A DNA stretch of 64,000 bases, taken from positions 4,060,001-4,124,000 of the forward strand of contig NZ_CP149822.1 in NCBI RefSeq assembly GCF_038396755.1, read 5' to 3'. The position numbers were made by a program, and so were the translations under genes. This document shows, piece after piece, positions 1 through 64,000 of the stretch. This stretch comes from Chitinophaga pollutisoli. Lineage in GTDB: Bacteria > Bacteroidota > Bacteroidia > Chitinophagales > Chitinophagaceae. The notes beneath the pieces are model-generated. The model made no database searches. It worked only from the letters and a program-made list of their open reading frames with translations, and was not told where the DNA came from. Numbering within the stretch: position 1 is the first letter of the stretch; every line of letters begins with the position of its first letter.

Positions 1-378
<378 letters not shown>

Positions 379-507
379 TTTTATTATGCTCTTTCTCTGA
401 AAAGAGCGTGTTTTACAACTTCCCGATATGTAAATTTATTAGTAGTAAGATACTAGGATCACCGTTCGAATCATCGAAAGATAAAACGAACAGCATCCAT
501 CTAAGAT

Positions 508-620
<113 letters not shown>

Positions 621-628
621 TTTATTGA

Positions 629-664
629 AAAAAGGTTCAGGAGAAATCCTGGACCTTTTTTTAT
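629..664 (+). terminator. Intrinsic terminator of the rRNA operon
   Basis: Inverted repeat with an arm of about 11 bp (AGGTTCAGGA / TCCTGGACCT), a GAAA tetraloop and a T run. It lies 9 bases after the 5S gene. Confidence 0.93.
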
Positions 665-1289
665 TTGTACCTGCTACATTTCAATTTTAAACACATCAAA
701 TTTACCGTGCCTTACCGATATGCGGGTATGATGCGAATTACTTCCCAATGGATTCAATTATTAATTTGAGCGAATTGCTTCATGCGCGAACTAAATCGTA
801 GAAACCGAATCTGTTTATAGACACTAACTTTCGCTGCAAGGTTTTTTACTTCTACAATTTTATATTAGCAAATTGCGCCCTCTTTTTGCCCCGACATCGA
901 GTAATTTCACTTTCCACCAGCAACCTTCCACAATACAAAACGCCCCCCACTTTTAATTACTTCGGAATGAATTCGGGCCCTATTTTGGTCGAGCGCAGCA
1001 ATACTGTTCATTTGTGCTAAATGGCAATTAGTTGAGTCCCCTCATGGTATTATTAATTCACAATACACTCATTAACAGCAAGCTACATCGTTGAGTAAAT
1101 TAGCACTGCATAACCCCAAATCTTGCGGAAGGCATGTTAATACATTTGCATGAATTATCCCTGAGGCAAATAGCAGTTGTACACTTGTTCCGGAATCAAT
1201 CTGCTTTTTCCAAGCCATTAATTGGCTCTTTAACCTACTTCCGCCTACTTCCGTAGAAATTCCATAATCCTTTCATCAGGAAATATTTT
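665..1289. other. Gene-free, low-GC stretch
   Basis: About 625 bases with no open frame of useful length on either strand and visibly lower GC than the genes around it. I found no tRNA, no rho-independent terminator besides the rRNA one and no clear gene remnant. The only small structure is a perfect tandem repeat of CCTACTTCCG at 1234-1253. Confidence 0.6.
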
Positions 1290-1312
1290 ACTACGCAAAT
1301 ACAATGCGTAGT
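1290..1312. promoter_or_regulatory. Operator-like inverted repeat upstream of the SDR gene
   Basis: A perfect dyad ACTACGCA - 7 nt - TGCGTAGT, 39 bases before the SDR start at 1352. The perfect arms and the place in front of a single oxidoreductase gene suggest a dimeric repressor site (TetR, HxlR or MarR type). The regulator is not in the window, so the function is inferred. Confidence 0.45.
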
Positions 1313-1351
1313 GAATGCGGAAATTCATCTTCCCAACAAACCTGGATATGT

Positions 1352-2307
1352 ATGAAACCGCTGAAAAATAAAGTTATGCTTGTGGCAGGCGCCACAAGAG
1401 GAGCCGGAAGGGGCATTGCCGCTATGCTGGGCGAAGCCGGCGCCACCGTATACTGTACCGGCCGTAGTGTGAGAGGAGCACTGGCCTCGGGCCCCCAGCG
1501 CCCGGAAACCATCGAGGAAACGGCCGAAATCGTTACGCAATTGGGTGGTGCAGGAATCCCCGTGCAGACAGACCATAGCAAAGAAGCCGACGTAATCGCC
1601 CTGATGGACCGGATCCGCGCAGACCATGGTCATCTCGACGTACTCGTGAACGACGTATGGGGCGGCGACGCCCTCATGCAATGGGGCCAGCCTTTCTGGG
1701 AAAACGATCTATCAAAGGGATTCCAGATGATGCGCCAGGCCATCGATACCCACATTATCACCGCGAAGTATGCGGTCCCCCTGATGCTTCCAAAAAACAA
1801 GGACTTATCGTCGAAATCACCGACGGAGATGGCTATTTCTACCGCGGACAGCTCTTCTACGATCTGGTCAAAACAACAATCATTCGCCTGGCATACAATA
1901 TGGCGCAGGATCTGGAGCCCCACAACATCGGCGCCCTCGCCGTCACCCCCGGTTTCCTCCGCTCAGAAGCCATGCTCGAGCACTTCGGTGTCACCGAGAA
2001 CAACTGGAAAGACGGCACCGCCGTCGATCCTAACTTTATCGCCTCGGAAACACCCTGGTTTGTTGGCCGCGCCGTTGCCGCCCTCGCCGCCGATCCTAAC
2101 GTTTTCGAAAAAAGAGGTAAAGTCTTCAGTTCCTGGAACCTCTCCGATGAATATGGATTTACCGACCAAAACGGTGCCCGCCCGCATTGGGGCAACTACG
2201 TCAAAACAACCATCCCGGAATATATGCACAAACCGCTCGATGACGAATTCTATAGCTACTGGAAATTGATTTCAGGCAAAAAGATCGGCGCGGACGCATG
2301 GGGTTGA
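1352..2307 (+). pseudogene. SDR family oxidoreductase, interrupted by a -1 frameshift
   Basis: Short-chain dehydrogenase/reductase; restored length 318 aa. The N-terminal Rossmann motif is GATRGAGRGIA (about residues 11-21), followed by a variant LVNDVWGG strand. After the break the catalytic YDLVK (YxxxK, about residue 170) and a normal C-terminus (to 2307) are present in the next frame. The break is in the A run 1792-1797: one more A would join ...PLMLPKK with QGLIVEITDGDG. As written, the first frame runs on to 2269 with unrelated sequence. The ATG at 1352 is preferred over the upstream in-frame start at 1304, because the fold begins right after it. The frame at the break reads CCA AAA AAC, a canonical A-AAA-AAC slippery heptamer, so some full-length protein could still be made. 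A sequencing error is more likely. Substrate unknown. Confidence 0.8.
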
Positions 2308-2510
2308 CTTACACGGTAGCCCGCTATCATAGCTAATTTGAATCGCCGCGGAGGAGAATGTACATCGACTGACAGATCAAAGAGCGGCGATACCGATGGC
2401 ATATTTGTACCGTGTACAATACAGTCCCGTCGCGGATCGTAGCCAACAAAGCGAGGGCCGCCACAACGGTCGTGTATCCACAACCATTCAACCATCAAAC
2501 AATAGAAATC

Positions 2511-2541
2511 AAAAAGGCGCCGGAAGTTCGGCGCCTTTTAC
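2511..2541 (-). terminator. Terminator after hisS
   Basis: Inverted repeat AAAAGGCGCCG / CGGCGCCTTTT, giving a T run in the minus direction 24 bases after the hisS stop. It could also stop transcription from the SDR side. Confidence 0.8.
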
Positions 2542-2564
2542 AAGATCTTGCGGGCTTGCCACTA

Positions 2565-3908
2565 TTAAAAAACAAAAGCTTCCAGCTCTTCAATGCTAAG
2601 CTGGTGGCGCTGTTTACCCGTCATATTTTTGAGGAACACCGTGCCCGGGGCATTGTCTTCCACATATCCGATATACGGCACGCCGCGCTTTTCGGCGTAT
2701 TTATATTGTTTGTCCTGTTTCACATCGTCAGGGTAAATCTCTGCATTGACGCCCCGCTGCCGCAACCGCGTTACGTAGCCATACACTTCCGCCAGCTTTT
2801 CCGCTCCGGGATGGAGGAAAATAACTTGGGTACCCTGTTGCGCGGTTTCCGGGAACAATTGAAGTTCCTCTAGCACGTCGTAAATGCGATCTACGCCGAA
2901 GGAAATGCCAACGCCGGAAATACCTGGGAGCCCGAAGAGGCCTGTCAGATCGTCGTAGCGGCCGCCGCCGCCGATGCTGCCCATTTTCACCGTATCCGGG
3001 GCTTTTACCTCCACGATCATCCCGGTGTAGTAATTGAGACCCCGTGCCAGCGTCAGGTCAATTTCCGGCGGCGAACTGAATTGCGTAAGCCCGCTGCCCA
3101 GGATGAAACGCAATTCTTCCACACCTTTCAAACCCGTAGGCGAACCGGCGAAAACCTCCGCCAGGCGATCAAGCTTTTCGTCGTTACTGCCCCGTAACGC
3201 GATAAAGGCCATCACTTGCTCCACCTCGTGCGCCAGAAGCCCGCGGCCGGTTAGTTCGTCGCGGACGCCGGAGTCGCCGATTTTGTCAAGCTTGTCGATC
3301 GCGATGGTGATATCGAGCATGAGGTCGGGTCGCCCCACCAGCTCCGCGAGCCCGGTGAGCACCTTGCGGTTGTTGACTTTCATTTGGTAGCCGCCGAGGC
3401 CCAGGGAACTAAAAACGGTATCGTAAATCGACAACAGGTCGATTTCGTTCAGGAGGGAATTACTGCCCACCACGTCGGCATCGCACTGGTAGAACTCGCG
3501 GTAGCGCCCGCGCTGGGGCTTGTCGCCGCGCCATACCGGCTGCATCTGGTAACGTTTGAACGGTAGCTGCAGCTTGCCCTGGTTCATGACTACATACCGT
3601 GCGAAAGGTATGGTGAGGTCGTATTTGAGGGATTTTTCGCACAGCAGAATTCCCAGTTCACGGCTGTCTTTCGCCATTTGCGCCTGTCCGAGGATATCGC
3701 CGTTGTTGAGGATCTTGAAGATCAGTTTGTCGCCTTCCTCGCCATATTTGCCGAGCAGGGTGGAAGTGTTTTCCATAGCGGGTGTTTCCAGGGGCTGGAA
3801 GCCGAACCGCTCAAATGTCTGCCGGATGGTGGCGAAGATGTAGTTGCGCTTGCGGACCACGTCCGGCCCGAAGTCGCGTGTCCCTTGGGGGATGCTGAGT
3901 TTTGCCAT
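2565..3908 (-). CDS. hisS: Histidine--tRNA ligase
   Basis: Class II aminoacyl-tRNA synthetase that charges tRNA-His in the cytoplasm; 447 aa, normal for the family. Visible are the N-terminal PQGTRDF, the ATP-site TIPFARY (about 99-105), motif 2 (PVWRGDKPQRGRYREF, about 124-140), the GGGRYD histidine-site loop and motif 3 GVGISFGVDR, then a C-terminal anticodon-binding domain. ATG at 3908 is chosen over an in-frame TTG at 3923, since homologues begin right before the KLSIPQGTRDF segment. It lies 30 bases after the tyrosine phosphatase gene on the same strand and is probably transcribed with it. Confidence 0.96.
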   Translation of the reverse strand: MAKLSIPQGTRDFGPDVVRKRNYIFATIRQTFERFGFQPLETPAMENTSTLLGKYGEEGDKLIFKILNNGDILGQAQMAKDSRELGILLCEKSLKYDLTIPFARYVVMNQGKLQLPFKRYQMQPVWRGDKPQRGRYREFYQCDADVVGSNSLLNEIDLLSIYDTVFSSLGLGGYQMKVNNRKVLTGLAELVGRPDLMLDITIAIDKLDKIGDSGVRDELTGRGLLAHEVEQVMAFIALRGSNDEKLDRLAEVFAGSPTGLKGVEELRFILGSGLTQFSSPPEIDLTLARGLNYYTGMIVEVKAPDTVKMGSIGGGGRYDDLTGLFGLPGISGVGISFGVDRIYDVLEELQLFPETAQQGTQVIFLHPGAEKLAEVYGYVTRLRQRGVNAEIYPDDVKQDKQYKYAEKRGVPYIGYVEDNAPGTVFLKNMTGKQRHQLSIEELEAFVF

Positions 3909-3938
3909 GCTATTTCGCGTCAAGAATGTTAGAAAAGT

Positions 3939-4372
3939 TTAACCGAGGCGGACGATCCGCTCGCAGGCGTCGTGGATAAGCCGGTACACAGGCTCGAAAA
4001 GGGCGTCGTCGTACCAGGGATCAGGTACCGGCTGCTGGTCTTCCAGCAACAATTGTACCTTTTGCCGGTCGGCCTCGGAGCGCGCTTTGCGGAGAACGTC
4101 ACGGTAATTGTCGAGGTCCATGACGAAGATCCGGTCGAACCGGTCAAAATCTTCCGTGGTGAACTGCCGGCCTCGGAGCCCGGAGATGTCAACCCCATTT
4201 TTTTCGCCACCGCTACCGAGCGCCGGTCGGGCGGGTGACCCACATGCCAGTCGCCGGTTCCAGCCGAATCGATTTCCCAATCCAGGCCGTTTTGGCCCGA
4301 CAGGTGGCGGAGGATGCCTTCGGCAAGGGGAGACCGGCAAATGTTGCCGAGGCAGACCATCAGTATTTTCAT
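3939..4372 (-). pseudogene. Low-molecular-weight protein tyrosine phosphatase, frameshifted
   Basis: Cytoplasmic LMW-PTP of 144 aa once repaired. The active-site P-loop CLGNICRS (residues 7-14, Cys7 nucleophile and Arg13) lies at the start in one frame. The general-acid loop PDPWYDD near the C-terminus lies in the next frame. The break is in the T run 4198-4204 (A7 on the coding strand): one more base joins VAVAKK with NGVDISGLRG. As written, the first frame ends at 3929 with a scrambled tail from about residue 59 and has lost the general acid, so the product would be inactive. It is the first gene before hisS. A homopolymer deletion error is the likeliest cause. Confidence 0.85.
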
Positions 4373-4660
4373 GTAAATAAGCTTGACCGGTATCGTTTGG
4401 TAATCAATGATTTCTATGGAATCATCCCTTCGCGGCGACCCGGTTTTTCAGACCGCAAACCTACCGAATTTTCAGGGAAACCGCTAACGCATTTTGAAGG
4501 GATTGCATATGTTAAAACTTTGGTGTATTATGGAATTTGAAAGGATCGGCATCATCCTTTTGAAAGCTTTTGAAACAGCCCGAAAAATTTTTAACAATCG
4601 AATAAAAGTTTGATGCGGTAGAAAAAAGCAATTTTTTTGTATACTTGTAATTTGCCACCA

Positions 4661-4894
4661 ATGCGACAGGAGAACGACAATACAAAACAACGGATGAACG
4701 TGCAATACCGCCCGGTGGGCGAACTGATCAGGGGAGTATTATTTATTCTTTTCGGATTGTATGCACTGTTCTCGGAGAAATTAGGAATGGGAAAACTGAA
4801 CTTGTCAGAGACATGGCTGTACATATTGGCCGGCGCGTTAGGTGTTTATGGATTATTTCGTGTCTACAGGGGTATCAAACAATTATTCTTTTAA
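4661..4894 (+). CDS. Small two-helix membrane protein, function unknown
   Basis: 77 aa (66 aa if the ATG at 4694 is used). Two hydrophobic segments (GVLFILFGLYALF and WLYILAGALGVYGLFRVY) are joined by a short polar loop, so it is probably an inner-membrane hairpin. An AGGAGA at 4667 is too far from 4694 to decide the start. It is read with the following substrate-binding lipoprotein (22-base gap). I do not recognise a characterised family. Confidence 0.65.
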   Translation: MRQENDNTKQRMNVQYRPVGELIRGVLFILFGLYALFSEKLGMGKLNLSETWLYILAGALGVYGLFRVYRGIKQLFF

Positions 4895-4916
4895 CCAAGT
4901 ATCACCCACAGTGCGT

Positions 4917-5843
4917 ATGTTTTTAAAAGCTAAAAACTGGATGGGCATGGCATTGGCGACGGCTTCCGTTTCCATGCTGGCCGTAGGTTGCGGAGGCGCA
5001 GACAATTCCGGGAAAGGTGAACTGGACACCCCCACGAAAGGAGAAATCCATATCTCGGTTGATAAAACCTATCAGCCGCTGATGGAGTCCGAAATCAGGG
5101 TGTTCGAGTCGCAGTACCCGAAAGCGAAGATCATCGCCCATTACAAACCCGAAGCGGAATGCTTCAAGGATTTGTTTAACGATAGTGCGCGGCTCATAAT
5201 TGTGACCCGCGACCTGAAGGAAAACGAACTGGAATATTTCAAGAAAGAAAAGATGCGTCCGCAAAGCGCCAAGCTCGCTACAGACGCCATCGCCCTGATC
5301 GTGAACCATAAAAACGCCGATTCCATCCTTACGATGGACCAGGTGCGGGAAATCATGAACGGCAAAGCGCAGAAGAAATGGAACATCGTTTTCGATGACC
5401 AGAACTCCAGCACCGTTCGTTATATCCTCGACTCCATCAACAAGGGACAACCGCTACCGCCCAATACCATGGCGGCAAAGTCCAACGAGGAAGTGCTGTC
5501 GCATGTGGAGAAGGATGTGAACGCTGTCGGCGTTATCGGTGTAAACTGGATCTCCGACACCAATGATTCCACCGCGATCGAATTCAGCAGCCGCGTTACT
5601 ACGGTGAAGCTGCGCGGAGACGGATATACGGATTTCGTGAAACCGTATCAATACTATATCGGAACCAAATCTTACCCGCTCACCCGGGGGATGTTCTATA
5701 TTTTGAAGGAACCGCGTCAGGGGCTGGGCTCCGGTTTCGTGACATTTTTATCATCCCAGCCAGGCCAACTTGTGATAGGTAAGTTTAAATTATTCCCTGC
5801 CCGTTTAAATATCGTGTTCCGGGAAGCCACTTTATCGGAGTAG
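4917..5843 (+). CDS. Phosphate-binding-like (PstS type) substrate-binding lipoprotein
   Basis: 308 aa. An N-terminal signal with lipobox (SMLAVGCGG, Cys near residue 24) predicts a lipoprotein. The body looks like the periplasmic-binding superfamily of PstS: start strand GEIHISVDKTYQPLMESEI, repeated T/S-rich turns, a NSSTVRYILDSI segment and a GSGFVTFLSS C-terminal block. No pstCAB transporter lies nearby; the partners are a small membrane protein and TPR proteins. In Bacteroidota such genes often travel with TonB-ExbB-ExbD energy-transfer genes, which are absent here, so the ligand is uncertain. ATG 4917 is chosen because the signal peptide starts there; an earlier start at 4842 would overlap the previous gene. 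Confidence 0.75.
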   Translation: MFLKAKNWMGMALATASVSMLAVGCGGADNSGKGELDTPTKGEIHISVDKTYQPLMESEIRVFESQYPKAKIIAHYKPEAECFKDLFNDSARLIIVTRDLKENELEYFKKEKMRPQSAKLATDAIALIVNHKNADSILTMDQVREIMNGKAQKKWNIVFDDQNSSTVRYILDSINKGQPLPPNTMAAKSNEEVLSHVEKDVNAVGVIGVNWISDTNDSTAIEFSSRVTTVKLRGDGYTDFVKPYQYYIGTKSYPLTRGMFYILKEPRQGLGSGFVTFLSSQPGQLVIGKFKLFPARLNIVFREATLSE

Positions 5844-5901
5844 CCATCCAATTAGAAGCTAAAAACTAAATACTGATAACACAACTAAAACCGGATTGCT
5901 C

Positions 5902-7620
5902 ATGAACAGAAGGAAAAGTTTATTTGTAGCCATGCTCTGCATAGCCAACGGAGCTATGGCACAAACAGTGGAAGATGGTTTGAAGGATTTGTACTACGGA
6001 AAGTATCAAACTGCCAAGCAAAACCTCGAAAAAGCCATCACCGCGAAACCTACGGATGACCGCGCTTATTACTACCTCGGCATCGCCGAGTTAGGCCTGG
6101 AGAATAAAGACGCAGCCGCAGCCGCCTTCACCAAAGGCCTCACCGCCGTTCCCAATTCCCCGTTGCTCATGGTAGGACAGGGGCGTATCGATCTCCTGAA
6201 CGGCAAAACTGCCGAAGCCAAGCAAAAATTCGAAGCTGCCAGCACCGCCACCGAAGGTCGTGACGGCGACGTAGCCCGTGCCATCGCCGATGCCAACACC
6301 GAAGTGAAAGGTGGCGACCGCGGTTACGCGCTCACCATCATGGAGAAACTCCTCAACAACGAAGGACGTAAGAAAAAACAAATGTATACGGCGACCGCAG
6401 CCGATTACATCGAACTGGGCGACGCTTACCGTTTCCTGGGCGGTGAAAACGGCGGCAAAGCGATCACTACTTACGAAAAAGCACTCGAGGTAGACGCCAA
6501 CAACGCCGAAGCCGTGATGAAACAAGGCCTGGTAAACTATAACGCCCGCCTGCTCCAGCAAGCCGTGGCAGATTGGGCCAAAGCCACCAACATGGACGCG
6601 AACTACGCACCTGCGTATTTCGAACTGTACCAGTTCTACATTACCCAGCGCAAGGAACAATTCTCCCTCCCCCATGCCGCGCAATACCTGCAGAAGTATG
6701 TGGAAGTAAGTGATCCTTCCGACAAGGCGAAGAACGAATACTACCTGGCGGCCATCAACTTCTACCAAAAAGATTATGACGGTGCCATCGCGAAAGCGAA
6801 AGCCCTGCTGCCCACGGCAAACGAAGTTTACAAAGGTAAACTCACCTTGCTGGCTGCCGATGCCCACCTGCAGAAAGGCGACTCCCTTTCCGCAAAAGCA
6901 CTCATGGACGAGCGCGTGAAATCCGTTCCGGCAGATCAGCTGCAGGCGAACGATTACAAACTGCTCAGCGCCATTTACACCAAACTGAAAAATTCCGATT
7001 CCGCCACGCAGGCCGGATACCAGGAAACCGCCGGTTTGTACCTGGAGAAATTCGCTGAAACCGATACTACCACCGACGCGGAGAAATTCCGCAACGTGGC
7101 CGACGCATACAAAGAAATGCGTAACTACGGTAAAGCCGCTACCTGGTACGGCAAAGCACTGGAAGTAAAAGACAACCCCGGCGCTATGACCGACCACTTC
7201 TACAAAGCATTCTATGAGTACTACGCTGCCCAATACGGTGCATCCGACTCCTCCTGGACCAGCTTCACCGAGAAGTATCCCACCCAGCCCACTGCGTTCT
7301 ACTGGAAAGGCATGGCTAACTTCGCCCTCGACCAGCAGGCCAAGGAAGGCCGCGGTAAAGAGGCCTTCGAGAAATACATCTCAATGGTGAAGCCCGAAGA
7401 CGAAGCCCGCAACAAGCGCTTCCTCCTCAACGCTTACACCTACCTGATGCTGTATCACTACAATAAGGAAGATCAGGCCGCCATGCAGCCCTGGATGGAT
7501 AAGCTGGTAGCGATCGACCCGAACAATGATACCGTGCGCCAGGTGAAGGAATTCCTCGAATCCTCCAACAAAGCCGCAGGCAGCTCCGCGAAAGCAGCCA
7601 CCGCCAACGGTTCTAAATAA
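5902..7620 (+). CDS. Secreted tetratricopeptide-repeat protein (first of a tandem pair)
   Basis: 572 aa. A signal peptide (hydrophobic core, then NGAMAQ) precedes repeated 34-residue helix pairs with TPR signatures, for example RAYYYLGIAELGLENKDAAA and a second block at about 170-230. It is likely a periplasmic or outer-membrane-associated scaffold. The gene downstream at 7861 is a clear paralogue over the full length (shared LYYGKY, PTDDRAYYYLGIAELG, DLLNG, AIADANTEVKGGD, LGGENGGKAI). ATG 5902 is preferred to the TTG six bases earlier. It follows the binding protein by 58 bases and ends at a terminator. Confidence 0.8.
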   Translation: MNRRKSLFVAMLCIANGAMAQTVEDGLKDLYYGKYQTAKQNLEKAITAKPTDDRAYYYLGIAELGLENKDAAAAAFTKGLTAVPNSPLLMVGQGRIDLLNGKTAEAKQKFEAASTATEGRDGDVARAIADANTEVKGGDRGYALTIMEKLLNNEGRKKKQMYTATAADYIELGDAYRFLGGENGGKAITTYEKALEVDANNAEAVMKQGLVNYNARLLQQAVADWAKATNMDANYAPAYFELYQFYITQRKEQFSLPHAAQYLQKYVEVSDPSDKAKNEYYLAAINFYQKDYDGAIAKAKALLPTANEVYKGKLTLLAADAHLQKGDSLSAKALMDERVKSVPADQLQANDYKLLSAIYTKLKNSDSATQAGYQETAGLYLEKFAETDTTTDAEKFRNVADAYKEMRNYGKAATWYGKALEVKDNPGAMTDHFYKAFYEYYAAQYGASDSSWTSFTEKYPTQPTAFYWKGMANFALDQQAKEGRGKEAFEKYISMVKPEDEARNKRFLLNAYTYLMLYHYNKEDQAAMQPWMDKLVAIDPNNDTVRQVKEFLESSNKAAGSSAKAATANGSK

Positions 7621-7646
7621 TTCCAGGTTTTAATCCAGGATTACCG

Positions 7647-7675
7647 GCAGCGCCCACACGGGCGCTGCTTTTTTT
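7647..7675 (+). terminator. Intrinsic terminator after the first TPR gene
   Basis: Perfect 9-bp stem GCAGCGCCC / GGGCGCTGC with ACAC loop and seven T. It suggests the second TPR gene has its own promoter. Confidence 0.9.
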
Positions 7676-7860
7676 ATGCCCCTTTTTAACGTTTCCTCCA
7701 TTGTTTTTACCGGAATATTTAAGTAAATTCAGAGGCGGAGCCTGCCTGTATCGTGGCCGCAGCCACCATTCTGGCATGTTTTTTTATTACTAGAACCCAT
7801 ACCGCAGTCGAACCAATTGGCCCCGGTAATGTTTAGTTAACGGTTTAAAACAATTTTAAC

Positions 7861-9573
7861 ATGAAGAAGCATATCAGTACCGTGGTTGCCCTCTTCCTCC
7901 TCGCAGGCGGGGCAATGGCGCAAACGATAGATGACGGGCTCAAAAACCTTTATTACGGAAAATACGCTACCGCCAAATCCGATTTCGAGAAGGTGGTGGC
8001 TGCCAAACCCACGGATGATCGGGCGTATTATTACCTCGGCATCGCGGAACTTGGAACGGAGAATAAAGATGGTGCCGCCGCTGCCTTCCAGAAAGGCCTG
8101 CAGGCCGTGCCCAACTCGCCCCTCCTCACCGCCGGCCTCGGCCGTATCGACCTCCTTAATGGCAACGCCGCCGCAGCCCGCCAGAAGTTCGATGCCGCCC
8201 TCGCCGCTACGGCTAAAAATAAGAATGGAGACGTATCCCGCGCCATCGCGGACGCCAATACGGAAGTTAAAGGGGGCGACAAAGCCTTTGCCCTCACCGT
8301 CATGGAAACGCTCCTGGCCGGCAACGACGGCCGGAAGGGATATAAACCCGTCGCCGCCGATTATATCGAGCTGGGCGACGTATACCGCTACCTCGGCGGC
8401 GAAAACGGCGGTAAAGCCATCGAAGCCTATGAAAAGGCCCTGGAGCTGGAGGATAAGAATGCTGAAGCCATCCTGAAACGCGGCCAGGTGAATTATAATG
8501 CTAAACTCCTGGAGCAGGCCGTGGCCGACTGGGCGCAAGCCACCACGCTGGACCCGAATTATGCCCCGGCTTTCTACGAACTGTACCAGTTCTACTACAC
8601 TCCGAAGCCCCGGCAGTTCTCGCTGCCCAAAGCAAAGGAGAATCTGCAGAAGTACCTGGCACTCTCCGACCAGGCCGATAAAACCCGGAACGAGTATTAT
8701 CTCGCCTCCATCATGTTCCTCGACCGCGATTATGCAGGCGCCATTTCCAAAGCCCAGGCCATCATCCCCCAGGCTAACGACGCTTACAAAATCAAGCTGG
8801 AACGCCTGATCGCCGATGCGTACCTCCAAAAAGGCGATTCCCTCGGCGCCCGCAAGCAATTCGACGAATATTCCGCGCGCCTGGGCGAAAGCAAGCTGGA
8901 GCCCATCGACTACAAGCTCGGCAGCGAAATCTACAGCCGTATCAAACTGGGCGATTCCACTCAGCAGGCGGCCATCGACCAGCAATCGCTCAATTTCCTG
9001 GAGAAATACGCTACTTCTGACACCGCGAAGGACCTGGACCGCTACGAAAGCGTGGCCAAAGCCTTCCAGCAAGCGCGGGTATTCGATAAAGCGGGGGAGT
9101 GGTACCAGAAATTCGCAGACCTGAAGGTGGAAAAAGGGGAAAAACCCTCCGCTCTCGACCTCTTTAACATTGGCCAGCAATACTATTACGCCTCCAACGG
9201 CGGTACCGATACCGTAATGTTGGGCAAATCTTCCGCTGCTTTCGGGCAACTGACCGCCGCTTACCCGGATCTGACCACCGGTCACTTCTGGCAGGGGATG
9301 GCGGCCGCGGCCCGCGACGTGGAAGCCAAAACCGGCGTTGCACAGCCGTTCTTCGATAAATATCTCGCGCTGGCTGAAACCGATCCCGCCAAAAACAAAG
9401 CCGGCCTCATCAAAGCGTACACATACCTGATGGTATATTACTACAACAAGGACGACAAGGCCAACATGCAGAAGTTCATGGATAAACTCACCCCGCTGGA
9501 CCCTGAGAGCGAGCCCGTGAAACAGATCAAGGATATCATGAGCAAGCCCCAGCAAAGAGGCGGCGGCAGGTAA
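7861..9573 (+). CDS. Secreted tetratricopeptide-repeat protein (second of a tandem pair)
   Basis: 570 aa, a paralogue of the protein encoded at 5902-7620, with the same signal peptide layout (GGAMAQ) and the same order of TPR blocks. The C-terminus differs (short QQRGGGR tail instead of an Ala/Ser-rich one). Flanked by terminators on both sides, it forms a single-gene unit. Function unknown beyond a TPR scaffold outside the cytoplasm. A long minus-strand frame lies across this gene (7837-9606); it is a codon-bias shadow. Confidence 0.8.
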   Translation: MKKHISTVVALFLLAGGAMAQTIDDGLKNLYYGKYATAKSDFEKVVAAKPTDDRAYYYLGIAELGTENKDGAAAAFQKGLQAVPNSPLLTAGLGRIDLLNGNAAAARQKFDAALAATAKNKNGDVSRAIADANTEVKGGDKAFALTVMETLLAGNDGRKGYKPVAADYIELGDVYRYLGGENGGKAIEAYEKALELEDKNAEAILKRGQVNYNAKLLEQAVADWAQATTLDPNYAPAFYELYQFYYTPKPRQFSLPKAKENLQKYLALSDQADKTRNEYYLASIMFLDRDYAGAISKAQAIIPQANDAYKIKLERLIADAYLQKGDSLGARKQFDEYSARLGESKLEPIDYKLGSEIYSRIKLGDSTQQAAIDQQSLNFLEKYATSDTAKDLDRYESVAKAFQQARVFDKAGEWYQKFADLKVEKGEKPSALDLFNIGQQYYYASNGGTDTVMLGKSSAAFGQLTAAYPDLTTGHFWQGMAAAARDVEAKTGVAQPFFDKYLALAETDPAKNKAGLIKAYTYLMVYYYNKDDKANMQKFMDKLTPLDPESEPVKQIKDIMSKPQQRGGGR

Positions 9574-9604
9574 TAAATATTTAAATTTCAAGGATTTGAA
9601 ATAC

Positions 9605-9635
9605 ACGGCCCGGGAACGTCCCCGGGCCGTTTTTG
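9605..9635 (+). terminator. Intrinsic terminator after the second TPR gene
   Basis: Stem ACGGCCCGGG / CCCGGGCCGT followed by five T. Confidence 0.88.
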
Positions 9636-9760
9636 TGCTATGCGCTTAGTCTCAATCGATTACACAAACGGGTGAGGGATTTGGGAAACTGCGGAAACCA
9701 ACATCACATATTTTATTATATTACATATACAAAAAAAGATTAGATTTTCGGGATTGTCGA

Positions 9761-9791
9761 TTTGAATTATAGTTTAGTTGCAGTATTTTTG
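9761..9791 (+). promoter_or_regulatory. Promoter of the nuo operon
   Basis: Exact Bacteroidota consensus: TTTG at 9761-9764, 19 bases, TATTTTTG at 9784-9791. Transcription should begin near 9798, about 20 bases before the nuoA ATG. Confidence 0.85.
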
Positions 9792-9819
9792 CGCTTTCAG
9801 ACAATATATTGGGAAGCTT

Positions 9820-10215
9820 ATGTTTTTTGTCTCTGAATTATTGACAGCAAGCAACACGCCGGTCAGTTATTTTCCTATCCTTTTACAAGTTGTTGCTGCT
9901 TTGGGTTTTGTAGGCGTTACCATGGTTGCCACGCACTTTCTGGGCCCGAAGCGTAAGACCAGTGACAAGCTGGAGAATTTCGAAAGCGGTATCGAACAGA
10001 TGGGCAACGCGCGTCAGCCGGTGGCCATCAAGTATTTCCTCACCGCGATTCTCTTCGTGTTGTTTGACGTGGAAGTCATCTTTTTCTACCCGTACGCTGT
10101 TAATTTTAAAGAGCTGGGCTGGGAAGGGTTTATGGCTATGCTCGCATTTGTCTGCTTCTTCATGAGTGGTTTCTACTACATCATCAAGAAAGGAGCCCTG
10201 AAGTGGGAAGATTAG
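9820..10215 (+). CDS. nuoA: NADH-quinone oxidoreductase subunit A
   Basis: 131-aa inner-membrane subunit of complex I with three hydrophobic helices. Family marks are the FESG(I) motif in the loop after helix 1 and FDVEVIFFYPYAVNF in helix 2. ATG 9820 is chosen: the promoter -7 box lies at 9784-9791, so the upstream TTG at 9778 cannot be the start. First gene of the 14-gene operon. Confidence 0.97.
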   Translation: MFFVSELLTASNTPVSYFPILLQVVAALGFVGVTMVATHFLGPKRKTSDKLENFESGIEQMGNARQPVAIKYFLTAILFVLFDVEVIFFYPYAVNFKELGWEGFMAMLAFVCFFMSGFYYIIKKGALKWED

Positions 10216-10278
10216 TACTTAGTTAACTATTAATAAATTCCTGCCGTGTGAATGCGGTGGGGAAGGAGGGTAAAGATT

Positions 10279-10842
10279 ATGTCTCGTCCTGTTCAGTTTA
10301 ATACCAATGTGAAGGTGGTCGAAATGCCGGAAGGCTATAGCGGAGAAGGATTCTTTGCCACCTCGTTCGATAAGGTAATCGGCATGGCCCGGAAAAATTC
10401 CATCTGGCCGCTGCCTTTCGCCACATCCTGCTGTGGCATCGAGTTCATGGCGACCATGGCCGCTCACTATGACCTGGCGCGTTTCGGTTCCGAGCGTATC
10501 GGTTTTACGCCCCGCCAGTGCGACCTGCTGATGGTGATGGGTACCATTGCCAAGAAGATGGGCCCCGTACTGCGCCAGGTGTACCTGCAGATGGCCGAGC
10601 CCCGCTGGGTGATCGCCGTTGGCGCCTGCGCCAGCAGCGGTGGTATCTTTGATACCTACTCCGTGTTGCAGGGGATCGATCAGGTGATACCGGTGGATGT
10701 GTACGTTCCCGGATGCCCCCCGCGCCCGGAAGCCATACTGGACGGCGTAATGCGCATCCAGGACCTGGTGGGCCAGGAAAGCCTGCGCCGCCGCCACAGC
10801 GACCGGTATAAGGATCTGATGAATTCCTACGGAATACAATAG
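10279..10842 (+). CDS. nuoB: NADH-quinone oxidoreductase subunit B
   Basis: 187 aa. Carries iron-sulfur cluster N2, the last redox centre before quinone. The vicinal cysteines CCGIEFMA, the later GACASSGG and the CPPRPEA motif are all present. A strong Shine-Dalgarno (GGAGGG at 10265-10270, 8 bases before the ATG) settles the start; an in-frame ATG at 10252 is rejected. Such a site is unusual in this phylum. Confidence 0.97.
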   Translation: MSRPVQFNTNVKVVEMPEGYSGEGFFATSFDKVIGMARKNSIWPLPFATSCCGIEFMATMAAHYDLARFGSERIGFTPRQCDLLMVMGTIAKKMGPVLRQVYLQMAEPRWVIAVGACASSGGIFDTYSVLQGIDQVIPVDVYVPGCPPRPEAILDGVMRIQDLVGQESLRRRHSDRYKDLMNSYGIQ

Positions 10843-10861
10843 TCACGATAATAGCGATTAC

Positions 10862-11383
10862 ATGTCTTTGACGAATGAGCATATCAAGAACAGGCTGGTC
10901 GAGAAGTTCGGCGAGGCGTTGACCAATTTTGAGGAGTCGTACGGCATCATGTCGTTTCACGCGCCCAAAGAGATCAATCTGAAAGTCATGCAGTTTCTCT
11001 ACGATGAAGAGGACCTGCAATTCCGTTTTATGACCGACCTCTGCGGCGTACATTACCCGGATAACGCAGGCGCCGAACTGGGCGTGGTGTACCACCTGCA
11101 CAACCTCGTGCAGAACGTCCGCCTCCGCTTCAAGGTGTTTGCCTCCGTGGCCACGCCGCAGGTGTTCACCGCCACGCAGCTGTTTGCCACCGCCAACTGG
11201 CAGGAGAGGGAAACATACGATTTCTACGGGATCGACTTTGTAGGGCATCCGAACCTGCGCCGTATCCTGAACGTGGACGAAATGGACTATTTCCCCATGC
11301 GCAAGGAATTCCCGCTGGAAGACCAGACCCGCGTAGACAAAGACGATGAGATGTTTGGCCGCGGCGGAAGCGTCGGCATTTAA
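10862..11383 (+). CDS. nuoC: NADH-quinone oxidoreductase subunit C
   Basis: 173 aa, 30-kDa-type subunit of the hydrophilic arm. Conserved segments: LRFKVFASV and the C-terminal NWQERETYDFYGIDFVGHPNLRRIL block, followed by FPLEDQTR. Here nuoC and nuoD are separate genes, unlike the nuoCD fusion of enterobacteria. Confidence 0.96.
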   Translation: MSLTNEHIKNRLVEKFGEALTNFEESYGIMSFHAPKEINLKVMQFLYDEEDLQFRFMTDLCGVHYPDNAGAELGVVYHLHNLVQNVRLRFKVFASVATPQVFTATQLFATANWQERETYDFYGIDFVGHPNLRRILNVDEMDYFPMRKEFPLEDQTRVDKDDEMFGRGGSVGI

Positions 11384-11407
11384 GTTTAACTTTTAGCAAT
11401 TCAGGAT

Positions 11408-12622
11408 ATGTCTGATCACCATATACAATTACCGGAAGGCTCGATAGAGAAGCAGACCAACACGCTCAACCTGGGTCCTACCCACCCCGCCACCCACGGC
11501 GTTTTCCAGAACATCCTGGAAATGGACGGCGAGCGCATCGTTTCCGCGACCCCTACCGTTGGTTATATTCACCGCGCATTCGAAAAAATCGCGGAACGCA
11601 AACCGTATTACCAGATCACCCCGCTGACGGACCGCCTCAACTATTGCTCGGCGCCCATCAACAATATCGGCTGGCACCTTACCGTGGAAAAACTCCTGGG
11701 GATCAAAACCCCCAAGCGCGTGGATTACCTCCGCGTGATCATCATGGAGCTGGCCCGCATCACCGACCACCTGATCTGCAACTCCGTAATCGGGGTAGAC
11801 TCCGGCGCATTCACCGGCTTCCTCTACGTAATGCAGTACCGCGAGCTGGTGTATGAAATCTACGAAGAAATCTGTGGCTCCCGCCTCACCACCAATATCG
11901 GCCGCGTCGGCGGTTTCGAAAGAAACTTCACTGAAACGGCTTTTACTAAAATCCAGAAGTTCCTCGACGAATACCCGGCTGTACTGAAAGAGTTCGAAAA
12001 CCTCTTCACCCGCAACCGCATCTTCATGGAACGCACCCAGGGAGTAGGCCCCATCACGGCCGAACGCGCCCTCAACTACGGATTCACCGGGCCAAACCTT
12101 CGCGCCGCAGGCGTAGACTACGACGTTCGCGTGGCTTCACCGTACAGCTCTTACGAAGACTTCGAATTCAACATTCCCGTAGGCACCACCGGCGATACTT
12201 ACGACCGCTTCCTGGTGCGCAACGCGGAAATGTGGCAGAGCCTCAGCATCATCCAACAGGCGATGGACAAACTGAAAGACCTTCCGTCTGACGTGTTCCA
12301 TGCCGACGTGCCGGCGTACTACCTGCCCGATAAAGAAGACGTTTATACCAAAATGGAAGCGCTCATTTATCACTTCAAGATCGTGATGGGTGAAACCGAC
12401 ATCCTGCCGGGCGAAGTGTACAACGCGGTCGAAGGCGCCAACGGCGAACTGGGATTCTATCTCATTTCCGACGGCGGCCGGTCGCCCTACCGTTTGCATT
12501 TCCGCAGGCCCTGCTTCATCTATTACCAGGCGTACCCGGAAATGGTGAAGGGCGCCATGCTGAGCGATGCCATCATTTGCATGTCATCCCTCAACCTGAT
12601 CGCAGGCGAACTCGACGCGTAA
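11408..12622 (+). CDS. nuoD: NADH-quinone oxidoreductase subunit D
   Basis: 404 aa, 49-kDa-type subunit that forms the quinone pocket with NuoB. Marks: LGPTHPATHG near the N-terminus (quinone-site His), VGYIHRAFEKIAE, DRLNYCSAPINN, and the C-terminal ELGFYLISDGGRSPYRLHFR. Ends the Q-module block; a GC-rich hairpin follows before nuoE. Confidence 0.97.
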   Translation: MSDHHIQLPEGSIEKQTNTLNLGPTHPATHGVFQNILEMDGERIVSATPTVGYIHRAFEKIAERKPYYQITPLTDRLNYCSAPINNIGWHLTVEKLLGIKTPKRVDYLRVIIMELARITDHLICNSVIGVDSGAFTGFLYVMQYRELVYEIYEEICGSRLTTNIGRVGGFERNFTETAFTKIQKFLDEYPAVLKEFENLFTRNRIFMERTQGVGPITAERALNYGFTGPNLRAAGVDYDVRVASPYSSYEDFEFNIPVGTTGDTYDRFLVRNAEMWQSLSIIQQAMDKLKDLPSDVFHADVPAYYLPDKEDVYTKMEALIYHFKIVMGETDILPGEVYNAVEGANGELGFYLISDGGRSPYRLHFRRPCFIYYQAYPEMVKGAMLSDAIICMSSLNLIAGELDA

Positions 12623-12629
12623 AACTTTG

Positions 12630-12651
12630 GCAGGGCCCCCGCGGGCCCTGC
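12630..12651 (+). other. Perfect GC hairpin between nuoD and nuoE
   Basis: GCAGGGCCC - CCGC - GGGCCCTGC, a perfect 9-bp stem with a tetraloop just 7 bases after the nuoD stop. No T run follows, so it is not a simple terminator. It sits between the quinone module (nuoABCD) and the NADH module (nuoEFG) and may protect or process the mRNA or cause partial attenuation; that role is inferred. Confidence 0.6.
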
Positions 12652-12730
12652 GGCTATATATTCCCTCCTATGATCCGCAAAGAGAAACGGCGGGGGAAAT
12701 TTGAAATTTAACATATAAAGACAGACAGAA

Positions 12731-13228
12731 ATGGCCGTTCAATTTTCTGAAGAGAAGCTGAATAAAGTAAAAGAGATCATCGCCCGCTATCCGGAAGGGA
12801 AGCAGAAGAGCGCCCTGATCCCGGTGCTGCACCTGGCACAGGAATCTTTCGGCGGATGGCTCAGTGCAGACACGATGGATTATGTGGCCACCCTGCTCAG
12901 CATCGAGCCGATCGAGGTGTATGAAGTGGCTACCTTTTATTCGATGTTCAATTTGCAACCCGTGGGCAAATACCTGTTCGAGGTATGCCAGACGGGGCCC
13001 TGCATGCTTCGCGGGTCAGACGACATTATTCATTATATCAAGGAAAAGCTGGGCATTAAAATCGGGGAAACCACGGCCGACGGGCTGTTTACCCTCAAAA
13101 CCGTGGAATGCCTCGGCGCCTGCGGTTACGCGCCGATGATGCAGCTGGGCAAGTTCTATAAAGAGCACCTCACCAAAGAGAAGGTGGACCAGATCATCGC
13201 GGAATGCCGCGCACAGGCGAACAACTAA
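12731..13228 (+). CDS. nuoE: NADH-quinone oxidoreductase subunit E
   Basis: 165 aa, 24-kDa-type subunit with the N1a 2Fe-2S cluster in a thioredoxin-like fold. The four ligands lie in CQTGPC (first pair) and CLGACGYAP (second pair). Works with NuoF and NuoG in NADH oxidation. Followed by a 120-base gap with a small palindrome (GTTGCC-AA-GGCAAC, 13315-13328) before nuoF. Confidence 0.96.
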   Translation: MAVQFSEEKLNKVKEIIARYPEGKQKSALIPVLHLAQESFGGWLSADTMDYVATLLSIEPIEVYEVATFYSMFNLQPVGKYLFEVCQTGPCMLRGSDDIIHYIKEKLGIKIGETTADGLFTLKTVECLGACGYAPMMQLGKFYKEHLTKEKVDQIIAECRAQANN

Positions 13229-13348
13229 AAGCTGAACCGGCTTCCTGCCGCCGAAGTGTGCGACGCAACGGGGGAGGAGGGAAGAACGGAAGCTGACCAA
13301 ACGAAAAACATCACGTTGCCAAGGCAACAACTTATATAAAGCGAGACA

Positions 13349-14707
13349 ATGGGACGTAAATTATTGTTAGACAAGGCGCATATAGAAGGCATCCGGTACT
13401 ACGACGTATACCGGAAAAACGGCGGTTATGCCGCTGCTGAAAAAGCCCTGAAGAGCATGAGCCCGGATCAGGTTACGGAAGAAGTGAAGAAAAGCGGCAT
13501 GAGAGGCCGCGGCGGCGCGGGCTTCCCCACAGGATTGAAATGGAGCTTCCTGGCCAAACCGGAAGGAGTGCCCCGTTACCTCGTGTGCAACGCGGACGAA
13601 TCCGAACCGGGTACTTTTAAGGACCGTTACCTCATGGAGTTTCTCCCGCACCTGCTGATCGAAGGCCTGCTGATCTCCAGCTTCGCCCTCGGCGCCAATA
13701 CCACTTACATCTACATCCGCGGCGAATACGCCTGGATTCCCGATATCCTCGAAGAAGCCATCGCGGAAGCGCACAAAAATGGCTGGCTCGGCAAGAATAT
13801 CCAGGGTTCCGGGTTCGACCTGAACATTTACGTGCAGCGCGGCGCCGGCGCCTACATATGCGGCGAGGAAACCGCCCTGATCGAATCGCTGGAAGGCAAG
13901 CGCGGCACCCCCAGGATCAAGCCGCCATTCCCCGCTGTGAAAGGCCTGTACCAATGCCCGACCGTGGTGAACAACGTGGAAACCCTTGCGGCCATTGTTC
14001 CCATCATCAACATCGGCGGCGACGAATACGCCAAAATCGGTATCGGCAAATCCGCCGGCACCAAGCTCATCTCCGCCTGCGGCAACCTCAACAAGCCCGG
14101 CGTTTACGAGATAGAGATGAACATTTCCGTGGAAGAATTCATTTACTCCGACGAATACTGCGGCGGCATCCCCAACGGGAAACGCCTCAAAGCCTGCATC
14201 CCCGGCGGCTCCTCCGTACCCATCGTTCCAGCCAACCTGCTGCTCACCACAGCCAAAGGCGAAAAAAGGATGATGACCTACGAAAGCCTCAACGACGGCG
14301 GGTTCGCCACCGGCACCATGATGGGATCGGGCGGGTTCATCGTGCTGGACGAAGACCAGTGCGTGGTACGCCACACCCTCAGCCTGGCCCGGTTCTACCA
14401 CCACGAAAGCTGCGGACAGTGCAGCCCCTGCCGCGAAGGCACCGGATGGATGGAGAAAGTGCTCAAAAACATCGAGCACGGCAAAGGAAAAATGAGCGAC
14501 ATCGACCTGCTGTGGGACATCCAGCGCAAGATCGAAGGCAACACCATCTGCCCCCTCGGCGACGCCGCTGCATGGCCGGTGGCTGCCGCGATCCGTCACT
14601 TCCGAGACGAGTTCGAATGGCACGTGCTGCATCCCGACGAGGCGCAGCGCCGCAACTTCGGCCTGGCGCATTACGCAGACCCGCTGCCGGTAGCTGCCGC
14701 TGTCTGA
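13349..14707 (+). CDS. nuoF: NADH-quinone oxidoreductase subunit F
   Basis: 452 aa, the NADH- and FMN-binding 51-kDa subunit with cluster N3. Visible: glycine-rich NADH site GRGGAGFPTGLKW, FMN site GAGAYICGEETALIESLEG, and the 4Fe-4S ligands ESCGQCSPCREG plus a later Cys (NTICPLGD). Electrons enter the complex here. Confidence 0.97.
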   Translation: MGRKLLLDKAHIEGIRYYDVYRKNGGYAAAEKALKSMSPDQVTEEVKKSGMRGRGGAGFPTGLKWSFLAKPEGVPRYLVCNADESEPGTFKDRYLMEFLPHLLIEGLLISSFALGANTTYIYIRGEYAWIPDILEEAIAEAHKNGWLGKNIQGSGFDLNIYVQRGAGAYICGEETALIESLEGKRGTPRIKPPFPAVKGLYQCPTVVNNVETLAAIVPIINIGGDEYAKIGIGKSAGTKLISACGNLNKPGVYEIEMNISVEEFIYSDEYCGGIPNGKRLKACIPGGSSVPIVPANLLLTTAKGEKRMMTYESLNDGGFATGTMMGSGGFIVLDEDQCVVRHTLSLARFYHHESCGQCSPCREGTGWMEKVLKNIEHGKGKMSDIDLLWDIQRKIEGNTICPLGDAAAWPVAAAIRHFRDEFEWHVLHPDEAQRRNFGLAHYADPLPVAAAV

Positions 14708-14746
14708 TAAGGAAACAACATTATTCTTCTTTTTTACTTTTTAATA

Positions 14747-15853
14747 ATGGCGGAAGAAAAGAAATTATTCAAGGTCAAGATTGATAATATCACGGTAGAG
14801 GTGGAGCCGGGAACCACTATCCTCAACGCTGCCCGTAACATCGGCGGCGAAGTGGTGCCCCCGGCCATGTGCTATTATTCCAAGCTGCAGGGCTCCGGCG
14901 GCAAATGCCGCACCTGCCTCGTGAAAGTGACAAAAGGCTCCGAAGCAGACCCGCGCCCCATGCCCAAGCTGGTGGCCAGCTGCCGCACAACCGTGATGGA
15001 CGGGATGGAAGTGGCCAACATCACCTCCCCAGAAGTGCTCGAAGCCCGCAAGGGCGTTGTGGAGTTCCTCCTCATCAACCACCCGCTCGATTGCCCCGTG
15101 TGCGACCAGGCCGGTGAGTGCGACCTGCAGGATCTTAGCTACGAGCACGGCGTATCCGGCACCCGCTACGAATTCAAACGCCGCACTTTTGAGAAGGAAG
15201 ATATCGGCGAAAATATCAAACTGCACATGACGCGCTGCATCCTTTGCTACCGCTGCGTGTTCACGGCAGACCAGCTCACGGAGAAACGCCAGCACGGCAT
15301 CCTGAAGCGTGGCGACGCCTCCGAGATCAGCACCTACATGCGCGCATCCCTCGATCACACCAACTTCATCGGTAACGTGATCGACGTTTGTCCCGTTGGA
15401 GCCCTCACCGACCGTACCGCGCGCTTCAAAAACCGTGTGTGGTTCCTCAAACCGGTAGACGCGCACCGCGAATGCAGCGATCCGAAATGCTGCGGCAAAA
15501 CGGTGCTCTGGATGCGCGGCGACGAGATTTTCCGCGTTACGGCCCGGAAAGATAAATACGGCGAAGTGGAAGGATTCATCTGCGATACCTGCCGTTTCGA
15601 GAAGAAAGAGGTGAAAGACTGGATCGTGGAAGGCCCCCGCAAGATTTCGCGCCACAGCGTAATCACCGCCGGCCACTACGTAGGTGTTCACAAGCCGCAG
15701 GAAACCGTCGCCAAAGTTATGGACGGCCGTCAGCCAAAACTGCTGATGGACATCCACTCGGTGAGCGAGGTGAACATGCCGCAGGTGGACCTGAGCCAGA
15801 TCGACGGTCCGGCGCACTCAACCGATTTTCCCAAGAATAAAGGCGTACAATAA
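14747..15853 (+). CDS. nuoG: Short NuoG-type iron-sulfur subunit
   Basis: 368 aa, about half the length of classical NuoG. In order: a 2Fe-2S ferredoxin domain (CYYSKLQGSGGKCRTC), the HxxxCxxC-type region (HPLDCPVCDQAGECDLQDLS), a two-cluster segment (MTRCILCYRC) and a final Cys-rich domain (CSDPKCCGKT ... CDTC). It then stops, without the long molybdopterin-oxidoreductase-like domain. The stop is natural: nuoH starts 6 bases later and there is no continuation in another frame. Short NuoG is common in Bacteroidota, so this is a lineage trait rather than damage. Confidence 0.9.
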   Translation: MAEEKKLFKVKIDNITVEVEPGTTILNAARNIGGEVVPPAMCYYSKLQGSGGKCRTCLVKVTKGSEADPRPMPKLVASCRTTVMDGMEVANITSPEVLEARKGVVEFLLINHPLDCPVCDQAGECDLQDLSYEHGVSGTRYEFKRRTFEKEDIGENIKLHMTRCILCYRCVFTADQLTEKRQHGILKRGDASEISTYMRASLDHTNFIGNVIDVCPVGALTDRTARFKNRVWFLKPVDAHRECSDPKCCGKTVLWMRGDEIFRVTARKDKYGEVEGFICDTCRFEKKEVKDWIVEGPRKISRHSVITAGHYVGVHKPQETVAKVMDGRQPKLLMDIHSVSEVNMPQVDLSQIDGPAHSTDFPKNKGVQ

Positions 15854-15859
15854 CGAGAT

Positions 15860-16912
15860 ATGGAATTTACAATCGACTGGTATTTCCTCATAGAGAAACT
15901 GCTGCTGATTTCGGCAGTGCTGGGTATTTCCCTGGTGGTGGCGATGTACAGCACCTGGGGTGAGCGTAAAGTGGCTGCCTGGATCCAGGACCGCCGCGGG
16001 CCGAACCGCGCGGGTCCCTTTGGTTTGCTGCAGCCGCTGGCCGACGGTGGCAAGTTGTTCTTTAAAGAAGAGATCATCCCCGCGCAGGCCAACCGTTTCC
16101 TGTTCGTACTGGGCCCTTCGCTGGCCATGTTCACCGCCTGTCTCACCAGCGCCGTGATTCCCTGGGGCGACAGCCTCACCATCGCCGGCCGTGAAGTGAG
16201 CCTGCAGATCGCCGATATCAACATCGGCGTACTCTGGATCATGGCGGTTGTAGGTATGGGCGTATACGGTATCATGATCGGCGGTTGGGCATCCAACAAC
16301 AAATTCTCCCTCTTGGCCGCCTGCCGCGGCGCTTCGCAGGTGATCTCCTACGAGCTGCCCATGGGCCTGGCGCTGATCGCCCTGTTCATGCTCAGCGGCT
16401 CCCTCAGCCTGAAAGACATCGTGGAGCAGCAGCGCGACGGCCTCTGGTTTGTAGTCCTGCAGCCCATCGGTTTCCTCATCTTCCTTATCTGCGCCTTTGC
16501 GGAATGTAACCGTACGCCCTTCGACCTTCCGGAAGCGGAAAATGAGCTGAATGGCGGTTACCACCTGGAGTATTCCTCCATGAAACTGGGCTTTTACCTG
16601 TTCGCGGAGTACATCAACATGTTCATCAGCTCGGTGCTGATGGCCACCCTGTACTTCGGCGGTTACGCCTTCCCGTACATGGATTCGCTGGGGCTCGACG
16701 GCAATATGCTGACGATCCTGGGGATTGTGGCGCTGTTCCTGAAAACGTTCTTCTTCATATTCCTGTTCATGTGGGTGCGCTGGACGATTCCGCGCTTCCG
16801 TTATGACCAGCTCATGAAACTCGGATGGAAAGTATTGATCCCGCTGGCATTGCTGAATATGCTCATCACTGGCGCCGTGGTACTTTTCCGTCAGAACGGT
16901 TTTAATTTTTAA
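15860..16912 (+). CDS. nuoH: NADH-quinone oxidoreductase subunit H
   Basis: 350-aa membrane subunit with eight or more helices, joining the quinone pocket to the proton-pumping arm. Family motifs: ERKVAAWIQDRRGPNRAGP after helix 1, the EL(P)MGLAL segment, and AECNRTPFDLPEAENELNGG in the cytoplasmic loop that lines the quinone channel. Confidence 0.97.
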   Translation: MEFTIDWYFLIEKLLLISAVLGISLVVAMYSTWGERKVAAWIQDRRGPNRAGPFGLLQPLADGGKLFFKEEIIPAQANRFLFVLGPSLAMFTACLTSAVIPWGDSLTIAGREVSLQIADINIGVLWIMAVVGMGVYGIMIGGWASNNKFSLLAACRGASQVISYELPMGLALIALFMLSGSLSLKDIVEQQRDGLWFVVLQPIGFLIFLICAFAECNRTPFDLPEAENELNGGYHLEYSSMKLGFYLFAEYINMFISSVLMATLYFGGYAFPYMDSLGLDGNMLTILGIVALFLKTFFFIFLFMWVRWTIPRFRYDQLMKLGWKVLIPLALLNMLITGAVVLFRQNGFNF

Positions 16913-16930
16913 ACTGAAGAAACTCATCAT

Positions 16931-17449
16931 ATGCAATCTTTAACCAACAGGGCGACGCCGGTAGACAGGAGGCCCATGACTTTTGCGGAGAAACTCTACC
17001 TGCCCGCGATTGCGAAAGGTATGGGCATTACACTGAAGCACCTTTTCAAAAAGAAAGCGACGGTGAACTATCCCGAAGAAACCCGCCCTTTCAGCCCCGT
17101 GTTCCGCGGCCTGCACATCCTGAACCGCGACGAAGAAGGCCGCGAGCGCTGCACGGCGTGCGGATTGTGCGCGGTTGCCTGTCCTGCCGAAGCCATTACC
17201 ATGGAAGCGGCGGAGCGTCTGCCGGGCGAGGAGCATCTGTACCGCGAGGAGAAATATGCCGCGCGTTACGAGATCAACATGCTGCGGTGCATTTTCTGCG
17301 GATTCTGCGAAGAGGCTTGCCCCAAACAGGCGGTGTACATGTCTGAAACTTTCGCGCCGGCCAACTACCAGCGTAAAGGGTTCATTTATGGGAAGGATGA
17401 CATGCTGATCCCCCATCCTCAAAAACAAATCAAAGAAAACAACCAATAA
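16931..17449 (+). CDS. nuoI: NADH-quinone oxidoreductase subunit I
   Basis: 172 aa. Two 4Fe-4S ferredoxin motifs, CTACGLCAVACP and CIFCGFCEEACP, hold clusters N6a and N6b that pass electrons to NuoB. Starts 19 bases after nuoH. Confidence 0.97.
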   Translation: MQSLTNRATPVDRRPMTFAEKLYLPAIAKGMGITLKHLFKKKATVNYPEETRPFSPVFRGLHILNRDEEGRERCTACGLCAVACPAEAITMEAAERLPGEEHLYREEKYAARYEINMLRCIFCGFCEEACPKQAVYMSETFAPANYQRKGFIYGKDDMLIPHPQKQIKENNQ

Positions 17450-17453
17450 GGCA

Positions 17454-17948
17454 ATGGGAATCGATATGATAATCTTTACAGTGCTGTCTGCGATCGCCAT
17501 CGCATCGGCATTGGGCGTGATCCTGAGCAAGAACCCCGTGAACAGCGTGCTATGCATGATCACCTGCTTCGTCGCCATCGCGGGCCACTACATCATGCTG
17601 AACGCACAGTTCCTGTTCGTTGTTCACCTGATCGTTTACACCGGCGCCATCATGGTACTATTCCTTTTCGTACTGATGATGATGAATCTCAACGCCGACA
17701 TCGAGCCGCAGAAACGCAACTGGCTGAAATACGCGGGCGCCATTTCCGGCGGCGCACTGCTGCTGGTACTGGTAGCCGCCCTCCGCGACGCGAGCCTGCC
17801 TGCCATCCAGGGCGGCGGCAACACGGAAATCGGTCTGGTAGAAAATCTTGGTAAAACATTGTTCACCTCTTACGTGGTGCCTTTCGAACTGAGCAGCGTG
17901 CTGTTCCTCAGCGCGATGGTAGGCGCCGTAGTGATCGGTAAGAAATAA
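17454..17948 (+). CDS. nuoJ: NADH-quinone oxidoreductase subunit J
   Basis: 164 aa, five hydrophobic helices. The conserved stretch [18 protein letters not shown] and the helix [20 protein letters not shown] identify it. Start lies 5 bases after the nuoI stop. Confidence 0.95.
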
Positions 17949-17959
17949 AACGTTTTCAA

Positions 17960-18277
17960 ATGCCTGTTCAATACTACATCTTTCTCAGCATCGCCCTTTT
18001 TTGCATCGGCATCATGGGCGTACTGATGCGCAGGAACGCCATCATCATCTTCATGTGCATCGAGCTCATGCTCAACGCCGTGAACCTGCTGCTGGTGGCT
18101 TTCTCCAAAATGTGGGTCGACGCCGGCCGCATCGACGCCGCCTCCGCGCAGCTCTTTGTGTTCTTCGTCATGGTAGTGGCCGCCGCGGAAGTGTCCGTTG
18201 GCCTCGCCATCATCGTGATGATGTACCGGAATACGCACTCCGTAGATATCAACATTCTCAGCAGACTGAAAAACTAG
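17960..18277 (+). CDS. nuoK: NADH-quinone oxidoreductase subunit K
   Basis: 105 aa with three helices. Conserved Glu residues lie in [12 protein letters not shown] and [14 protein letters not shown]; both take part in proton transfer in the family. Confidence 0.96.
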
Positions 18278-18299
18278 GATTAAAAAATAGTATAGATCG

Positions 18300-20198
18300 A
18301 TGATACATCTTGTTTGGCTGGTACCGTTTTTACCGTTGTTAGGTTTCCTGATCAATGGATTGGGCAGGAGGTATTTATCCAAGCCGCTTACCGGCTTCGT
18401 GGGCAGCGGCAGCGTAGTAGCTGCTTTCGTGATCAGCCTGCTCATCTTCTTCGAAGTGCGCACGCCCGGCTTTACGCCGCAGGTAGTGACGCTGTTCGAT
18501 TTCATCAGCGTAGGCAGCCTGCACATTCCTTTTGCCTTCCAGGTAGACCAGCTGAGCGCTTTGTTCCTCCTGATCATTACCGGTGTGGGTTCCCTGATCC
18601 ACATCTACTCCACCTCTTATATGCATGACGAGTCCAACGAAGGTTTTGCGCGCTACTTCGCGTACCTCAACCTCTTCGTGTTCTCCATGCTCATCCTCGT
18701 GCTCGGCGCCAACTATGTGATGATGTTCATCGGATGGGAAGGCGTAGGCCTCTGTTCTTACCTGCTCATCGGGTTCTGGTTCAGAAATATCGAATACAAC
18801 AAAGCCGCGAACAAGGCTTTCATCATGAACCGCATCGGCGACTTCGGTTTCCTGCTCGGCATCTTCCTGCTCATCCAGCAGTTTGGTTCCGTGACTTTCT
18901 CGGAAGTATTGCCCCAGGCCGCTGCCATGGGCACCAACAGCGGTGTGCTCTTCGCCATCGCCATGCTGCTCTTCATCGGCGCCATGGGTAAATCGGCTCA
19001 GATTCCCCTGTACACCTGGCTCCCCGATGCAATGGCCGGGCCTACCCCCGTTTCCGCCCTCATCCACGCGGCCACGATGGTGACCGCCGGTATCTACATG
19101 GTGGCCCGCAGCAACGTGATTTATACCCTGGCCCCGCACATCCAGACGATCGTGACGCTCGTGGGCCTGGCGACCGCATTGCTCGCAGCTTCTATCGCAC
19201 TGAAACAAAACGACATAAAAAAAGTACTGGCTTACTCTACCGTGAGCCAGCTTGGATACATGTTCATCGCGCTGGGCGTTGGCGCTTACACCGCCGCCGT
19301 ATTCCACGTGATGACGCATGCCTTCTTCAAAGCGCTGCTGTTCCTCGGTTCGGGTTCCGTGATCCACGCCATGGGCGGGGAGCAGGACATCCGCAAGATG
19401 GGCGGCCTGAAGAAATGGATGCCCATCACCCACATCACCTTCCTGATCGGATGCCTGGCGATAGCGGGGATCCCGGGGCTGAGCGGTTTCTTCTCCAAAG
19501 ACGAAATCCTCGCCCACGCCTTCGGCTACAGCCCGGTGATTTACGGTCTGGCCCTGATCGGCGCGCTGATGACGGCCTTCTACATGTTCCGTTTGTATTA
19601 TATCACATTCACGGGTAAATTCCGCGGTACGCACGAGCAGGAGCACCACCTGCACGAAAGCCCCGCCGCCATTACCTTCCCGCTGATCATCCTGGCCATC
19701 CTGTCGGTGATCGGTGGATATGTGGGGATGCCCGCCGTGTTCGGCGTACCGAACCTGCTGGCGGAATACCTCAGCCCGATCTTCGCGCCTTCCATGCCTT
19801 TCCTGCACGAACATCACCTGAGCCACAGCCTCGAATGGGGACTGATGGGCCTCAGCACCGGCCTGGTGATCGTGATGATCCTGTGGGCGCGCAGCAAATT
19901 CGCCAACTATACCGACAATGGCGAGCCTACGACAGGCTTTGCCAAAGTGCTGGAAAATAAATGGTATGTAGATGAACTGTACGACGCCATCATTGTGAAG
20001 CCCCTCATGGTCCTGAGCAAATTTTTCCAGGACGTAGTAGAGCGCTCCGGCATCGACGCGCTCGTGAACGGTGTAGGCTCGGCGGTGAAATGGGGTGGAG
20101 GCCGCGCCAGGCTGTTGCAGAACGGCCAGGTAGGATTCTACATCTTCGCCATGGTTATTGGTATGATCGTATTGTTTGTGATCAGTTTGTTTTTATAA
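18300..20198 (+). CDS. nuoL: NADH-quinone oxidoreductase subunit L
   Basis: 632 aa, the largest antiporter-like proton-pumping subunit. Motifs: FIGWEGVGLCSYLLIGFW with the conserved Glu, the broken helix LPDAMAGPTPVSALIHAATM, the Lys-bearing KQNDIKKVLAYSTVSQLGYM, then FFSKDEIL and the long C-terminal lateral helix region. Membrane protein of about 16 helices. Confidence 0.97.
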   Translation: MIHLVWLVPFLPLLGFLINGLGRRYLSKPLTGFVGSGSVVAAFVISLLIFFEVRTPGFTPQVVTLFDFISVGSLHIPFAFQVDQLSALFLLIITGVGSLIHIYSTSYMHDESNEGFARYFAYLNLFVFSMLILVLGANYVMMFIGWEGVGLCSYLLIGFWFRNIEYNKAANKAFIMNRIGDFGFLLGIFLLIQQFGSVTFSEVLPQAAAMGTNSGVLFAIAMLLFIGAMGKSAQIPLYTWLPDAMAGPTPVSALIHAATMVTAGIYMVARSNVIYTLAPHIQTIVTLVGLATALLAASIALKQNDIKKVLAYSTVSQLGYMFIALGVGAYTAAVFHVMTHAFFKALLFLGSGSVIHAMGGEQDIRKMGGLKKWMPITHITFLIGCLAIAGIPGLSGFFSKDEILAHAFGYSPVIYGLALIGALMTAFYMFRLYYITFTGKFRGTHEQEHHLHESPAAITFPLIILAILSVIGGYVGMPAVFGVPNLLAEYLSPIFAPSMPFLHEHHLSHSLEWGLMGLSTGLVIVMILWARSKFANYTDNGEPTTGFAKVLENKWYVDELYDAIIVKPLMVLSKFFQDVVERSGIDALVNGVGSAVKWGGGRARLLQNGQVGFYIFAMVIGMIVLFVISLFL

Positions 20199-20223
20199 AT
20201 CGATAGCGGATTAAGAAAAAGAT

Positions 20224-21669
20224 ATGTTGACAGTATTACTCATATTGATTCCTTTGGTGACGGGCCTGATTACATTCGGACTCAGCGGCCGCGGCGCCAA
20301 AGTACTCAGCCTGGTATCCTCGCTGGCCACGCTGGCCGTTGCCCTGGCTGCATGGTCCCAATTCCGGACGGCTCCCGAAGCCCTCAGCTTCACCGCCGAA
20401 TGGATCCCGCAACTGAACAGCCAGCTTAATTTCGGGCTCGACGGCCTGAGCCTGATGCTCGTGCTGCTCACCACGATTTCCTTCCCGCTCATCTTTATCA
20501 CCGTATTCAGCCGCAACTATGAAAAAGCAGGCGCATTTTACGGCCTGATGCTGCTTTCGCAGGCGGGCATGCTCGGCGTGTTCCTCACTTATGACGCGTT
20601 GCTGTTTTACGTGTTCTGGGAGCTGGCCCTCATCCCGGTGTATTTCCTCTGCTCCATGTGGGGTGGTGAGAAAGCCATCCCGGTGACGTTCAAATTCTTC
20701 GTCTACACCTTCGCCGGATCCCTGCTCATGCTGGTCGGCATTATTTATATTTATTTCCAGACCGAAGGATCTTTCAGCTGGCAGGCATTCACCAGCCTCA
20801 GCCTCAGCAACAGCGAGCAAAGCTGGCTGTTCTGGCTCTTCTTTGTGGCGTTCGCCATCAAGATGCCGGTTTTCCCCTTCCACACCTGGCAGCCCGACAC
20901 CTACGAGCAATCGCCCACCGCCGTTACCATGGTGCTGAGCGGTATCATGGTGAAGATGGGCCTGTTCGGCGTGATGCGCTGGCTGATGCCTGTGCTCCCG
21001 CAAGGTGCGTACATGTGGCAGGAAGCCGCCATCCTCCTCAGCGTGATTGGCATCATCTACGCCAGCTGCATTGCCATTATGCAATCCGACCTGAAGAAAC
21101 TGATCGCGTATTCCTCCATCGCCCACATCGGGCTGATGAGCGCCGCGATCTTCGCCAATAACGAGCAAAGCCTTGCCGGCGTACAGGTGCAGATGTTCAA
21201 CCACGGCATCAATATCATCGGTCTCTGGATCATCATCGAAGTGATCGAGCAGCGCCTCGGTACTAAAAACATGCAACAGCTCGGAGGCATCGCCGCCGTG
21301 GCGCCGAAACTGTCGATCCTGCTCGTGATCATCAGTCTCGCCAACATCGCCCTGCCGCTGACCAACGGGTTCATCGGCGAATTCCTGATGTTCAGCGGGC
21401 TGTTCCAGCACAACGTCTGGTTCGCCGCCGTTTCCGCGATCGCCATCATCCTGGCGGCCGTGTACATGCTGCGGATGCTGCAGAAAGTGCTGTTCGGCGA
21501 AGCCAATGCGCTCACATCCACCACTTCCGACCTGAAAGGCGGGGAGATGCTGGCGCTGGTGTGTATCACCGCCATGATCTTTGTGCTGGGCTTCTATCCG
21601 AAACCGCTGCTGGAACTCGTTTCCGGTTCCGGTATTCAAAACACCGTAGCCGCACTAACCGGACGTTGA
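20224..21669 (+). CDS. nuoM: NADH-quinone oxidoreductase subunit M
   Basis: 481 aa, the middle antiporter-like subunit. Motifs: FYVFWELALIPVYFLCSMWG (conserved Glu), PVFPFHTWQPDTYEQSPTAV and the Lys-bearing QSDLKKLIAYSSIAHIG. Read 25 bases after nuoL. Confidence 0.97.
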   Translation: MLTVLLILIPLVTGLITFGLSGRGAKVLSLVSSLATLAVALAAWSQFRTAPEALSFTAEWIPQLNSQLNFGLDGLSLMLVLLTTISFPLIFITVFSRNYEKAGAFYGLMLLSQAGMLGVFLTYDALLFYVFWELALIPVYFLCSMWGGEKAIPVTFKFFVYTFAGSLLMLVGIIYIYFQTEGSFSWQAFTSLSLSNSEQSWLFWLFFVAFAIKMPVFPFHTWQPDTYEQSPTAVTMVLSGIMVKMGLFGVMRWLMPVLPQGAYMWQEAAILLSVIGIIYASCIAIMQSDLKKLIAYSSIAHIGLMSAAIFANNEQSLAGVQVQMFNHGINIIGLWIIIEVIEQRLGTKNMQQLGGIAAVAPKLSILLVIISLANIALPLTNGFIGEFLMFSGLFQHNVWFAAVSAIAIILAAVYMLRMLQKVLFGEANALTSTTSDLKGGEMLALVCITAMIFVLGFYPKPLLELVSGSGIQNTVAALTGR

Positions 21670-21698
21670 TTTAATAAATGATTCTGTAACGTTAAGAT

Positions 21699-23063
21699 AT
21701 GAACGCATTAATTACGACTGCTGTATTTGGTATTATTCTGATGTTCGTGGGACTGGTTGTCAAACAGAGGCAGTATATCAAATATGTTGCGATCGCCGGC
21801 ACGGTGCTCGCCTTCATCGCCAACCTGCTCGACGCGCAGAGCGGATACGGTGTGCTGCACGGCATGGTGGAAGTTAGTTCCTTTTCCGTGCTGTTCAACG
21901 CCGTAGCGATTGCCGCCACTGCGCTGTATTTTCTGCTGTGCGGCAGCGCATTCGAAAAGGTGGGCGAAGATGTGGCCGATTACTTCGCGCTGATCTTTTT
22001 CATCCTGGCCGGGATCATGCTCACGGGTGCATACAGCAACCTGCTGATGCTGTTCCTCGCGATCGAGATCATTTCCATTCCCCAGTATATCCTGGCGGGC
22101 GCGGATAAAAAGAACCTGAAAAGCAACGAAGCTTCGCTGAAATACTTCCTGATGGGCTCTTTCACCACGGGTATCCTCCTCATGGGGATCGCCCTGGTAT
22201 ATGGCGCCACCGGTACTTTCGACATCCGCGAGATGGGCCTGGGCACCGGGGAATTGAGCCCCCTGGCACTGTGCGGTATCACGCTGCTGGGCTTCTCCCT
22301 GGCATTCAAAGTGTCCGCCGCTCCTTTCCACTTCTGGACCCCTGACGTGTACGATGGTTCTCCCACCGTGTTCACCGCGTTCATGGCCACCATCGTGAAA
22401 GCCGCCAGCTTCATCGCTTTTATGCGCCTGTTCCACGTCAGCTTCTCCGGAGGCAACGTAAGCGGCCACTGGCAGCTGATCCTCGCCATCATCACCGCCG
22501 CCACCCTCATCCTCGGTAACCTGACGGCCGTGTTCCAGCAAAGCGTGAAACGCATGCTAGCGTACTCCAGTATTGCGCAGGCGGGCTTCATGTTGTTTGC
22601 CATCGTTTCGCACAACGAAATGGCCAACCAGGGCCTCATCCTGTACTCCGCTGCCTACAGCGTGGCCACCATCGGGGTATTCGCGATCCTGCTCAAACTG
22701 AACGACTATACATTCGACGGTTTCAACGGTCTTGCCCGCAGGCAGCCGCTCGTAGCCGTGGTGTGCGCCATATTCCTCTTCTCGCTGGCGGGTATTCCCC
22801 TGACCGCCGGTTTCTTCGCGAAATATTTCGTGCTGAGCGCGGCCATTCAGCAGGGAGATCTGCTCTGGCTGGTGATTATCGGCGTGCTTTGCGCCGCGGT
22901 GAGCGCCTACTACTATTTCCGCGTGATCATCGCCATGTACTTCAAACCGGGGGAGGCGGACGCGGAGGGTGTTACCCCGGGCTTCAAGGCCCTGCTGGTA
23001 ATTGCCGCGGCCATCGTGATCGTGCTGGGCATCTTCCCCAACCTGCTTCTCCAGTACCTGTAA
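21699..23063 (+). CDS. nuoN: NADH-quinone oxidoreductase subunit N
   Basis: 454 aa, third antiporter-like subunit. Motifs: FLAIEIISIPQYILAG, FKVSAAPFHFWTPDVYDGSP and QQSVKRMLAYSSIAQAGFM. Last gene of the operon, followed 21 bases later by a strong terminator. Confidence 0.96.
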   Translation: MNALITTAVFGIILMFVGLVVKQRQYIKYVAIAGTVLAFIANLLDAQSGYGVLHGMVEVSSFSVLFNAVAIAATALYFLLCGSAFEKVGEDVADYFALIFFILAGIMLTGAYSNLLMLFLAIEIISIPQYILAGADKKNLKSNEASLKYFLMGSFTTGILLMGIALVYGATGTFDIREMGLGTGELSPLALCGITLLGFSLAFKVSAAPFHFWTPDVYDGSPTVFTAFMATIVKAASFIAFMRLFHVSFSGGNVSGHWQLILAIITAATLILGNLTAVFQQSVKRMLAYSSIAQAGFMLFAIVSHNEMANQGLILYSAAYSVATIGVFAILLKLNDYTFDGFNGLARRQPLVAVVCAIFLFSLAGIPLTAGFFAKYFVLSAAIQQGDLLWLVIIGVLCAAVSAYYYFRVIIAMYFKPGEADAEGVTPGFKALLVIAAAIVIVLGIFPNLLLQYL

Positions 23064-23084
23064 AGGGAAACAATATTTGTTGGA

Positions 23085-23118
23085 AACGGCAAGGCCAGGT
23101 GGCCTTGCCGTTTTTTTA
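23085..23118 (+). terminator. Terminator of the nuo operon
   Basis: Stem ACGGCAAGGCC / GGCCTTGCCGT with AGGT loop and a run of seven T. Confidence 0.93.
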
Positions 23119-23184
23119 TAGCAAATCTGTAGGAGTATAGTCCTACAGATGAGAGAAAACCGTTAACTTTAGTCAACGGTCGTT

Positions 23185-24465
23185 ATGCGTACAAAAGATA
23201 TTTTCTCCCTCGCCCTGCGCTCCGTGAGCGCCAACCGCCTCCGGGCGGGCCTTACCGTGACGGTGATCGCATTCGGGATCATGGCGCTTGTGAGTATCCT
23301 CACGGTGATCGACGCGTTGCAATACAAGATTTACGATAGCTTCGCCAGCATGGGTGCCAACGGTTTCTCTATCCGGAACCGTGAAATGCGTATCCGTATG
23401 GGAGGCGGCGGTGGCGCCGTCAGCGGTAATTCCAGGGGGCAGAAGCGCCGGGTACGCACGTCCAACCAAAATAAAGTCATCACTTTTGGCGAGGCGATGG
23501 CATTCAAGCAGAAGTACGACTTTCCGTCTTCGGTAGGATTGCTGTTCCGCGCCGGCGGAGGTATGACCGTTTACCGGGAGAATTTCAAGACCAATCCCAA
23601 TATCCAGGTGATCGGGGGGGACGAAAGTTACCTGCAACTCAACAATTATACACTGCAATACGGGCGCAACTTTACCAAATCGGATATTGAATCCGGGCGG
23701 AATGTGGCGATTTTGGGATGGGATGTGGCCAAAACGCTGTTCGGGGAATTTCCTGAGCGGGCCCTGAACACCAACGTGCGGTTGGGAAATGTGCGGTACC
23801 GGGTGATAGGGATATTGGAGAGCAAGGGCAGCAGTAATATGTTTAGCGCCGACAATGTGGTGATAACGACTGTAACCAGCACCCGGCGCGTATTCAACCG
23901 GCCATGGGCCTCGTACCAGATCAACGTGAATGTCGACGATATCAAGTTGATGGATGAAGCGATAGGAGAGGCCACAGGCGTTTTCCGCGTCATCCGGAAG
24001 ATGGATGCCAACGAAGAGAATAACTTTTATATCAGCCGTAGCGACAGTATCGCGGAGATGCTTTTCCGGCAGTTGGGAATGGTGACGGCAGCGGCTACGG
24101 TGATCGGGATTATCACGTTGGTGGGGTCTGCGATCGGTTTGATGAATATCATGTTGGTATCGGTCGCGGAGCGGACGCGGGAGATCGGGGTGAATAAAGC
24201 CCTCGGCGCCACGGCTCCCACCATCCGGCTGCAGTTCGTTTTCGAATCGGTGATTATTAGCTTGTTGGGCGGTTTGCTCGGCGTGATCCTGGGCATTTTG
24301 GTAGGAAACGGTGTGGCCAGCTTGATGGGCTCCACTTTCTTTATCCCCTGGGGCTGGACGATGGGCGGCATTGCGGCCTGCGCGGTGGTGGGCCTGATTT
24401 CCGGCATTTATCCGGCAGTGAAGGCGTCGCGGCTCGATCCGATCGTGGCGTTGCGGTACGAATAA
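23185..24465 (+). CDS. MacB/FtsX-type ABC transporter permease
   Basis: 426 aa. One N-terminal helix (about 20-42), a large periplasmic MacB core domain with a Gly-rich insertion, and three C-terminal helices of the FtsX permease domain (from about residue 285: [35 protein letters not shown] is the family loop). No ATPase gene is adjacent, so the ABC partner must be encoded elsewhere. Lone MacB-like permeases are frequent in Bacteroidota; cargo may be lipoproteins, peptides or drugs. Confidence 0.88.
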
Positions 24466-24489
24466 CGTAATTATTGAATAATAGAAGCA

Positions 24490-24526
24490 TAAAAAAAGCT
24501 GCACCCGATGGATGCAGCTTTTTTAA
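24490..24526. terminator. Bidirectional terminator between the ABC permease and rplI
   Basis: AAAAAGCTGCA / TGCAGCTTTTT stem with a 9-base loop and A and T runs on either side; it serves two converging genes. Confidence 0.88.
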
Positions 24527-24542
24527 TATGGTGATCAGGCGA

Positions 24543-24989
24543 TTACTCGGATACCACTTCGAATTCCAGTTCGGTTTCGCTTCCTTTACCGAAATCGAGG
24601 CGGGCTTTGTAAAGACCCAGTTCTTTCACATCACCGAGGATATGGATACGACGACGGTCGATCTCATAACCTTTTTGTTCTTTAATCGCGCGGGCGATCT
24701 GAACGCCGGTAACAGAACCGAAGATTTTACCGGAGGTGCCGGTTTTCGCGCCGATTTTAACGGGAGCGGCTTTCAGCACTTCTACCACTTTAGCGATTTC
24801 AGCGAGCATTTTCTCTTCTTTCACTTTCTGCACTTTCAGGCGCTCGTTCAGTTGCTTCAGGTTAGACTCGCTGGCCTCTACGGCGAACTTTTGAGGGATC
24901 AGGAAATTCCTGGCGTAACCGTTCTTAACGGCTACCAGTTCATTCTTCTGGCCCAGATTGTCTACGTCTTGTATTAAGATTACTTGCAT
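24543..24989 (-). CDS. rplI: Large-subunit ribosomal protein bL9
   Basis: 148 aa, full length. N-terminal signature MQVILIQDVDNLGQKNELV and GYARNFLIPQKFA, a central long helix, then the C-terminal rRNA-binding domain. Third gene of the rpsF-rpsR-rplI operon. Confidence 0.97.
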   Translation of the reverse strand: MQVILIQDVDNLGQKNELVAVKNGYARNFLIPQKFAVEASESNLKQLNERLKVQKVKEEKMLAEIAKVVEVLKAAPVKIGAKTGTSGKIFGSVTGVQIARAIKEQKGYEIDRRRIHILGDVKELGLYKARLDFGKGSETELEFEVVSE

Positions 24990-24995
24990 TGTTTC

Positions 24996-25262
24996 TTACT
25001 TTAAAAGGTCAGTAACATAAGGCAACAGCGCCATTTGACGTGCTTTCTTGATAGCCTCGGCCACCTTGCGCTGGAATTTCAGCGAGTTGCCGCTGATACG
25101 ACGGGGGAGCATCTTGCCCTGGTCGTTCAGGAACTTTTTCAGAAACTCGGCATCTTTGTAATCTACATACTTGATACCCAATTTCTTGAAGCGGCAGTAT
25201 TTTTTCTGGCGCTTCTCTTGCTTAACCGCGGTTAAGTACTTGATCTCTTGTTTAACTGCCAT
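24996..25262 (-). CDS. rpsR: Small-subunit ribosomal protein bS18
   Basis: 88 aa. The conserved [29 protein letters not shown] and [13 protein letters not shown] segments are all present. ATG 25262 is chosen over 25298, because bS18 proteins begin shortly before the basic YCRFKK segment and the longer form would overlap rpsF. Partner of bS6 in the 30S platform. Confidence 0.96.
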
Positions 25263-25266
25263 AACT

Positions 25267-25620
25267 TTAAGCTTCTGCGGGTTTAGGTTCAGCATCATAG
25301 TTACCTTTCTTCCGGGTGTTGTACGCTACCGCGTGCTTGTCCAGTTTGGTAAACATGTAACGCAATACATTTTCATCGCGGTTCAGCTGGATCTTCAGCT
25401 TCTCATTGAAGTCGGATGGCGCAGTGTACTCCAGCACCAGGTACATGCCCGTGGTTTTCTTCTGGATCGGGTACGCCAGTGATCTCAGGCCCCAGGGATT
25501 TTCGTGCACAATTGCGCCGCCGTTGTCTTTCACCAGGTCAGCGAATTTTTTCTGGGCAGCTTTGTAGTCTTCCTCAGAAAGCACAGGGGTAAAGATCACC
25601 ATCAATTCGTAGTTTGACAT
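25267..25620 (-). CDS. rpsF: Small-subunit ribosomal protein bS6
   Basis: 117 aa. N-terminal YELMVIFTP, the [18 protein letters not shown] core and the [12 protein letters not shown] segment mark bS6. First gene of the operon, 4 bases upstream of rpsR. Confidence 0.97.
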
Positions 25621-25659
25621 AATTTTCCCTTGTTAGTGATTTAAAATTAAAATGGATTG

Positions 25660-25667
25660 CAAAGATA
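25660..25667 (-). promoter_or_regulatory. -7 box for the rpsF operon
   Basis: TATCTTTG on the minus strand, an exact match to TAnnTTTG, 39 bases before the rpsF start. A clear -33 TTTG is not seen at the right distance. Confidence 0.6.
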
Positions 25668-25876
25668 AAGGGTTTTTTTGGATTCCAGCGCGCTGCTGGT
25701 GCGATTTTCCGCGATTTTTCCTCCCCACAGCCCCAACTGTCGCAGGTTTGCGCCAGAGCTTCCGCAACACACTGAAAATCAATGCCTGTTTTTAAGTTTG
25801 ACGGTCAACTTGTCAGTCCACCCGCCCATGGCACACCCTTTGAATACCTTCATCCGTCTAAAAAACTGATAAACAT

Positions 25877-27697
25877 ATGCAGAAAGGTGCTATACGTGTA
25901 CAAACGGAGAACATTTTCCCCATCATCAAAAAATTCCTCTATTCCGATCACGACATTTTCCTGCGCGAACTGGTCAGCAACGCGGTGGACGCCACCCAGA
26001 AGCTCAAAACCCTGGCCAGCGTAGGCGAATTCAAAGGAGAAACCGGCGACATCGCCATTACCGTTTCCCTCGACAAAGACAAAAAAAACATCACGATCTC
26101 CGACCGCGGCGTAGGCATGACCGCCGAAGAAGTCGACAAATACATCAATCAGGTCGCTTTTTCCGGCGCGGAAGAGTTCGTGAAAAAATATAAAGGCCAG
26201 GGCGAAGGCGCCAACATCATCGGCCACTTCGGCCTCGGCTTCTACTCCTCCTTCATGGTATCTTCCCAGGTGGAAATTTTTACCAAATCCTGGCGCCCCG
26301 ACGCCAAGGCCGTTCGATGGGAATGCGACGGCAGCCCGGAATACCAGCTCGAAGAAACCGAAAAAGAAACCCGCGGAACCGATATCGTATTGCATATCAA
26401 CGAAGAAAGCGAAGAATTCCTCGACGAGCACCGCATCCGTACCATCCTCGAAAAATTCTGCCGCTTCCTCCCCGTTCCCATCCAGTTCCAGGGAGAACAA
26501 ATCAACAATACCACACCGGCATGGGTGAAAAAGCCTTCGGAGCTGACCTCCGACAATTACCAGGCCTTCTACAAAGAGCTGTACCCCTTCGCGGAGCCGC
26601 CCCTGTTCTGGATTCACCTCAACGTGGATTATCCCTTCAACCTCACCGGCATCCTGTATTTCCCCAAGATCACGAAGACTTACGAGATCCAGAAAGATAA
26701 GATCAGCCTGTATTCCAACCAGGTGTTCGTGACCGATGAGGTGAAAAACATCGTGCCCGAGTTCCTCATGCTGCTCCATGGCGTGATCGACTCCCCGGAT
26801 ATTCCCCTGAATGTAAGCCGCAGCTACCTCCAGGGCGATCCTAACGTAAAGAAAATCAACGCGCATATCACCAAAAAAGTTGCCGACAAGCTGGACGAAA
26901 TGTTCCGGACCGACCGGAAGTCTTTCGAGGAAAAATGGGAACACATCGCCCTGTTCGTGAAATACGGGATGATGACCGAAGATAAGTTCCTCGACAAAGC
27001 CAGCAAGTTCCATCTCCTGGAAGATATCGACGGCGTTTTCTATACCCTCGAAGAATACCGCACCGCGGCTGCCGGTCTGCAAACCAACAAGGAAGGCAAA
27101 CTGGTGATCCTCTACGCCACCAATCCCGTTCAGCAGGATAGTTATATTTCCGCCGCCAAGGCGAGGGGATATAAAGTTGTGAAGATGGAAACGATGGTAG
27201 ACGCAGGTTTCATCAACCAGATGGAACTCAAATGGGAAAACGTTGTGTTCACCCGCGTGGATGCCGACATCACCGATAACCTCATCAACCCCGGTTCCGC
27301 CGCCCAAAGCGTGTTGAGCGAAGAGCAGGAAGGCAAGCTGAAAGACCTTTTCGGTAAACAGGTGCCCCTTGCCGGCGTGAAAGTGGAGCTGAAAGGCCTC
27401 GGCGAGCAGGACCAGCCCGTGATCGTGACCCGCGGCGAACTGATGCGCCGGATGAAAGACATGGCCGCAATGGGCGGATCGGCCGCGAGCTGGTATGCCG
27501 GCATGCCCGACGAAATCACCATGACCGTCAACGCCAATCATCCCATCTATCAGCGCATCCTCGGCGAAGGCGACGGATCATTGCAGGAGAAACAGGTGCG
27601 CAACCTGGCCGATCTTGCACTGCTCTCCCAGGGCCTCCTGACCGGCGCGGATCTCACGGCTTTCGTGAACCGGAGTGTGGAGCTGATGGAGAAATAA
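25877..27697 (+). CDS. htpG: Molecular chaperone HtpG (Hsp90)
   Basis: 606 aa. The N-terminal GHKL ATPase domain shows LRELVSNAVDATQKL (catalytic Glu), SDRGVGMTAEEV and GHFGLGFYSSFMV. The middle domain and C-terminal dimerisation domain follow. Cytoplasmic ATP-dependent chaperone. Bordered by a terminator; no CIRCE-type operator is visible upstream. Confidence 0.97.
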   Translation: MQKGAIRVQTENIFPIIKKFLYSDHDIFLRELVSNAVDATQKLKTLASVGEFKGETGDIAITVSLDKDKKNITISDRGVGMTAEEVDKYINQVAFSGAEEFVKKYKGQGEGANIIGHFGLGFYSSFMVSSQVEIFTKSWRPDAKAVRWECDGSPEYQLEETEKETRGTDIVLHINEESEEFLDEHRIRTILEKFCRFLPVPIQFQGEQINNTTPAWVKKPSELTSDNYQAFYKELYPFAEPPLFWIHLNVDYPFNLTGILYFPKITKTYEIQKDKISLYSNQVFVTDEVKNIVPEFLMLLHGVIDSPDIPLNVSRSYLQGDPNVKKINAHITKKVADKLDEMFRTDRKSFEEKWEHIALFVKYGMMTEDKFLDKASKFHLLEDIDGVFYTLEEYRTAAAGLQTNKEGKLVILYATNPVQQDSYISAAKARGYKVVKMETMVDAGFINQMELKWENVVFTRVDADITDNLINPGSAAQSVLSEEQEGKLKDLFGKQVPLAGVKVELKGLGEQDQPVIVTRGELMRRMKDMAAMGGSAASWYAGMPDEITMTVNANHPIYQRILGEGDGSLQEKQVRNLADLALLSQGLLTGADLTAFVNRSVELMEK

Positions 27698-27718
27698 AAC
27701 ATCATGCTATATATAACT

Positions 27719-27752
27719 GAAAAGCAAAGCGCTCCGGTGCTTTGCTTTTTTT
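27719..27752 (+). terminator. Terminator after htpG
   Basis: Stem AAAGCAAAGC / GCTTTGCTTT with a short loop and a T run. Confidence 0.88.
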
Positions 27753-27809
27753 ATGCCATCTGGTGAAGCGCAGGTTTGCGGGGAATGAACGTGTTGGGAA
27801 TGATGCAGA

Positions 27810-27817
27810 TACTTTTG
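27810..27817 (+). promoter_or_regulatory. -7 box upstream of the first esterase gene
   Basis: TACTTTTG, an exact TAnnTTTG match, 130 bases before the ATG. No convincing -33 TTTG lies at 19 bases. If used, the conserved hairpin at 27874-27895 lies in the mRNA leader. Confidence 0.4.
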
Positions 27818-27873
27818 AATATTAGCATCTTTCGTAAGTTATGATTATGTATTATTTGTTGGCCGAAAAATGC

Positions 27874-27895
27874 TGCCATAGCGGGTTTTGTGGTA
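27874..27895 (+). promoter_or_regulatory. Conserved leader hairpin, copy 1
   Basis: TGCCAT - 10 nt (AGCGGGTTTT) - GTGGTA. The same element with a fully paired arm occurs at the same place before the paralogue (28914-28935). Similarity continues about 20 bases further (AAGTTGTTTTACCGG against AAGTAGTATTTCCCGG). Confidence 0.5.
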
Positions 27896-27946
27896 TGGAA
27901 GTTGTTTTACCGGAAACAGAGAAACCATAATTTAACCATATCCGAC

Positions 27947-28746
27947 ATGACTAACTTCACGACATTCCGAAAGTTTTGCGCGCTGGCGTGCGTGGCCCTT
28001 GCGATGAGTTGCAGCCGCGAAAATGAGGCGATCATTCCTGCCGCACCGGTAGAAAAACCTGGCGCGGAAACGGCGCCACCACCCGCCAGCAGCACCCGCC
28101 TGACCACAGGCGTAACCGCGCAAAAAGTGAGAAGCCCTAAGCAAATCACTGATTTCCTTCGTCAGCTGCCGGCTACGTATAATGACAATCCGAACAAGAA
28201 ATGGCCGGTCATTATTTTCCTCCATGGCGTTGGTGAGCGCGGTAACGATATCAACATGGTAAAACGTGCCGGGCTGGCGGCCCATGCGGCCAAAGACGCC
28301 AACTTTCCATTTATTGTAATTTCTCCCCAGTGCAAAACCGCCAGTTGGTGGGACGTGCCCAGTTTGAAGTCCTCTACAGCCAGGTGCTGAAGGATTATAA
28401 CGTGGATTCTTCGCGGATCTATTTGACGGGCCTGAGCATGGGCGGGTATGGCACCTGGAGCTGGGTGTTGAACAAACCGGAGCGCTTTGCCGCGGTGGTA
28501 CCCATCTGCGGGGAGGGTACTCCTTCAAAAGCTTGTGTGTTAAAGAGCAAACCGGTGTGGGTTTTCCACAATGCAGACGACCCTACCGTTCCTGTCAAAG
28601 GCTCCCGGGATATGGTGAATGCCATCCGGAATTGCGGCGGAACCCTGGTTAAATACACGGAAAATGCGACCGGCGGACATAACGCCTGGACGAAAGCATA
28701 TAGTGATCCCGCACTGTATACGTGGTTAAATCAACAGAAGAAATAG
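27947..28746 (+). pseudogene. Alpha/beta-hydrolase lipoprotein (esterase or peptidase type), frameshifted
   Basis: Restored length 266 aa. Lipobox CVALAMSC near residue 21, a Pro/Ala linker, then an alpha/beta hydrolase with FLHGVGERG, nucleophile elbow GLSMGG, HNADDPTVPV (Asp) and GGHNAW (His). The frame breaks near 28366: the paralogue reads PSLEVLHAQV, here PSL is followed by a wrong frame ending at 28387. One added G (TTG GAA) restores PSLEVLYSQV and the nucleophile. As written, the first frame loses all three catalytic residues. The linker suggests display on the outer membrane or cell surface. Confidence 0.8.
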
Positions 28747-28764
28747 CGGAAAAAACCCGTTTTT

Positions 28765-28798
28765 AATCCCGCGCGCCTCCCGGCCGCGGGATTTTTTT
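28765..28798 (+). terminator. Terminator after the first esterase gene
   Basis: Stem ATCCCGCG / CGCGGGAT followed by seven T. Confidence 0.85.
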
Positions 28799-28913
28799 GG
28801 CATTGCAGAGATGTCCACTCCGTTTAAATCAGAATTGGCGAGTAGTGCTGAAAGGGTTGTATATTATTTATTAAAATGAATTAGAAATATGTTAAATTTA
28901 TAACGAAACCTTT

Positions 28914-28935
28914 TGCCATGGCGGGTTTTATGGCA
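28914..28935 (+). promoter_or_regulatory. Conserved leader hairpin, copy 2
   Basis: TGCCAT - 10 nt (GGCGGGTTTT) - ATGGCA, a perfect 6-bp stem, 55 bases before the ATG of the second esterase. Against copy 1 the two differing stem positions change a Watson-Crick pair to a wobble pair, so pairing is kept. Confidence 0.5.
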
Positions 28936-28990
28936 TATAAGTAGTATTTCCCGGAGGAAATAATGCAGTATTTTAGCGGTTCCTAAACTT

Positions 28991-29815
28991 ATGAAAAGTA
29001 AAATGAATTTAAGATTAGTTTTAATGTTAGCCTGGACGACGTTTATTTTAAGTTGTAGCAGCGAAAAAGACACCGACGTAACCCCTGCCCCCGCTCCCGG
29101 AAGCGGTCAGGAAGAAGGCCCTGGAACGGGTACACCACCGGAAACCCCCAAGCCTTCCGTTCCCTTGCCTACCGGCGTAACTGCGCAGAAGGTTAAGAAT
29201 CCGAAAGAGATTACTGATTTCCTTGTTCAGTTGCCCGCTACTTACAATGACGATCCAAACAAAAAGTGGCCGGTGATATTCTTCCTTCATGGCATGGGAG
29301 AACGGGGTGACGACATCAACATCATCAAGCGCGCCTCACTGGCGGCGATCGCGGCCAAAGACGCGAATTTCCCCTACATCCTTATTTCGCCGCAATGCAA
29401 AACTCCCAGCTGGTGGAATATTCCGAGCCTGGAAGTACTCCACGCCCAGGTGATGAGCGATTACAAGGTGGACCCTTCCCGTATATACCTCACGGGATTG
29501 AGCATGGGCGGCTTTGGTGCCTGGACCTGGGCGCAGACAAAGCCGGAGCGTTTCGCTGCCGTGGTGCCCATCTGCGGAGAAGGTACGCCTGCAAGTGCCT
29601 GCGTCTTGAAAGACAAGCCGTTGTGGGTTTTCCATAACGCAGACGACCCTACCGTTCCCGTGAAAGGATCGCAGGATATGGTCAAGGCGCTCAGGGATTG
29701 CGGCAGCACCCTGGTGAAGTACACGGAAAATGAATCCGGCGGACACGACGCGTGGACAAAAGCCTACAGCGATCCGGCCTTGTTTACGTGGCTGAACCAG
29801 CAGTCGAAAAAATAG
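28991..29815 (+). CDS. Alpha/beta-hydrolase lipoprotein (esterase or prolyl-oligopeptidase-like)
   Basis: 274 aa, intact paralogue of the preceding gene. Lipobox TTFILSC (Cys about residue 22), an acidic-Pro-Gly-rich linker to about residue 60, then a hydrolase domain with FLHGMGERGDD (oxyanion region), GLSMGGFG (Ser nucleophile), HNADDPTVPVKG (Asp) and SGGHDAW (His). Related to secreted feruloyl- or acetyl-esterase-like domains of polysaccharide degraders; substrate not assignable. The pair arose by tandem duplication that included the upstream region. Confidence 0.85.
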   Translation: MKSKMNLRLVLMLAWTTFILSCSSEKDTDVTPAPAPGSGQEEGPGTGTPPETPKPSVPLPTGVTAQKVKNPKEITDFLVQLPATYNDDPNKKWPVIFFLHGMGERGDDINIIKRASLAAIAAKDANFPYILISPQCKTPSWWNIPSLEVLHAQVMSDYKVDPSRIYLTGLSMGGFGAWTWAQTKPERFAAVVPICGEGTPASACVLKDKPLWVFHNADDPTVPVKGSQDMVKALRDCGSTLVKYTENESGGHDAWTKAYSDPALFTWLNQQSKK

Positions 29816-29839
29816 GTGTACGGCAAATGAATGTAACGG

Positions 29840-29869
29840 ACCCCGCGGCCTTTGGCCCGCGGGGTTTTT
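29840..29869 (+). terminator. Terminator between the second esterase and recJ
   Basis: CCCCGCGG / CCGCGGGG stem with a 7-base loop and five T; it lies just before the end of the converging recJ gene. Confidence 0.85.
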
Positions 29870-29876
29870 CGTGCCA

Positions 29877-31586
29877 TCAGGCGTAGGCGGCGGGCCGTAT
29901 GTCGATGGCTTTTAGCTGTAGGGTGGTGTTGCCGTTCCATTCGTTTTCTTCCACCGTAAACACCATGTCAAAAGGTTTTTTACCGGCGATGAAGTCGAAT
30001 TTGTCGGCCATGTAGAAGCCAATGCCTGAAAACGGGGTGCCGTTGCGCTGGCGGACGGAGAGCTTGATGTGCTCGTCTTTCACGATGCGGGAAAACCCGG
30101 TATCGGTGAGGTTACGGGCCAGGAATACGGGGCGCAGGTTTTCGGGGCCCAGCGGTTCGAACTGGCGGAGGATATTATAGAAAGCGGGTGTGAGGTCGGA
30201 AAGCCACACTTCGGAGTCGATGACGATTTCGGGAATGAGGAGGTCGGGGCTGATGGTAGCGGATACCACGGCCTCGAAGCGCTCCTGGAAGGCCGGGACG
30301 TTCTCGGGTTTGAGGGTCATGCCCGCGGCGTAGAAGTGCCCGCCGTAATTTTCCAGCAGGTCTTTGCACTGGTGGATGGCTTCGTACACGTTGAACCCTG
30401 ATACGGAGCGCGCGGAGCCAGCCACTTTGTCGTTGCTCTGGGTGAGGATGATGGTGGGCCGGTAATAATATTTATCGATGAGCCGCGATGCTACGATACC
30501 CACTACGCCTTTGTGCCAGTGCGGCTGGAAGAGGACGGTGGACTTCCGCGCGATCATGCCGGCGTCGTTTTGGATGATGCTCACGGCCTCCTGGGTGATG
30601 CTCATGTCGATCCCTTTGCGTTCCTGGTTGTCGCCATGGAGCATTTCAGCGATGGCGAGGGCTTTCTCATCATCTTTTTCCATGAAGAGGTTAACGGCTT
30701 TGCGGGCGTCGTCCATCCTTCCGGCAGCGTTCACGCGCGGGGCGATCACGAATACGAGGTTGGACGTGGTGAGTTTTTCCTTCAGGTTGCTGAGGGTGAG
30801 AAGGGCTTTGATACCGGGCGAAGGCACTTCGTTGACCTGTTTGAGGCCGTGGAATGCGAGCACGCGGTTTTCGCCGGTCATAGGTACGATATCGGCCGCT
30901 ATGCTGGTGGCAACCAGGTCGAGGTACTGGTATACATCGGCCATGGGAATGCCTTTTTTCTGGGCGAGGGCGCTGATGAGTTTAAATCCGATCCCGCAGC
31001 CGGAGAGCTCCTTGTAAGGGTAGGGACAGCCCTCCTGCTTGGGATTGAGTATAGCAACGGCCGGCGGCAGGATGGCATCGGGAAGGTGGTGGTCGCAGAT
31101 GATGAAATCGATACCGATTTCCGCGGCGTGTGCGATATAATCGATGGATTTGATGCCGCAGTCGAGCGCGATGACCAGGCCGAATTCATTGTCGCGCGCG
31201 TATTCGATGCCTTGCATGGAGATGCCGTAACCTTCCCTGTAGCGGTGTGGGATATAAAATTCGATATTGTCGTACAGTTGTTGGAGGAAGCCGTACACGG
31301 TGGCGACGGCGGTGGTGCCGTCCACATCGTAATCGCCGTACACGAGGATTTTTTCGCGGCGGAAGAATGCTTCTTCGATGCGGGAAACTGCTTTGTCCAT
31401 GTCCTTCATCAGCCAGGGATCGTGGAGATCGTCCAGCGACGGCCTGAAGAAATGGCGGGCTTCTTCAAATTTCAGGATCCCTCTTTGTACCAGTAAGCGG
31501 CATAGTATGGGATGGATTTTTAAAGCTGCCTGGAGCTGTTGCTCCTGTGATGGTTGATATTTCTTTACTGTCCAGCGTTTCTGCAT
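29877..31586 (-). CDS. recJ: Single-stranded-DNA-specific exonuclease RecJ
   Basis: 569 aa. DHH-family 5'-3' exonuclease for recombination and repair. Motif I YGDYDVDGTTA (about residue 80), DCGIKS, and the DHH motif in ICDHHLPD (about residue 164). The DHHA1 domain has GGHFYAAGMTL. C-terminal OB-type domain complete. Cytoplasmic; Mn-dependent in the family. Confidence 0.95.
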   Translation of the reverse strand: MQKRWTVKKYQPSQEQQLQAALKIHPILCRLLVQRGILKFEEARHFFRPSLDDLHDPWLMKDMDKAVSRIEEAFFRREKILVYGDYDVDGTTAVATVYGFLQQLYDNIEFYIPHRYREGYGISMQGIEYARDNEFGLVIALDCGIKSIDYIAHAAEIGIDFIICDHHLPDAILPPAVAILNPKQEGCPYPYKELSGCGIGFKLISALAQKKGIPMADVYQYLDLVATSIAADIVPMTGENRVLAFHGLKQVNEVPSPGIKALLTLSNLKEKLTTSNLVFVIAPRVNAAGRMDDARKAVNLFMEKDDEKALAIAEMLHGDNQERKGIDMSITQEAVSIIQNDAGMIARKSTVLFQPHWHKGVVGIVASRLIDKYYYRPTIILTQSNDKVAGSARSVSGFNVYEAIHQCKDLLENYGGHFYAAGMTLKPENVPAFQERFEAVVSATISPDLLIPEIVIDSEVWLSDLTPAFYNILRQFEPLGPENLRPVFLARNLTDTGFSRIVKDEHIKLSVRQRNGTPFSGIGFYMADKFDFIAGKKPFDMVFTVEENEWNGNTTLQLKAIDIRPAAYA

Positions 31587-31703
31587 GCAATTGTATTATA
31601 GGGGAAGCATCCCGTGGATCTGGCAGATCCGGTTGTAATATAATGATGATTGCCGTATTTCTGCCAAATGCGGGAAATTCTCCGAAAAAAGGAGAAAGTG
31701 GAA

Positions 31704-32669
31704 CTAGAATTTGCGATCTGTGGTGAAGCGTACGAGGGATTCCAGTCCTTTCCTTATGTCGTTATCGGGGAAAGTGTGGAGAATGGCGAGGGCTTCGTCG
31801 CGGTACTGGAACATTTTTTCGCGGGTGTATTCGATGCCGCCGCTTTCGTTGACCATGGCGATGACTTCGTTGACGCGCTCCTTATCTTTATTATGATTTT
31901 TTACAATGTTGATGATTTTCCTCCTTTTTTCGGGGGAAGCGTGCTGGAGGGTGTAGATGAGGGGGAGGGTCATTTTCTTTTCCCGGATATCGATGCCGGT
32001 GGGTTTGCCAATATTAGCGGTGCCGTAATCGAAGAGGTCGTCTTTGATTTGGAAGGCGACGCCGACTTTTTCGCCGAAGAGGCGCATTTGTTCGGTGGTG
32101 TGTTCATCAGCCGTGGTGCTCCAGGCGCCGGCTGCGCAGGCGGAGGCGAGGAGGGAGGCGGTTTTGCGGCGGATGATTTCGAAATAGATATCTTCCTTGA
32201 TATCGAGTTTGCGGGTTTTTTCGATCTGGAGAAGTTCTCCTTCCGACATTTCCTTCACGGCCTGGGAGAGGATTTCGAGGCTGCGGAATTCTTTATTGGA
32301 AACGGAAAGGAGGAGGCCTTTGGAGAGGAGGTAATCCCCGACCAGGACAGCTATCTTGTTCTTCCACAGTGCGTTGATGGAGAAGAAGCCGCGGCGTTCA
32401 AGGGAGTCGTCCACCACATCGTCGTGCACGAGGGTGGCGGTATGGAGCAATTCTACCAGTGCAGCTGCGCGGTAGGTGTTTTCATTGATGCTTTCGGCGA
32501 ACAGCCTTGCGGAGAGGAGCACGAACATCGGCCGAATCTGTTTGCCCTTTCGTTTTACGATGTAGTGCATGATCCGGTCCAGCAGGGGAACATGACTTTT
32601 TACGGCCTCTGCAAACTTTCCTTCGAAATCGTGTAATTCCTTCCCAATCAGTTGTTTAATTTCCTCCAT
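31704..32669 (-). CDS. Polyprenyl (octaprenyl-type) diphosphate synthase
   Basis: 321 aa. All-helical trans-prenyltransferase that makes the long isoprenoid tail, probably for menaquinone. First Asp-rich motif in LVHDDVVDDS, second in QIKDDLFDYG; KGKQIRP binds diphosphate. The ATG at 32669 (MEEIKQLIGKEL) fits homologues better than the one at 32714, which would add 15 residues. Chain length cannot be read safely from the sequence. Confidence 0.9.
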   Translation of the reverse strand: MEEIKQLIGKELHDFEGKFAEAVKSHVPLLDRIMHYIVKRKGKQIRPMFVLLSARLFAESINENTYRAAALVELLHTATLVHDDVVDDSLERRGFFSINALWKNKIAVLVGDYLLSKGLLLSVSNKEFRSLEILSQAVKEMSEGELLQIEKTRKLDIKEDIYFEIIRRKTASLLASACAAGAWSTTADEHTTEQMRLFGEKVGVAFQIKDDLFDYGTANIGKPTGIDIREKKMTLPLIYTLQHASPEKRRKIINIVKNHNKDKERVNEVIAMVNESGGIEYTREKMFQYRDEALAILHTFPDNDIRKGLESLVRFTTDRKF

Positions 32670-32816
32670 GCTATTAATAAAAAGGTACGCTAAGCTAGGC
32701 CTAAAATCGGACATTTTGCAAATTTGGCCCCGAATTTGTATACATTAGCTGGATGTTCCTTAAATTAGCGTTTAATTTTGAAGCACTTATCAATGCAAAT
32801 AAAATCGCAAGAAAAA

Positions 32817-32847
32817 TTTGTATATTCATTTAGGATTTTTACCTTTG
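32817..32847 (+). promoter_or_regulatory. Promoter of the OmpA-family gene
   Basis: TTTG at 32817-32820, exactly 19 bases, TACCTTTG at 32840-32847: a perfect Bacteroidota sigma-A-type promoter, fitting a highly expressed outer-membrane protein. Start of transcription expected near 32854, leaving a leader of about 50 bases. Confidence 0.88.
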
Positions 32848-32905
32848 CTTGGTAAAAAACGCGTTAATTGTAAAATCTTTAACAGTTTTTAAATAAAAAA
32901 CAATT

Positions 32906-34456
32906 ATGGCAAGCAAAAAGTACTTACTACTGGCAGGTGCAATGTCCGCTCTGGCTGCATCTCCTGGTTTTGCGCAGGTTAAGCCCACATATGATGCCCT
33001 GGACTCCTCAAAAGTTTCGGCTAAGAATATGGCGCAATTCAACAGCTTCAGAAACAACCAGTCTGACTACCCCGCAAAACCCCGTAGCATGTGGGAACTC
33101 GGTTTCCATGGTGGCTACCACTTCATTCAAGGCGACGTATCCGCTCTGCCTGGTTTCGGTGGCGGTATCTCTCTGAGAAAAGCCCTCGGCCACACGTTCT
33201 CCGTGAGAGCTGAATATACCGGTTCTTTCGATTACGGTCTGGATTATCAGCTGAAACCGACGATCGCTGCTGGTGGCATCAACCCCTGGGGCGCAACTGC
33301 AGCAGCTAACGGTGGCAGAATCGTTCCCAACTACAAAACCGCAACGCACCAGGTATCTCTGGACTTCATCGCTTCCCTCAGCAACATCCTGTTCTACAAG
33401 GCGCAGCCTAAAGTTAACTGGTATGTACTGGGTGGTTATGGCCTGATGCTGGCAGACGTTGACGTTGACGCTTTGAACGAAAGCGGTGCAGCTTACAACT
33501 ATTCTTCGATCGACTTTAGTCGTAAGAAAAAAGACATCCGTAAAGACCTGAAGGATTTCTACGATCGTAAATACGAGCAAAACGCTCCGAACCAGGGTAA
33601 CCGCGTTCAGATCGGCCGTAAAGACGAGAACCAACTCCTCCGTCACGCTCTGAACGTAGGTACTGGTATCGCCTTCAAAGTGTCCAAACGCTTTAACATC
33701 GGTATCGAAGAAAAAATCACCCTGCCCTTCGACGACTATCTGGACGGTTACACCGCCGGTGCGTACGACAAGAGCAATGATTTCCTGTCTTACACCAGCG
33801 TTCGCCTGAACTTCAACCTGGGTAATCCCAACAAACGCGTTGAACCCCTCTGGTGGGTTAATCCCCTGGATTTCGCCTACAACGAGCTCAACAGCCCCCG
33901 TCGTATGAAACTGCCGGCTCCCGTACTGCCTGACGCTGATGGCGACGGTGTTACCGACCAGTTCGACCGCGAACCCAACACTCCCGCTGGTGCTCCTGTT
34001 GACACGCATGGTGTAGCAAAAGACACTGACGGCGACGGCGTTCCTGACTACAAAGACAAACAACTCATCACTCCGACCTACTGCTTCCCTGTTGACGCTG
34101 ACGGTGTAGGCAAATGCCCGGATCCTGAGTGCTGCAAAAACCGCGTTGAAGTAACCTGCGCAACCCTGGTATTCCCCAGCGTTTCCTTCAAAGGTTCTAC
34201 TACCAAGGTTTCTTCTGAAAACGAAGCTATCCTGAGCAGCGTGGCTAACACCCTCCGTTCCAACCCCTCCTGCAACATCCTGGTTACCGGCCACGCTGGT
34301 GCCAAAGGCAAGAAAGGTGGTGTTGACCTGAGCAGCCGCCGCGTTGACGCAGTGATCGACTACCTCGCTGAAAAACAAGGTATCGACCGCGGTCGCTTCA
34401 TCAAACAAAACACTCCTGGCGACGCTGGTACCGTGGATCTGAATCCCGCTAACTAA
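32906..34456 (+). CDS. OmpA-family outer-membrane protein with thrombospondin type 3 repeats
   Basis: 516 aa. Signal peptide to about residue 24 (AASPGFAQ), a beta-barrel region to about residue 330 with alternating aromatic strands, Ca-binding type 3 repeats (DADGDGVTDQFD, DTDGDGVPDYKD, about 345-385), a Cys-rich stretch, then a C-terminal OmpA peptidoglycan-binding domain (about 427-516; VTGHAGAKGKKGG, SSRRVDAVIDYL). It tethers the outer membrane to the wall. Codon use is strongly biased and the promoter perfect, suggesting high expression. Confidence 0.9.
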   Translation: MASKKYLLLAGAMSALAASPGFAQVKPTYDALDSSKVSAKNMAQFNSFRNNQSDYPAKPRSMWELGFHGGYHFIQGDVSALPGFGGGISLRKALGHTFSVRAEYTGSFDYGLDYQLKPTIAAGGINPWGATAAANGGRIVPNYKTATHQVSLDFIASLSNILFYKAQPKVNWYVLGGYGLMLADVDVDALNESGAAYNYSSIDFSRKKKDIRKDLKDFYDRKYEQNAPNQGNRVQIGRKDENQLLRHALNVGTGIAFKVSKRFNIGIEEKITLPFDDYLDGYTAGAYDKSNDFLSYTSVRLNFNLGNPNKRVEPLWWVNPLDFAYNELNSPRRMKLPAPVLPDADGDGVTDQFDREPNTPAGAPVDTHGVAKDTDGDGVPDYKDKQLITPTYCFPVDADGVGKCPDPECCKNRVEVTCATLVFPSVSFKGSTTKVSSENEAILSSVANTLRSNPSCNILVTGHAGAKGKKGGVDLSSRRVDAVIDYLAEKQGIDRGRFIKQNTPGDAGTVDLNPAN

Positions 34457-34479
34457 TACCTCGCCAAGGTAAATAACGA

Positions 34480-34513
34480 AAAGAGGCTGCCTGCTCGGGC
34501 AGCCTCTTTTTTT
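34480..34513 (+). terminator. Terminator after the OmpA-family gene
   Basis: AAGAGGCTGCC / GGCAGCCTCTT stem with a run of seven T. Confidence 0.92.
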
Positions 34514-34621
34514 ATGGCCGTTTCCCCATTATTTTTTCGCCGCCGTGAACCCCCGGGACCCCATCCCCGTTTTATTTACAACGCGTTTTTTTACTTCTTG
34601 CAAATCCTGATTATTTATCAC

Positions 34622-34629
34622 TAAATTTG
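34622..34629 (+). promoter_or_regulatory. -7 box of kup
   Basis: TAAATTTG, an exact TAnnTTTG match, 29 bases before the GTG start. A TTG lies 21 bases upstream, slightly further than ideal. Confidence 0.55.
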
Positions 34630-34658
34630 GCCAGCCTAAACTTCATATCGTATTTAGC

Positions 34659-36626
34659 GTGGTAAAAGATTTCAATAAAGCTACCCTAGCCGGCATCATC
34701 GTTGCGCTGGGTATCATCTACGGCGATATCGGTACTTCTCCGCTCTACGTATTCAAAGCCATTGTCGGAACCAACCAAATCGATGAACTACTCGTCATCG
34801 GTGGTATCTCCTGCATCATCTGGACCCTCACCCTCCAAACCACTGTCAAATATGTTATCCTCACCCTCAAGGCGGACAACAAAGGAGAAGGTGGGATATT
34901 CTCCCTCTACGCCCTCGTACGGCGGCATGGCAAATGGACCGTCATCTTCGGCATGATCGGAGGGGCGGCGCTGCTTGCCGACGGTATTATCACACCACCC
35001 ATCACCGTTACCTCGGCCGTGGAAGGTCTGCGCACACTGCCTGTTTTCAAGGACCTCGGCACCAATACAATTGTAGAAATCGTTGTGCTGATTATTTCCG
35101 GGCTGTTTTTCATGCAACAGTTCGGCACAAAATCCATTGGCAAACTCTTCGGCCCGATCATGGTCATCTGGTTCGGTATGCTTGCCATCCTGGGGATTAT
35201 GCACATTGCTGACGACCTCTCCGTACTGAAAGCCTTCAACCCCTATTACGCGGTTAAGCTCCTGTTGCAATATCCGCACGGGTTCCTGCTGCTGGGGGCG
35301 GTATTCCTATGTACCACCGGGGCCGAGGCCCTCTATTCCGACCTTGGGCACGTGGGCCGCGGCAATATCCGCGTTTCCTGGATCTGGGTGAAAGCATCCC
35401 TCATCCTCAACTACCTCGGGCAAGGTGCATGGCTCCTTACTCAGGAAGGCAAAACCCTCAACGGCGAAAACCCGTTCTTCCTCATTATGCCCGAAGGATT
35501 CGTGATTTACGGGGTGCTCATCGCCACCATCGCATCCATTATTGCATCGCAGGCCCTCATTTCAGGCTCTTTCACCCTGATCTCGGAAGCCATGCGCCTT
35601 AACCTATGGCCCAAACTCAAAATCAATTATCCTACCGAACAGCGGGGGCAGCTTTATATACCCGGCATTAATCTGATGCTCTTTGTTGGTTGTATATCTA
35701 TTGTGCTGATTTTCAAAGAGTCATCGAAAATGGAAGCCGCTTATGGCCTGTCCATAACGCTCTGCATGCTGATGACTTCCTGCCTGTTTGCGTTTTATTT
35801 ATATACCAGGCGTGTGAAACTGTGGTGGATAGGCATTTACCTCGCCGTATATCTGACCATCGAATTTTCATTCCTGTTTGCCAACCTTCAGAAATTTACG
35901 CATGGAGGCTACGTTACAGTGATCGTGGGCGGTGCGCTGTTCCTCGTCATGTACGCCTGGTTCCGTTCCCGCAAGATCAAAAACCGGTATGTGGAATTCG
36001 TGCGGCTCGAAGATTACCTGCCGATATTACAGGAGCTCAGCAACGACTCTTCCATCCCGAAATACGCCACACACCTCGTATACATGAGCAGTGCCGACAA
36101 TCCCAAGGAAATCGAGCATAAAATCATCTATTCCATCCTCAACAAAAAGCCCAAACGGGCCGATATTTACTGGTTCGTGCATGTGGATGTGGTAGATGAG
36201 CCCTATATGAGCGAATACACCGTGCAAACCATCATCCCCAACGAAGTGATCCGCGTGGAATTCCGGCTGGGCTTTAGGGTGGAACAGCGCATCAACCTCA
36301 TGTTCAGAATGGTTGTGGAAGACATGGTGCGCAACAAGGAAGTGAACATCACCAGCCGATATGAATCGCTCAGCAAAAACAATGTGGTAGGTGATTTCCA
36401 GTTTATAGTGATGGAGAAGTTCCTGTCGCACGACAACGATCTGCCCCTGCACGAGCGAATTATCATGCGGTTGTATTTCATGCTCAAAAAGATCGGTTTG
36501 TCGGAAGAGCGGGGGTTTGGCCTGGATTCCAGTTATGTGACCATCGAGAAATTCCCGTTGGTGGTGGCGCCTGTCACCAATCTACAGCTGAAAAGAGTGG
36601 CTGACCGGTATAGATTTGAGGACTGA
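34659..36626 (+). CDS. kup: KUP-type potassium uptake protein
   Basis: 655 aa. N-terminal signature LGIIYGDIGTSPLYVFKAI with the conserved GDIGTSPLY, twelve hydrophobic helices up to about residue 440 (including ALYSDLGHVGRGNIR), then a hydrophilic C-terminal domain of about 210 residues. K+/H+ symporter of the inner membrane. The start codon is GTG; no ATG is available before the signature. Confidence 0.95.
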   Translation: MVKDFNKATLAGIIVALGIIYGDIGTSPLYVFKAIVGTNQIDELLVIGGISCIIWTLTLQTTVKYVILTLKADNKGEGGIFSLYALVRRHGKWTVIFGMIGGAALLADGIITPPITVTSAVEGLRTLPVFKDLGTNTIVEIVVLIISGLFFMQQFGTKSIGKLFGPIMVIWFGMLAILGIMHIADDLSVLKAFNPYYAVKLLLQYPHGFLLLGAVFLCTTGAEALYSDLGHVGRGNIRVSWIWVKASLILNYLGQGAWLLTQEGKTLNGENPFFLIMPEGFVIYGVLIATIASIIASQALISGSFTLISEAMRLNLWPKLKINYPTEQRGQLYIPGINLMLFVGCISIVLIFKESSKMEAAYGLSITLCMLMTSCLFAFYLYTRRVKLWWIGIYLAVYLTIEFSFLFANLQKFTHGGYVTVIVGGALFLVMYAWFRSRKIKNRYVEFVRLEDYLPILQELSNDSSIPKYATHLVYMSSADNPKEIEHKIIYSILNKKPKRADIYWFVHVDVVDEPYMSEYTVQTIIPNEVIRVEFRLGFRVEQRINLMFRMVVEDMVRNKEVNITSRYESLSKNNVVGDFQFIVMEKFLSHDNDLPLHERIIMRLYFMLKKIGLSEERGFGLDSSYVTIEKFPLVVAPVTNLQLKRVADRYRFED

Positions 36627-36693
36627 CGGTTTGCATCGATGAGAAGCGAGTCTTATATTGTGAGCTTGCTTCAATCTGCAATTCGTCAATGTT

Positions 36694-38433
36694 ATGATAA
36701 GACAACTACTCGCTGCCGGGTTCCTGGTAGCCTCTTCCATTACCACGTTCGGGCAGAACGGTATTTCATCCGATTTTACGGAGATTAAAGACTGGCGGCA
36801 GGTAGATCCTGCGGCCTGGAGCGCCATCCGCCCCGGTACACATGTTCAATTCGGCAGCGCCGATCTGCGTTACGACAAACTATTCGCCCCCGAAGCTTCC
36901 AGCCTTAGCTCCTCCTGGAGCGGCCACGCCTGGAAAAACGAAAAAATCCACACCCAGTTCGTAATCTACACCACCCAAGCGCAACCCGGTGTAACTGTCA
37001 GCGCATCCGCCCTGACCGACGGCAAAGGGAATACCATCCCCGCCGGCGCAGTTTCCACCGGATTCCTGCGGTATGTGATGACCGACGAGCTGAACAGCGA
37101 AGGCGGCGGATGCGGCCACCGCAATCCGGCGGACTTCGACTCTTCCCTGGTGGCCGACGCGATCGATTTCAAATCTTCCATCCACATCGCCGCCAATAAC
37201 ACCCAGCCCGTTTGGCTCAGCATCAAGGTGCCGGCGCAGGCCGCGGCGGGTACTTACAAAGGCACGGTGACCGTTAAAAACAACAAGGGTGTCTCCATCA
37301 AAACCCTCGCTTACAACGTTACCGTCAATTCCCGCACCCTCCCCGACGCGAAAGATTGGAGCTACCACCTGGACCTCTGGCAGAGCCCATACGCGATCTC
37401 GCGCTACCACAATGTAAAACCCTTCAGTAAAGCGCATTTCGACGCCATGCGGCCTTATATGACCCAATTGGCGGGCATCGGGCAGAAGGTGATCACCGCC
37501 AGCATCATCTACGACCCCTGGAACAGCCAGACCGAAGACATTTACGGCGATATGGTGAAATGGACCAAAAAGCGCGACGGCTCCTGGACTTACGACTACA
37601 CCGAATTCGACAAATGGGTGGAGTTCATGATGGATTGCGGCGTTACCAAACAGATCGCCTGCTACAGCATGATCCCGTGGAACCTGAAATTCTTCTATTA
37701 CGACGAAGCCACCGGCAAAATGACCCACATCGTGGCCAAACCCGGATCCGCCGAATATGACGCGCACTGGCGCCCCATGCTGGCGGATTTCGCGAAACAC
37801 CTGAAACAAAAGGGCTGGTTCGATATCACCTGCATTGCTATGGATGAGCGCCCAATGGACGCCATGCAGGCCGCCATTAAGCTGATCCGCAGTGTGGATA
37901 AGGATTTCAAAGTGTCGCTGGCGGGTAACTACCATAAAGAGCTGGTGAACGATATTTATGATTACTGTGTGGCCATCGGGCAAGACTTTACGGCAGAAGA
38001 GCGCGCCATGCGCTTCAGCAAAGGCTGGCCCACTACATATTATACCTGCTGTACCGAAGGTTTCCCGAATACCTTCACCTTTTCCCCGCCGGCGGAATCC
38101 GCATGGCTGGGCTGGTATGCGGCGGCTAAAGATTACAAAGGTTACCTCCGCTGGGCATACAACTGCTGGGTGAAAGATCCGCTCCGTGATTCCCGCTTCC
38201 GCACCTGGGCTGCCGGCGATACGTACCTGGTATACCCCGGTCCGCGTACTTCCATCCGTTTCGAGCGGCTGGCGGAAGGGATCCAGACGTATGAGAAAAT
38301 CCAGATACTGAAAAAAGAAGGCAAAGGCCCGCAGCTGGAAAAAGTATTGAAGACGTTCGAATGGAGCCGGCTGAAACAGAAATCTGCAGCTGATATGGTG
38401 AATACCGCCGCTGCCGTGTTGAATAGCTTGTAG
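36694..38433 (+). CDS. Secreted GH123-like glycoside hydrolase (DUF4091-type)
   Basis: 579 aa. Signal peptide ending near residue 21 (SSITTFGQ). The N-terminal half is a beta-sandwich (VPAQAAAGTYKGTVTVK is typical of the GH123 N-terminal domain). The C-terminal half is a TIM barrel with the Asp-Glu pair in IAMDERPMD (D384-E385), which matches the catalytic pair of GH123 N-acetylgalactosaminidases. The end (YPGPRTSIRFERLAEGIQ) is the DUF4091 signature. Substrate is probably an N-acetylhexosamine glycan, but this is inference. It stands 67 bases after kup without SusCD neighbours. Confidence 0.85.
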   Translation: MIRQLLAAGFLVASSITTFGQNGISSDFTEIKDWRQVDPAAWSAIRPGTHVQFGSADLRYDKLFAPEASSLSSSWSGHAWKNEKIHTQFVIYTTQAQPGVTVSASALTDGKGNTIPAGAVSTGFLRYVMTDELNSEGGGCGHRNPADFDSSLVADAIDFKSSIHIAANNTQPVWLSIKVPAQAAAGTYKGTVTVKNNKGVSIKTLAYNVTVNSRTLPDAKDWSYHLDLWQSPYAISRYHNVKPFSKAHFDAMRPYMTQLAGIGQKVITASIIYDPWNSQTEDIYGDMVKWTKKRDGSWTYDYTEFDKWVEFMMDCGVTKQIACYSMIPWNLKFFYYDEATGKMTHIVAKPGSAEYDAHWRPMLADFAKHLKQKGWFDITCIAMDERPMDAMQAAIKLIRSVDKDFKVSLAGNYHKELVNDIYDYCVAIGQDFTAEERAMRFSKGWPTTYYTCCTEGFPNTFTFSPPAESAWLGWYAAAKDYKGYLRWAYNCWVKDPLRDSRFRTWAAGDTYLVYPGPRTSIRFERLAEGIQTYEKIQILKKEGKGPQLEKVLKTFEWSRLKQKSAADMVNTAAAVLNSL

Positions 38434-38453
38434 GAAAGAAGACATACCCGCAT

Positions 38454-38488
38454 AAAAAAATCCTCCGAAGAATCGGAGGATTTTTTTA
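38454..38488. terminator. Bidirectional terminator between the glycosidase and ftsZ
   Basis: AAATCCTCCGA / TCGGAGGATTT stem, AGAA loop, A and T runs on both sides; it closes the dcw cluster on the minus strand. Confidence 0.92.
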
Positions 38489-38531
38489 ACACAACTAAAA
38501 AACAATCAAACTAATATCATCTTAAAATTCA

Positions 38532-40255
38532 TCAATCGGGCTTTTTCCCGTCGAGAAAAGTGTTAATCGTATTGATTTCGGCCTGGCTTTCGCCGTTCTG
38601 GCCAATGGTGTAGCTGGAGTAGAAGTGCTCGGCGGAGCCGGCGCCATTATCCAGGTCGATGTTCCGGCGCAGGTAAGCGGGGATGTTTTCGATCTCCTGG
38701 TTGTTATCCATGTTCTTCACGTTGAAGCTGATGCTGCGGAGCTTGGCCACGCGCTCGAGCTGTTTCCTCTTCTGTTCTTCGGCCTGGTCGTCGTGCAGTT
38801 GCTGGGGCTGCGGGGGAGGAGCGGGCGTTGGGGCCGGTTCTTCCTCTTTGTAGACCATCTTCATTTCGTCCTGCTGGTTATTGGTATTCACCGGTTCCAC
38901 GTAGATATTGGAGGGACGGTTGAGGTACCCTCCGGAACCTGCGCTGGTAGCGGGTTTTTGCTGCGCGGGTTGTGCTTGCGGCTGGGGAGCTGCCTGGGCT
39001 TGGGGTGCGGCGGGTTCTACAGGCTCGATGTTGAGCGTATAGGTCTCGCGTTCCGGTTGCTGGGGAGCCGGGGGAGGAAAGAAGCGGCGCTGGCCGGGTG
39101 GGTAACGGTAGGCTCCACGAGGCGGGGCGCCATCACGTCGAGGATTTCAGGCTCGTCGTCGGTGAAGAGCGTGGCCTGGTTGTGCATTTTCTTTTCTTCG
39201 CCGTCGCCGCCGAGGGTCATCACGATTTTAGGCTCTTCTTTCGGTTCTGCCGAAGGCGTTGCCTGTTGTTGCTTCGCCTGGCGGATGGGGTTTTGTTCAA
39301 AGCCGGTGGCGATGATCGTAACGCCCAGGTTTTGCTCCAGCGACTGGTCGTAACCCACACCGAGGATCACGTCGCAATCTTCGCCGGCCATGCTTTGCAC
39401 ATAGGCCTGGATGATATCCATTTCATCGAGCGTGTGCTCGAATTCGCCTTCGGCGGAGGAAATATTGATGAGGATCCATTTGGCGCCTTTGATATCGTTG
39501 TCGTTCAGCAGCGGGGAAGTCAGCGCGTCTTCGATCGCTCGCTGCGCGCGGTTTTCGCCGTCAGCCACCGCCGATCCGAGGATGGCTACGCCGCCGTTGC
39601 GCATCACGGTGCACACATCGGCGAAATCGACGTTGATCTGGCCGGTGGAGTTGATCACGTCGGTGATACATTTGGCTGCCGTTGCCAGTACGTTGTCCGC
39701 TTTTTCGAATGCGGCCTTGAATTTAAGGTCGCCGAATTTCTGGCGGAGTTTGTCGTTGGAAATGATCAGCAGGGTATCGACGTAATCTTTCAGGCGGTTG
39801 ATGCCTTCTTCTGCCTGCAGCATTCTCTTTTTCCCTTCGTAAGAGAAAGGCGTGGTAACGATGCCCACGGTGAGGATACCCAGTTCCTTGCATATTTTGG
39901 CGATGATGGGAGCGCCTCCGGTGCCGGTGCCGCCGCCCATGCCTGCAGTGATGAACGCCATTTTGGTGTTCACCTCCAGTATTTTTTTGATTTCTTCAAA
40001 TGATTCTTCCGTTGCCTGCTCGCCGATCCGGGGATTGGCGCCGGCTCCGAGCCCCTGCGTCAGATGCGGTCCCAGCTGTACCTTGTTGGGTACGGGGCTG
40101 TTTGCAATCGCCTGTGCGTCGGTATTGCAAATAATGAAGTTCACCCCCTCGATGTTCTGACTGAACATGTGGTTGACCGCATTGCTTCCTCCGCCACCAA
40201 TGCCTATCACCTTGATGATGGAAGATTTTTCCTTTGGAAGATCAAAATGTATCAT
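38532..40255 (-). pseudogene. ftsZ: Cell division protein FtsZ, interrupted by one missing base
   Basis: Tubulin-like GTPase that forms the Z-ring; 574 aa once repaired. Nucleotide site GIGGGGSNAVNH (18-29), tubulin signature GGGTGTGGAP (about 107-116), C-terminal GTPase half to about residue 320, then a Gln/Pro-rich linker. The conserved C-terminal peptide IPAYLRRN (525-532) binds FtsA-type anchors. The frame breaks in the C5 run (39070-39074 on the plus strand): a sixth C gives SFLPPAPQQPERETY and continues to the stop at 38532. As written the protein ends at 39017 after 412 aa without the essential tail. An essential gene broken this way points to sequence error. Confidence 0.9.
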
Positions 40256-40364
40256 GACTCTAGCTCTTTATATGGGTTAGTATTAGTGGTGTACCGTATC
40301 CTACGTTACGCTTTGATCGATTTTATGTGAATCTTAATGAATTGCAACAATCAAGCCGAAACCA

Positions 40365-41774
40365 TTACAGTTTGGCGTCTTCTTCTTCGGTGAACATGTC
40401 GATGATTTTTGTCTTCATCCTGTCCAGGAACCCTTTGAGGGAAGCGTTGCGCTCGCGGGACTTGCGGTCCTGGCGCGCGTCCGCCGTTTCTTCTTCCGCT
40501 TCTTCTTCCATCCACTCGTCTCCGGATTCGGCCTGGCGGGCCACTCTTTCCTTCGCGAAGTAGCTGGTGTTGATTTTCACGTAATTCTCCTCGAGTGCGC
40601 GGCGATCGTTCTCGTAGTCGTTGTAACCTTTGAGAATGAGCCCCACACAAGTGGCGTACATGGGCTTCGTCAGCTCGTCGGTATGGCCGCTGGCGAGGTG
40701 CTCGTTCGGGTAACCGATGCGGGCGCTCACGCCGGTGGTGTATTCCGTCAGCTGGATGAGGTGCTTCAGCTGGGAACCGCCGCCGGTCAGGATGATGCCG
40801 CCGTTGAGCATCTTGTTGTCCATGCCGATCTGTTTCAGGTGGTACACCACGAAATCGAGGATCTCGCTCATGCGCGCCTGGATGATGTGGGCCAGGTTCT
40901 TCACGGAGATCTCTTTCGGGCTCTGGCCGCGCAGGCCGGGGATGGTGATGTAGGCGTTGTTCTTGGCTTCGTCCGCGAGGGCGTAACCGAACTGCACCTT
41001 CATCTGCTCCGCCTGGGTCTTCAGCACGCCAAGGCCGTTTTTGATATCGTTGGTAATATTTTCGCCGCCGTACGGGATTACAGCGGTATGTTTCAGGACG
41101 CCTTCATAGAAAACAGCCAGGTCGGTGGTACCGCCACCGATGTCTACAATCGCAACTCCGGCTTCGAAATCCATGTCGCACATAACGGCCGCGGCGGATG
41201 CAAGGGGCTGGAGTACCAGGTCTTTAATACGAAGACCGGATTTCTCCACGCTGCGGTTGATATTGCGGATGGCGTTTTTGTCGCCGGTAATGATGTGGAA
41301 ATTCGCACCCACTTTCACACCGCTCATCCCGATGGGATAGGTGATGTTCTGCAGGGCATCCACGATATACTGCTGCGGGATCACGTCAATGATCTGATCG
41401 CTGGCAGGAATAACCGTTTTATACTGATCGTTGATCAGCTGGTCAATGTCTTTCTGGGAGATCTCCGCGTCGGTATCGTTCCGCACGATGTCTCCCCGGG
41501 TCTGCAAACTTTTGATATGATGGCCTGCGATGCCTACATACACCTCGTTGATCTCGAGGTTAGGATTGGATGCATAGCAGTTTTCCAGCGCCTGTCTGAT
41601 GGCTTTGATTGTCTGATCGATGTTCAGTACCATACCGTGCTGTACACCGAAAGATGGGGCTTTCCCGAATCCGAGGATTTCCAATTTCCCGTATTCATTC
41701 TTCCTTCCTGCGATGGCTGCTATCTTCGTGGTTCCAATGTCGAGACCTACAATGATGGGAGCTTCCTGATTCAT
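40365..41774 (-). CDS. ftsA: Cell division protein FtsA
   Basis: 469 aa actin-like ATPase that anchors FtsZ to the membrane. Phosphate 1 motif GLDIGTTKIAAIAG, the SHS2-like 1C insert (VYVGIAGHHIKS), phosphate 2 VDIGGGTTDLA and adenosine motif LTGGGSQLKH. It ends with a basic stretch and a short amphipathic segment (FLDRMKTKIIDMF), the usual membrane-targeting helix. 109 bases upstream of ftsZ. Confidence 0.96.
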   Translation of the reverse strand: MNQEAPIIVGLDIGTTKIAAIAGRKNEYGKLEILGFGKAPSFGVQHGMVLNIDQTIKAIRQALENCYASNPNLEINEVYVGIAGHHIKSLQTRGDIVRNDTDAEISQKDIDQLINDQYKTVIPASDQIIDVIPQQYIVDALQNITYPIGMSGVKVGANFHIITGDKNAIRNINRSVEKSGLRIKDLVLQPLASAAAVMCDMDFEAGVAIVDIGGGTTDLAVFYEGVLKHTAVIPYGGENITNDIKNGLGVLKTQAEQMKVQFGYALADEAKNNAYITIPGLRGQSPKEISVKNLAHIIQARMSEILDFVVYHLKQIGMDNKMLNGGIILTGGGSQLKHLIQLTEYTTGVSARIGYPNEHLASGHTDELTKPMYATCVGLILKGYNDYENDRRALEENYVKINTSYFAKERVARQAESGDEWMEEEAEEETADARQDRKSRERNASLKGFLDRMKTKIIDMFTEEEDAKL

Positions 41775-41789
41775 GGTTCTTTATTGTTT

Positions 41790-42827
41790 TTAGTTGCGAT
41801 TACGTTGATTAGGTTTCTGATATACTGCCCGGGGTTGTTGCCGGTCGCCGCTTGCGGGCTTTGGCGTTTTTTTCGGGGCAGGTTTTGCAGCGGGTTTCGC
41901 CGGTTGCTTTGCCGGCTTCTTATCCGCAGATTTGGAAGGTGCCGCCGCCACTGGCGCCGCCGTAGCGGCATGGTCATCGTCGTTAGCCTCGATATCGGCC
42001 GCCGTCGAATCCTTGTACATGGGCGGAGGAGGCGCGCTCTTGCCATCTCTTCTCGTTCCGATCACCTGTTCTTTGAACGCTACGTTGAGACGGGTGTAGG
42101 TGTTCCAGCCCGCTTTGCTGAGGCCGTCTTTGTAAAAGACAAGCAGGCGGTCGAATTTGTTGGCTACATCCGTCCCATCTCCAAAATATACCACATGGTC
42201 GCCGAGTTTTGGAATAAACTCGAACTTCCGGTCTTCTGTAATTACTACTTGTTCTACCTGCGCATTCCAGAACGTGTCTGCCGCGATGAAGGCGGCCATG
42301 TCGCGCATCTGGGCGTAGAGCGCACTGTCTTCCTTCCGGAGCTTTTGCGCGTCGGCCGGGAAGTTGGTGAAAACGGGCACCCGCGCGGAGTACCTATCCG
42401 AAACCGGGATGCGCTCGCCGTCGCCGTCGAGGTAGAAGCTGTTGCCGGAGAAGGTGAACACACGGGCCAGGGGATCGCGTTGCTCCACTTCCACCTGCAA
42501 CAGATCGTTGTTATCGATGAACAGCTGCGCCGACCGGATCCAGGGATCCCTTTCCACGATCTTTTCCAATTGCGCGAGGTTTACCTCGCTGATCGGCCTG
42601 CCCGTGGGATTGAGGGTTTTATCGGCCGTGATCAGCGCTTTTACATCTTTCGAATCCACGAAGGCATTGCGGTCGTCGCCTTTCAGCGTTACGCGGATGC
42701 CTTTGCATTTGGCGCTGTCCTTGTCATTCACCGCCGCCGCCACCAGCACGGCAAAGCCCGCCAGCACGCCGCTCCAGAGGAGGACGGTCACGATGCGCTT
42801 CATTGCCGTTTTTGTTTTCAGTTGCAT
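41790..42827 (-). CDS. ftsQ: FtsQ/DivIB-type cell division protein
   Basis: 345 aa. Short cytoplasmic N-terminus, one helix (about 12-31), POTRA domain (GIRVTLKGDDRNAFVDSKDV, PTGRPISEVNLAQLE) and beta domain to about residue 265. Then follows a 74-residue tail: acidic Asp/Ala-rich, next Lys-Pro-Ala repeats, ending NQRNRN. Periplasmic divisome linker; the basic tail is not part of the core fold. Lies 15 bases before ftsA. Confidence 0.88.
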   Translation of the reverse strand: MQLKTKTAMKRIVTVLLWSGVLAGFAVLVAAAVNDKDSAKCKGIRVTLKGDDRNAFVDSKDVKALITADKTLNPTGRPISEVNLAQLEKIVERDPWIRSAQLFIDNNDLLQVEVEQRDPLARVFTFSGNSFYLDGDGERIPVSDRYSARVPVFTNFPADAQKLRKEDSALYAQMRDMAAFIAADTFWNAQVEQVVITEDRKFEFIPKLGDHVVYFGDGTDVANKFDRLLVFYKDGLSKAGWNTYTRLNVAFKEQVIGTRRDGKSAPPPPMYKDSTAADIEANDDDHAATAAPVAAAPSKSADKKPAKQPAKPAAKPAPKKTPKPASGDRQQPRAVYQKPNQRNRN

Positions 42828-42843
42828 GATGAATGGATGTTTA

Positions 42844-44202
42844 TTATTGTTTGTTTATAATGTCTTTCAATGGTTCCCGCAGCAGATCGATGTCTCCGGC
42901 CCCTGCGGTGATCAGCAGTTCCGCGGGATGCGATTCGATCCATGCCGGCACTGCGTCCCTGTCCATAATCCTTACATCCGGTCCTTTAATCCTGTCGGCG
43001 ATCATCTGCGTGGTCACTCCTTCGATGGGGAGCTCGCGCGCGGGGTAGATCGGGAGGAGGATCACTTCGTCGGCCAGCGACAGCGTTTCCCCGAATCCGT
43101 CCGCGAAATCGCGGGTGCGGGAGAAGAGGTGCGGCTGGAAGATCACCGTGCATTTTTTGCCCCTGAACAACGTCTTGGCGCTCGTGATGAGGGCGCGGAG
43201 CTCCTCGGGGTGATGCGCGTAATCGTCGATATACACATGCCGGTCGCGCTTTACCAGGTATTCGAAACGCCGGCGGATACCTTTGAAGGAAGCCACCGCG
43301 CTGCGGATTTTATCATTCGATATGCCGAGGATATGCGCCACGGAAATGGCGGCCACGGCGTTTTCCACGTTGTGCATGCCGCCGATACGCAGCTGCACGT
43401 TGTCGATCATCCAATCCTGCTGCACCACGTCGAACTCATATCCGCCATCATCCAGCCGGATGTTGGTGGCGTAGATGTCGGCAGCATCGTTCTGCAGGCT
43501 GTAATCCAGGCGGTTGTCGCCTTTCAGCTCCGAGCCGCGGTGCAGGCCGTGTTTCACCAGCAGTGTACCGTTCGGCTTAATGTTGGTGGTATATTGAATG
43601 AATGCTTTTTCCACTTCTTCGGCGGTGCCGTAGATATCGAGGTGGTCGGGGTCCATGGCGGTAAGCACTGCGATGTCCGGGCTCAGCTTCAGGAACGAGC
43701 GGTCGTATTCATCGGCTTCGATGACGGCGACTTGCTTTTCACTCGACCAGAAATTTTTCCCGTAATTGGCGCTCACGCCGCCGAGGAAGGCGTTGCAGCC
43801 GTAACCGGAGTCGCGGAGCAGGTGGGCAATCATGGTGGACACGGTGGTTTTGCCATGGGTGCCGGCCACGGTGATGGCGAAGAGCGAGCGGGTGATTTCC
43901 TGGAGCACGTCGCTGCGTTTCACCACTTCGTAACCATTTTCACGGTAGTACGCGAGTTCGGTCATGGAGGCCGGAATGGCCGGGGTGTACACCACCAGCT
44001 GCGCTTCCCGGTCGATGAGCGAAATGTCGTCGGTATAATGAATGCGGATGCCTTCCGCTTCGAGTTGTTGCGTAAGTTGGGTGGAGGTTCTGTCGTACCC
44101 GCTCACGGTTACTCCTTTTTCGTTGAAGTAGCGAGCGATGGCGGACATGCCGATGCCTCCGATGCCTACAAAATAGATCCTATGTAATTTGTTCAAATCC
44201 AT
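42844..44202 (-). CDS. murC: UDP-N-acetylmuramate--L-alanine ligase
   Basis: 452 aa. First Mur ligase in peptidoglycan precursor synthesis. N-terminal Rossmann GIGGIGMSAIARYF, ATP P-loop GTHGKTTVSTM, ligase motifs EADEYDRSFL and HHPEE. Read 16 bases before ftsQ in the cluster. Confidence 0.97.
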   Translation of the reverse strand: MDLNKLHRIYFVGIGGIGMSAIARYFNEKGVTVSGYDRTSTQLTQQLEAEGIRIHYTDDISLIDREAQLVVYTPAIPASMTELAYYRENGYEVVKRSDVLQEITRSLFAITVAGTHGKTTVSTMIAHLLRDSGYGCNAFLGGVSANYGKNFWSSEKQVAVIEADEYDRSFLKLSPDIAVLTAMDPDHLDIYGTAEEVEKAFIQYTTNIKPNGTLLVKHGLHRGSELKGDNRLDYSLQNDAADIYATNIRLDDGGYEFDVVQQDWMIDNVQLRIGGMHNVENAVAAISVAHILGISNDKIRSAVASFKGIRRRFEYLVKRDRHVYIDDYAHHPEELRALITSAKTLFRGKKCTVIFQPHLFSRTRDFADGFGETLSLADEVILLPIYPARELPIEGVTTQMIADRIKGPDVRIMDRDAVPAWIESHPAELLITAGAGDIDLLREPLKDIINKQ

Positions 44203-44206
44203 CCTG

Positions 44207-45307
44207 TTATTTTATCAGCCCGAGCACAGCGCGGGCGATGGTCATATCTGCGTTTTTGTTGCCCAGGGGGGCGATATTGGTTTCGAGTTGTTGCATGAGC
44301 GCTTTGTTCTGCACCAGGCTCAGGGCTTCGTTGGCCAGCCTTGCGCCGGCTTCGGCGTCCGGGATGAGCAGGGCGGCGTTTTTGTGCACGAGGCTCTCCG
44401 CGTTTTTAGTTTGGTGGTCTTCGGCCGCAAACGGGTAGGGCACGAAGATCACGGGTTTCTGCGCCACACACAGCTCCGCGATGGCGAGGGCGCCTGCGCG
44501 GGAGATGACGGCGTCGGCCGCTTTATAGGCAAAGTCCATGACGTTGATGAAGTCGAAGACTTTGACATGCGTGGCGTAAGGCGCTGCGGCGGCTTTGGCG
44601 GTTTCGTAAAACAACTTTCCAGTCTGCCAGATCAGCTGCACATCTTTATTCACGAAATCCGCCAGATGGGGCAGGAGGGCTTCGTTAATAGATTTTGCTC
44701 CCAGGCTTCCGCCCACGGCGAATACGGTAGGCTTGCCCATCATGAGGCCGAAGTGGCGCATGGCCTCTTCTTTGGTGACGGCGCTCTGTGTGATGGACCC
44801 GCGCACGGGGTTGCCGGTGTATAATATTTTATCGGCGGGGAAGAAGGCATCCATGCCTTCGTAGCCAACGCAGATGACGTTGGCTTTCCTGCCGAGGATT
44901 TTATTGCTTTTGCCCGCATAGGAATTTTGTTCCTGGATGAGGCTGGGAATGCCCATTTTCTGCGCTTTCCGCAGGATGGGGAAGGAGGCATAGCCGCCCA
45001 CGCCCACGACCGCGTCCGGTTGGAAGCGGCGGAGGATGTTGCGCGCCTGGCGGAGGCTTTTGAGCAGCTTGAAGGGCAGCAGTATATTTTTGAAGATATT
45101 GCTGCGGTTGAAGCCGGCGATCTCAAGGCCTTCGATGGGATACCCTGCCTGGGGCACTTTCTCCATTTCCATTTTTCCGATGGCGCCTACAAACAGGATG
45201 TCCGCATCCGCTTCGATCTTGCGGATGGCGTTGGCGATGGCGATCGCGGGGAAGATGTGCCCCCCGGTTCCGCCCCCTGCTATGATAATCCTGTGTGCCA
45301 AATTCAA
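44207..45307 (-). CDS. murG: UDP-GlcNAc:lipid I N-acetylglucosaminyltransferase
   Basis: 366 aa GT28 enzyme that makes lipid II at the inner membrane. N-terminal glycine loop GGGTGGHIFPAIAIA, second loop GVGGYASFPIL, sugar-nucleotide site SRAGALAIAELC and PYPFAAEDHQTKNA. Four bases separate it from murC. Confidence 0.97.
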   Translation of the reverse strand: MNLAHRIIIAGGGTGGHIFPAIAIANAIRKIEADADILFVGAIGKMEMEKVPQAGYPIEGLEIAGFNRSNIFKNILLPFKLLKSLRQARNILRRFQPDAVVGVGGYASFPILRKAQKMGIPSLIQEQNSYAGKSNKILGRKANVICVGYEGMDAFFPADKILYTGNPVRGSITQSAVTKEEAMRHFGLMMGKPTVFAVGGSLGAKSINEALLPHLADFVNKDVQLIWQTGKLFYETAKAAAAPYATHVKVFDFINVMDFAYKAADAVISRAGALAIAELCVAQKPVIFVPYPFAAEDHQTKNAESLVHKNAALLIPDAEAGARLANEALSLVQNKALMQQLETNIAPLGNKNADMTIARAVLGLIK

Positions 45308-45321
45308 AATGATTTATATGA

Positions 45322-46488
45322 TTATGCAGCCGCTGCCTGCGCAGCTACCGCTTGTTTTTGTTCCGCTTCTTCCACATGCCGCGATACGCTGAGGATGATG
45401 CCGATGGATAAACTGGTGAAGATCACCGAAGACCCGCCCATACTTACCAGCGGCAACGTCAATCCCGTTACGGGTAATAGGTTCACGTTCACTGCCATGT
45501 GCATCAACGCCTGTATCACCAATGTTACGCTCAGGCCCAGTGCCAGGAACGCGCCGAAGGCATACGGACAATTCTTAAAAATCCGGATACTTCTGAGGAG
45601 TAAAATGAGGTAAGCGGCCATCACCAAAAAGGCGCCAAAGATACCATACTCTTCAAGAATTATCGCAAAAATAAAATCGGAATACGGGTGCGGAAGAAAA
45701 TTTCTTGCCGTACTGTTTCCGGGCCCTTTTCCCAGCAATCCTCCGTTCACGATCCCGATCTTCGCCTGCTGCACCTGGTAGGGCTCTTCATGCGATTCGG
45801 TTGACGTAAAACTCTCAATACGGTTGAGCCATGTTTTGGTACGCCCTTCCATGCCTGTGAGCTTCGCGATCCCGAACATCAGCACCACCAGCACCGTGCC
45901 CGCCGCCACCATGCCCGCAAGGAATTTCAACGGCACCCGGCCGATGAAACACAACAGCATGCAGCTGGCGCCCAGCAACAGGGCGGTCGACATGTTCGCG
46001 GGCATGATCAGCCCGCAAATAATCGCCACCGGCAGAATGATCGGTAGGAATCCTTTCCTGAAATCCTCTATCACTCCCTGTTTCTTCGACAACTGCCGCG
46101 CCACGTACATGAACAAGGCGAGCTTCGCAATGTCCGACGTCTGAAACGTGAGGTTGATCACCGGCAGCCTGATCCAGCGGCTCGCATCGTTGAAATTCGA
46201 GCCGAAAGCCAGCGTATACACCAGCAGCGGGATGGATAACAAAAATCCGATCTGCGCCACCCGGGAATAAATCGTGTAATTCACCCGGTGGGCGAAATAA
46301 ATGATGAGAATCCCGAGGATCAATACCGACAGCTGCTTGAACAGGTAGTATTCCGTATGCCCGCTGTAAACGCGGTATGCCAAAGAGCCTGTAGAACTGT
46401 AAACAGCCAGTAAGCTTACCGCAGACAGGAAGAACACGATCGTCCATATCACCTTGTCGCCTTTCGTCTTTTGAAGCAGGTTGTTCAC
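45322..46488 (-). CDS. ftsW: SEDS-family peptidoglycan polymerase FtsW
   Basis: 388 aa, about ten helices. SEDS marks: GSNFNDASRWIRLPVINLTFQTSD(IAKLALF) region, LLGASCMLLCFIG, the QQAKIGIVNGGLLGKGPGNS loop and DFIFAIILEEYGIFG. Polymerises lipid II with the class B PBP encoded nearby (ftsI). Confidence 0.95.
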   Translation of the reverse strand: MNNLLQKTKGDKVIWTIVFFLSAVSLLAVYSSTGSLAYRVYSGHTEYYLFKQLSVLILGILIIYFAHRVNYTIYSRVAQIGFLLSIPLLVYTLAFGSNFNDASRWIRLPVINLTFQTSDIAKLALFMYVARQLSKKQGVIEDFRKGFLPIILPVAIICGLIMPANMSTALLLGASCMLLCFIGRVPLKFLAGMVAAGTVLVVLMFGIAKLTGMEGRTKTWLNRIESFTSTESHEEPYQVQQAKIGIVNGGLLGKGPGNSTARNFLPHPYSDFIFAIILEEYGIFGAFLVMAAYLILLLRSIRIFKNCPYAFGAFLALGLSVTLVIQALMHMAVNVNLLPVTGLTLPLVSMGGSSVIFTSLSIGIILSVSRHVEEAEQKQAVAAQAAAA

Positions 46489-46507
46489 GATGTTCCGTTT
46501 TTTATTG

Positions 46508-47851
46508 TTAGAGTGCCCTCACTTCGTCCTTAAAGCTGCGGCCTCTTTCTTCATAATTTTTGAAGAGGTCGAAGCTCGCGCAGGCGGGGGAGAGTAATAC
46601 CACGTCACCTTTGCTGGCCAGGTTAAACGCCTGGCTAACAGCGTCGTGCATGTTGTCGGTATTCACCATCACTTCCATGTCTTTGGACAGTGCTTCATGA
46701 ATGGGGCGGTTGTCTACGCCCAGGCAAACGATCGCTTTCACTTTCTCACGAACCAGTTCGCGAATGGCATCGTAATCGTTTCCTTTGTCCACGCCGCCCA
46801 TGATCAGGATAACGGGCCGCTCCATGCTTTCCAGGGCGAACCATACGCTGTTCACGTTGGTGGCTTTGCTATCGTTGATAAAGTCCACTCCGCGCACGGT
46901 GGCTACGTATTCCATCCTGTGTTCCAGGCTGGAGAACGTGCTGAGGCTTTCCCGGATCTTTTCTTTCCGGATATCCATCGTGCGGCCTGCAATCCCTGCT
47001 GCCATCGAATTATACAGATTATGCTTACCTTTTAATGCCAGATCGTACATCGACATGATTACTGGTTCTTCTTCATTCACCTGAATGTTCAGCTGGTCGT
47101 TCGCTATGAATCCACCTTCTTTCAATTGTTCCATAATGCTAAAAGGTATTGTTGTAGAATAAATGGGTTTCTTGGCCAAATGTTCCCGGATTACCGGGTC
47201 GTCTATACAGTATATAAAATAGTCTTCTTTCGTTTGGTTCATCGCGATGCGGAATTTGCTTTCCACGTAGTTCTGCATCTTGTAATCGTACCGGTCGAGA
47301 TGATCGGGGGTGATGTTCAGGAGGATGGCTACGTTGGGCTTGAAGTCCACGATATCGTCGAGCTGGAAGCTGCTCACTTCCACGATATAATAATCTGCGG
47401 GGTCGGTGGCCACCTGTTTGGCGTAGCTCACACCGATATTCCCCACCAGCGCGGCGTTGAGTCCGGCGGTTTTGAAAATATGATGCGTCATCGCCGTGGT
47501 GGTGCTTTTTCCGTTGCTGCCGGTGATGGCGATCACCTTGCTCGCGTCTTTGCTGCAGCGCCATGCCAGCTCAATCTCTGAAATCACTTTTACGCCACGC
47601 TCGCGCACTTTTTTCATCAGTTCCGTCTTCTCCGGGATACCGGGCGATTTCACAATCTCGTCGGCCCCGAGGATCACATCCCAGGAGTGGTGCCCTTCTT
47701 CGAAAGGAATGTGGTTCACGGCCAGTTCCTGTTTGTACAGGTCTTTGATGGCGCTGCCGTCGGACACGAAAACCTCGTATCCCTGCTTTTTTCCCAGCAG
47801 GGCCGCACCAATGCCGCTTTCTCCGGCTCCGAGTATGACGAGTTTATGCAT
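46508..47851 (-). CDS. murD: UDP-N-acetylmuramoyl-L-alanine--D-glutamate ligase
   Basis: 447 aa. N-terminal GAGESGIGAALLGKKQG, P-loop GSNGKSTTTAM, later NDSKATN and the Mur ligase C-terminal domain ending LSPACASFDLFKNYEERG. Adds D-Glu. Confidence 0.97.
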   Translation of the reverse strand: MHKLVILGAGESGIGAALLGKKQGYEVFVSDGSAIKDLYKQELAVNHIPFEEGHHSWDVILGADEIVKSPGIPEKTELMKKVRERGVKVISEIELAWRCSKDASKVIAITGSNGKSTTTAMTHHIFKTAGLNAALVGNIGVSYAKQVATDPADYYIVEVSSFQLDDIVDFKPNVAILLNITPDHLDRYDYKMQNYVESKFRIAMNQTKEDYFIYCIDDPVIREHLAKKPIYSTTIPFSIMEQLKEGGFIANDQLNIQVNEEEPVIMSMYDLALKGKHNLYNSMAAGIAGRTMDIRKEKIRESLSTFSSLEHRMEYVATVRGVDFINDSKATNVNSVWFALESMERPVILIMGGVDKGNDYDAIRELVREKVKAIVCLGVDNRPIHEALSKDMEVMVNTDNMHDAVSQAFNLASKGDVVLLSPACASFDLFKNYEERGRSFKDEVRAL

Positions 47852-47860
47852 CCGTTTTTA

Positions 47861-49108
47861 TTATCTCATTTTCAAAGTAGCGATGGCGAATACCACGCAC
47901 ATGATCGTTACGATCCAGAAGCGCACAGCGATCTTGCTTTCGTGGTAGCCGAGCTTCTGGTAGTGGTGGTGCAGCGGGCTCATGAGGAACACGCGGCGGC
48001 CTTCACCGTATTTGCGCTTGGTATATTTAAAGTATGCTACCTGGATCATCACGCTGAGGTTCTCCACCAGGAATACGCCGCAGAAGATCGGGATGAGCAG
48101 TTCTTTCCGTACGATAATAGCCAGCGAAGCGATGATGCCTCCCAGCGCGAGGCTCCCCGTATCACCCATGAAAATCTGGGCAGGGTAAGCGTTGTACCAC
48201 AGAAACCCGACGCAGGCCCCCACGAATGCGGCAATAAAGATCGACAGCTCGCCCAGGTTCGGGATGTACATGATATTCAGGTACTCCGCGAACTGGATGT
48301 TGCCGCTGATGTAAGCGAAGATCCCCAGGCAAACACCGATCACGGCCGATACGCCCGTCGCCAGCCCGTCGAGCCCGTCGGTAATGTTCGCCCCATTGGA
48401 CACTGCGGTGATGATGATGATCACGATGAGGATGTAGATCACGAACGTGAACTTCTCGCCGCCGGGTATCCAGGAGATGAGCTTGCTATAATTGAACTCG
48501 TGGTTTTTGACGAAGGGGATGGTGGTGATGGGCGTTTTTACGTCCACGAAACGATGGCCGTCGGGCGTTACGCGCTCATTGCTCACCACTTTCTCATTGG
48601 GCGCCAGCTTTTTTCCGTCCATGATCTCGCGGCTCATCACCACGTTGTTATTAAAGTACAGGGTGGTGCCTACGATCAGCCCGAGGCCTACCTGGCCGAG
48701 GATCTTGAATCTTCCCGCCAGCCCTTCTTTATTCTTTTTGAAAACTTTGATGTAATCATCGATAAACCCGATGAGCCCCAGCCAGATGGTGCAAAGCAGG
48801 ATCAGCAGGATGTATACGTTCATCACCCTGGCAAAGAGCAGGGTGGGGATCACAATGGCGGAAAGGATGATGAGGCCGCCCATGGTGGGGGTACCTTTCT
48901 TGGTCTGTTCGCCTGCCAGCCCGAGGTCGCGGATGGTTTCGCCGATCTGTTTGCGCTGCAGGTATCTCACGATGCGCTTACCCAGCAATAGCGAGATCAC
49001 GAGCGAGAGCAACAGCGCCATGGTTACGCGGAACGTGATGAACTGCCACATCCCGGTGCCGGTGTAGTTGAACTCGTTTTTAAGATAAGTGAACAGATAG
49101 TATAACAT
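47861..49108 (-). CDS. mraY: Phospho-N-acetylmuramoyl-pentapeptide transferase
   Basis: 415 aa, ten-helix membrane enzyme making lipid I. Catalytic aspartates in [13 protein letters not shown] and [24 protein letters not shown] and [10 protein letters not shown] complete the active site. Compared with the 360-aa enterobacterial enzyme it has an extra segment of about 60 residues (around 175-235, [17 protein letters not shown] onward), a known trait of Bacteroidota. Confidence 0.96.
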
Positions 49109-49126
49109 ATAATTGGTCGTGATCTT

Positions 49127-50593
49127 CTATTTGTCAAACATTTCCAGCAATTCCCGGAGCACCTGTTTGTCGTCGAACGGATGCTTTACGCCGTGGATCT
49201 CCTGGTATTTTTCATGCCCTTTGCCCGCAATGAGGATGATATCCTCCGGCTTGGCAAGGCTTACGGCCGTTTTGATGGCTTCGTGGCGGTCGGTGATCGA
49301 CAGCGTTTTCTTGCGCTGGGTCACGTTCACGCCGGCTTCCATTTCGCGGATGATGGCCGCGGCGTCTTCCGAACGCGGATTGTCGCTCGTAAAAATGGCT
49401 TTGTCCGAATGCTCGGCCGCCACTTCCCCCATAACCGGGCGTTTGGTGGTATCGCGGTCGCCGCCGCAACCTACCACGGTAATGATCTGCTCATGTCCCT
49501 GGCGGAGGTTTTTGATGGTGGTGAGTACGTTGAGGAGCGCGTCGGGCGTATGGGCGTAGTCTACGATCCCGATGATGCGCTCGTTTTTCGAAACGATGTA
49601 ATCGAACCGCCCTTCCGCTCCCTGAATGTTGCTGAGCGCCGCCAGTACGCTGTCTTTATCATCCCCCAACAACACCGCCGCGCCATACACGGCCAGCAGG
49701 TTGTAGGCGTTGAATTCGCCGATAAGGCGGAAGTGCACGTCTTTCGCATCGATCTGCATCACCAGCCCGGTGAGGTTGTTCTCCAGGATCTTCCCTTTGA
49801 ATTCGGCCATGGTGCGCAGGCTGTACGTGGCTTTGCGGGCCTTAGTGTTCTGCAGCATCACGTTGCCCCGCTTGTCGTCGAGGTTCGTGAGGGCGAATGC
49901 GGTGGCGGGAAGGTTGTCGAAGAACGATTTCTTCACCCGGATGTATTCGTCGAACGTCTTGTGGTAATCAAGATGATCGTGGGTAATATTCGTAAAGATG
50001 CCGCCGGCGAACTGCAATCCTGCGATGCGTTGCTGGTGGATGGCGTGGGAGCTGACTTCCATAAAGGCATAGCCACAGCCGTCGTTCACCATATCCGCCA
50101 GCAGGGCGTTCAGGTGGATGGGGTCGGGCGTGGTATGCGTGGCAGGCACGATGCGCTCGCCGATCTGGTTCTGCACGGTGGACAGCAATCCGCAATGATG
50201 CCCCATCGCGGTATACAAACGGAAGAGGAGCGTGGCCACTGTGGTTTTGCCGTTGGTACCCGTAACGCCCACGAGTTTCAGCTTCCGCGAAGGATTGTCG
50301 TAGAAGTTGCCGGCCATGATGCCAGCGGCCTGGTGGCTGCTGCCTACCAGTACGTAACACACATCCGGAGCTGTTACCTCCGGCAGCGTTTCGCAGATCA
50401 CGGCGGCAGCGCCCTGCGCCACCGCTTTGGAGATATAGGCATGGCCGTCGGCCGCCACTCCGCGGATGGCGATGAACACGTCGCCGGTTTTCACCTGGCG
50501 CGAGTCTATATGTAACGCATGAATGGCAATGTCGTTATTGCCATGTACGTCCAGGATCTGAACCTGGTATAATATGTCCCGCAACGTCTTCAT
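49127..50593 (-). CDS. murE: UDP-MurNAc-tripeptide synthetase (meso-diaminopimelate type)
   Basis: 488 aa. P-loop GTNGKTTVATLLF, HTTPDPIHLN, and near residue 406 the motif DNPR (SDNPRSEDAA), which marks enzymes that add meso-diaminopimelate rather than lysine. Three-domain Mur ligase, complete. Seven bases after ftsI. Confidence 0.97.
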   Translation of the reverse strand: MKTLRDILYQVQILDVHGNNDIAIHALHIDSRQVKTGDVFIAIRGVAADGHAYISKAVAQGAAAVICETLPEVTAPDVCYVLVGSSHQAAGIMAGNFYDNPSRKLKLVGVTGTNGKTTVATLLFRLYTAMGHHCGLLSTVQNQIGERIVPATHTTPDPIHLNALLADMVNDGCGYAFMEVSSHAIHQQRIAGLQFAGGIFTNITHDHLDYHKTFDEYIRVKKSFFDNLPATAFALTNLDDKRGNVMLQNTKARKATYSLRTMAEFKGKILENNLTGLVMQIDAKDVHFRLIGEFNAYNLLAVYGAAVLLGDDKDSVLAALSNIQGAEGRFDYIVSKNERIIGIVDYAHTPDALLNVLTTIKNLRQGHEQIITVVGCGGDRDTTKRPVMGEVAAEHSDKAIFTSDNPRSEDAAAIIREMEAGVNVTQRKKTLSITDRHEAIKTAVSLAKPEDIILIAGKGHEKYQEIHGVKHPFDDKQVLRELLEMFDK

Positions 50594-50600
50594 ATCTGCA

Positions 50601-52706
50601 TCAACTCAGTTCTATTATGATCGTTTGTTCTTTTCCTATGTTGGTACCGCCGGGCAACGACTGCGTCGTAACTTTACCCGCTCCGCGGATGACGACCCGC
50701 AACCCTGCGTTTTCCAGCAGGTAAAGCGCATCTTTCAGCCCCATTCCTTTCACATCGGGAACGGTGCCGCTTTGTTGTTTCACCGGTTCGAAAGCCAGTT
50801 TATTCCCTTTCACATCGGCGCTTACCCAGTTGCTGCTGGTGAGCGGACCGTTGTAAGGCAGGCCCAGCGTGGCGGCTACGCTTCTCCATTCACTTCCTTT
50901 TCCGCCTTTCATGGCCATCGACGAATCCAGTCCGCCAACGGCGCCCGCCAGGTTGCGGGGCTTTTTCACCGCGAGGGCGTACAGTTTGTCCGCCACTTCG
51001 CGGAACACGGGCCCCGCTACCGATCCGCCATAGAATTTGGCGGCGTGGGGCTTGTTCCGGATCACCACCACGCAGGTGTATTGCGGATCGTCGGCCGGGA
51101 AATAGCCCGCGAACGACGACTGGTAGATCTTGTCGGCATATCCTCTCTTGCCATCCGCGATCAGCGCGGTGCCGGTTTTGCCGGCGAAGCGGTAGTAAGG
51201 TGTCTGCAGCTTGGTGGCGGTGCCTTTCAGCACTACGCCTTCGAGCATGTCTTTCAACGCGGCCAGGGTGCGGGAAGAGCAGATGCTGTCCATCACTACT
51301 GTGGGCTCGAAGTTTTTCACTGGTTGTCCGTATTCCTGGATGCTGTTCACCAGGTAGGGCTTCATCATTTTGCCCCCGTTGGCCACGGCGTTGTACAGCA
51401 TGGCGGTGTGCAGGGGCGTTTGCGTCACTTCATACCCGAATGCCATCCATGGCAGGGTGGTGGCGCTCCAGCTTTTGTTGGCCGTGGTCTTGATCATCGG
51501 TTTGCCTTCGCCAACGAGGTCTACGCCGGTGGGGGCGTCAAGACCGAGTTTGCGGAGATGGGCCGAGAATTCGTTCGGCTTCTTCTGGTAATATTGATAA
51601 ACCAGCTTGGCCATCGCTACGTTGGAGCTGCGCTCGAACGCATGTTTGACGGTTACGTTGGTGAGGTGGTGCGGTTCGGAATCATATACCACCCGGCGGT
51701 TGATGGGCCAGCGGCCGTAGTTCAGGTCCACCATGGTGTTGGGCGTGATGTATCCGTCTTCCAGCAGGGCGATCATGGTGGCCAGTTTGAAAGTGGAGCC
51801 GGGCTCGCCTTTCTGGATGGCATGGTTCATGTCTTCCCAGTAACTGCCGTCGGGCTGGCGGCCCAGGTTGGCGATGGCTTTGAGCTTGCCGGTTTTCACT
51901 TCCATGAGGATGGCGGTGCCGTGCACGCATTCGTTCTGGACCATCATACGCATCAGGGCGGTTTCCACGATATCCTGCATGTTCACGTCGAGGGTGGTGA
52001 TCACGTCTTTCCCGTTTTCCGGCTCGATGTCGTATCCTTCCACAGGCATGTACGTACCCCCGGCGATCCTGCGCATGAGGCGCTTGCCGGTGACGCCGCT
52101 GAGCCATTCGTCGTAGGTGTTTTCCAGCCCTACGTTCTGGGAATTCGTACGGGCCAGGCCGATGGTGCGGTTGGCGAGCAGTTTGAAGGGGTTGATCCGC
52201 TTGTTCTTCGTTTCCACGATCAGGCCGCCCTTGTTGCGCCCGAGACGGAAGAGGGGGAAGGCCCGGAGTTGCTGGTACTGGTCGAAGCGGATGTCGCGCT
52301 TGAGGAGGAAATAGCGGTCTTTGTCCTTATATCCTTCCTGTAATATCTTTTTATACTCGGCGGCGGAGCGGTCCATGAACAGGTTGGCGAGGGCGCGGGA
52401 AAGGGAATCGACGTTTTCCTTGAAGTAGTTCTTCTTTTTATCGCGAAGGCCGTCGGCTTTGAAGTCGATCCGGATGTCGAAATAGGGAATGGAGGTGGAT
52501 AACATGCGGCCCTCTTCAGAATAGATGGTGCCGCGGTCGGCGTCGAGGTCCATGTAGGCGGTGTGGAGGCTGTCGGACATATTGCGCCAGTAGTTGCCTT
52601 CCACCTGCTGGAGGAAAACCACTCTTCCGACGATGGCGACCGCGAATATGCCCATGCCGATGAGGCATAGATACGACCGCCATAATATGTCTTTTTTAAT
52701 CTCCAT
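50601..52706 (-). CDS. ftsI: Class B penicillin-binding protein with PASTA domain (division transpeptidase)
   Basis: 701 aa. One N-terminal helix (about 12-32), a PBP dimer domain, then the transpeptidase with STFK (catalytic Ser, about residue 302), SSN and KTGTA. The final 60 residues form one PASTA domain (GTVPDVKGMGLKDALYLLENA). Cross-links septal peptidoglycan with FtsW. Confidence 0.94.
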   Translation of the reverse strand: MEIKKDILWRSYLCLIGMGIFAVAIVGRVVFLQQVEGNYWRNMSDSLHTAYMDLDADRGTIYSEEGRMLSTSIPYFDIRIDFKADGLRDKKKNYFKENVDSLSRALANLFMDRSAAEYKKILQEGYKDKDRYFLLKRDIRFDQYQQLRAFPLFRLGRNKGGLIVETKNKRINPFKLLANRTIGLARTNSQNVGLENTYDEWLSGVTGKRLMRRIAGGTYMPVEGYDIEPENGKDVITTLDVNMQDIVETALMRMMVQNECVHGTAILMEVKTGKLKAIANLGRQPDGSYWEDMNHAIQKGEPGSTFKLATMIALLEDGYITPNTMVDLNYGRWPINRRVVYDSEPHHLTNVTVKHAFERSSNVAMAKLVYQYYQKKPNEFSAHLRKLGLDAPTGVDLVGEGKPMIKTTANKSWSATTLPWMAFGYEVTQTPLHTAMLYNAVANGGKMMKPYLVNSIQEYGQPVKNFEPTVVMDSICSSRTLAALKDMLEGVVLKGTATKLQTPYYRFAGKTGTALIADGKRGYADKIYQSSFAGYFPADDPQYTCVVVIRNKPHAAKFYGGSVAGPVFREVADKLYALAVKKPRNLAGAVGGLDSSMAMKGGKGSEWRSVAATLGLPYNGPLTSSNWVSADVKGNKLAFEPVKQQSGTVPDVKGMGLKDALYLLENAGLRVVIRGAGKVTTQSLPGGTNIGKEQTIIIELS

Positions 52707-52739
52707 TTGCCGGGTTAGAATCAGTATCGGTGTGAAATC

Positions 52740-53114
52740 CTATTGCTCGTTATTGTTTTGCTCCTTCGGTGCGATCCGTTGGGGCGGGGTGCTGAGTTCC
52801 TTGAGGCCGAGGGGTTCCACGGCTTTGCTCACTTCACTGAGTTTACTTCTGAACATCAATTCGCTTTTCACGCTCAGGTATTCCCATTTCAGTTCCTTGA
52901 TCTCTCGGCTCAGCCGGTTGATCCGGATGATCTTCTTCTCGGCGAGGTGATTATTGGCGATATATACCAATGCCACCACGGCGAGGAAGAGGATGAAAGG
53001 AAGGTTGTCGGTGATCATGCGATAGTTGATCCGCAACCGCCATTCCCTCCGGGGCGTTTCCGGGGTGCTCTCCTGCGGTATTTCCGCTGATATGTCTTTT
53101 ACTTCTTCCTGCAA
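52740..53114 (-). CDS. ftsL: FtsL-like divisome protein
   Basis: 124 aa. Charged N-terminus, one helix (about 38-54, LPFILFLAVVALVYIANN), then a coiled-coil segment (RLSREIKELKWEYLSVKSEL). Weakly conserved family, identified mainly by topology and by its place between rsmH and ftsI. Confidence 0.8.
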   Translation of the reverse strand: MQEEVKDISAEIPQESTPETPRREWRLRINYRMITDNLPFILFLAVVALVYIANNHLAEKKIIRINRLSREIKELKWEYLSVKSELMFRSKLSEVSKAVEPLGLKELSTPPQRIAPKEQNNNEQ

Positions 53115-53187
53115 ACCTTTACGTGTTTAGCGATTCAATGATGCTGTCGATGTTTTCGGTAAAAGGGGATAGGATGGAAGTAACTTA

Positions 53188-54096
53188 TTATATCTTTTCT
53201 GCGACCCGCAGTTTGGCGCTCCGGCTCCTGGGGTTGGTCTTCAGTTCCGCGTCGGCGGCCGTTACCGGCTTCTTCGTGACCAGGCGGAATACTTTCGGCG
53301 GGGTTTCGAAGGAATACGGATTTTCATCCACCGTCTCAAAACTGCCGTTCTTCATAAAGTTCTTCACCAGCCTGTCTTCCAGCGAATGGAAGGTAATGAT
53401 CGACAACCGGCCTCCCGGTTTCAGAACCGCAGTGGATTGCTGCAGCAGGTCTTTCAGCGCCCCCAGCTCGTCGTTCACCTCGATCCGCAGCGCCTGGAAG
53501 ACCTGCGCGAGGTATTTGGCGGGATTGCCTTTGACGATGGGCTGGATCAGCGATTTGAACTCCGCGATGGTCCGGAGGGGATGGGCCTTACGCAGCTGCA
53601 CGATGGTTTTGGCCAGCGTGCGGGAATTGGTGACCTCGCCATAGTCCTGAAAGATGGTCAGCAGCCGCGATTCGGAATAGGTGGTGAGCACATCCGCCGC
53701 GGTGAGCTTTGCCCGGTTGTCCATCCGCATATCCAGCGCGCCGTCGAACCGGGTGGAAAACCCGCGTTCGGCCGTGTCAAACTGATAGCTGGACACCCCG
53801 AGGTCGGCGAGCAGCCCGTCGGCCCCCGTCGCTTTATGCAGCCTGCAAAAGCGTTCCAGGTGCCGGAAATTCTCGCGGACAAACGTCACCCGTTCGTCCG
53901 GGATCCGGTTGCGGTAGGCGTCTTCGTCCTGGTCGAACACAATCAGCCTGCCCTGTGGGCCCAGCTGCTGCAGGATCGCCCGGGAATGGCCGCCGCCGCC
54001 GAATGTGGCGTCGATATACAGGCCGTCGGGCTTGATCTGCATGTGTTCGATCACTTCCTGGAGAAGGACCGGCTGATGATAGAAACCTGCTTCCAT
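53188..54096 (-). CDS. rsmH: 16S rRNA (cytosine-1402-N4)-methyltransferase
   Basis: 302 aa. SAM-binding GGGGHSRAILQQLG, then FDQDEDAY, DLGVSSYQFDTAERGFS and the C-terminal SIITFHSLEDRLVK and RSRSAKLRVAEK signatures. Old name mraW. Lies 11 bases after mraZ. Confidence 0.97.
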   Translation of the reverse strand: MEAGFYHQPVLLQEVIEHMQIKPDGLYIDATFGGGGHSRAILQQLGPQGRLIVFDQDEDAYRNRIPDERVTFVRENFRHLERFCRLHKATGADGLLADLGVSSYQFDTAERGFSTRFDGALDMRMDNRAKLTAADVLTTYSESRLLTIFQDYGEVTNSRTLAKTIVQLRKAHPLRTIAEFKSLIQPIVKGNPAKYLAQVFQALRIEVNDELGALKDLLQQSTAVLKPGGRLSIITFHSLEDRLVKNFMKNGSFETVDENPYSFETPPKVFRLVTKKPVTAADAELKTNPRSRSAKLRVAEKI

Positions 54097-54107
54097 GCTT
54101 GCCGTTT

Positions 54108-54578
54108 TTACAGTCCGGGGATTTGGCCCCCGTCGGGCGACATGACCTGTTGGGCCAGATTGCTGAAGGCTTCCGGTGAAAAATTATCAAAGAACTCCTG
54201 GTATTTGGCCTTGTCCCAGATCTCGATCTTGTTGTTGGCCGCAGCAAGCACGATGTCTTTATCGAGCCCCGCGTGCGCCGCCAGGTTTTTCGGGATGTTG
54301 AGACGGCCGGCACTGTCCAGTTCCACAATGGTGGCCCCGTTCAGAAAATAGCGGCGGAATTCCCTAACTTTCGGATCAAAATCGTTCAACTTGGCAATTT
54401 TTTCCTGGATAGGATTCCATTCGCTCATCGGATACAGGGTCAGGCACTTTTCGAAGCCGCGGTTCAGCACAAACTGGGTCCCGGCATCTTCTTGCAGCTG
54501 CCGTTTAAACCCGGCAGGGAGCAGGAAGCGCCCTTTTGCGTCCAGCGTTGATTCATATTCACCTAAAAAGCCCGTCAT
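54108..54578 (-). CDS. mraZ: Transcriptional regulator MraZ
   Basis: 156 aa with two AbrB-like halves: GEYESTLDAKGRFLLPAGFK and LDSAGRLNIPKNLAAHAGL. MraZ oligomers bind repeated boxes in front of their own operon; such an array lies 23-59 bases upstream. ATG 54578 is chosen because the family begins with the GFLGEYE segment; the TTG at 54614 would place the start inside the boxes. First gene of the dcw cluster. Confidence 0.95.
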   Translation of the reverse strand: MTGFLGEYESTLDAKGRFLLPAGFKRQLQEDAGTQFVLNRGFEKCLTLYPMSEWNPIQEKIAKLNDFDPKVREFRRYFLNGATIVELDSAGRLNIPKNLAAHAGLDKDIVLAAANNKIEIWDKAKYQEFFDNFSPEAFSNLAQQVMSPDGGQIPGL

Positions 54579-54600
54579 GCTTCGGTTTAATACCTGATTA

Positions 54601-54637
54601 CCATTTTCTAACACAAAATAACACTTTTTCCCACTTT
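54601..54637 (-). promoter_or_regulatory. MraZ operator: four boxes with 10-bp period
   Basis: Read on the minus strand: AAAGTGG (54637-54631), AAAGTGT (54627-54621), TTTGTGT (54617-54611), AAAATGG (54607-54601), each followed by a 3-bp spacer. This is the architecture of known MraZ boxes (AAAGTG[T/G]-N3 in Mollicutes, TGGG repeats of the same period in enterobacteria). Directly upstream of mraZ, so autoregulation of the cluster is expected. Confidence 0.85.
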
Positions 54638-54662
54638 TAACCGAAAAAATGTATTCTATATT

Positions 54663-54751
54663 TTTTCCACACGAGGCATTTGCCCGTGGTGGCGGATTTA
54701 AGCCTGATGGGAGGATGTGGGTTGTGGATAATGGGAGGGTGATGTGGAAAA
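54663..54751. other. Cluster of DnaA-box-like sites
   Basis: TTTTCCACA at 54663-54671 on the plus strand; on the minus strand a perfect TTATCCACA at 54731-54723 and TTTTCCACA at 54751-54743. Three near-identical 9-mers in 89 bases are not expected by chance. They sit between divergent mraZ and bamD. Either a DnaA-controlled promoter region or part of a replication origin; no dnaA gene is in the window. Confidence 0.5.
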
Positions 54752-54866
54752 AATGTTCATAACCCTGCTTTCGGTGTTGAAAACCCGCTACGGCGCTGGA
54801 AAAGCCATTTTTACAAAATTTTAACGGCCGCGAATTATGCCCTTACAGGATTTTGCTTTTAATTCG

Positions 54867-54874
54867 TACCTTTG
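54867..54874 (+). promoter_or_regulatory. -7 box of bamD
   Basis: TACCTTTG, an exact match. It ends only 12 bases before the bamD ATG, so the mRNA leader should be about 6-8 bases (nearly leaderless). The -33 element is not clear. Confidence 0.65.
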
Positions 54875-54886
54875 CGATTCTTTTTT

Positions 54887-55720
54887 ATGAGGAAAATTTT
54901 CTTATTTACTGGCCTCGTGGCCCTTACGCTCGCTTCCGCTTCCTGCAACAGGGAACTCCGGCGCATTGAAAAAAGCAATGACCTGGACAAGAAGCTGGCC
55001 TACGCCGACAAAATGTACGAGAAGAAGAAGTACCAGATGGCTCAGACCTTATATGAGGAAATGATCCCCGTATTCAAAGGCACAGACAAGTTCGAGCCCC
55101 TGTACTACAAGTACGCCTACTGCTCTTACTACCTGAAAGATTATACCCAGGCCGGCTTCCACTTCAAAAACTACCTTGACGCACTGCCTAGCAGCCCCCG
55201 CGCCGAGGAAGTCGACTACATGAAAGCCTACAGCCATTATAAACTTTCCCCCAAAGTCCCCCTCGACCAAACCAATACCATGAAGGCCATTGCCGACATG
55301 CAAACCTTCATTAATACATACCCCCAGTCGGAAAAAGTGACCGAAGCTTCCGTGGTGATCGACAATCTCCGCCGGAAACTGGAACAGAAAGACTATAACG
55401 CAGCCGAACTTTATTACAACCTAGGTCACTATAAAGCCTCCGGCGTTGCTTTCAAAAGCCTCATGCGCGCCTATCCCGACTCCGATAAAAGCGATAGCTA
55501 CAAATACATGGCCATCAAGGCCTATTTCCAGTACGCCAGAAACAGCGTACCCTACCGCCAGAAAGAACGTTACGAAACCGTCGTAAACGAATACATGGAA
55601 TTCAACGACCGTTACCCGTCCAGTAAATTGCGCGGGGATGCCGAAAAATATTATACCTTAGCAAAAAATAACATTAAAACGCTGGAAAATGAGCAAAATA
55701 AAACGGAGTCTGTCCAGTAG
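54887..55720 (+). CDS. bamD: Outer membrane assembly lipoprotein BamD
   Basis: 277 aa. Lipobox LASASC (Cys about residue 20), then about five TPR units, e.g. YADKMYEKKKYQMAQTLYEE and DYTQAGFHFKNYLDALPSS. Part of the BAM complex at the inner face of the outer membrane. ATG 54887 is used; the TTG at 54872 lies inside the promoter. Overlaps rpoZ by 32 bases. Confidence 0.93.
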   Translation: MRKIFLFTGLVALTLASASCNRELRRIEKSNDLDKKLAYADKMYEKKKYQMAQTLYEEMIPVFKGTDKFEPLYYKYAYCSYYLKDYTQAGFHFKNYLDALPSSPRAEEVDYMKAYSHYKLSPKVPLDQTNTMKAIADMQTFINTYPQSEKVTEASVVIDNLRRKLEQKDYNAAELYYNLGHYKASGVAFKSLMRAYPDSDKSDSYKYMAIKAYFQYARNSVPYRQKERYETVVNEYMEFNDRYPSSKLRGDAEKYYTLAKNNIKTLENEQNKTESVQ

Positions 55721-56030
55721 CCTGAACCCCTGGGTTGAGACTAAAAACACGACTGACATCAAGAACAGAACCGGTAATCTGTACGAGTCCATTGCCATTA
55801 TTGCCAAAAGGGCAAACCAGATCAACATTACCGTGAAGGAAGAACTCCACTCCAAACTGGAAGAATTCGCCTCCCACACGGATAACCTGGAAGAAGTGCA
55901 CGAGAACAAAGAGCAGATCGAAATCTCCCGTTTCTACGAAAGAATGGCTAACTCCGCTATTCAGGCAACCCAGGAATTCCTGGACAATAAGATCTATTTC
56001 CGCAAAAACGACGACGATCTGTACTCCTGA
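55689..56030 (+). CDS. rpoZ: DNA-directed RNA polymerase subunit omega
   Basis: 113 aa, Bacteroidota-type omega. It shows NRTGNLYESIAIIAKRANQI (the conserved helix that wraps the beta' subunit) and an acidic C-terminal part. Starts inside the end of bamD in another frame, so translation is probably coupled. Confidence 0.9.
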   Translation: MSKIKRSLSSSLNPWVETKNTTDIKNRTGNLYESIAIIAKRANQINITVKEELHSKLEEFASHTDNLEEVHENKEQIEISRFYERMANSAIQATQEFLDNKIYFRKNDDDLYS

Positions 56031-56064
56031 TCCGTTGCGTATTTGTGAAAAATACTAATTTCAT

Positions 56065-56100
56065 AGCGGCAGAATATCGTTGTTCTGCCGCTTTTATTTT
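56065..56100 (+). terminator. Terminator-like hairpin between rpoZ and coaBC
   Basis: AGCGGCAGAA / TTCTGCCGCT, a perfect 10-bp stem followed by a T-rich tail interrupted by one A (TTTATTTT). It ends 6 bases before the coaBC ATG, so it may attenuate rather than end the operon. Confidence 0.65.
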
Positions 56101-56105
56101 GCCAG

Positions 56106-57311
56106 ATGTTACAAGGAAAGAAGATCCTACTGGGCGTATCCGGCAGCATCGCCGCCTATAAAGCCGCCCTCCTCGTACGCCTCCTCGTCAAAGAAGGTGC
56201 CCAGGTGAAGGTGCTCATGACCCCCGCCGCCTGCGAGTTCATCACGCCCCTCACCCTCGCCACCCTCTCCAAACAGGAAGTCGGCGTCCATATCTCAGAA
56301 CATGGCAGCTGGAGCAACCACGTCATGCTCGGCCGGTGGGCCGACGTCATGCTCATCGCCCCCGCATCCGCCAACACCATCGCCAAAATGGCCAACGGCA
56401 TCTGCGATAACCTCCTCCTCGCCGTGTACCTTTCCGCTACCTGCCCCGTCCTCTTCGCACCCGCGATGGACGAAGATATGTGGCTCCATCCCGCCACCAA
56501 AGCCAACGTCGCCAAACTGCTCAGCTACGGCCACCGCCAGCTGCCCGTTCACCGGGGCGAACTGGCCAGCGGCCTCTTCGGCGAAGGCAGGATGGCCGAA
56601 CCCGAAGCCATCGTTTCTTACCTCTACACCTTCTTTACCGGCCGCCCCGAAGGCCAGCCCCTCAAAGGCAAAACCGCCCTCGTGTCCGCCGGGCCCACCC
56701 AGGAACCCATCGACCCGGTGCGCTTCATCTCCAACCACTCCAGCGGTAAAATGGGCATCGCCATCGCCGAAGCCCTCGCCGAAGCCGGCGCCACCGTCCA
56801 CCTCGTGCTCGGTCCCACGCCCAAAGAAACCCGCCACGCCGGCGTTACCACCCAAAAAGTAGTGACCGCCGCCGAAATGTTCGATGCCTGCACCGCTTTC
56901 GCCCCCCAGGCCGATATCATGGTCATGGCCGCCGCCGTTGCCGACTACCGCCCGCGCTCTGTCGCCGATAAGAAAATCAAGAAGAAAGATGACGAAATGA
57001 ATCTCGAACTGGAAAAAACGGCCGACATCGCCCGCGCCCTCGGCGCTTCCAAGCAAAGCCACCAGCTCCTCGTCGGCTTCTCCCTCGAAACCAACAACGA
57101 ACGCGAATACGCCCTCAAAAAACTGAACGATAAAAACCTGGACATGGTCGTCCTCAACTCCCTGAACGACCCCGGTGCCGGGTTCAACTACGATACCAAC
57201 AAAATCACCCTCCTCCGGGCCAACGGGCAGGAGAACCAGCTCCCCCTGCAATCCAAGCAGGAAGCTGCCAGGGAAATCGTTTCGGCTATAATCGACATGC
57301 AACATGGGTAA
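56106..57311 (+). CDS. coaBC: Bifunctional phosphopantothenoylcysteine decarboxylase / phosphopantothenate--cysteine ligase
   Basis: 401 aa, coenzyme A synthesis. CoaC half: GVSGSIAAYKAA, the active-site HVMLGRWAD His, the substrate clamp PAMDEDMW and GEGRMAEPEAI. CoaB half from about residue 185: VSAGPTQEPIDPVRFISNHS and VMAAAVADYRP. Overlaps the next gene by 8 bases. Confidence 0.96.
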   Translation: MLQGKKILLGVSGSIAAYKAALLVRLLVKEGAQVKVLMTPAACEFITPLTLATLSKQEVGVHISEHGSWSNHVMLGRWADVMLIAPASANTIAKMANGICDNLLLAVYLSATCPVLFAPAMDEDMWLHPATKANVAKLLSYGHRQLPVHRGELASGLFGEGRMAEPEAIVSYLYTFFTGRPEGQPLKGKTALVSAGPTQEPIDPVRFISNHSSGKMGIAIAEALAEAGATVHLVLGPTPKETRHAGVTTQKVVTAAEMFDACTAFAPQADIMVMAAAVADYRPRSVADKKIKKKDDEMNLELEKTADIARALGASKQSHQLLVGFSLETNNEREYALKKLNDKNLDMVVLNSLNDPGAGFNYDTNKITLLRANGQENQLPLQSKQEAAREIVSAIIDMQHG

Positions 57312-58221
57312 ACACCTTCTCGCTTTCTGCCTCTGTTTGGTGGCATCCCTTGCCGCCCGCGCCCAGGAATTCCGCGCCAACGTTTCCGTGCAGGCCGCGC
57401 AACTCGGCACCAACGTGGAAAAACGCATCTTCAACACCCTCCAGACCGCCCTCAACGAGTTCATCAACGGCCGGCGGTGGACCGACGATGCATTCACCCA
57501 GGGCGAGCGTATCGAATGTAATTTCCTCCTCAACGTCACACAAGACCTGGGGAACAACACCTACCGCGCCAGCCTCACCGTACAGGCTGCCCGCCCCGTC
57601 TACAACACCAACTACAATTCCAGCATCCTCAACATACAGGACAATAACCTCGTTTTCCGCTACGTGGAGTTCCAGCCCATGGAGTTCAACGAGCAACGGA
57701 TCTCGGGGAACGATCCCCTGGCATCCAATCTCACGGCCGTTGTGGCGTACTATTGCTACATCATCCTCGGCCTGGATTACGATAGCTTTTCCCCCAGGGG
57801 CGGCGACAATTATTTTAAAAAAGCCCTTAATATTGTGAATAACGCCCCCGACGGCAAGGACGTTTCGGGGTGGAAGGCGTTCGAAGGCAACAGGAACCGC
57901 TACTGGCTGCAGGACAACCTCCTGAACGTCAAATTCGCGCGCTTCCACGACGTGATGTATACCTATCACCGCCTGGGGCTCGACCAGATGTACGACGATA
58001 TGAACAAAGGCCGCGCCGCGGTGATGAATTGCCTGAACATGCTCATGGGCATCCACGAAGACCAACCCAATTCCATGGTGATGCAGAGCTTTTTCAACGC
58101 CAAGAACGACGAGCTGATGAAACTGTTCGCCAAGGCGCCGCCGCAGGAGAAGATGCGGGCCATCCAGATGTTGTCTGTCCTCGATGTGCCCAATGCCAAC
58201 AAGTACCAGCAAATGAAGTAA
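57304..58221 (+). CDS. DUF4835 (PorD-type) secreted protein
   Basis: 305 aa. Signal peptide ending ASLAARAQ. Family marks: ANVSVQAAQLGTNVEKRIFNTLQTALNEFINGRRW and the late LVFRYVEFQPMEFNEQRI; homologues are linked to type IX secretion and follow coaBC throughout Bacteroidota. Probably periplasmic. The exact role is not readable from the sequence. Starts within the end of coaBC. Confidence 0.82.
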   Translation: MGKHLLAFCLCLVASLAARAQEFRANVSVQAAQLGTNVEKRIFNTLQTALNEFINGRRWTDDAFTQGERIECNFLLNVTQDLGNNTYRASLTVQAARPVYNTNYNSSILNIQDNNLVFRYVEFQPMEFNEQRISGNDPLASNLTAVVAYYCYIILGLDYDSFSPRGGDNYFKKALNIVNNAPDGKDVSGWKAFEGNRNRYWLQDNLLNVKFARFHDVMYTYHRLGLDQMYDDMNKGRAAVMNCLNMLMGIHEDQPNSMVMQSFFNAKNDELMKLFAKAPPQEKMRAIQMLSVLDVPNANKYQQMK

Positions 58222-58229
58222 ATACGACT

Positions 58230-58706
58230 ATGAAGAAATGGAGTAAGACGGCAGGCGTCCTTTTTATCGCCCTTTGCCTGGCAGCATGCGGAGAAGCGGA
58301 CCGTACACCCAGCGGTGTATTGGGGAAGGATGAAATGCGCGATATTCTGTTGGATATGAACTATGCGGACGTTTATGCCCGCGAGCAGGTGCCGGAAGGC
58401 CGGAGCCCCGCCGACATGAACGAAGCCACGCGCGATTCCGCCGTTAAAACCTTCTACGCCCAGATTCTGATGTTACATAATACGAACCGCGAAACCTTCA
58501 TGAAAAGCTGGCAGTTTTATGAATCGCACCCCGACCGGCTCGAGGCGATTTATAAAGAAATGGGCGAAATCGTGAAGCGCAAGCGCGAAGTAATCGATTC
58601 CACGGATAAGGCCCGGATGGAGCGTGAGCTGAGAAAGACCGGCCGCACCCGGATGGATTCTCTGTTCTGGCCCGTGCCCGACAGCCTGAAGCTGAATATA
58701 TTCTGA
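58230..58706 (+). CDS. DUF4296 lipoprotein
   Basis: 158 aa. Lipobox LCLAACG (Cys about residue 18), then helical segments with EMRDILLDMNYADVYARE and FMKSWQFYESHPDRLEAIYKEM. A small envelope lipoprotein usually found after DUF4835; function unknown. ATG 58230 is chosen as the signal peptide begins there; the open frame extends upstream inside the previous gene. Confidence 0.8.
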   Translation: MKKWSKTAGVLFIALCLAACGEADRTPSGVLGKDEMRDILLDMNYADVYAREQVPEGRSPADMNEATRDSAVKTFYAQILMLHNTNRETFMKSWQFYESHPDRLEAIYKEMGEIVKRKREVIDSTDKARMERELRKTGRTRMDSLFWPVPDSLKLNIF

Positions 58707-58731
58707 CGTTATAGACACCAAAACAGCCAAG

Positions 58732-59424
58732 ATGAACAAGATCGTTGCAAACGCCGACGAGGCGATAGCCGATATCCCCCATGGCGCTACCCTCATGCTC
58801 GGCGGATTCGGCCTGTGCGGCATCCCGGAAAACTGTATCGCGGCCCTTGTGCGCAAGGGCACCGGCAACCTGACGTGTATCTCCAACAACGCGGGGGTAG
58901 ACGAGTTTGGATTGGGATTACTGCTGAAAACCAGACAGATTAAAAAGATGATGGCGAGCTACGTGGGCGAGAACGCCGAGTTCGAACGGCAATTATTGTC
59001 GGGCGAACTGGAAGTGGACCTCATTCCACAGGGCACCCTCGCCACAAGGATCGCCATGGCCGGCATGGGCATCCCGGCATTTTTCACCCCCGCGGGCTTC
59101 GGCACCGAGATTGCGGAAGGGAAAGAAACCCGGCGCTTCGGGGATAAGGATTATCTCATGGAAATGGCGCTTCATGCCGATTTCTCCATCGTGAAAGCCT
59201 GGAAGGGCGACCTGATGGGGAACCTCGTTTTCCGCAAAACCACCCGCAACTTCAGCACCTCCATGGCAAGGGCGGGCAACATCACCATCGCGGAAGTGGA
59301 AGAACTGGTGGAACCCGGCCAGCTGGACCCGGACGCCATACATGTTCCCGGGATTTACGTCCACCGCATCTTCAAGGGACGCGATTACGAAAAACGCATC
59401 GAAAGAAAAACTGTCAAAATCTGA
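58732..59424 (+). CDS. scoA: 3-oxoacid CoA-transferase subunit A
   Basis: 230 aa. Class I CoA-transferase alpha subunit: [33 protein letters not shown], and [15 protein letters not shown]. With ScoB moves CoA from succinyl-CoA to acetoacetate (ketone body use). The start of scoB lies 7 bases later. Confidence 0.92.
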
Positions 59425-59431
59425 TTTTCCT

Positions 59432-60088
59432 ATGGCTCTCGATAAATATGGCATTGCCAAACGCATCGCGCAGGAATTGCGCGACGGGATGTATGTAAAC
59501 CTGGGGATCGGCATTCCCACGCTGGTATCCAACTTCGTTCCGCAGGGGATTTCCATCATGCTGCAATCCGAAAACGGGATGCTGGGTATGGGGCCTTATC
59601 CTACAGAAGAAGGCATTGATCCCGATCTGATCAACGCCGGGAAGGAAACGGTAACCATCCTCCCGGGGGGCGCCTTCTTCGACTCCGCTGAAAGCTTCGG
59701 CATGATCCGCGCCGGGAAGGTAGACCTCACCGTGCTGGGCGCCATGGAAGTATCCGACTCCGGCGATATCGCCAATTGGAAAATACCCGGGAAAATGGTG
59801 AAAGGCATGGGTGGCGCTATGGACCTCGTGGCTTCGGCCAAAAACATCATTGTGGCCATGATGCACACCAATCCCAAGGGCGAAAGCAAACTCCTGCCGC
59901 AATGCTCCCTGCCATTGACCGGCGTGCGCTGCGTCCGGAAAATCGTTACCGAAATAGCCGTCCTCGATGTAACCCCCGATGGCTTCCGCCTGCTGGAACG
60001 CGCGCCGGGCGTGAGCGTCGAGGAAATTAAAGCCAAAACAGCCGGCCGGCTGGTCGTGGAAGGGGATATTCCGGAAATGGTATTATAA
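59432..60088 (+). CDS. scoB: 3-oxoacid CoA-transferase subunit B
   Basis: 218 aa. Contains the catalytic Glu motif ([12 protein letters not shown], about residue 47) that forms the CoA thioester, and [14 protein letters not shown] 59432 is used; the longer frame from 59342 would overlap scoA by 83 bases. Confidence 0.92.
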
Positions 60089-60102
60089 TCGTAAATTAGG
60101 GC

Positions 60103-60933
60103 ATGCAATTGTGTTACAACGGAAGATTCATGGCGGCCGGCAAACCGTTGCTCACCGTCGATAACCGTAGTTTCAGGTATGGCGACGGCTGTTTTGAAAC
60201 CATGAAAGTATACCGGGGGCAGCTCCTGCTGGCCGACCTCCATTTCGAGCGCCTGATTGCCAGCCTGCATATCCTGCACTTCCACATACCGCCGCATTTC
60301 ACGAAAGAATATTTTACCGAGCTCATCGTCCAGCTCTGTCGCGCCAATAGCGTGGCGGAGCTGGCCCGTGTGCGCCTCACCGTCTGGCGCGCCGGCACGG
60401 GATTGTACGACCCGGTAGATCATACCCCGCATTTCCTCATCCAGTCCTGGGAACTGCCGGAGCACATCTTCGAACTTAACAGCGCCGGGCTGTCGATGAC
60501 CGTTTTCCCCGACGCCATCAAATCCGCCGACAAGCTCGGTAACGTTAAATCCAATAACTGCCTGCCCTATGTACTGGCCGCCATGTATGCCCGGCAGCAC
60601 CAGGTTTCGGAGGCAGTCCTCCTGAATCAGTACGGCCGGGTTGCCGATACAACCGTAGCGAATGTTTTCGTGGTGAAAGACGGTGAGATTTTCACGCCGC
60701 CGCTCACCGAAGGCTGTGTTTGCGGCGTTATGCGCAAACACCTGCTTACCGCCGGCTTCCAGTTCCCGATCTCCGAGCGGCCGCTCACAGTGGGCGATTT
60801 GCAAACCGCCGATGAGATCTTCCTGACCAACGCTATCTATGGCATCAAGTGGGTAGGGGAGTTTGGAGATACTTCCTACGGCAACGCCACCTCCGCCATC
60901 CTCCATGAACTGCTGTTCGAATCCATGCTGTAG
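60103..60933 (+). CDS. Class IV PLP-dependent aminotransferase or aminodeoxychorismate lyase
   Basis: 276 aa. DRSFRYGDGCFETMKV-like start (DNRSFRYGDGCFETM), PLP Lys in GNVKSNNCLPY (about K149), and EAVLLNQYGRVADTTVANVFVV, then a TPPL..GC.CGVMR segment. The RYGDG..ET start fits 4-amino-4-deoxychorismate lyase (PabC) and branched-chain aminotransferases alike; the short length slightly favours PabC. Cytoplasmic. Confidence 0.85.
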   Translation: MQLCYNGRFMAAGKPLLTVDNRSFRYGDGCFETMKVYRGQLLLADLHFERLIASLHILHFHIPPHFTKEYFTELIVQLCRANSVAELARVRLTVWRAGTGLYDPVDHTPHFLIQSWELPEHIFELNSAGLSMTVFPDAIKSADKLGNVKSNNCLPYVLAAMYARQHQVSEAVLLNQYGRVADTTVANVFVVKDGEIFTPPLTEGCVCGVMRKHLLTAGFQFPISERPLTVGDLQTADEIFLTNAIYGIKWVGEFGDTSYGNATSAILHELLFESML

Positions 60934-61031
60934 GGGATTGCAGGAGACATACGCCACTTTTGAACTATCTTTGCAGACGCGATAACGCAGGATAATATTT
61001 CTTTAAGCCAGACTTCCCAACTTCGATATAC

Positions 61032-62009
61032 ATGACCATCAGAGATCTCTTGATTTATACCGGACTGTACAGGCCCTATGTCAACTACAAGTTTCTCCCC
61101 GACGAGAATAACATCGAAGTACTGAACTTCTATCCCACCAACCTGCAGGAACTGTGGCATTACCGCTATGTTATGCACCATTTCCGCGACCTGGTAACGC
61201 CGGACAACACCCTGCTGATCGGATCTGTGTTCGGGCCAAAGCGCAAACTCAAGCTCAGCAAGAGCCATATCAAAATGTTCTATACCGGCGAAAACGTGAA
61301 GCGTTTCCCCGATTTCCTCGATCAATGCAAAAAGTTCGCGGATATCGCCATCGCTTTCGATTATGCCGACACCGATCAGTACCAGCGTTTCCCCATCTGG
61401 CTGGAATATTTCTTCGAACCCGATTCCACACCAGCTTCCATCCGGAAAGAACTGGCGGAATTCGTCACCAATTACTGCCCCGACAACGAAAGGAAATTCG
61501 CCTCGCTCGTGTGCAGCCACGATAAAGGAAAACTTCGGACCATCCTCTTCCACGCCATGAGCACGATCGACCGGGTCGACAGCGGGGGCAGGTACCTCAA
61601 CAACACCAACGCCCTGCAGGATGAATTCCAAGACGACAAGGCGCGCTTCATCGGGCAGTATAAATTCAATATCTGTCCGGAGAATACCGACCGGGAAGGG
61701 TATGTCACCGAAAAGGTGTTCCAGGCCATCCGCAGCAATACCATTCCCGTGTACTGGGGCGGGCTGAACAATCCCGAGCCGGAGGTGCTGAATAAAGACG
61801 CCATCCTTTTCTACAACGGTCCTGATAGCATGCCCGGCTTGCTCAAACAGATCGAAGAGCTGCACCGCAACCCGAAGTTATTCAGCGAATTCCTCGCCCA
61901 GCCGAAATTCCAGCCGCATGCCGATGAATACATCATTCATCTTTTCGACAGCCTGCACCGGAAAATGAAGAAAGTGCTGACGAAGAAAGGCGGCGTCATC
62001 GTTCCGTAA
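61032..62009 (+). CDS. Glycosyltransferase family 10 (alpha-1,3-fucosyltransferase-like)
   Basis: 325 aa, no signal or membrane segment. The GT10 donor-site motif is seen at about 210-235: YKFNICPENTDREGYVTEK followed by VFQAIRSNTIPVYWGG. The C-terminal basic tail (KMKKVLTKKGG) may bind the membrane. It probably adds fucose (or a related sugar) from GDP-fucose to a surface glycan. No sugar-nucleotide or other polysaccharide genes lie nearby. Confidence 0.88.
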   Translation: MTIRDLLIYTGLYRPYVNYKFLPDENNIEVLNFYPTNLQELWHYRYVMHHFRDLVTPDNTLLIGSVFGPKRKLKLSKSHIKMFYTGENVKRFPDFLDQCKKFADIAIAFDYADTDQYQRFPIWLEYFFEPDSTPASIRKELAEFVTNYCPDNERKFASLVCSHDKGKLRTILFHAMSTIDRVDSGGRYLNNTNALQDEFQDDKARFIGQYKFNICPENTDREGYVTEKVFQAIRSNTIPVYWGGLNNPEPEVLNKDAILFYNGPDSMPGLLKQIEELHRNPKLFSEFLAQPKFQPHADEYIIHLFDSLHRKMKKVLTKKGGVIVP

Positions 62010-62105
62010 CAAATCTGCATGGTGATTATCGCCGTATATTCGTGTTTCCATCTGGTATTGATACTTACCGCCGGGGTTCCCGCAGCCGGGATTTAAACCG
62101 AGTAT

Positions 62106-63403
62106 ATGAAAGTAGTTATCTGCTGGTTCCGCCGGGACCTTCGCCTGCACGACAATGCGGCATTATACCACGCGCTCCGCAGCGGGTTCCCCGTTGTGCC
62201 CGCATTCATTTTCGACACCGATATCCTCGACGACCTGGATAGCCGTGCTGACCGCAGGCTGCAGTTCATTCACGATGCGCTGTCGGTGATGCAGTCGCGG
62301 TTGCTGAAGATGGGAAGCACGCTGCATGTGTATCATGGCACGCCCGCCGCGGCGTTCCGCCATTTTACGGAAGTGTACGAGGTAGCGGGCGTGTATGCCA
62401 ATCACGACTACGAGCCCTACGCCCGGCAGCGCGACGAGGCCATGGCGGCGCAATTGGGCGGTCAGGGGATCGGTTTTAAGACGTACAAAGACCAGGTGAT
62501 TTTTGAAAAAGGGGAAGTGTTGAAAGATAACGGTGCACCCTATACGGTGTTCACGCCGTACAGCCGCAAGTGGAAGGCGGCGCTGGAGCCTTTTTTCTCA
62601 AATCCTATCCTGCGGAAAAGTATTTTGAATATTTCCACCTGCAGGAGGAGCGCCCTGTGCCCACGCTTCCTGATATCGGCTTCGAAACTACCCGTCACGA
62701 TTTCCCGCCTCCCGATCCGGAAGACGCATTGATACAGCATTACGATAAAACCCGCGACTATCCTGCCATGCAGGGCACCAGCCGGTTGAGCGTGCACCTG
62801 CGGTTCGGCACGGTGAGTATCCGGGAGCTGGCGCGCAAAGCCATGCGATTAAATGAGACGTTCCTCAATGAGCTGATCTGGCGGGAGTTTTACCAGATGA
62901 TCCTCTGGCATTTTCCGGAAGTGGTGCATGCATCTTTCAAGAAAGAATACGACAAAATACAGTGGCGGAACAACGAAAGTGAATTCCATGCCTGGTGCGA
63001 GGGGCTAACAGGTTACCCCATCGTGGACGCCGGCATGCGCGAGCTGAATGCAACCGGATTCATGCACAACCGCGTGCGGATGGTGGTGGCGAGCTTTCTC
63101 ACAAAGCACCTGCTGATCGACTGGCGCTGGGGCGAGGCGTATTTCGCGAAGCAGCTCCTGGATTACGATCTGGCCGCCAACAACGGCGGCTGGCAATGGG
63201 CGGCTGGCTCGGGTTGCGATGCAGCGCCTTACTTCCGGGTGTTCAATCCTACGCTACAGGCGCAGAAATTCGACAAGGAAGGAAAATACATCCGGCGTTG
63301 GGTGCCCGAAATCGATGGGCTCCAATACGTGCAACCCATTGTAAATCATGAGATGGCCCGCAGGCGGGCGCTGGAGGTTTATGGGAAAGCACTGAAGCCC
63401 TGA
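62106..63403 (+). pseudogene. Deoxyribodipyrimidine photolyase, frameshifted
   Basis: Restored length 432 aa. N-terminal antenna domain (VVICWFRRDLRLHDNAALYHAL) in one frame; FAD domain in the next ([54 protein letters not shown] and [13 protein letters not shown]). The break is in the T run 62591-62596: a seventh T joins ALEPFF with [10 protein letters not shown]. Light-driven repair of UV dimers. The site reads CCT TTT TTC, a canonical T-TTT-TTC slippery heptamer that would give the right frame by a -1 shift; a deletion error is still more likely. Confidence 0.88.
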
Positions 63404-63418
63404 GCTTCCGGCAGCCAC

Positions 63419-63457
63419 AAAAAAGGCGCATACTGTTGAAGCATGCGCCTTTTTTGT
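63419..63457. terminator. Terminator between photolyase and mqnD
   Basis: AAAAAGGCGCAT / ATGCGCCTTTTTT stem with A and T runs on either side; it serves both converging genes. Confidence 0.88.
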
Positions 63458-63537
63458 TGCCGGCAGGGCATCCGCATGGGTGCAGTAGAGACTTAGTAGG
63501 GATACCGTACTGTAACCGTACTAGTCATGTCCCGCTT

Positions 63538-64000
63538 TTACAGGGAAGCCATTTGCTTCAGCACTTCAATCGCTTTGTGGCCTTGTTCGCCTAAATCCAT
63601 GCTGAAGTCGTTGACATACAGTTCGATATGCTGCCGCATCACTTGTTCGTCCATTTCCTGGGCATGTTCCTTGACATATGGCGCCAGGGCGGGGTAGTTG
63701 CCGAACGCGAATTGCAGGCTGTTGGCGATCAGCGCGTCGATTTTTTGGGCCGTGGCTTCGGGGATGTCTTTGCGGATAAAGATGCCGCCGAGGGGGATGG
63801 GATGGCCGGTTTTTTCTTCCCAGAACGCGCCGAGGTCGGTGATTTTCACAAGGCCTTTCTGCTGGTAGGTGAACCGGTTTTCGTGGATGATGACGCCGGC
63901 GTCGGCCTTGCCGGAGATTACCGCCTGTTCGATATCTGAGAACACCATGATTTCCTTGTTTTTTGCATCGGGATAAGCGATGGAAAAGAGGAGGTTGGCG
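63538..64000 (-). CDS. mqnD: 1,4-dihydroxy-6-naphthoate synthase, C-terminal part
   Basis: The last 153 codons; the N-terminal part lies beyond the window. Segments ADAGVIIHENRFTYQQKGLV and DLGAFWEEKTGHPIPLGGI are typical of MqnD, the last named enzyme of the futalosine menaquinone route. The frame is open to the window edge (ANLLFSIAYPDAKNKEIMV). Menaquinone is the electron acceptor for the complex I encoded here. Confidence 0.9.
   Translation of the reverse strand, partial: ANLLFSIAYPDAKNKEIMVFSDIEQAVISGKADAGVIIHENRFTYQQKGLVKITDLGAFWEEKTGHPIPLGGIFIRKDIPEATAQKIDALIANSLQFAFGNYPALAPYVKEHAQEMDEQVMRQHIELYVNDFSMDLGEQGHKAIEVLKQMASL

Follow-up and report, generated by a model that had tools for sequence, protein, structure and literature searches.

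Single-base losses, mostly beside homopolymer runs, split ftsZ and other genes of a single-contig Chitinophaga genome and very probably reflect consensus error

RESULTS

The window examined here is a stretch of 64,000 nucleotides (positions 4060001-4124000) from the single-contig genome of a Chitinophaga soil bacterium (6,078,843 bases; completeness, 99.99%). Of the window, 28-46 kb aligns with four relatives: G006 (93% identity), a C. rhizosphaerae record (G040; 87%), Chitinophaga sp. E66 (G042, CP079103.1; 87%), and a record titled C. pinensis isolate 3 (G041; 85%). Five window genes, encoding a short-chain dehydrogenase (SDR), a low-molecular-weight phosphotyrosine phosphatase (LMW-PTP), an esterase-like alpha/beta hydrolase, FtsZ, and a DNA photolyase, each show a single change of frame, of the kind that one missing base would cause, and each is covered by two overlapping open frames. 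According to the original prediction, every one of them lacks a single base and has a length of 2 modulo 3. Both points were borne out: all five start-to-stop spans are 2 modulo 3, our frame finder calls exactly one loss in each gene, and DNA alignments with the relatives show one column absent from the window at each break. This finder is a codon-pair Viterbi model written for this analysis and used in a second version with changed start and stop costs; the first settings gave numerous very short spurious genes, did not detect the esterase loss, and called insertions at the esterase and at 4781. On simulated cases, the finder recovered 98/120 deletions, 94/120 insertions, and 82/120 stops, and it made calls in 0/120 untouched genes.

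The SDR gene (1352..2307, forward strand) is read in two frames that break at or near an A6 run (1792-1797), with the Pfam family adh_short on the upstream piece only and no Pfam match to the downstream piece. In a tblastn scan with the relatives' proteins as queries (478 query matches at 60% identity or more, restricted to genes without an ab initio event), this break appears as a -1 shift against G041 and G006, and the missing column, placed in an ambiguous stretch, differs from the run letter in 3/3 relatives. The LMW-PTP gene (3939..4372, reverse strand) changes frame at a T7 run (4198-4204); its two pieces match positions 1-61 and 56-142 of PF01451, that is, consecutive parts of one protein. 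The scan gives a -1 shift against G041, G006, and E66, and in 3/3 relatives the missing column does not hold the run letter. In the photolyase gene (62106..63403, forward strand), a break at a T6 run (62591-62596) separates two successive domains, PF00875 on one piece and PF03441 on the other; the shift is -1 against G041, G040, and G006, with a non-run letter in the missing column of 4/4 relatives. These runs, together with a G5 run in ftsZ, are present exactly as first described. The further claim that the lost bases lie inside the runs is less firm, since the gap is often filled by a non-run letter in the relatives.

The ftsZ gene (38532..40255, reverse strand) consists of a frame of 412 codons (39017-40255) and a second, downstream frame from 38532, with the break at the G5 run (39070-39074). 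The upstream piece holds both FtsZ domains, and the downstream frame, which has no Pfam match, carries the C terminus found in relatives; the missing column holds a non-run letter in 4/4 of them. FtsZ was encoded by one open frame of 554-630 codons in all 46 loci compared (L002-L047), and same-genus genomes had a frame of 562-624 codons in 24/24 cases, compared with 416 in our genome. The FtsZ relatives place the genome in Chitinophaga. The E66 locus (L048) is itself broken at codon 37. Part of the remaining loci (L049-L081) gave no readout, with base 3001 not at the gene start or the contig ending there.

The esterase-like gene (27947..28746, forward strand), whose start we picked by eye from a lipoprotein-like signal, changes frame near 28362-28366, where there is no long run. 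Its upstream piece has no Pfam match, and the break was not picked up by the tblastn scan, so that it rests on DNA alignments with relatives. These alignments agree with the original call of one lost base; they leave the lost letter, given there as a single G near 28366, ambiguous. An intact tandem paralogue lies at 28991-29815. The two esterase-like genes form a tandem pair with lipoprotein-like starts (27947-29815), and the first alone is split. We regard the esterase as the least certain of the five; its break is not at a run, and real decay could explain it.

The comparison with four relatives was extended to a contiguous region of 264 kb (the window and the adjoining 200 kb; 235.9 kb coding), with corresponding stretches from three relatives. 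By tblastn scan and alignments, 12 relative-supported frame breaks were found, 5 in the window and 7 outside, and each of them is the loss of one base (two-sided p = 0.0005 under equal odds of loss and gain); across the 264 kb, the relatives support neither a gain nor a nonsense lesion. The prediction of deletions alone, without insertions or stops, thus held in 12/12 cases, whereas its rate of about one per 13 kb must be lowered to one per 22 kb (one per 20 kb coding). Breaks are not significantly more frequent in the window than outside it (5 per 57.4 kb coding vs 7 per 178.5 kb; p = 0.29). The 12 breaks are a lower bound, because not every gene has a suitable relative. Comparison with close relatives, which had been proposed as a check, turned up intact copies with the extra base at the breaks, and at all 12 places at least one relative has an extra base relative to our genome. 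Each gene shows one lesion of a single type, and not the mixed or multiple lesions expected of pseudogenes. Scaling 12 breaks per 235.9 kb coding to about 5.4 Mb coding gives about 280 split genes (about 140-480 by Poisson), and split genes of this kind may number a few hundred genome-wide.

The raw tblastn tally in the 264 kb was 10 losses, 9 stops, and 1 gain; the scan classes the ftsZ break and a break at 184.4 kb as stops. Six apparent stops at 63.6-64.2 kb were rejected as an edge artefact, in which one G006 frame is cut at the stretch edge and its frame misread. Only E66 proteins gave the apparent shifts at 72.6 kb (the gain) and 162.2 kb (a loss), neither of which appears in the alignments with G040 and G041. 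Among the relatives, the same scan found no frame breaks in G006, one shift from one source in G040, and in G041 one gain (two sources) and one shift (one source). The frame finder made 17 ab initio calls in the 264 kb (14 losses, 1 insertion, and 2 stops), and 10 of the losses coincide with supported breaks. Without support in the tblastn scan were the losses at 171680, 194056, 197910, and 249343 and the stops at 128194 and 262720. The insertion called at 55718 also lacks support from relatives and sits where two genes overlap. Two same-strand open frames with a 32-base overlap occupy 54872-56030 of the window.

Besides ftsZ, the breaks split uppS and nadE, and all three genes are essential. 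PF00091 has one match in the whole genome, i.e., no second ftsZ copy was found. The only two uppS matches in the genome are the two pieces, which lie in different frames, and no second copy was found. Two strong NAD synthase matches are likewise the adjacent pieces of nadE; a third match elsewhere scores 30.2 bits, above the cut-off, and covers positions 14-84 of 242 (71 positions). A 16S rRNA family search, meant to look for such losses in an untranslated gene, found no match in our genome, and it also missed 5 of 14 named controls. The breaks are blind to gene importance, as expected of under-call errors.

Ten of the 12 breaks lie within 2 bases of a run of at least 5: eight are in or directly beside such a run, and two further gaps are one or two bases off it with the alignment as placed. 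By chance, 4.5% of positions would qualify with three bases of slack (p = 2e-12 for 10/12) and 6.0% with five (p = 4e-11). The esterase break and another, at about 113.3 kb of the 264-kb region, lie away from such runs. C or G makes up the run at seven of the 10 run sites. With run lengths taken by eye from the alignments, and if the losses are contractions by one, the loss rate for G/C runs is 0/221 at length five, 5/29 at six, and 2/5 at seven, and for A/T runs it is 0/157 at length 6, 2/23 at 7, and 1/4 at 8. The rate thus climbs with run length, although numbers are small and 2/12 breaks do not fit. At 184.4 and 258.5 kb, the run of the relatives is one base longer than ours. At sites where the missing column is filled by a non-run letter in the relatives, contraction needs a run-lengthening substitution in this lineage; we read these sites as runs that this lineage probably lengthened, which would have made them prone to under-calling, or alternatively as the loss of the run's neighbour.

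Run-length profiles were also compared between genomes. A/T runs of at least 9 are absent from 644 kb of our genome and from 61 kb of G006, and occur at 1.2 per 100 kb in G040 and 0.4 in both G041 and E66. G/C runs of 6 number 12.5 and 7.9 per 100 kb in our genome, 19.2 in G040, 15.0 in G041, 11.4 in G006, and 0.4 in E66; they are rarer in our genome than in G040 and G041 but not clearly rarer than in G006.

Elsewhere in the genome, we sampled nineteen spaced 20-kb stretches (L096, which falls inside the contiguous region, was dropped). Ab initio predictions alone, passed through likelihood and flank filters, gave 12 losses alongside 3 insertions and a single stop. With identical filtering, the contiguous region retains 7 losses, 1 insertion, and 1 stop; G041 retains 2 insertions, and G040 a loss and a stop. 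Also located at predicted breaks are pieces of CCA tRNA nucleotidyltransferase, TsaC, DprA, a Nif3-like protein, and an ABC transporter ATPase, and one split gene of the spaced sample encodes a SusC/RagA outer-membrane receptor. At L090:13775-17115, three of the predicted losses form a cluster with the stop, in an ABC-transporter-like piece and the adjoining gene, which has a PDZ piece; this region may be truly decayed. For 7 of the 9 losses outside this cluster, the ambiguity interval contains a run of at least 6; random coding intervals of equal length do so with probability 0.06-0.38.

DISCUSSION

Errors in long-read sequences are, as described in the Kastor report, predominantly homopolymer indels (PMC12007338). 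In the nanopore assembly treated there, most indels were false deletions, chiefly in runs of 4-5 and more often in A/T than in G/C, and a small share of errors removed a non-repeated base. The Homopolish report adds that such errors shift frames and inflate pseudogene counts (PMC8011154). Some of the drafts in that paper are dominated by insertions, and the sign of the error therefore varies with procedure. The breaks described here resemble the cases in both reports in that they are one-base, frame-disrupting losses, mostly at runs. They differ from the Kastor profile, with its peak at 4-5 and in A/T, in that G/C runs of 6-7 and A/T runs of 7-8 seem to be affected here.

On the strength of these sequence comparisons, we consider it very highly probable that the frame breaks are consensus errors and not biology, produced by homopolymer under-calling in a long-read consensus. 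The true run would exceed the written one by a base at each run site, and insufficient polishing of a long-read assembly would, probably, account for the under-calling of G/C runs of at least 6 and A/T runs of at least 7. The original prediction, which attributed the breaks to homopolymer deletion errors in the assembly, gains support from their common sign, their association with runs, their spread beyond the window, the intact copies in relatives, and the damage to essential genes. The similar sensitivity of the frame finder for deletions and insertions (98 vs 94 of 120) also counts for consensus error, as do the few frame breaks of G006, G040, and G041 (three between them) and the stronger bias of the same sign in E66. 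Against it stand the non-run letters in the gaps, the 2/12 breaks off runs, the 3 predicted insertions and 1 predicted stop of the spaced sample, and the finding that G/C runs of 6 are not clearly rarer than in G006.

The genes might instead be truly broken, either as recent pseudogenes or in a mutator lineage that has lost mismatch repair and suffers one-base slips in runs. Replication slippage too depends on run length, and loss of the esterase would be tolerable given its intact tandem paralogue, so that this gene alone could qualify as dispensable. A cell without ftsZ, uppS, and nadE, however, could hardly live, and we take this as the chief reason to doubt real decay. No second copy of the split ftsZ or uppS was found, the other match to the split nadE is weak, and no relative-supported gain or nonsense lesion accompanies the losses. 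We consider true breakage very improbable. A smaller chance still attaches to recoding, in which backward slippage by one base at runs, of ribosomes or of RNA polymerase, would yield full-length proteins. Such slippage occurs on A or T runs in other bacteria, and recoding would fit supported breaks that share a sign and lie mostly at runs, but 7/10 run sites are made up of C or G, and at two of the sites there is no long run. Nor is there a conserved shift site, because the relatives have an uninterrupted ftsZ and each of the 12 places has the additional base in at least one relative.

Phase variation at contingency tracts would likewise account for breaks that are mostly at mononucleotide tracts and for a split SusC/RagA receptor. 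The tracts are short (5-7), however, and many of the genes are housekeeping genes (ftsZ, uppS, nadE, and those for CCA tRNA nucleotidyltransferase and TsaC), and we hold this to be the least probable of the explanations considered. It is about as improbable as recoding that the written sequence is right and that the lineage tolerates hundreds of losses through routine transcription or translation slippage at C, G, A, and T runs.

If the breaks are consensus errors, they are ordinary ones but deserve flagging. A single-contig genome at 99.99% completeness can still hold split essential genes, in which automated annotation would report false pseudogenes or twin fragments (in ftsZ, uppS, nadE, and others), and pan-genome and essential-gene studies would inherit them. 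A run-length profile set against relatives offers a cheap, read-free test for such assemblies.

The E66 chromosome shows a similar picture, with one-base losses, many of them at runs and ftsZ included. In 280 kb of it (CP079103.1; L048, L136-L139, and L188-L197), 249 losses, 19 gains, and 63 stops were called. Losses there are about twenty times denser than in our genome (249 in 280 kb vs 12 in 264 kb), and, unlike our genome, E66 is nearly without G/C runs of 6. Positions 1-660 of the window have two matches in the E66 region at 93-94% identity, which suggests a repeated element.
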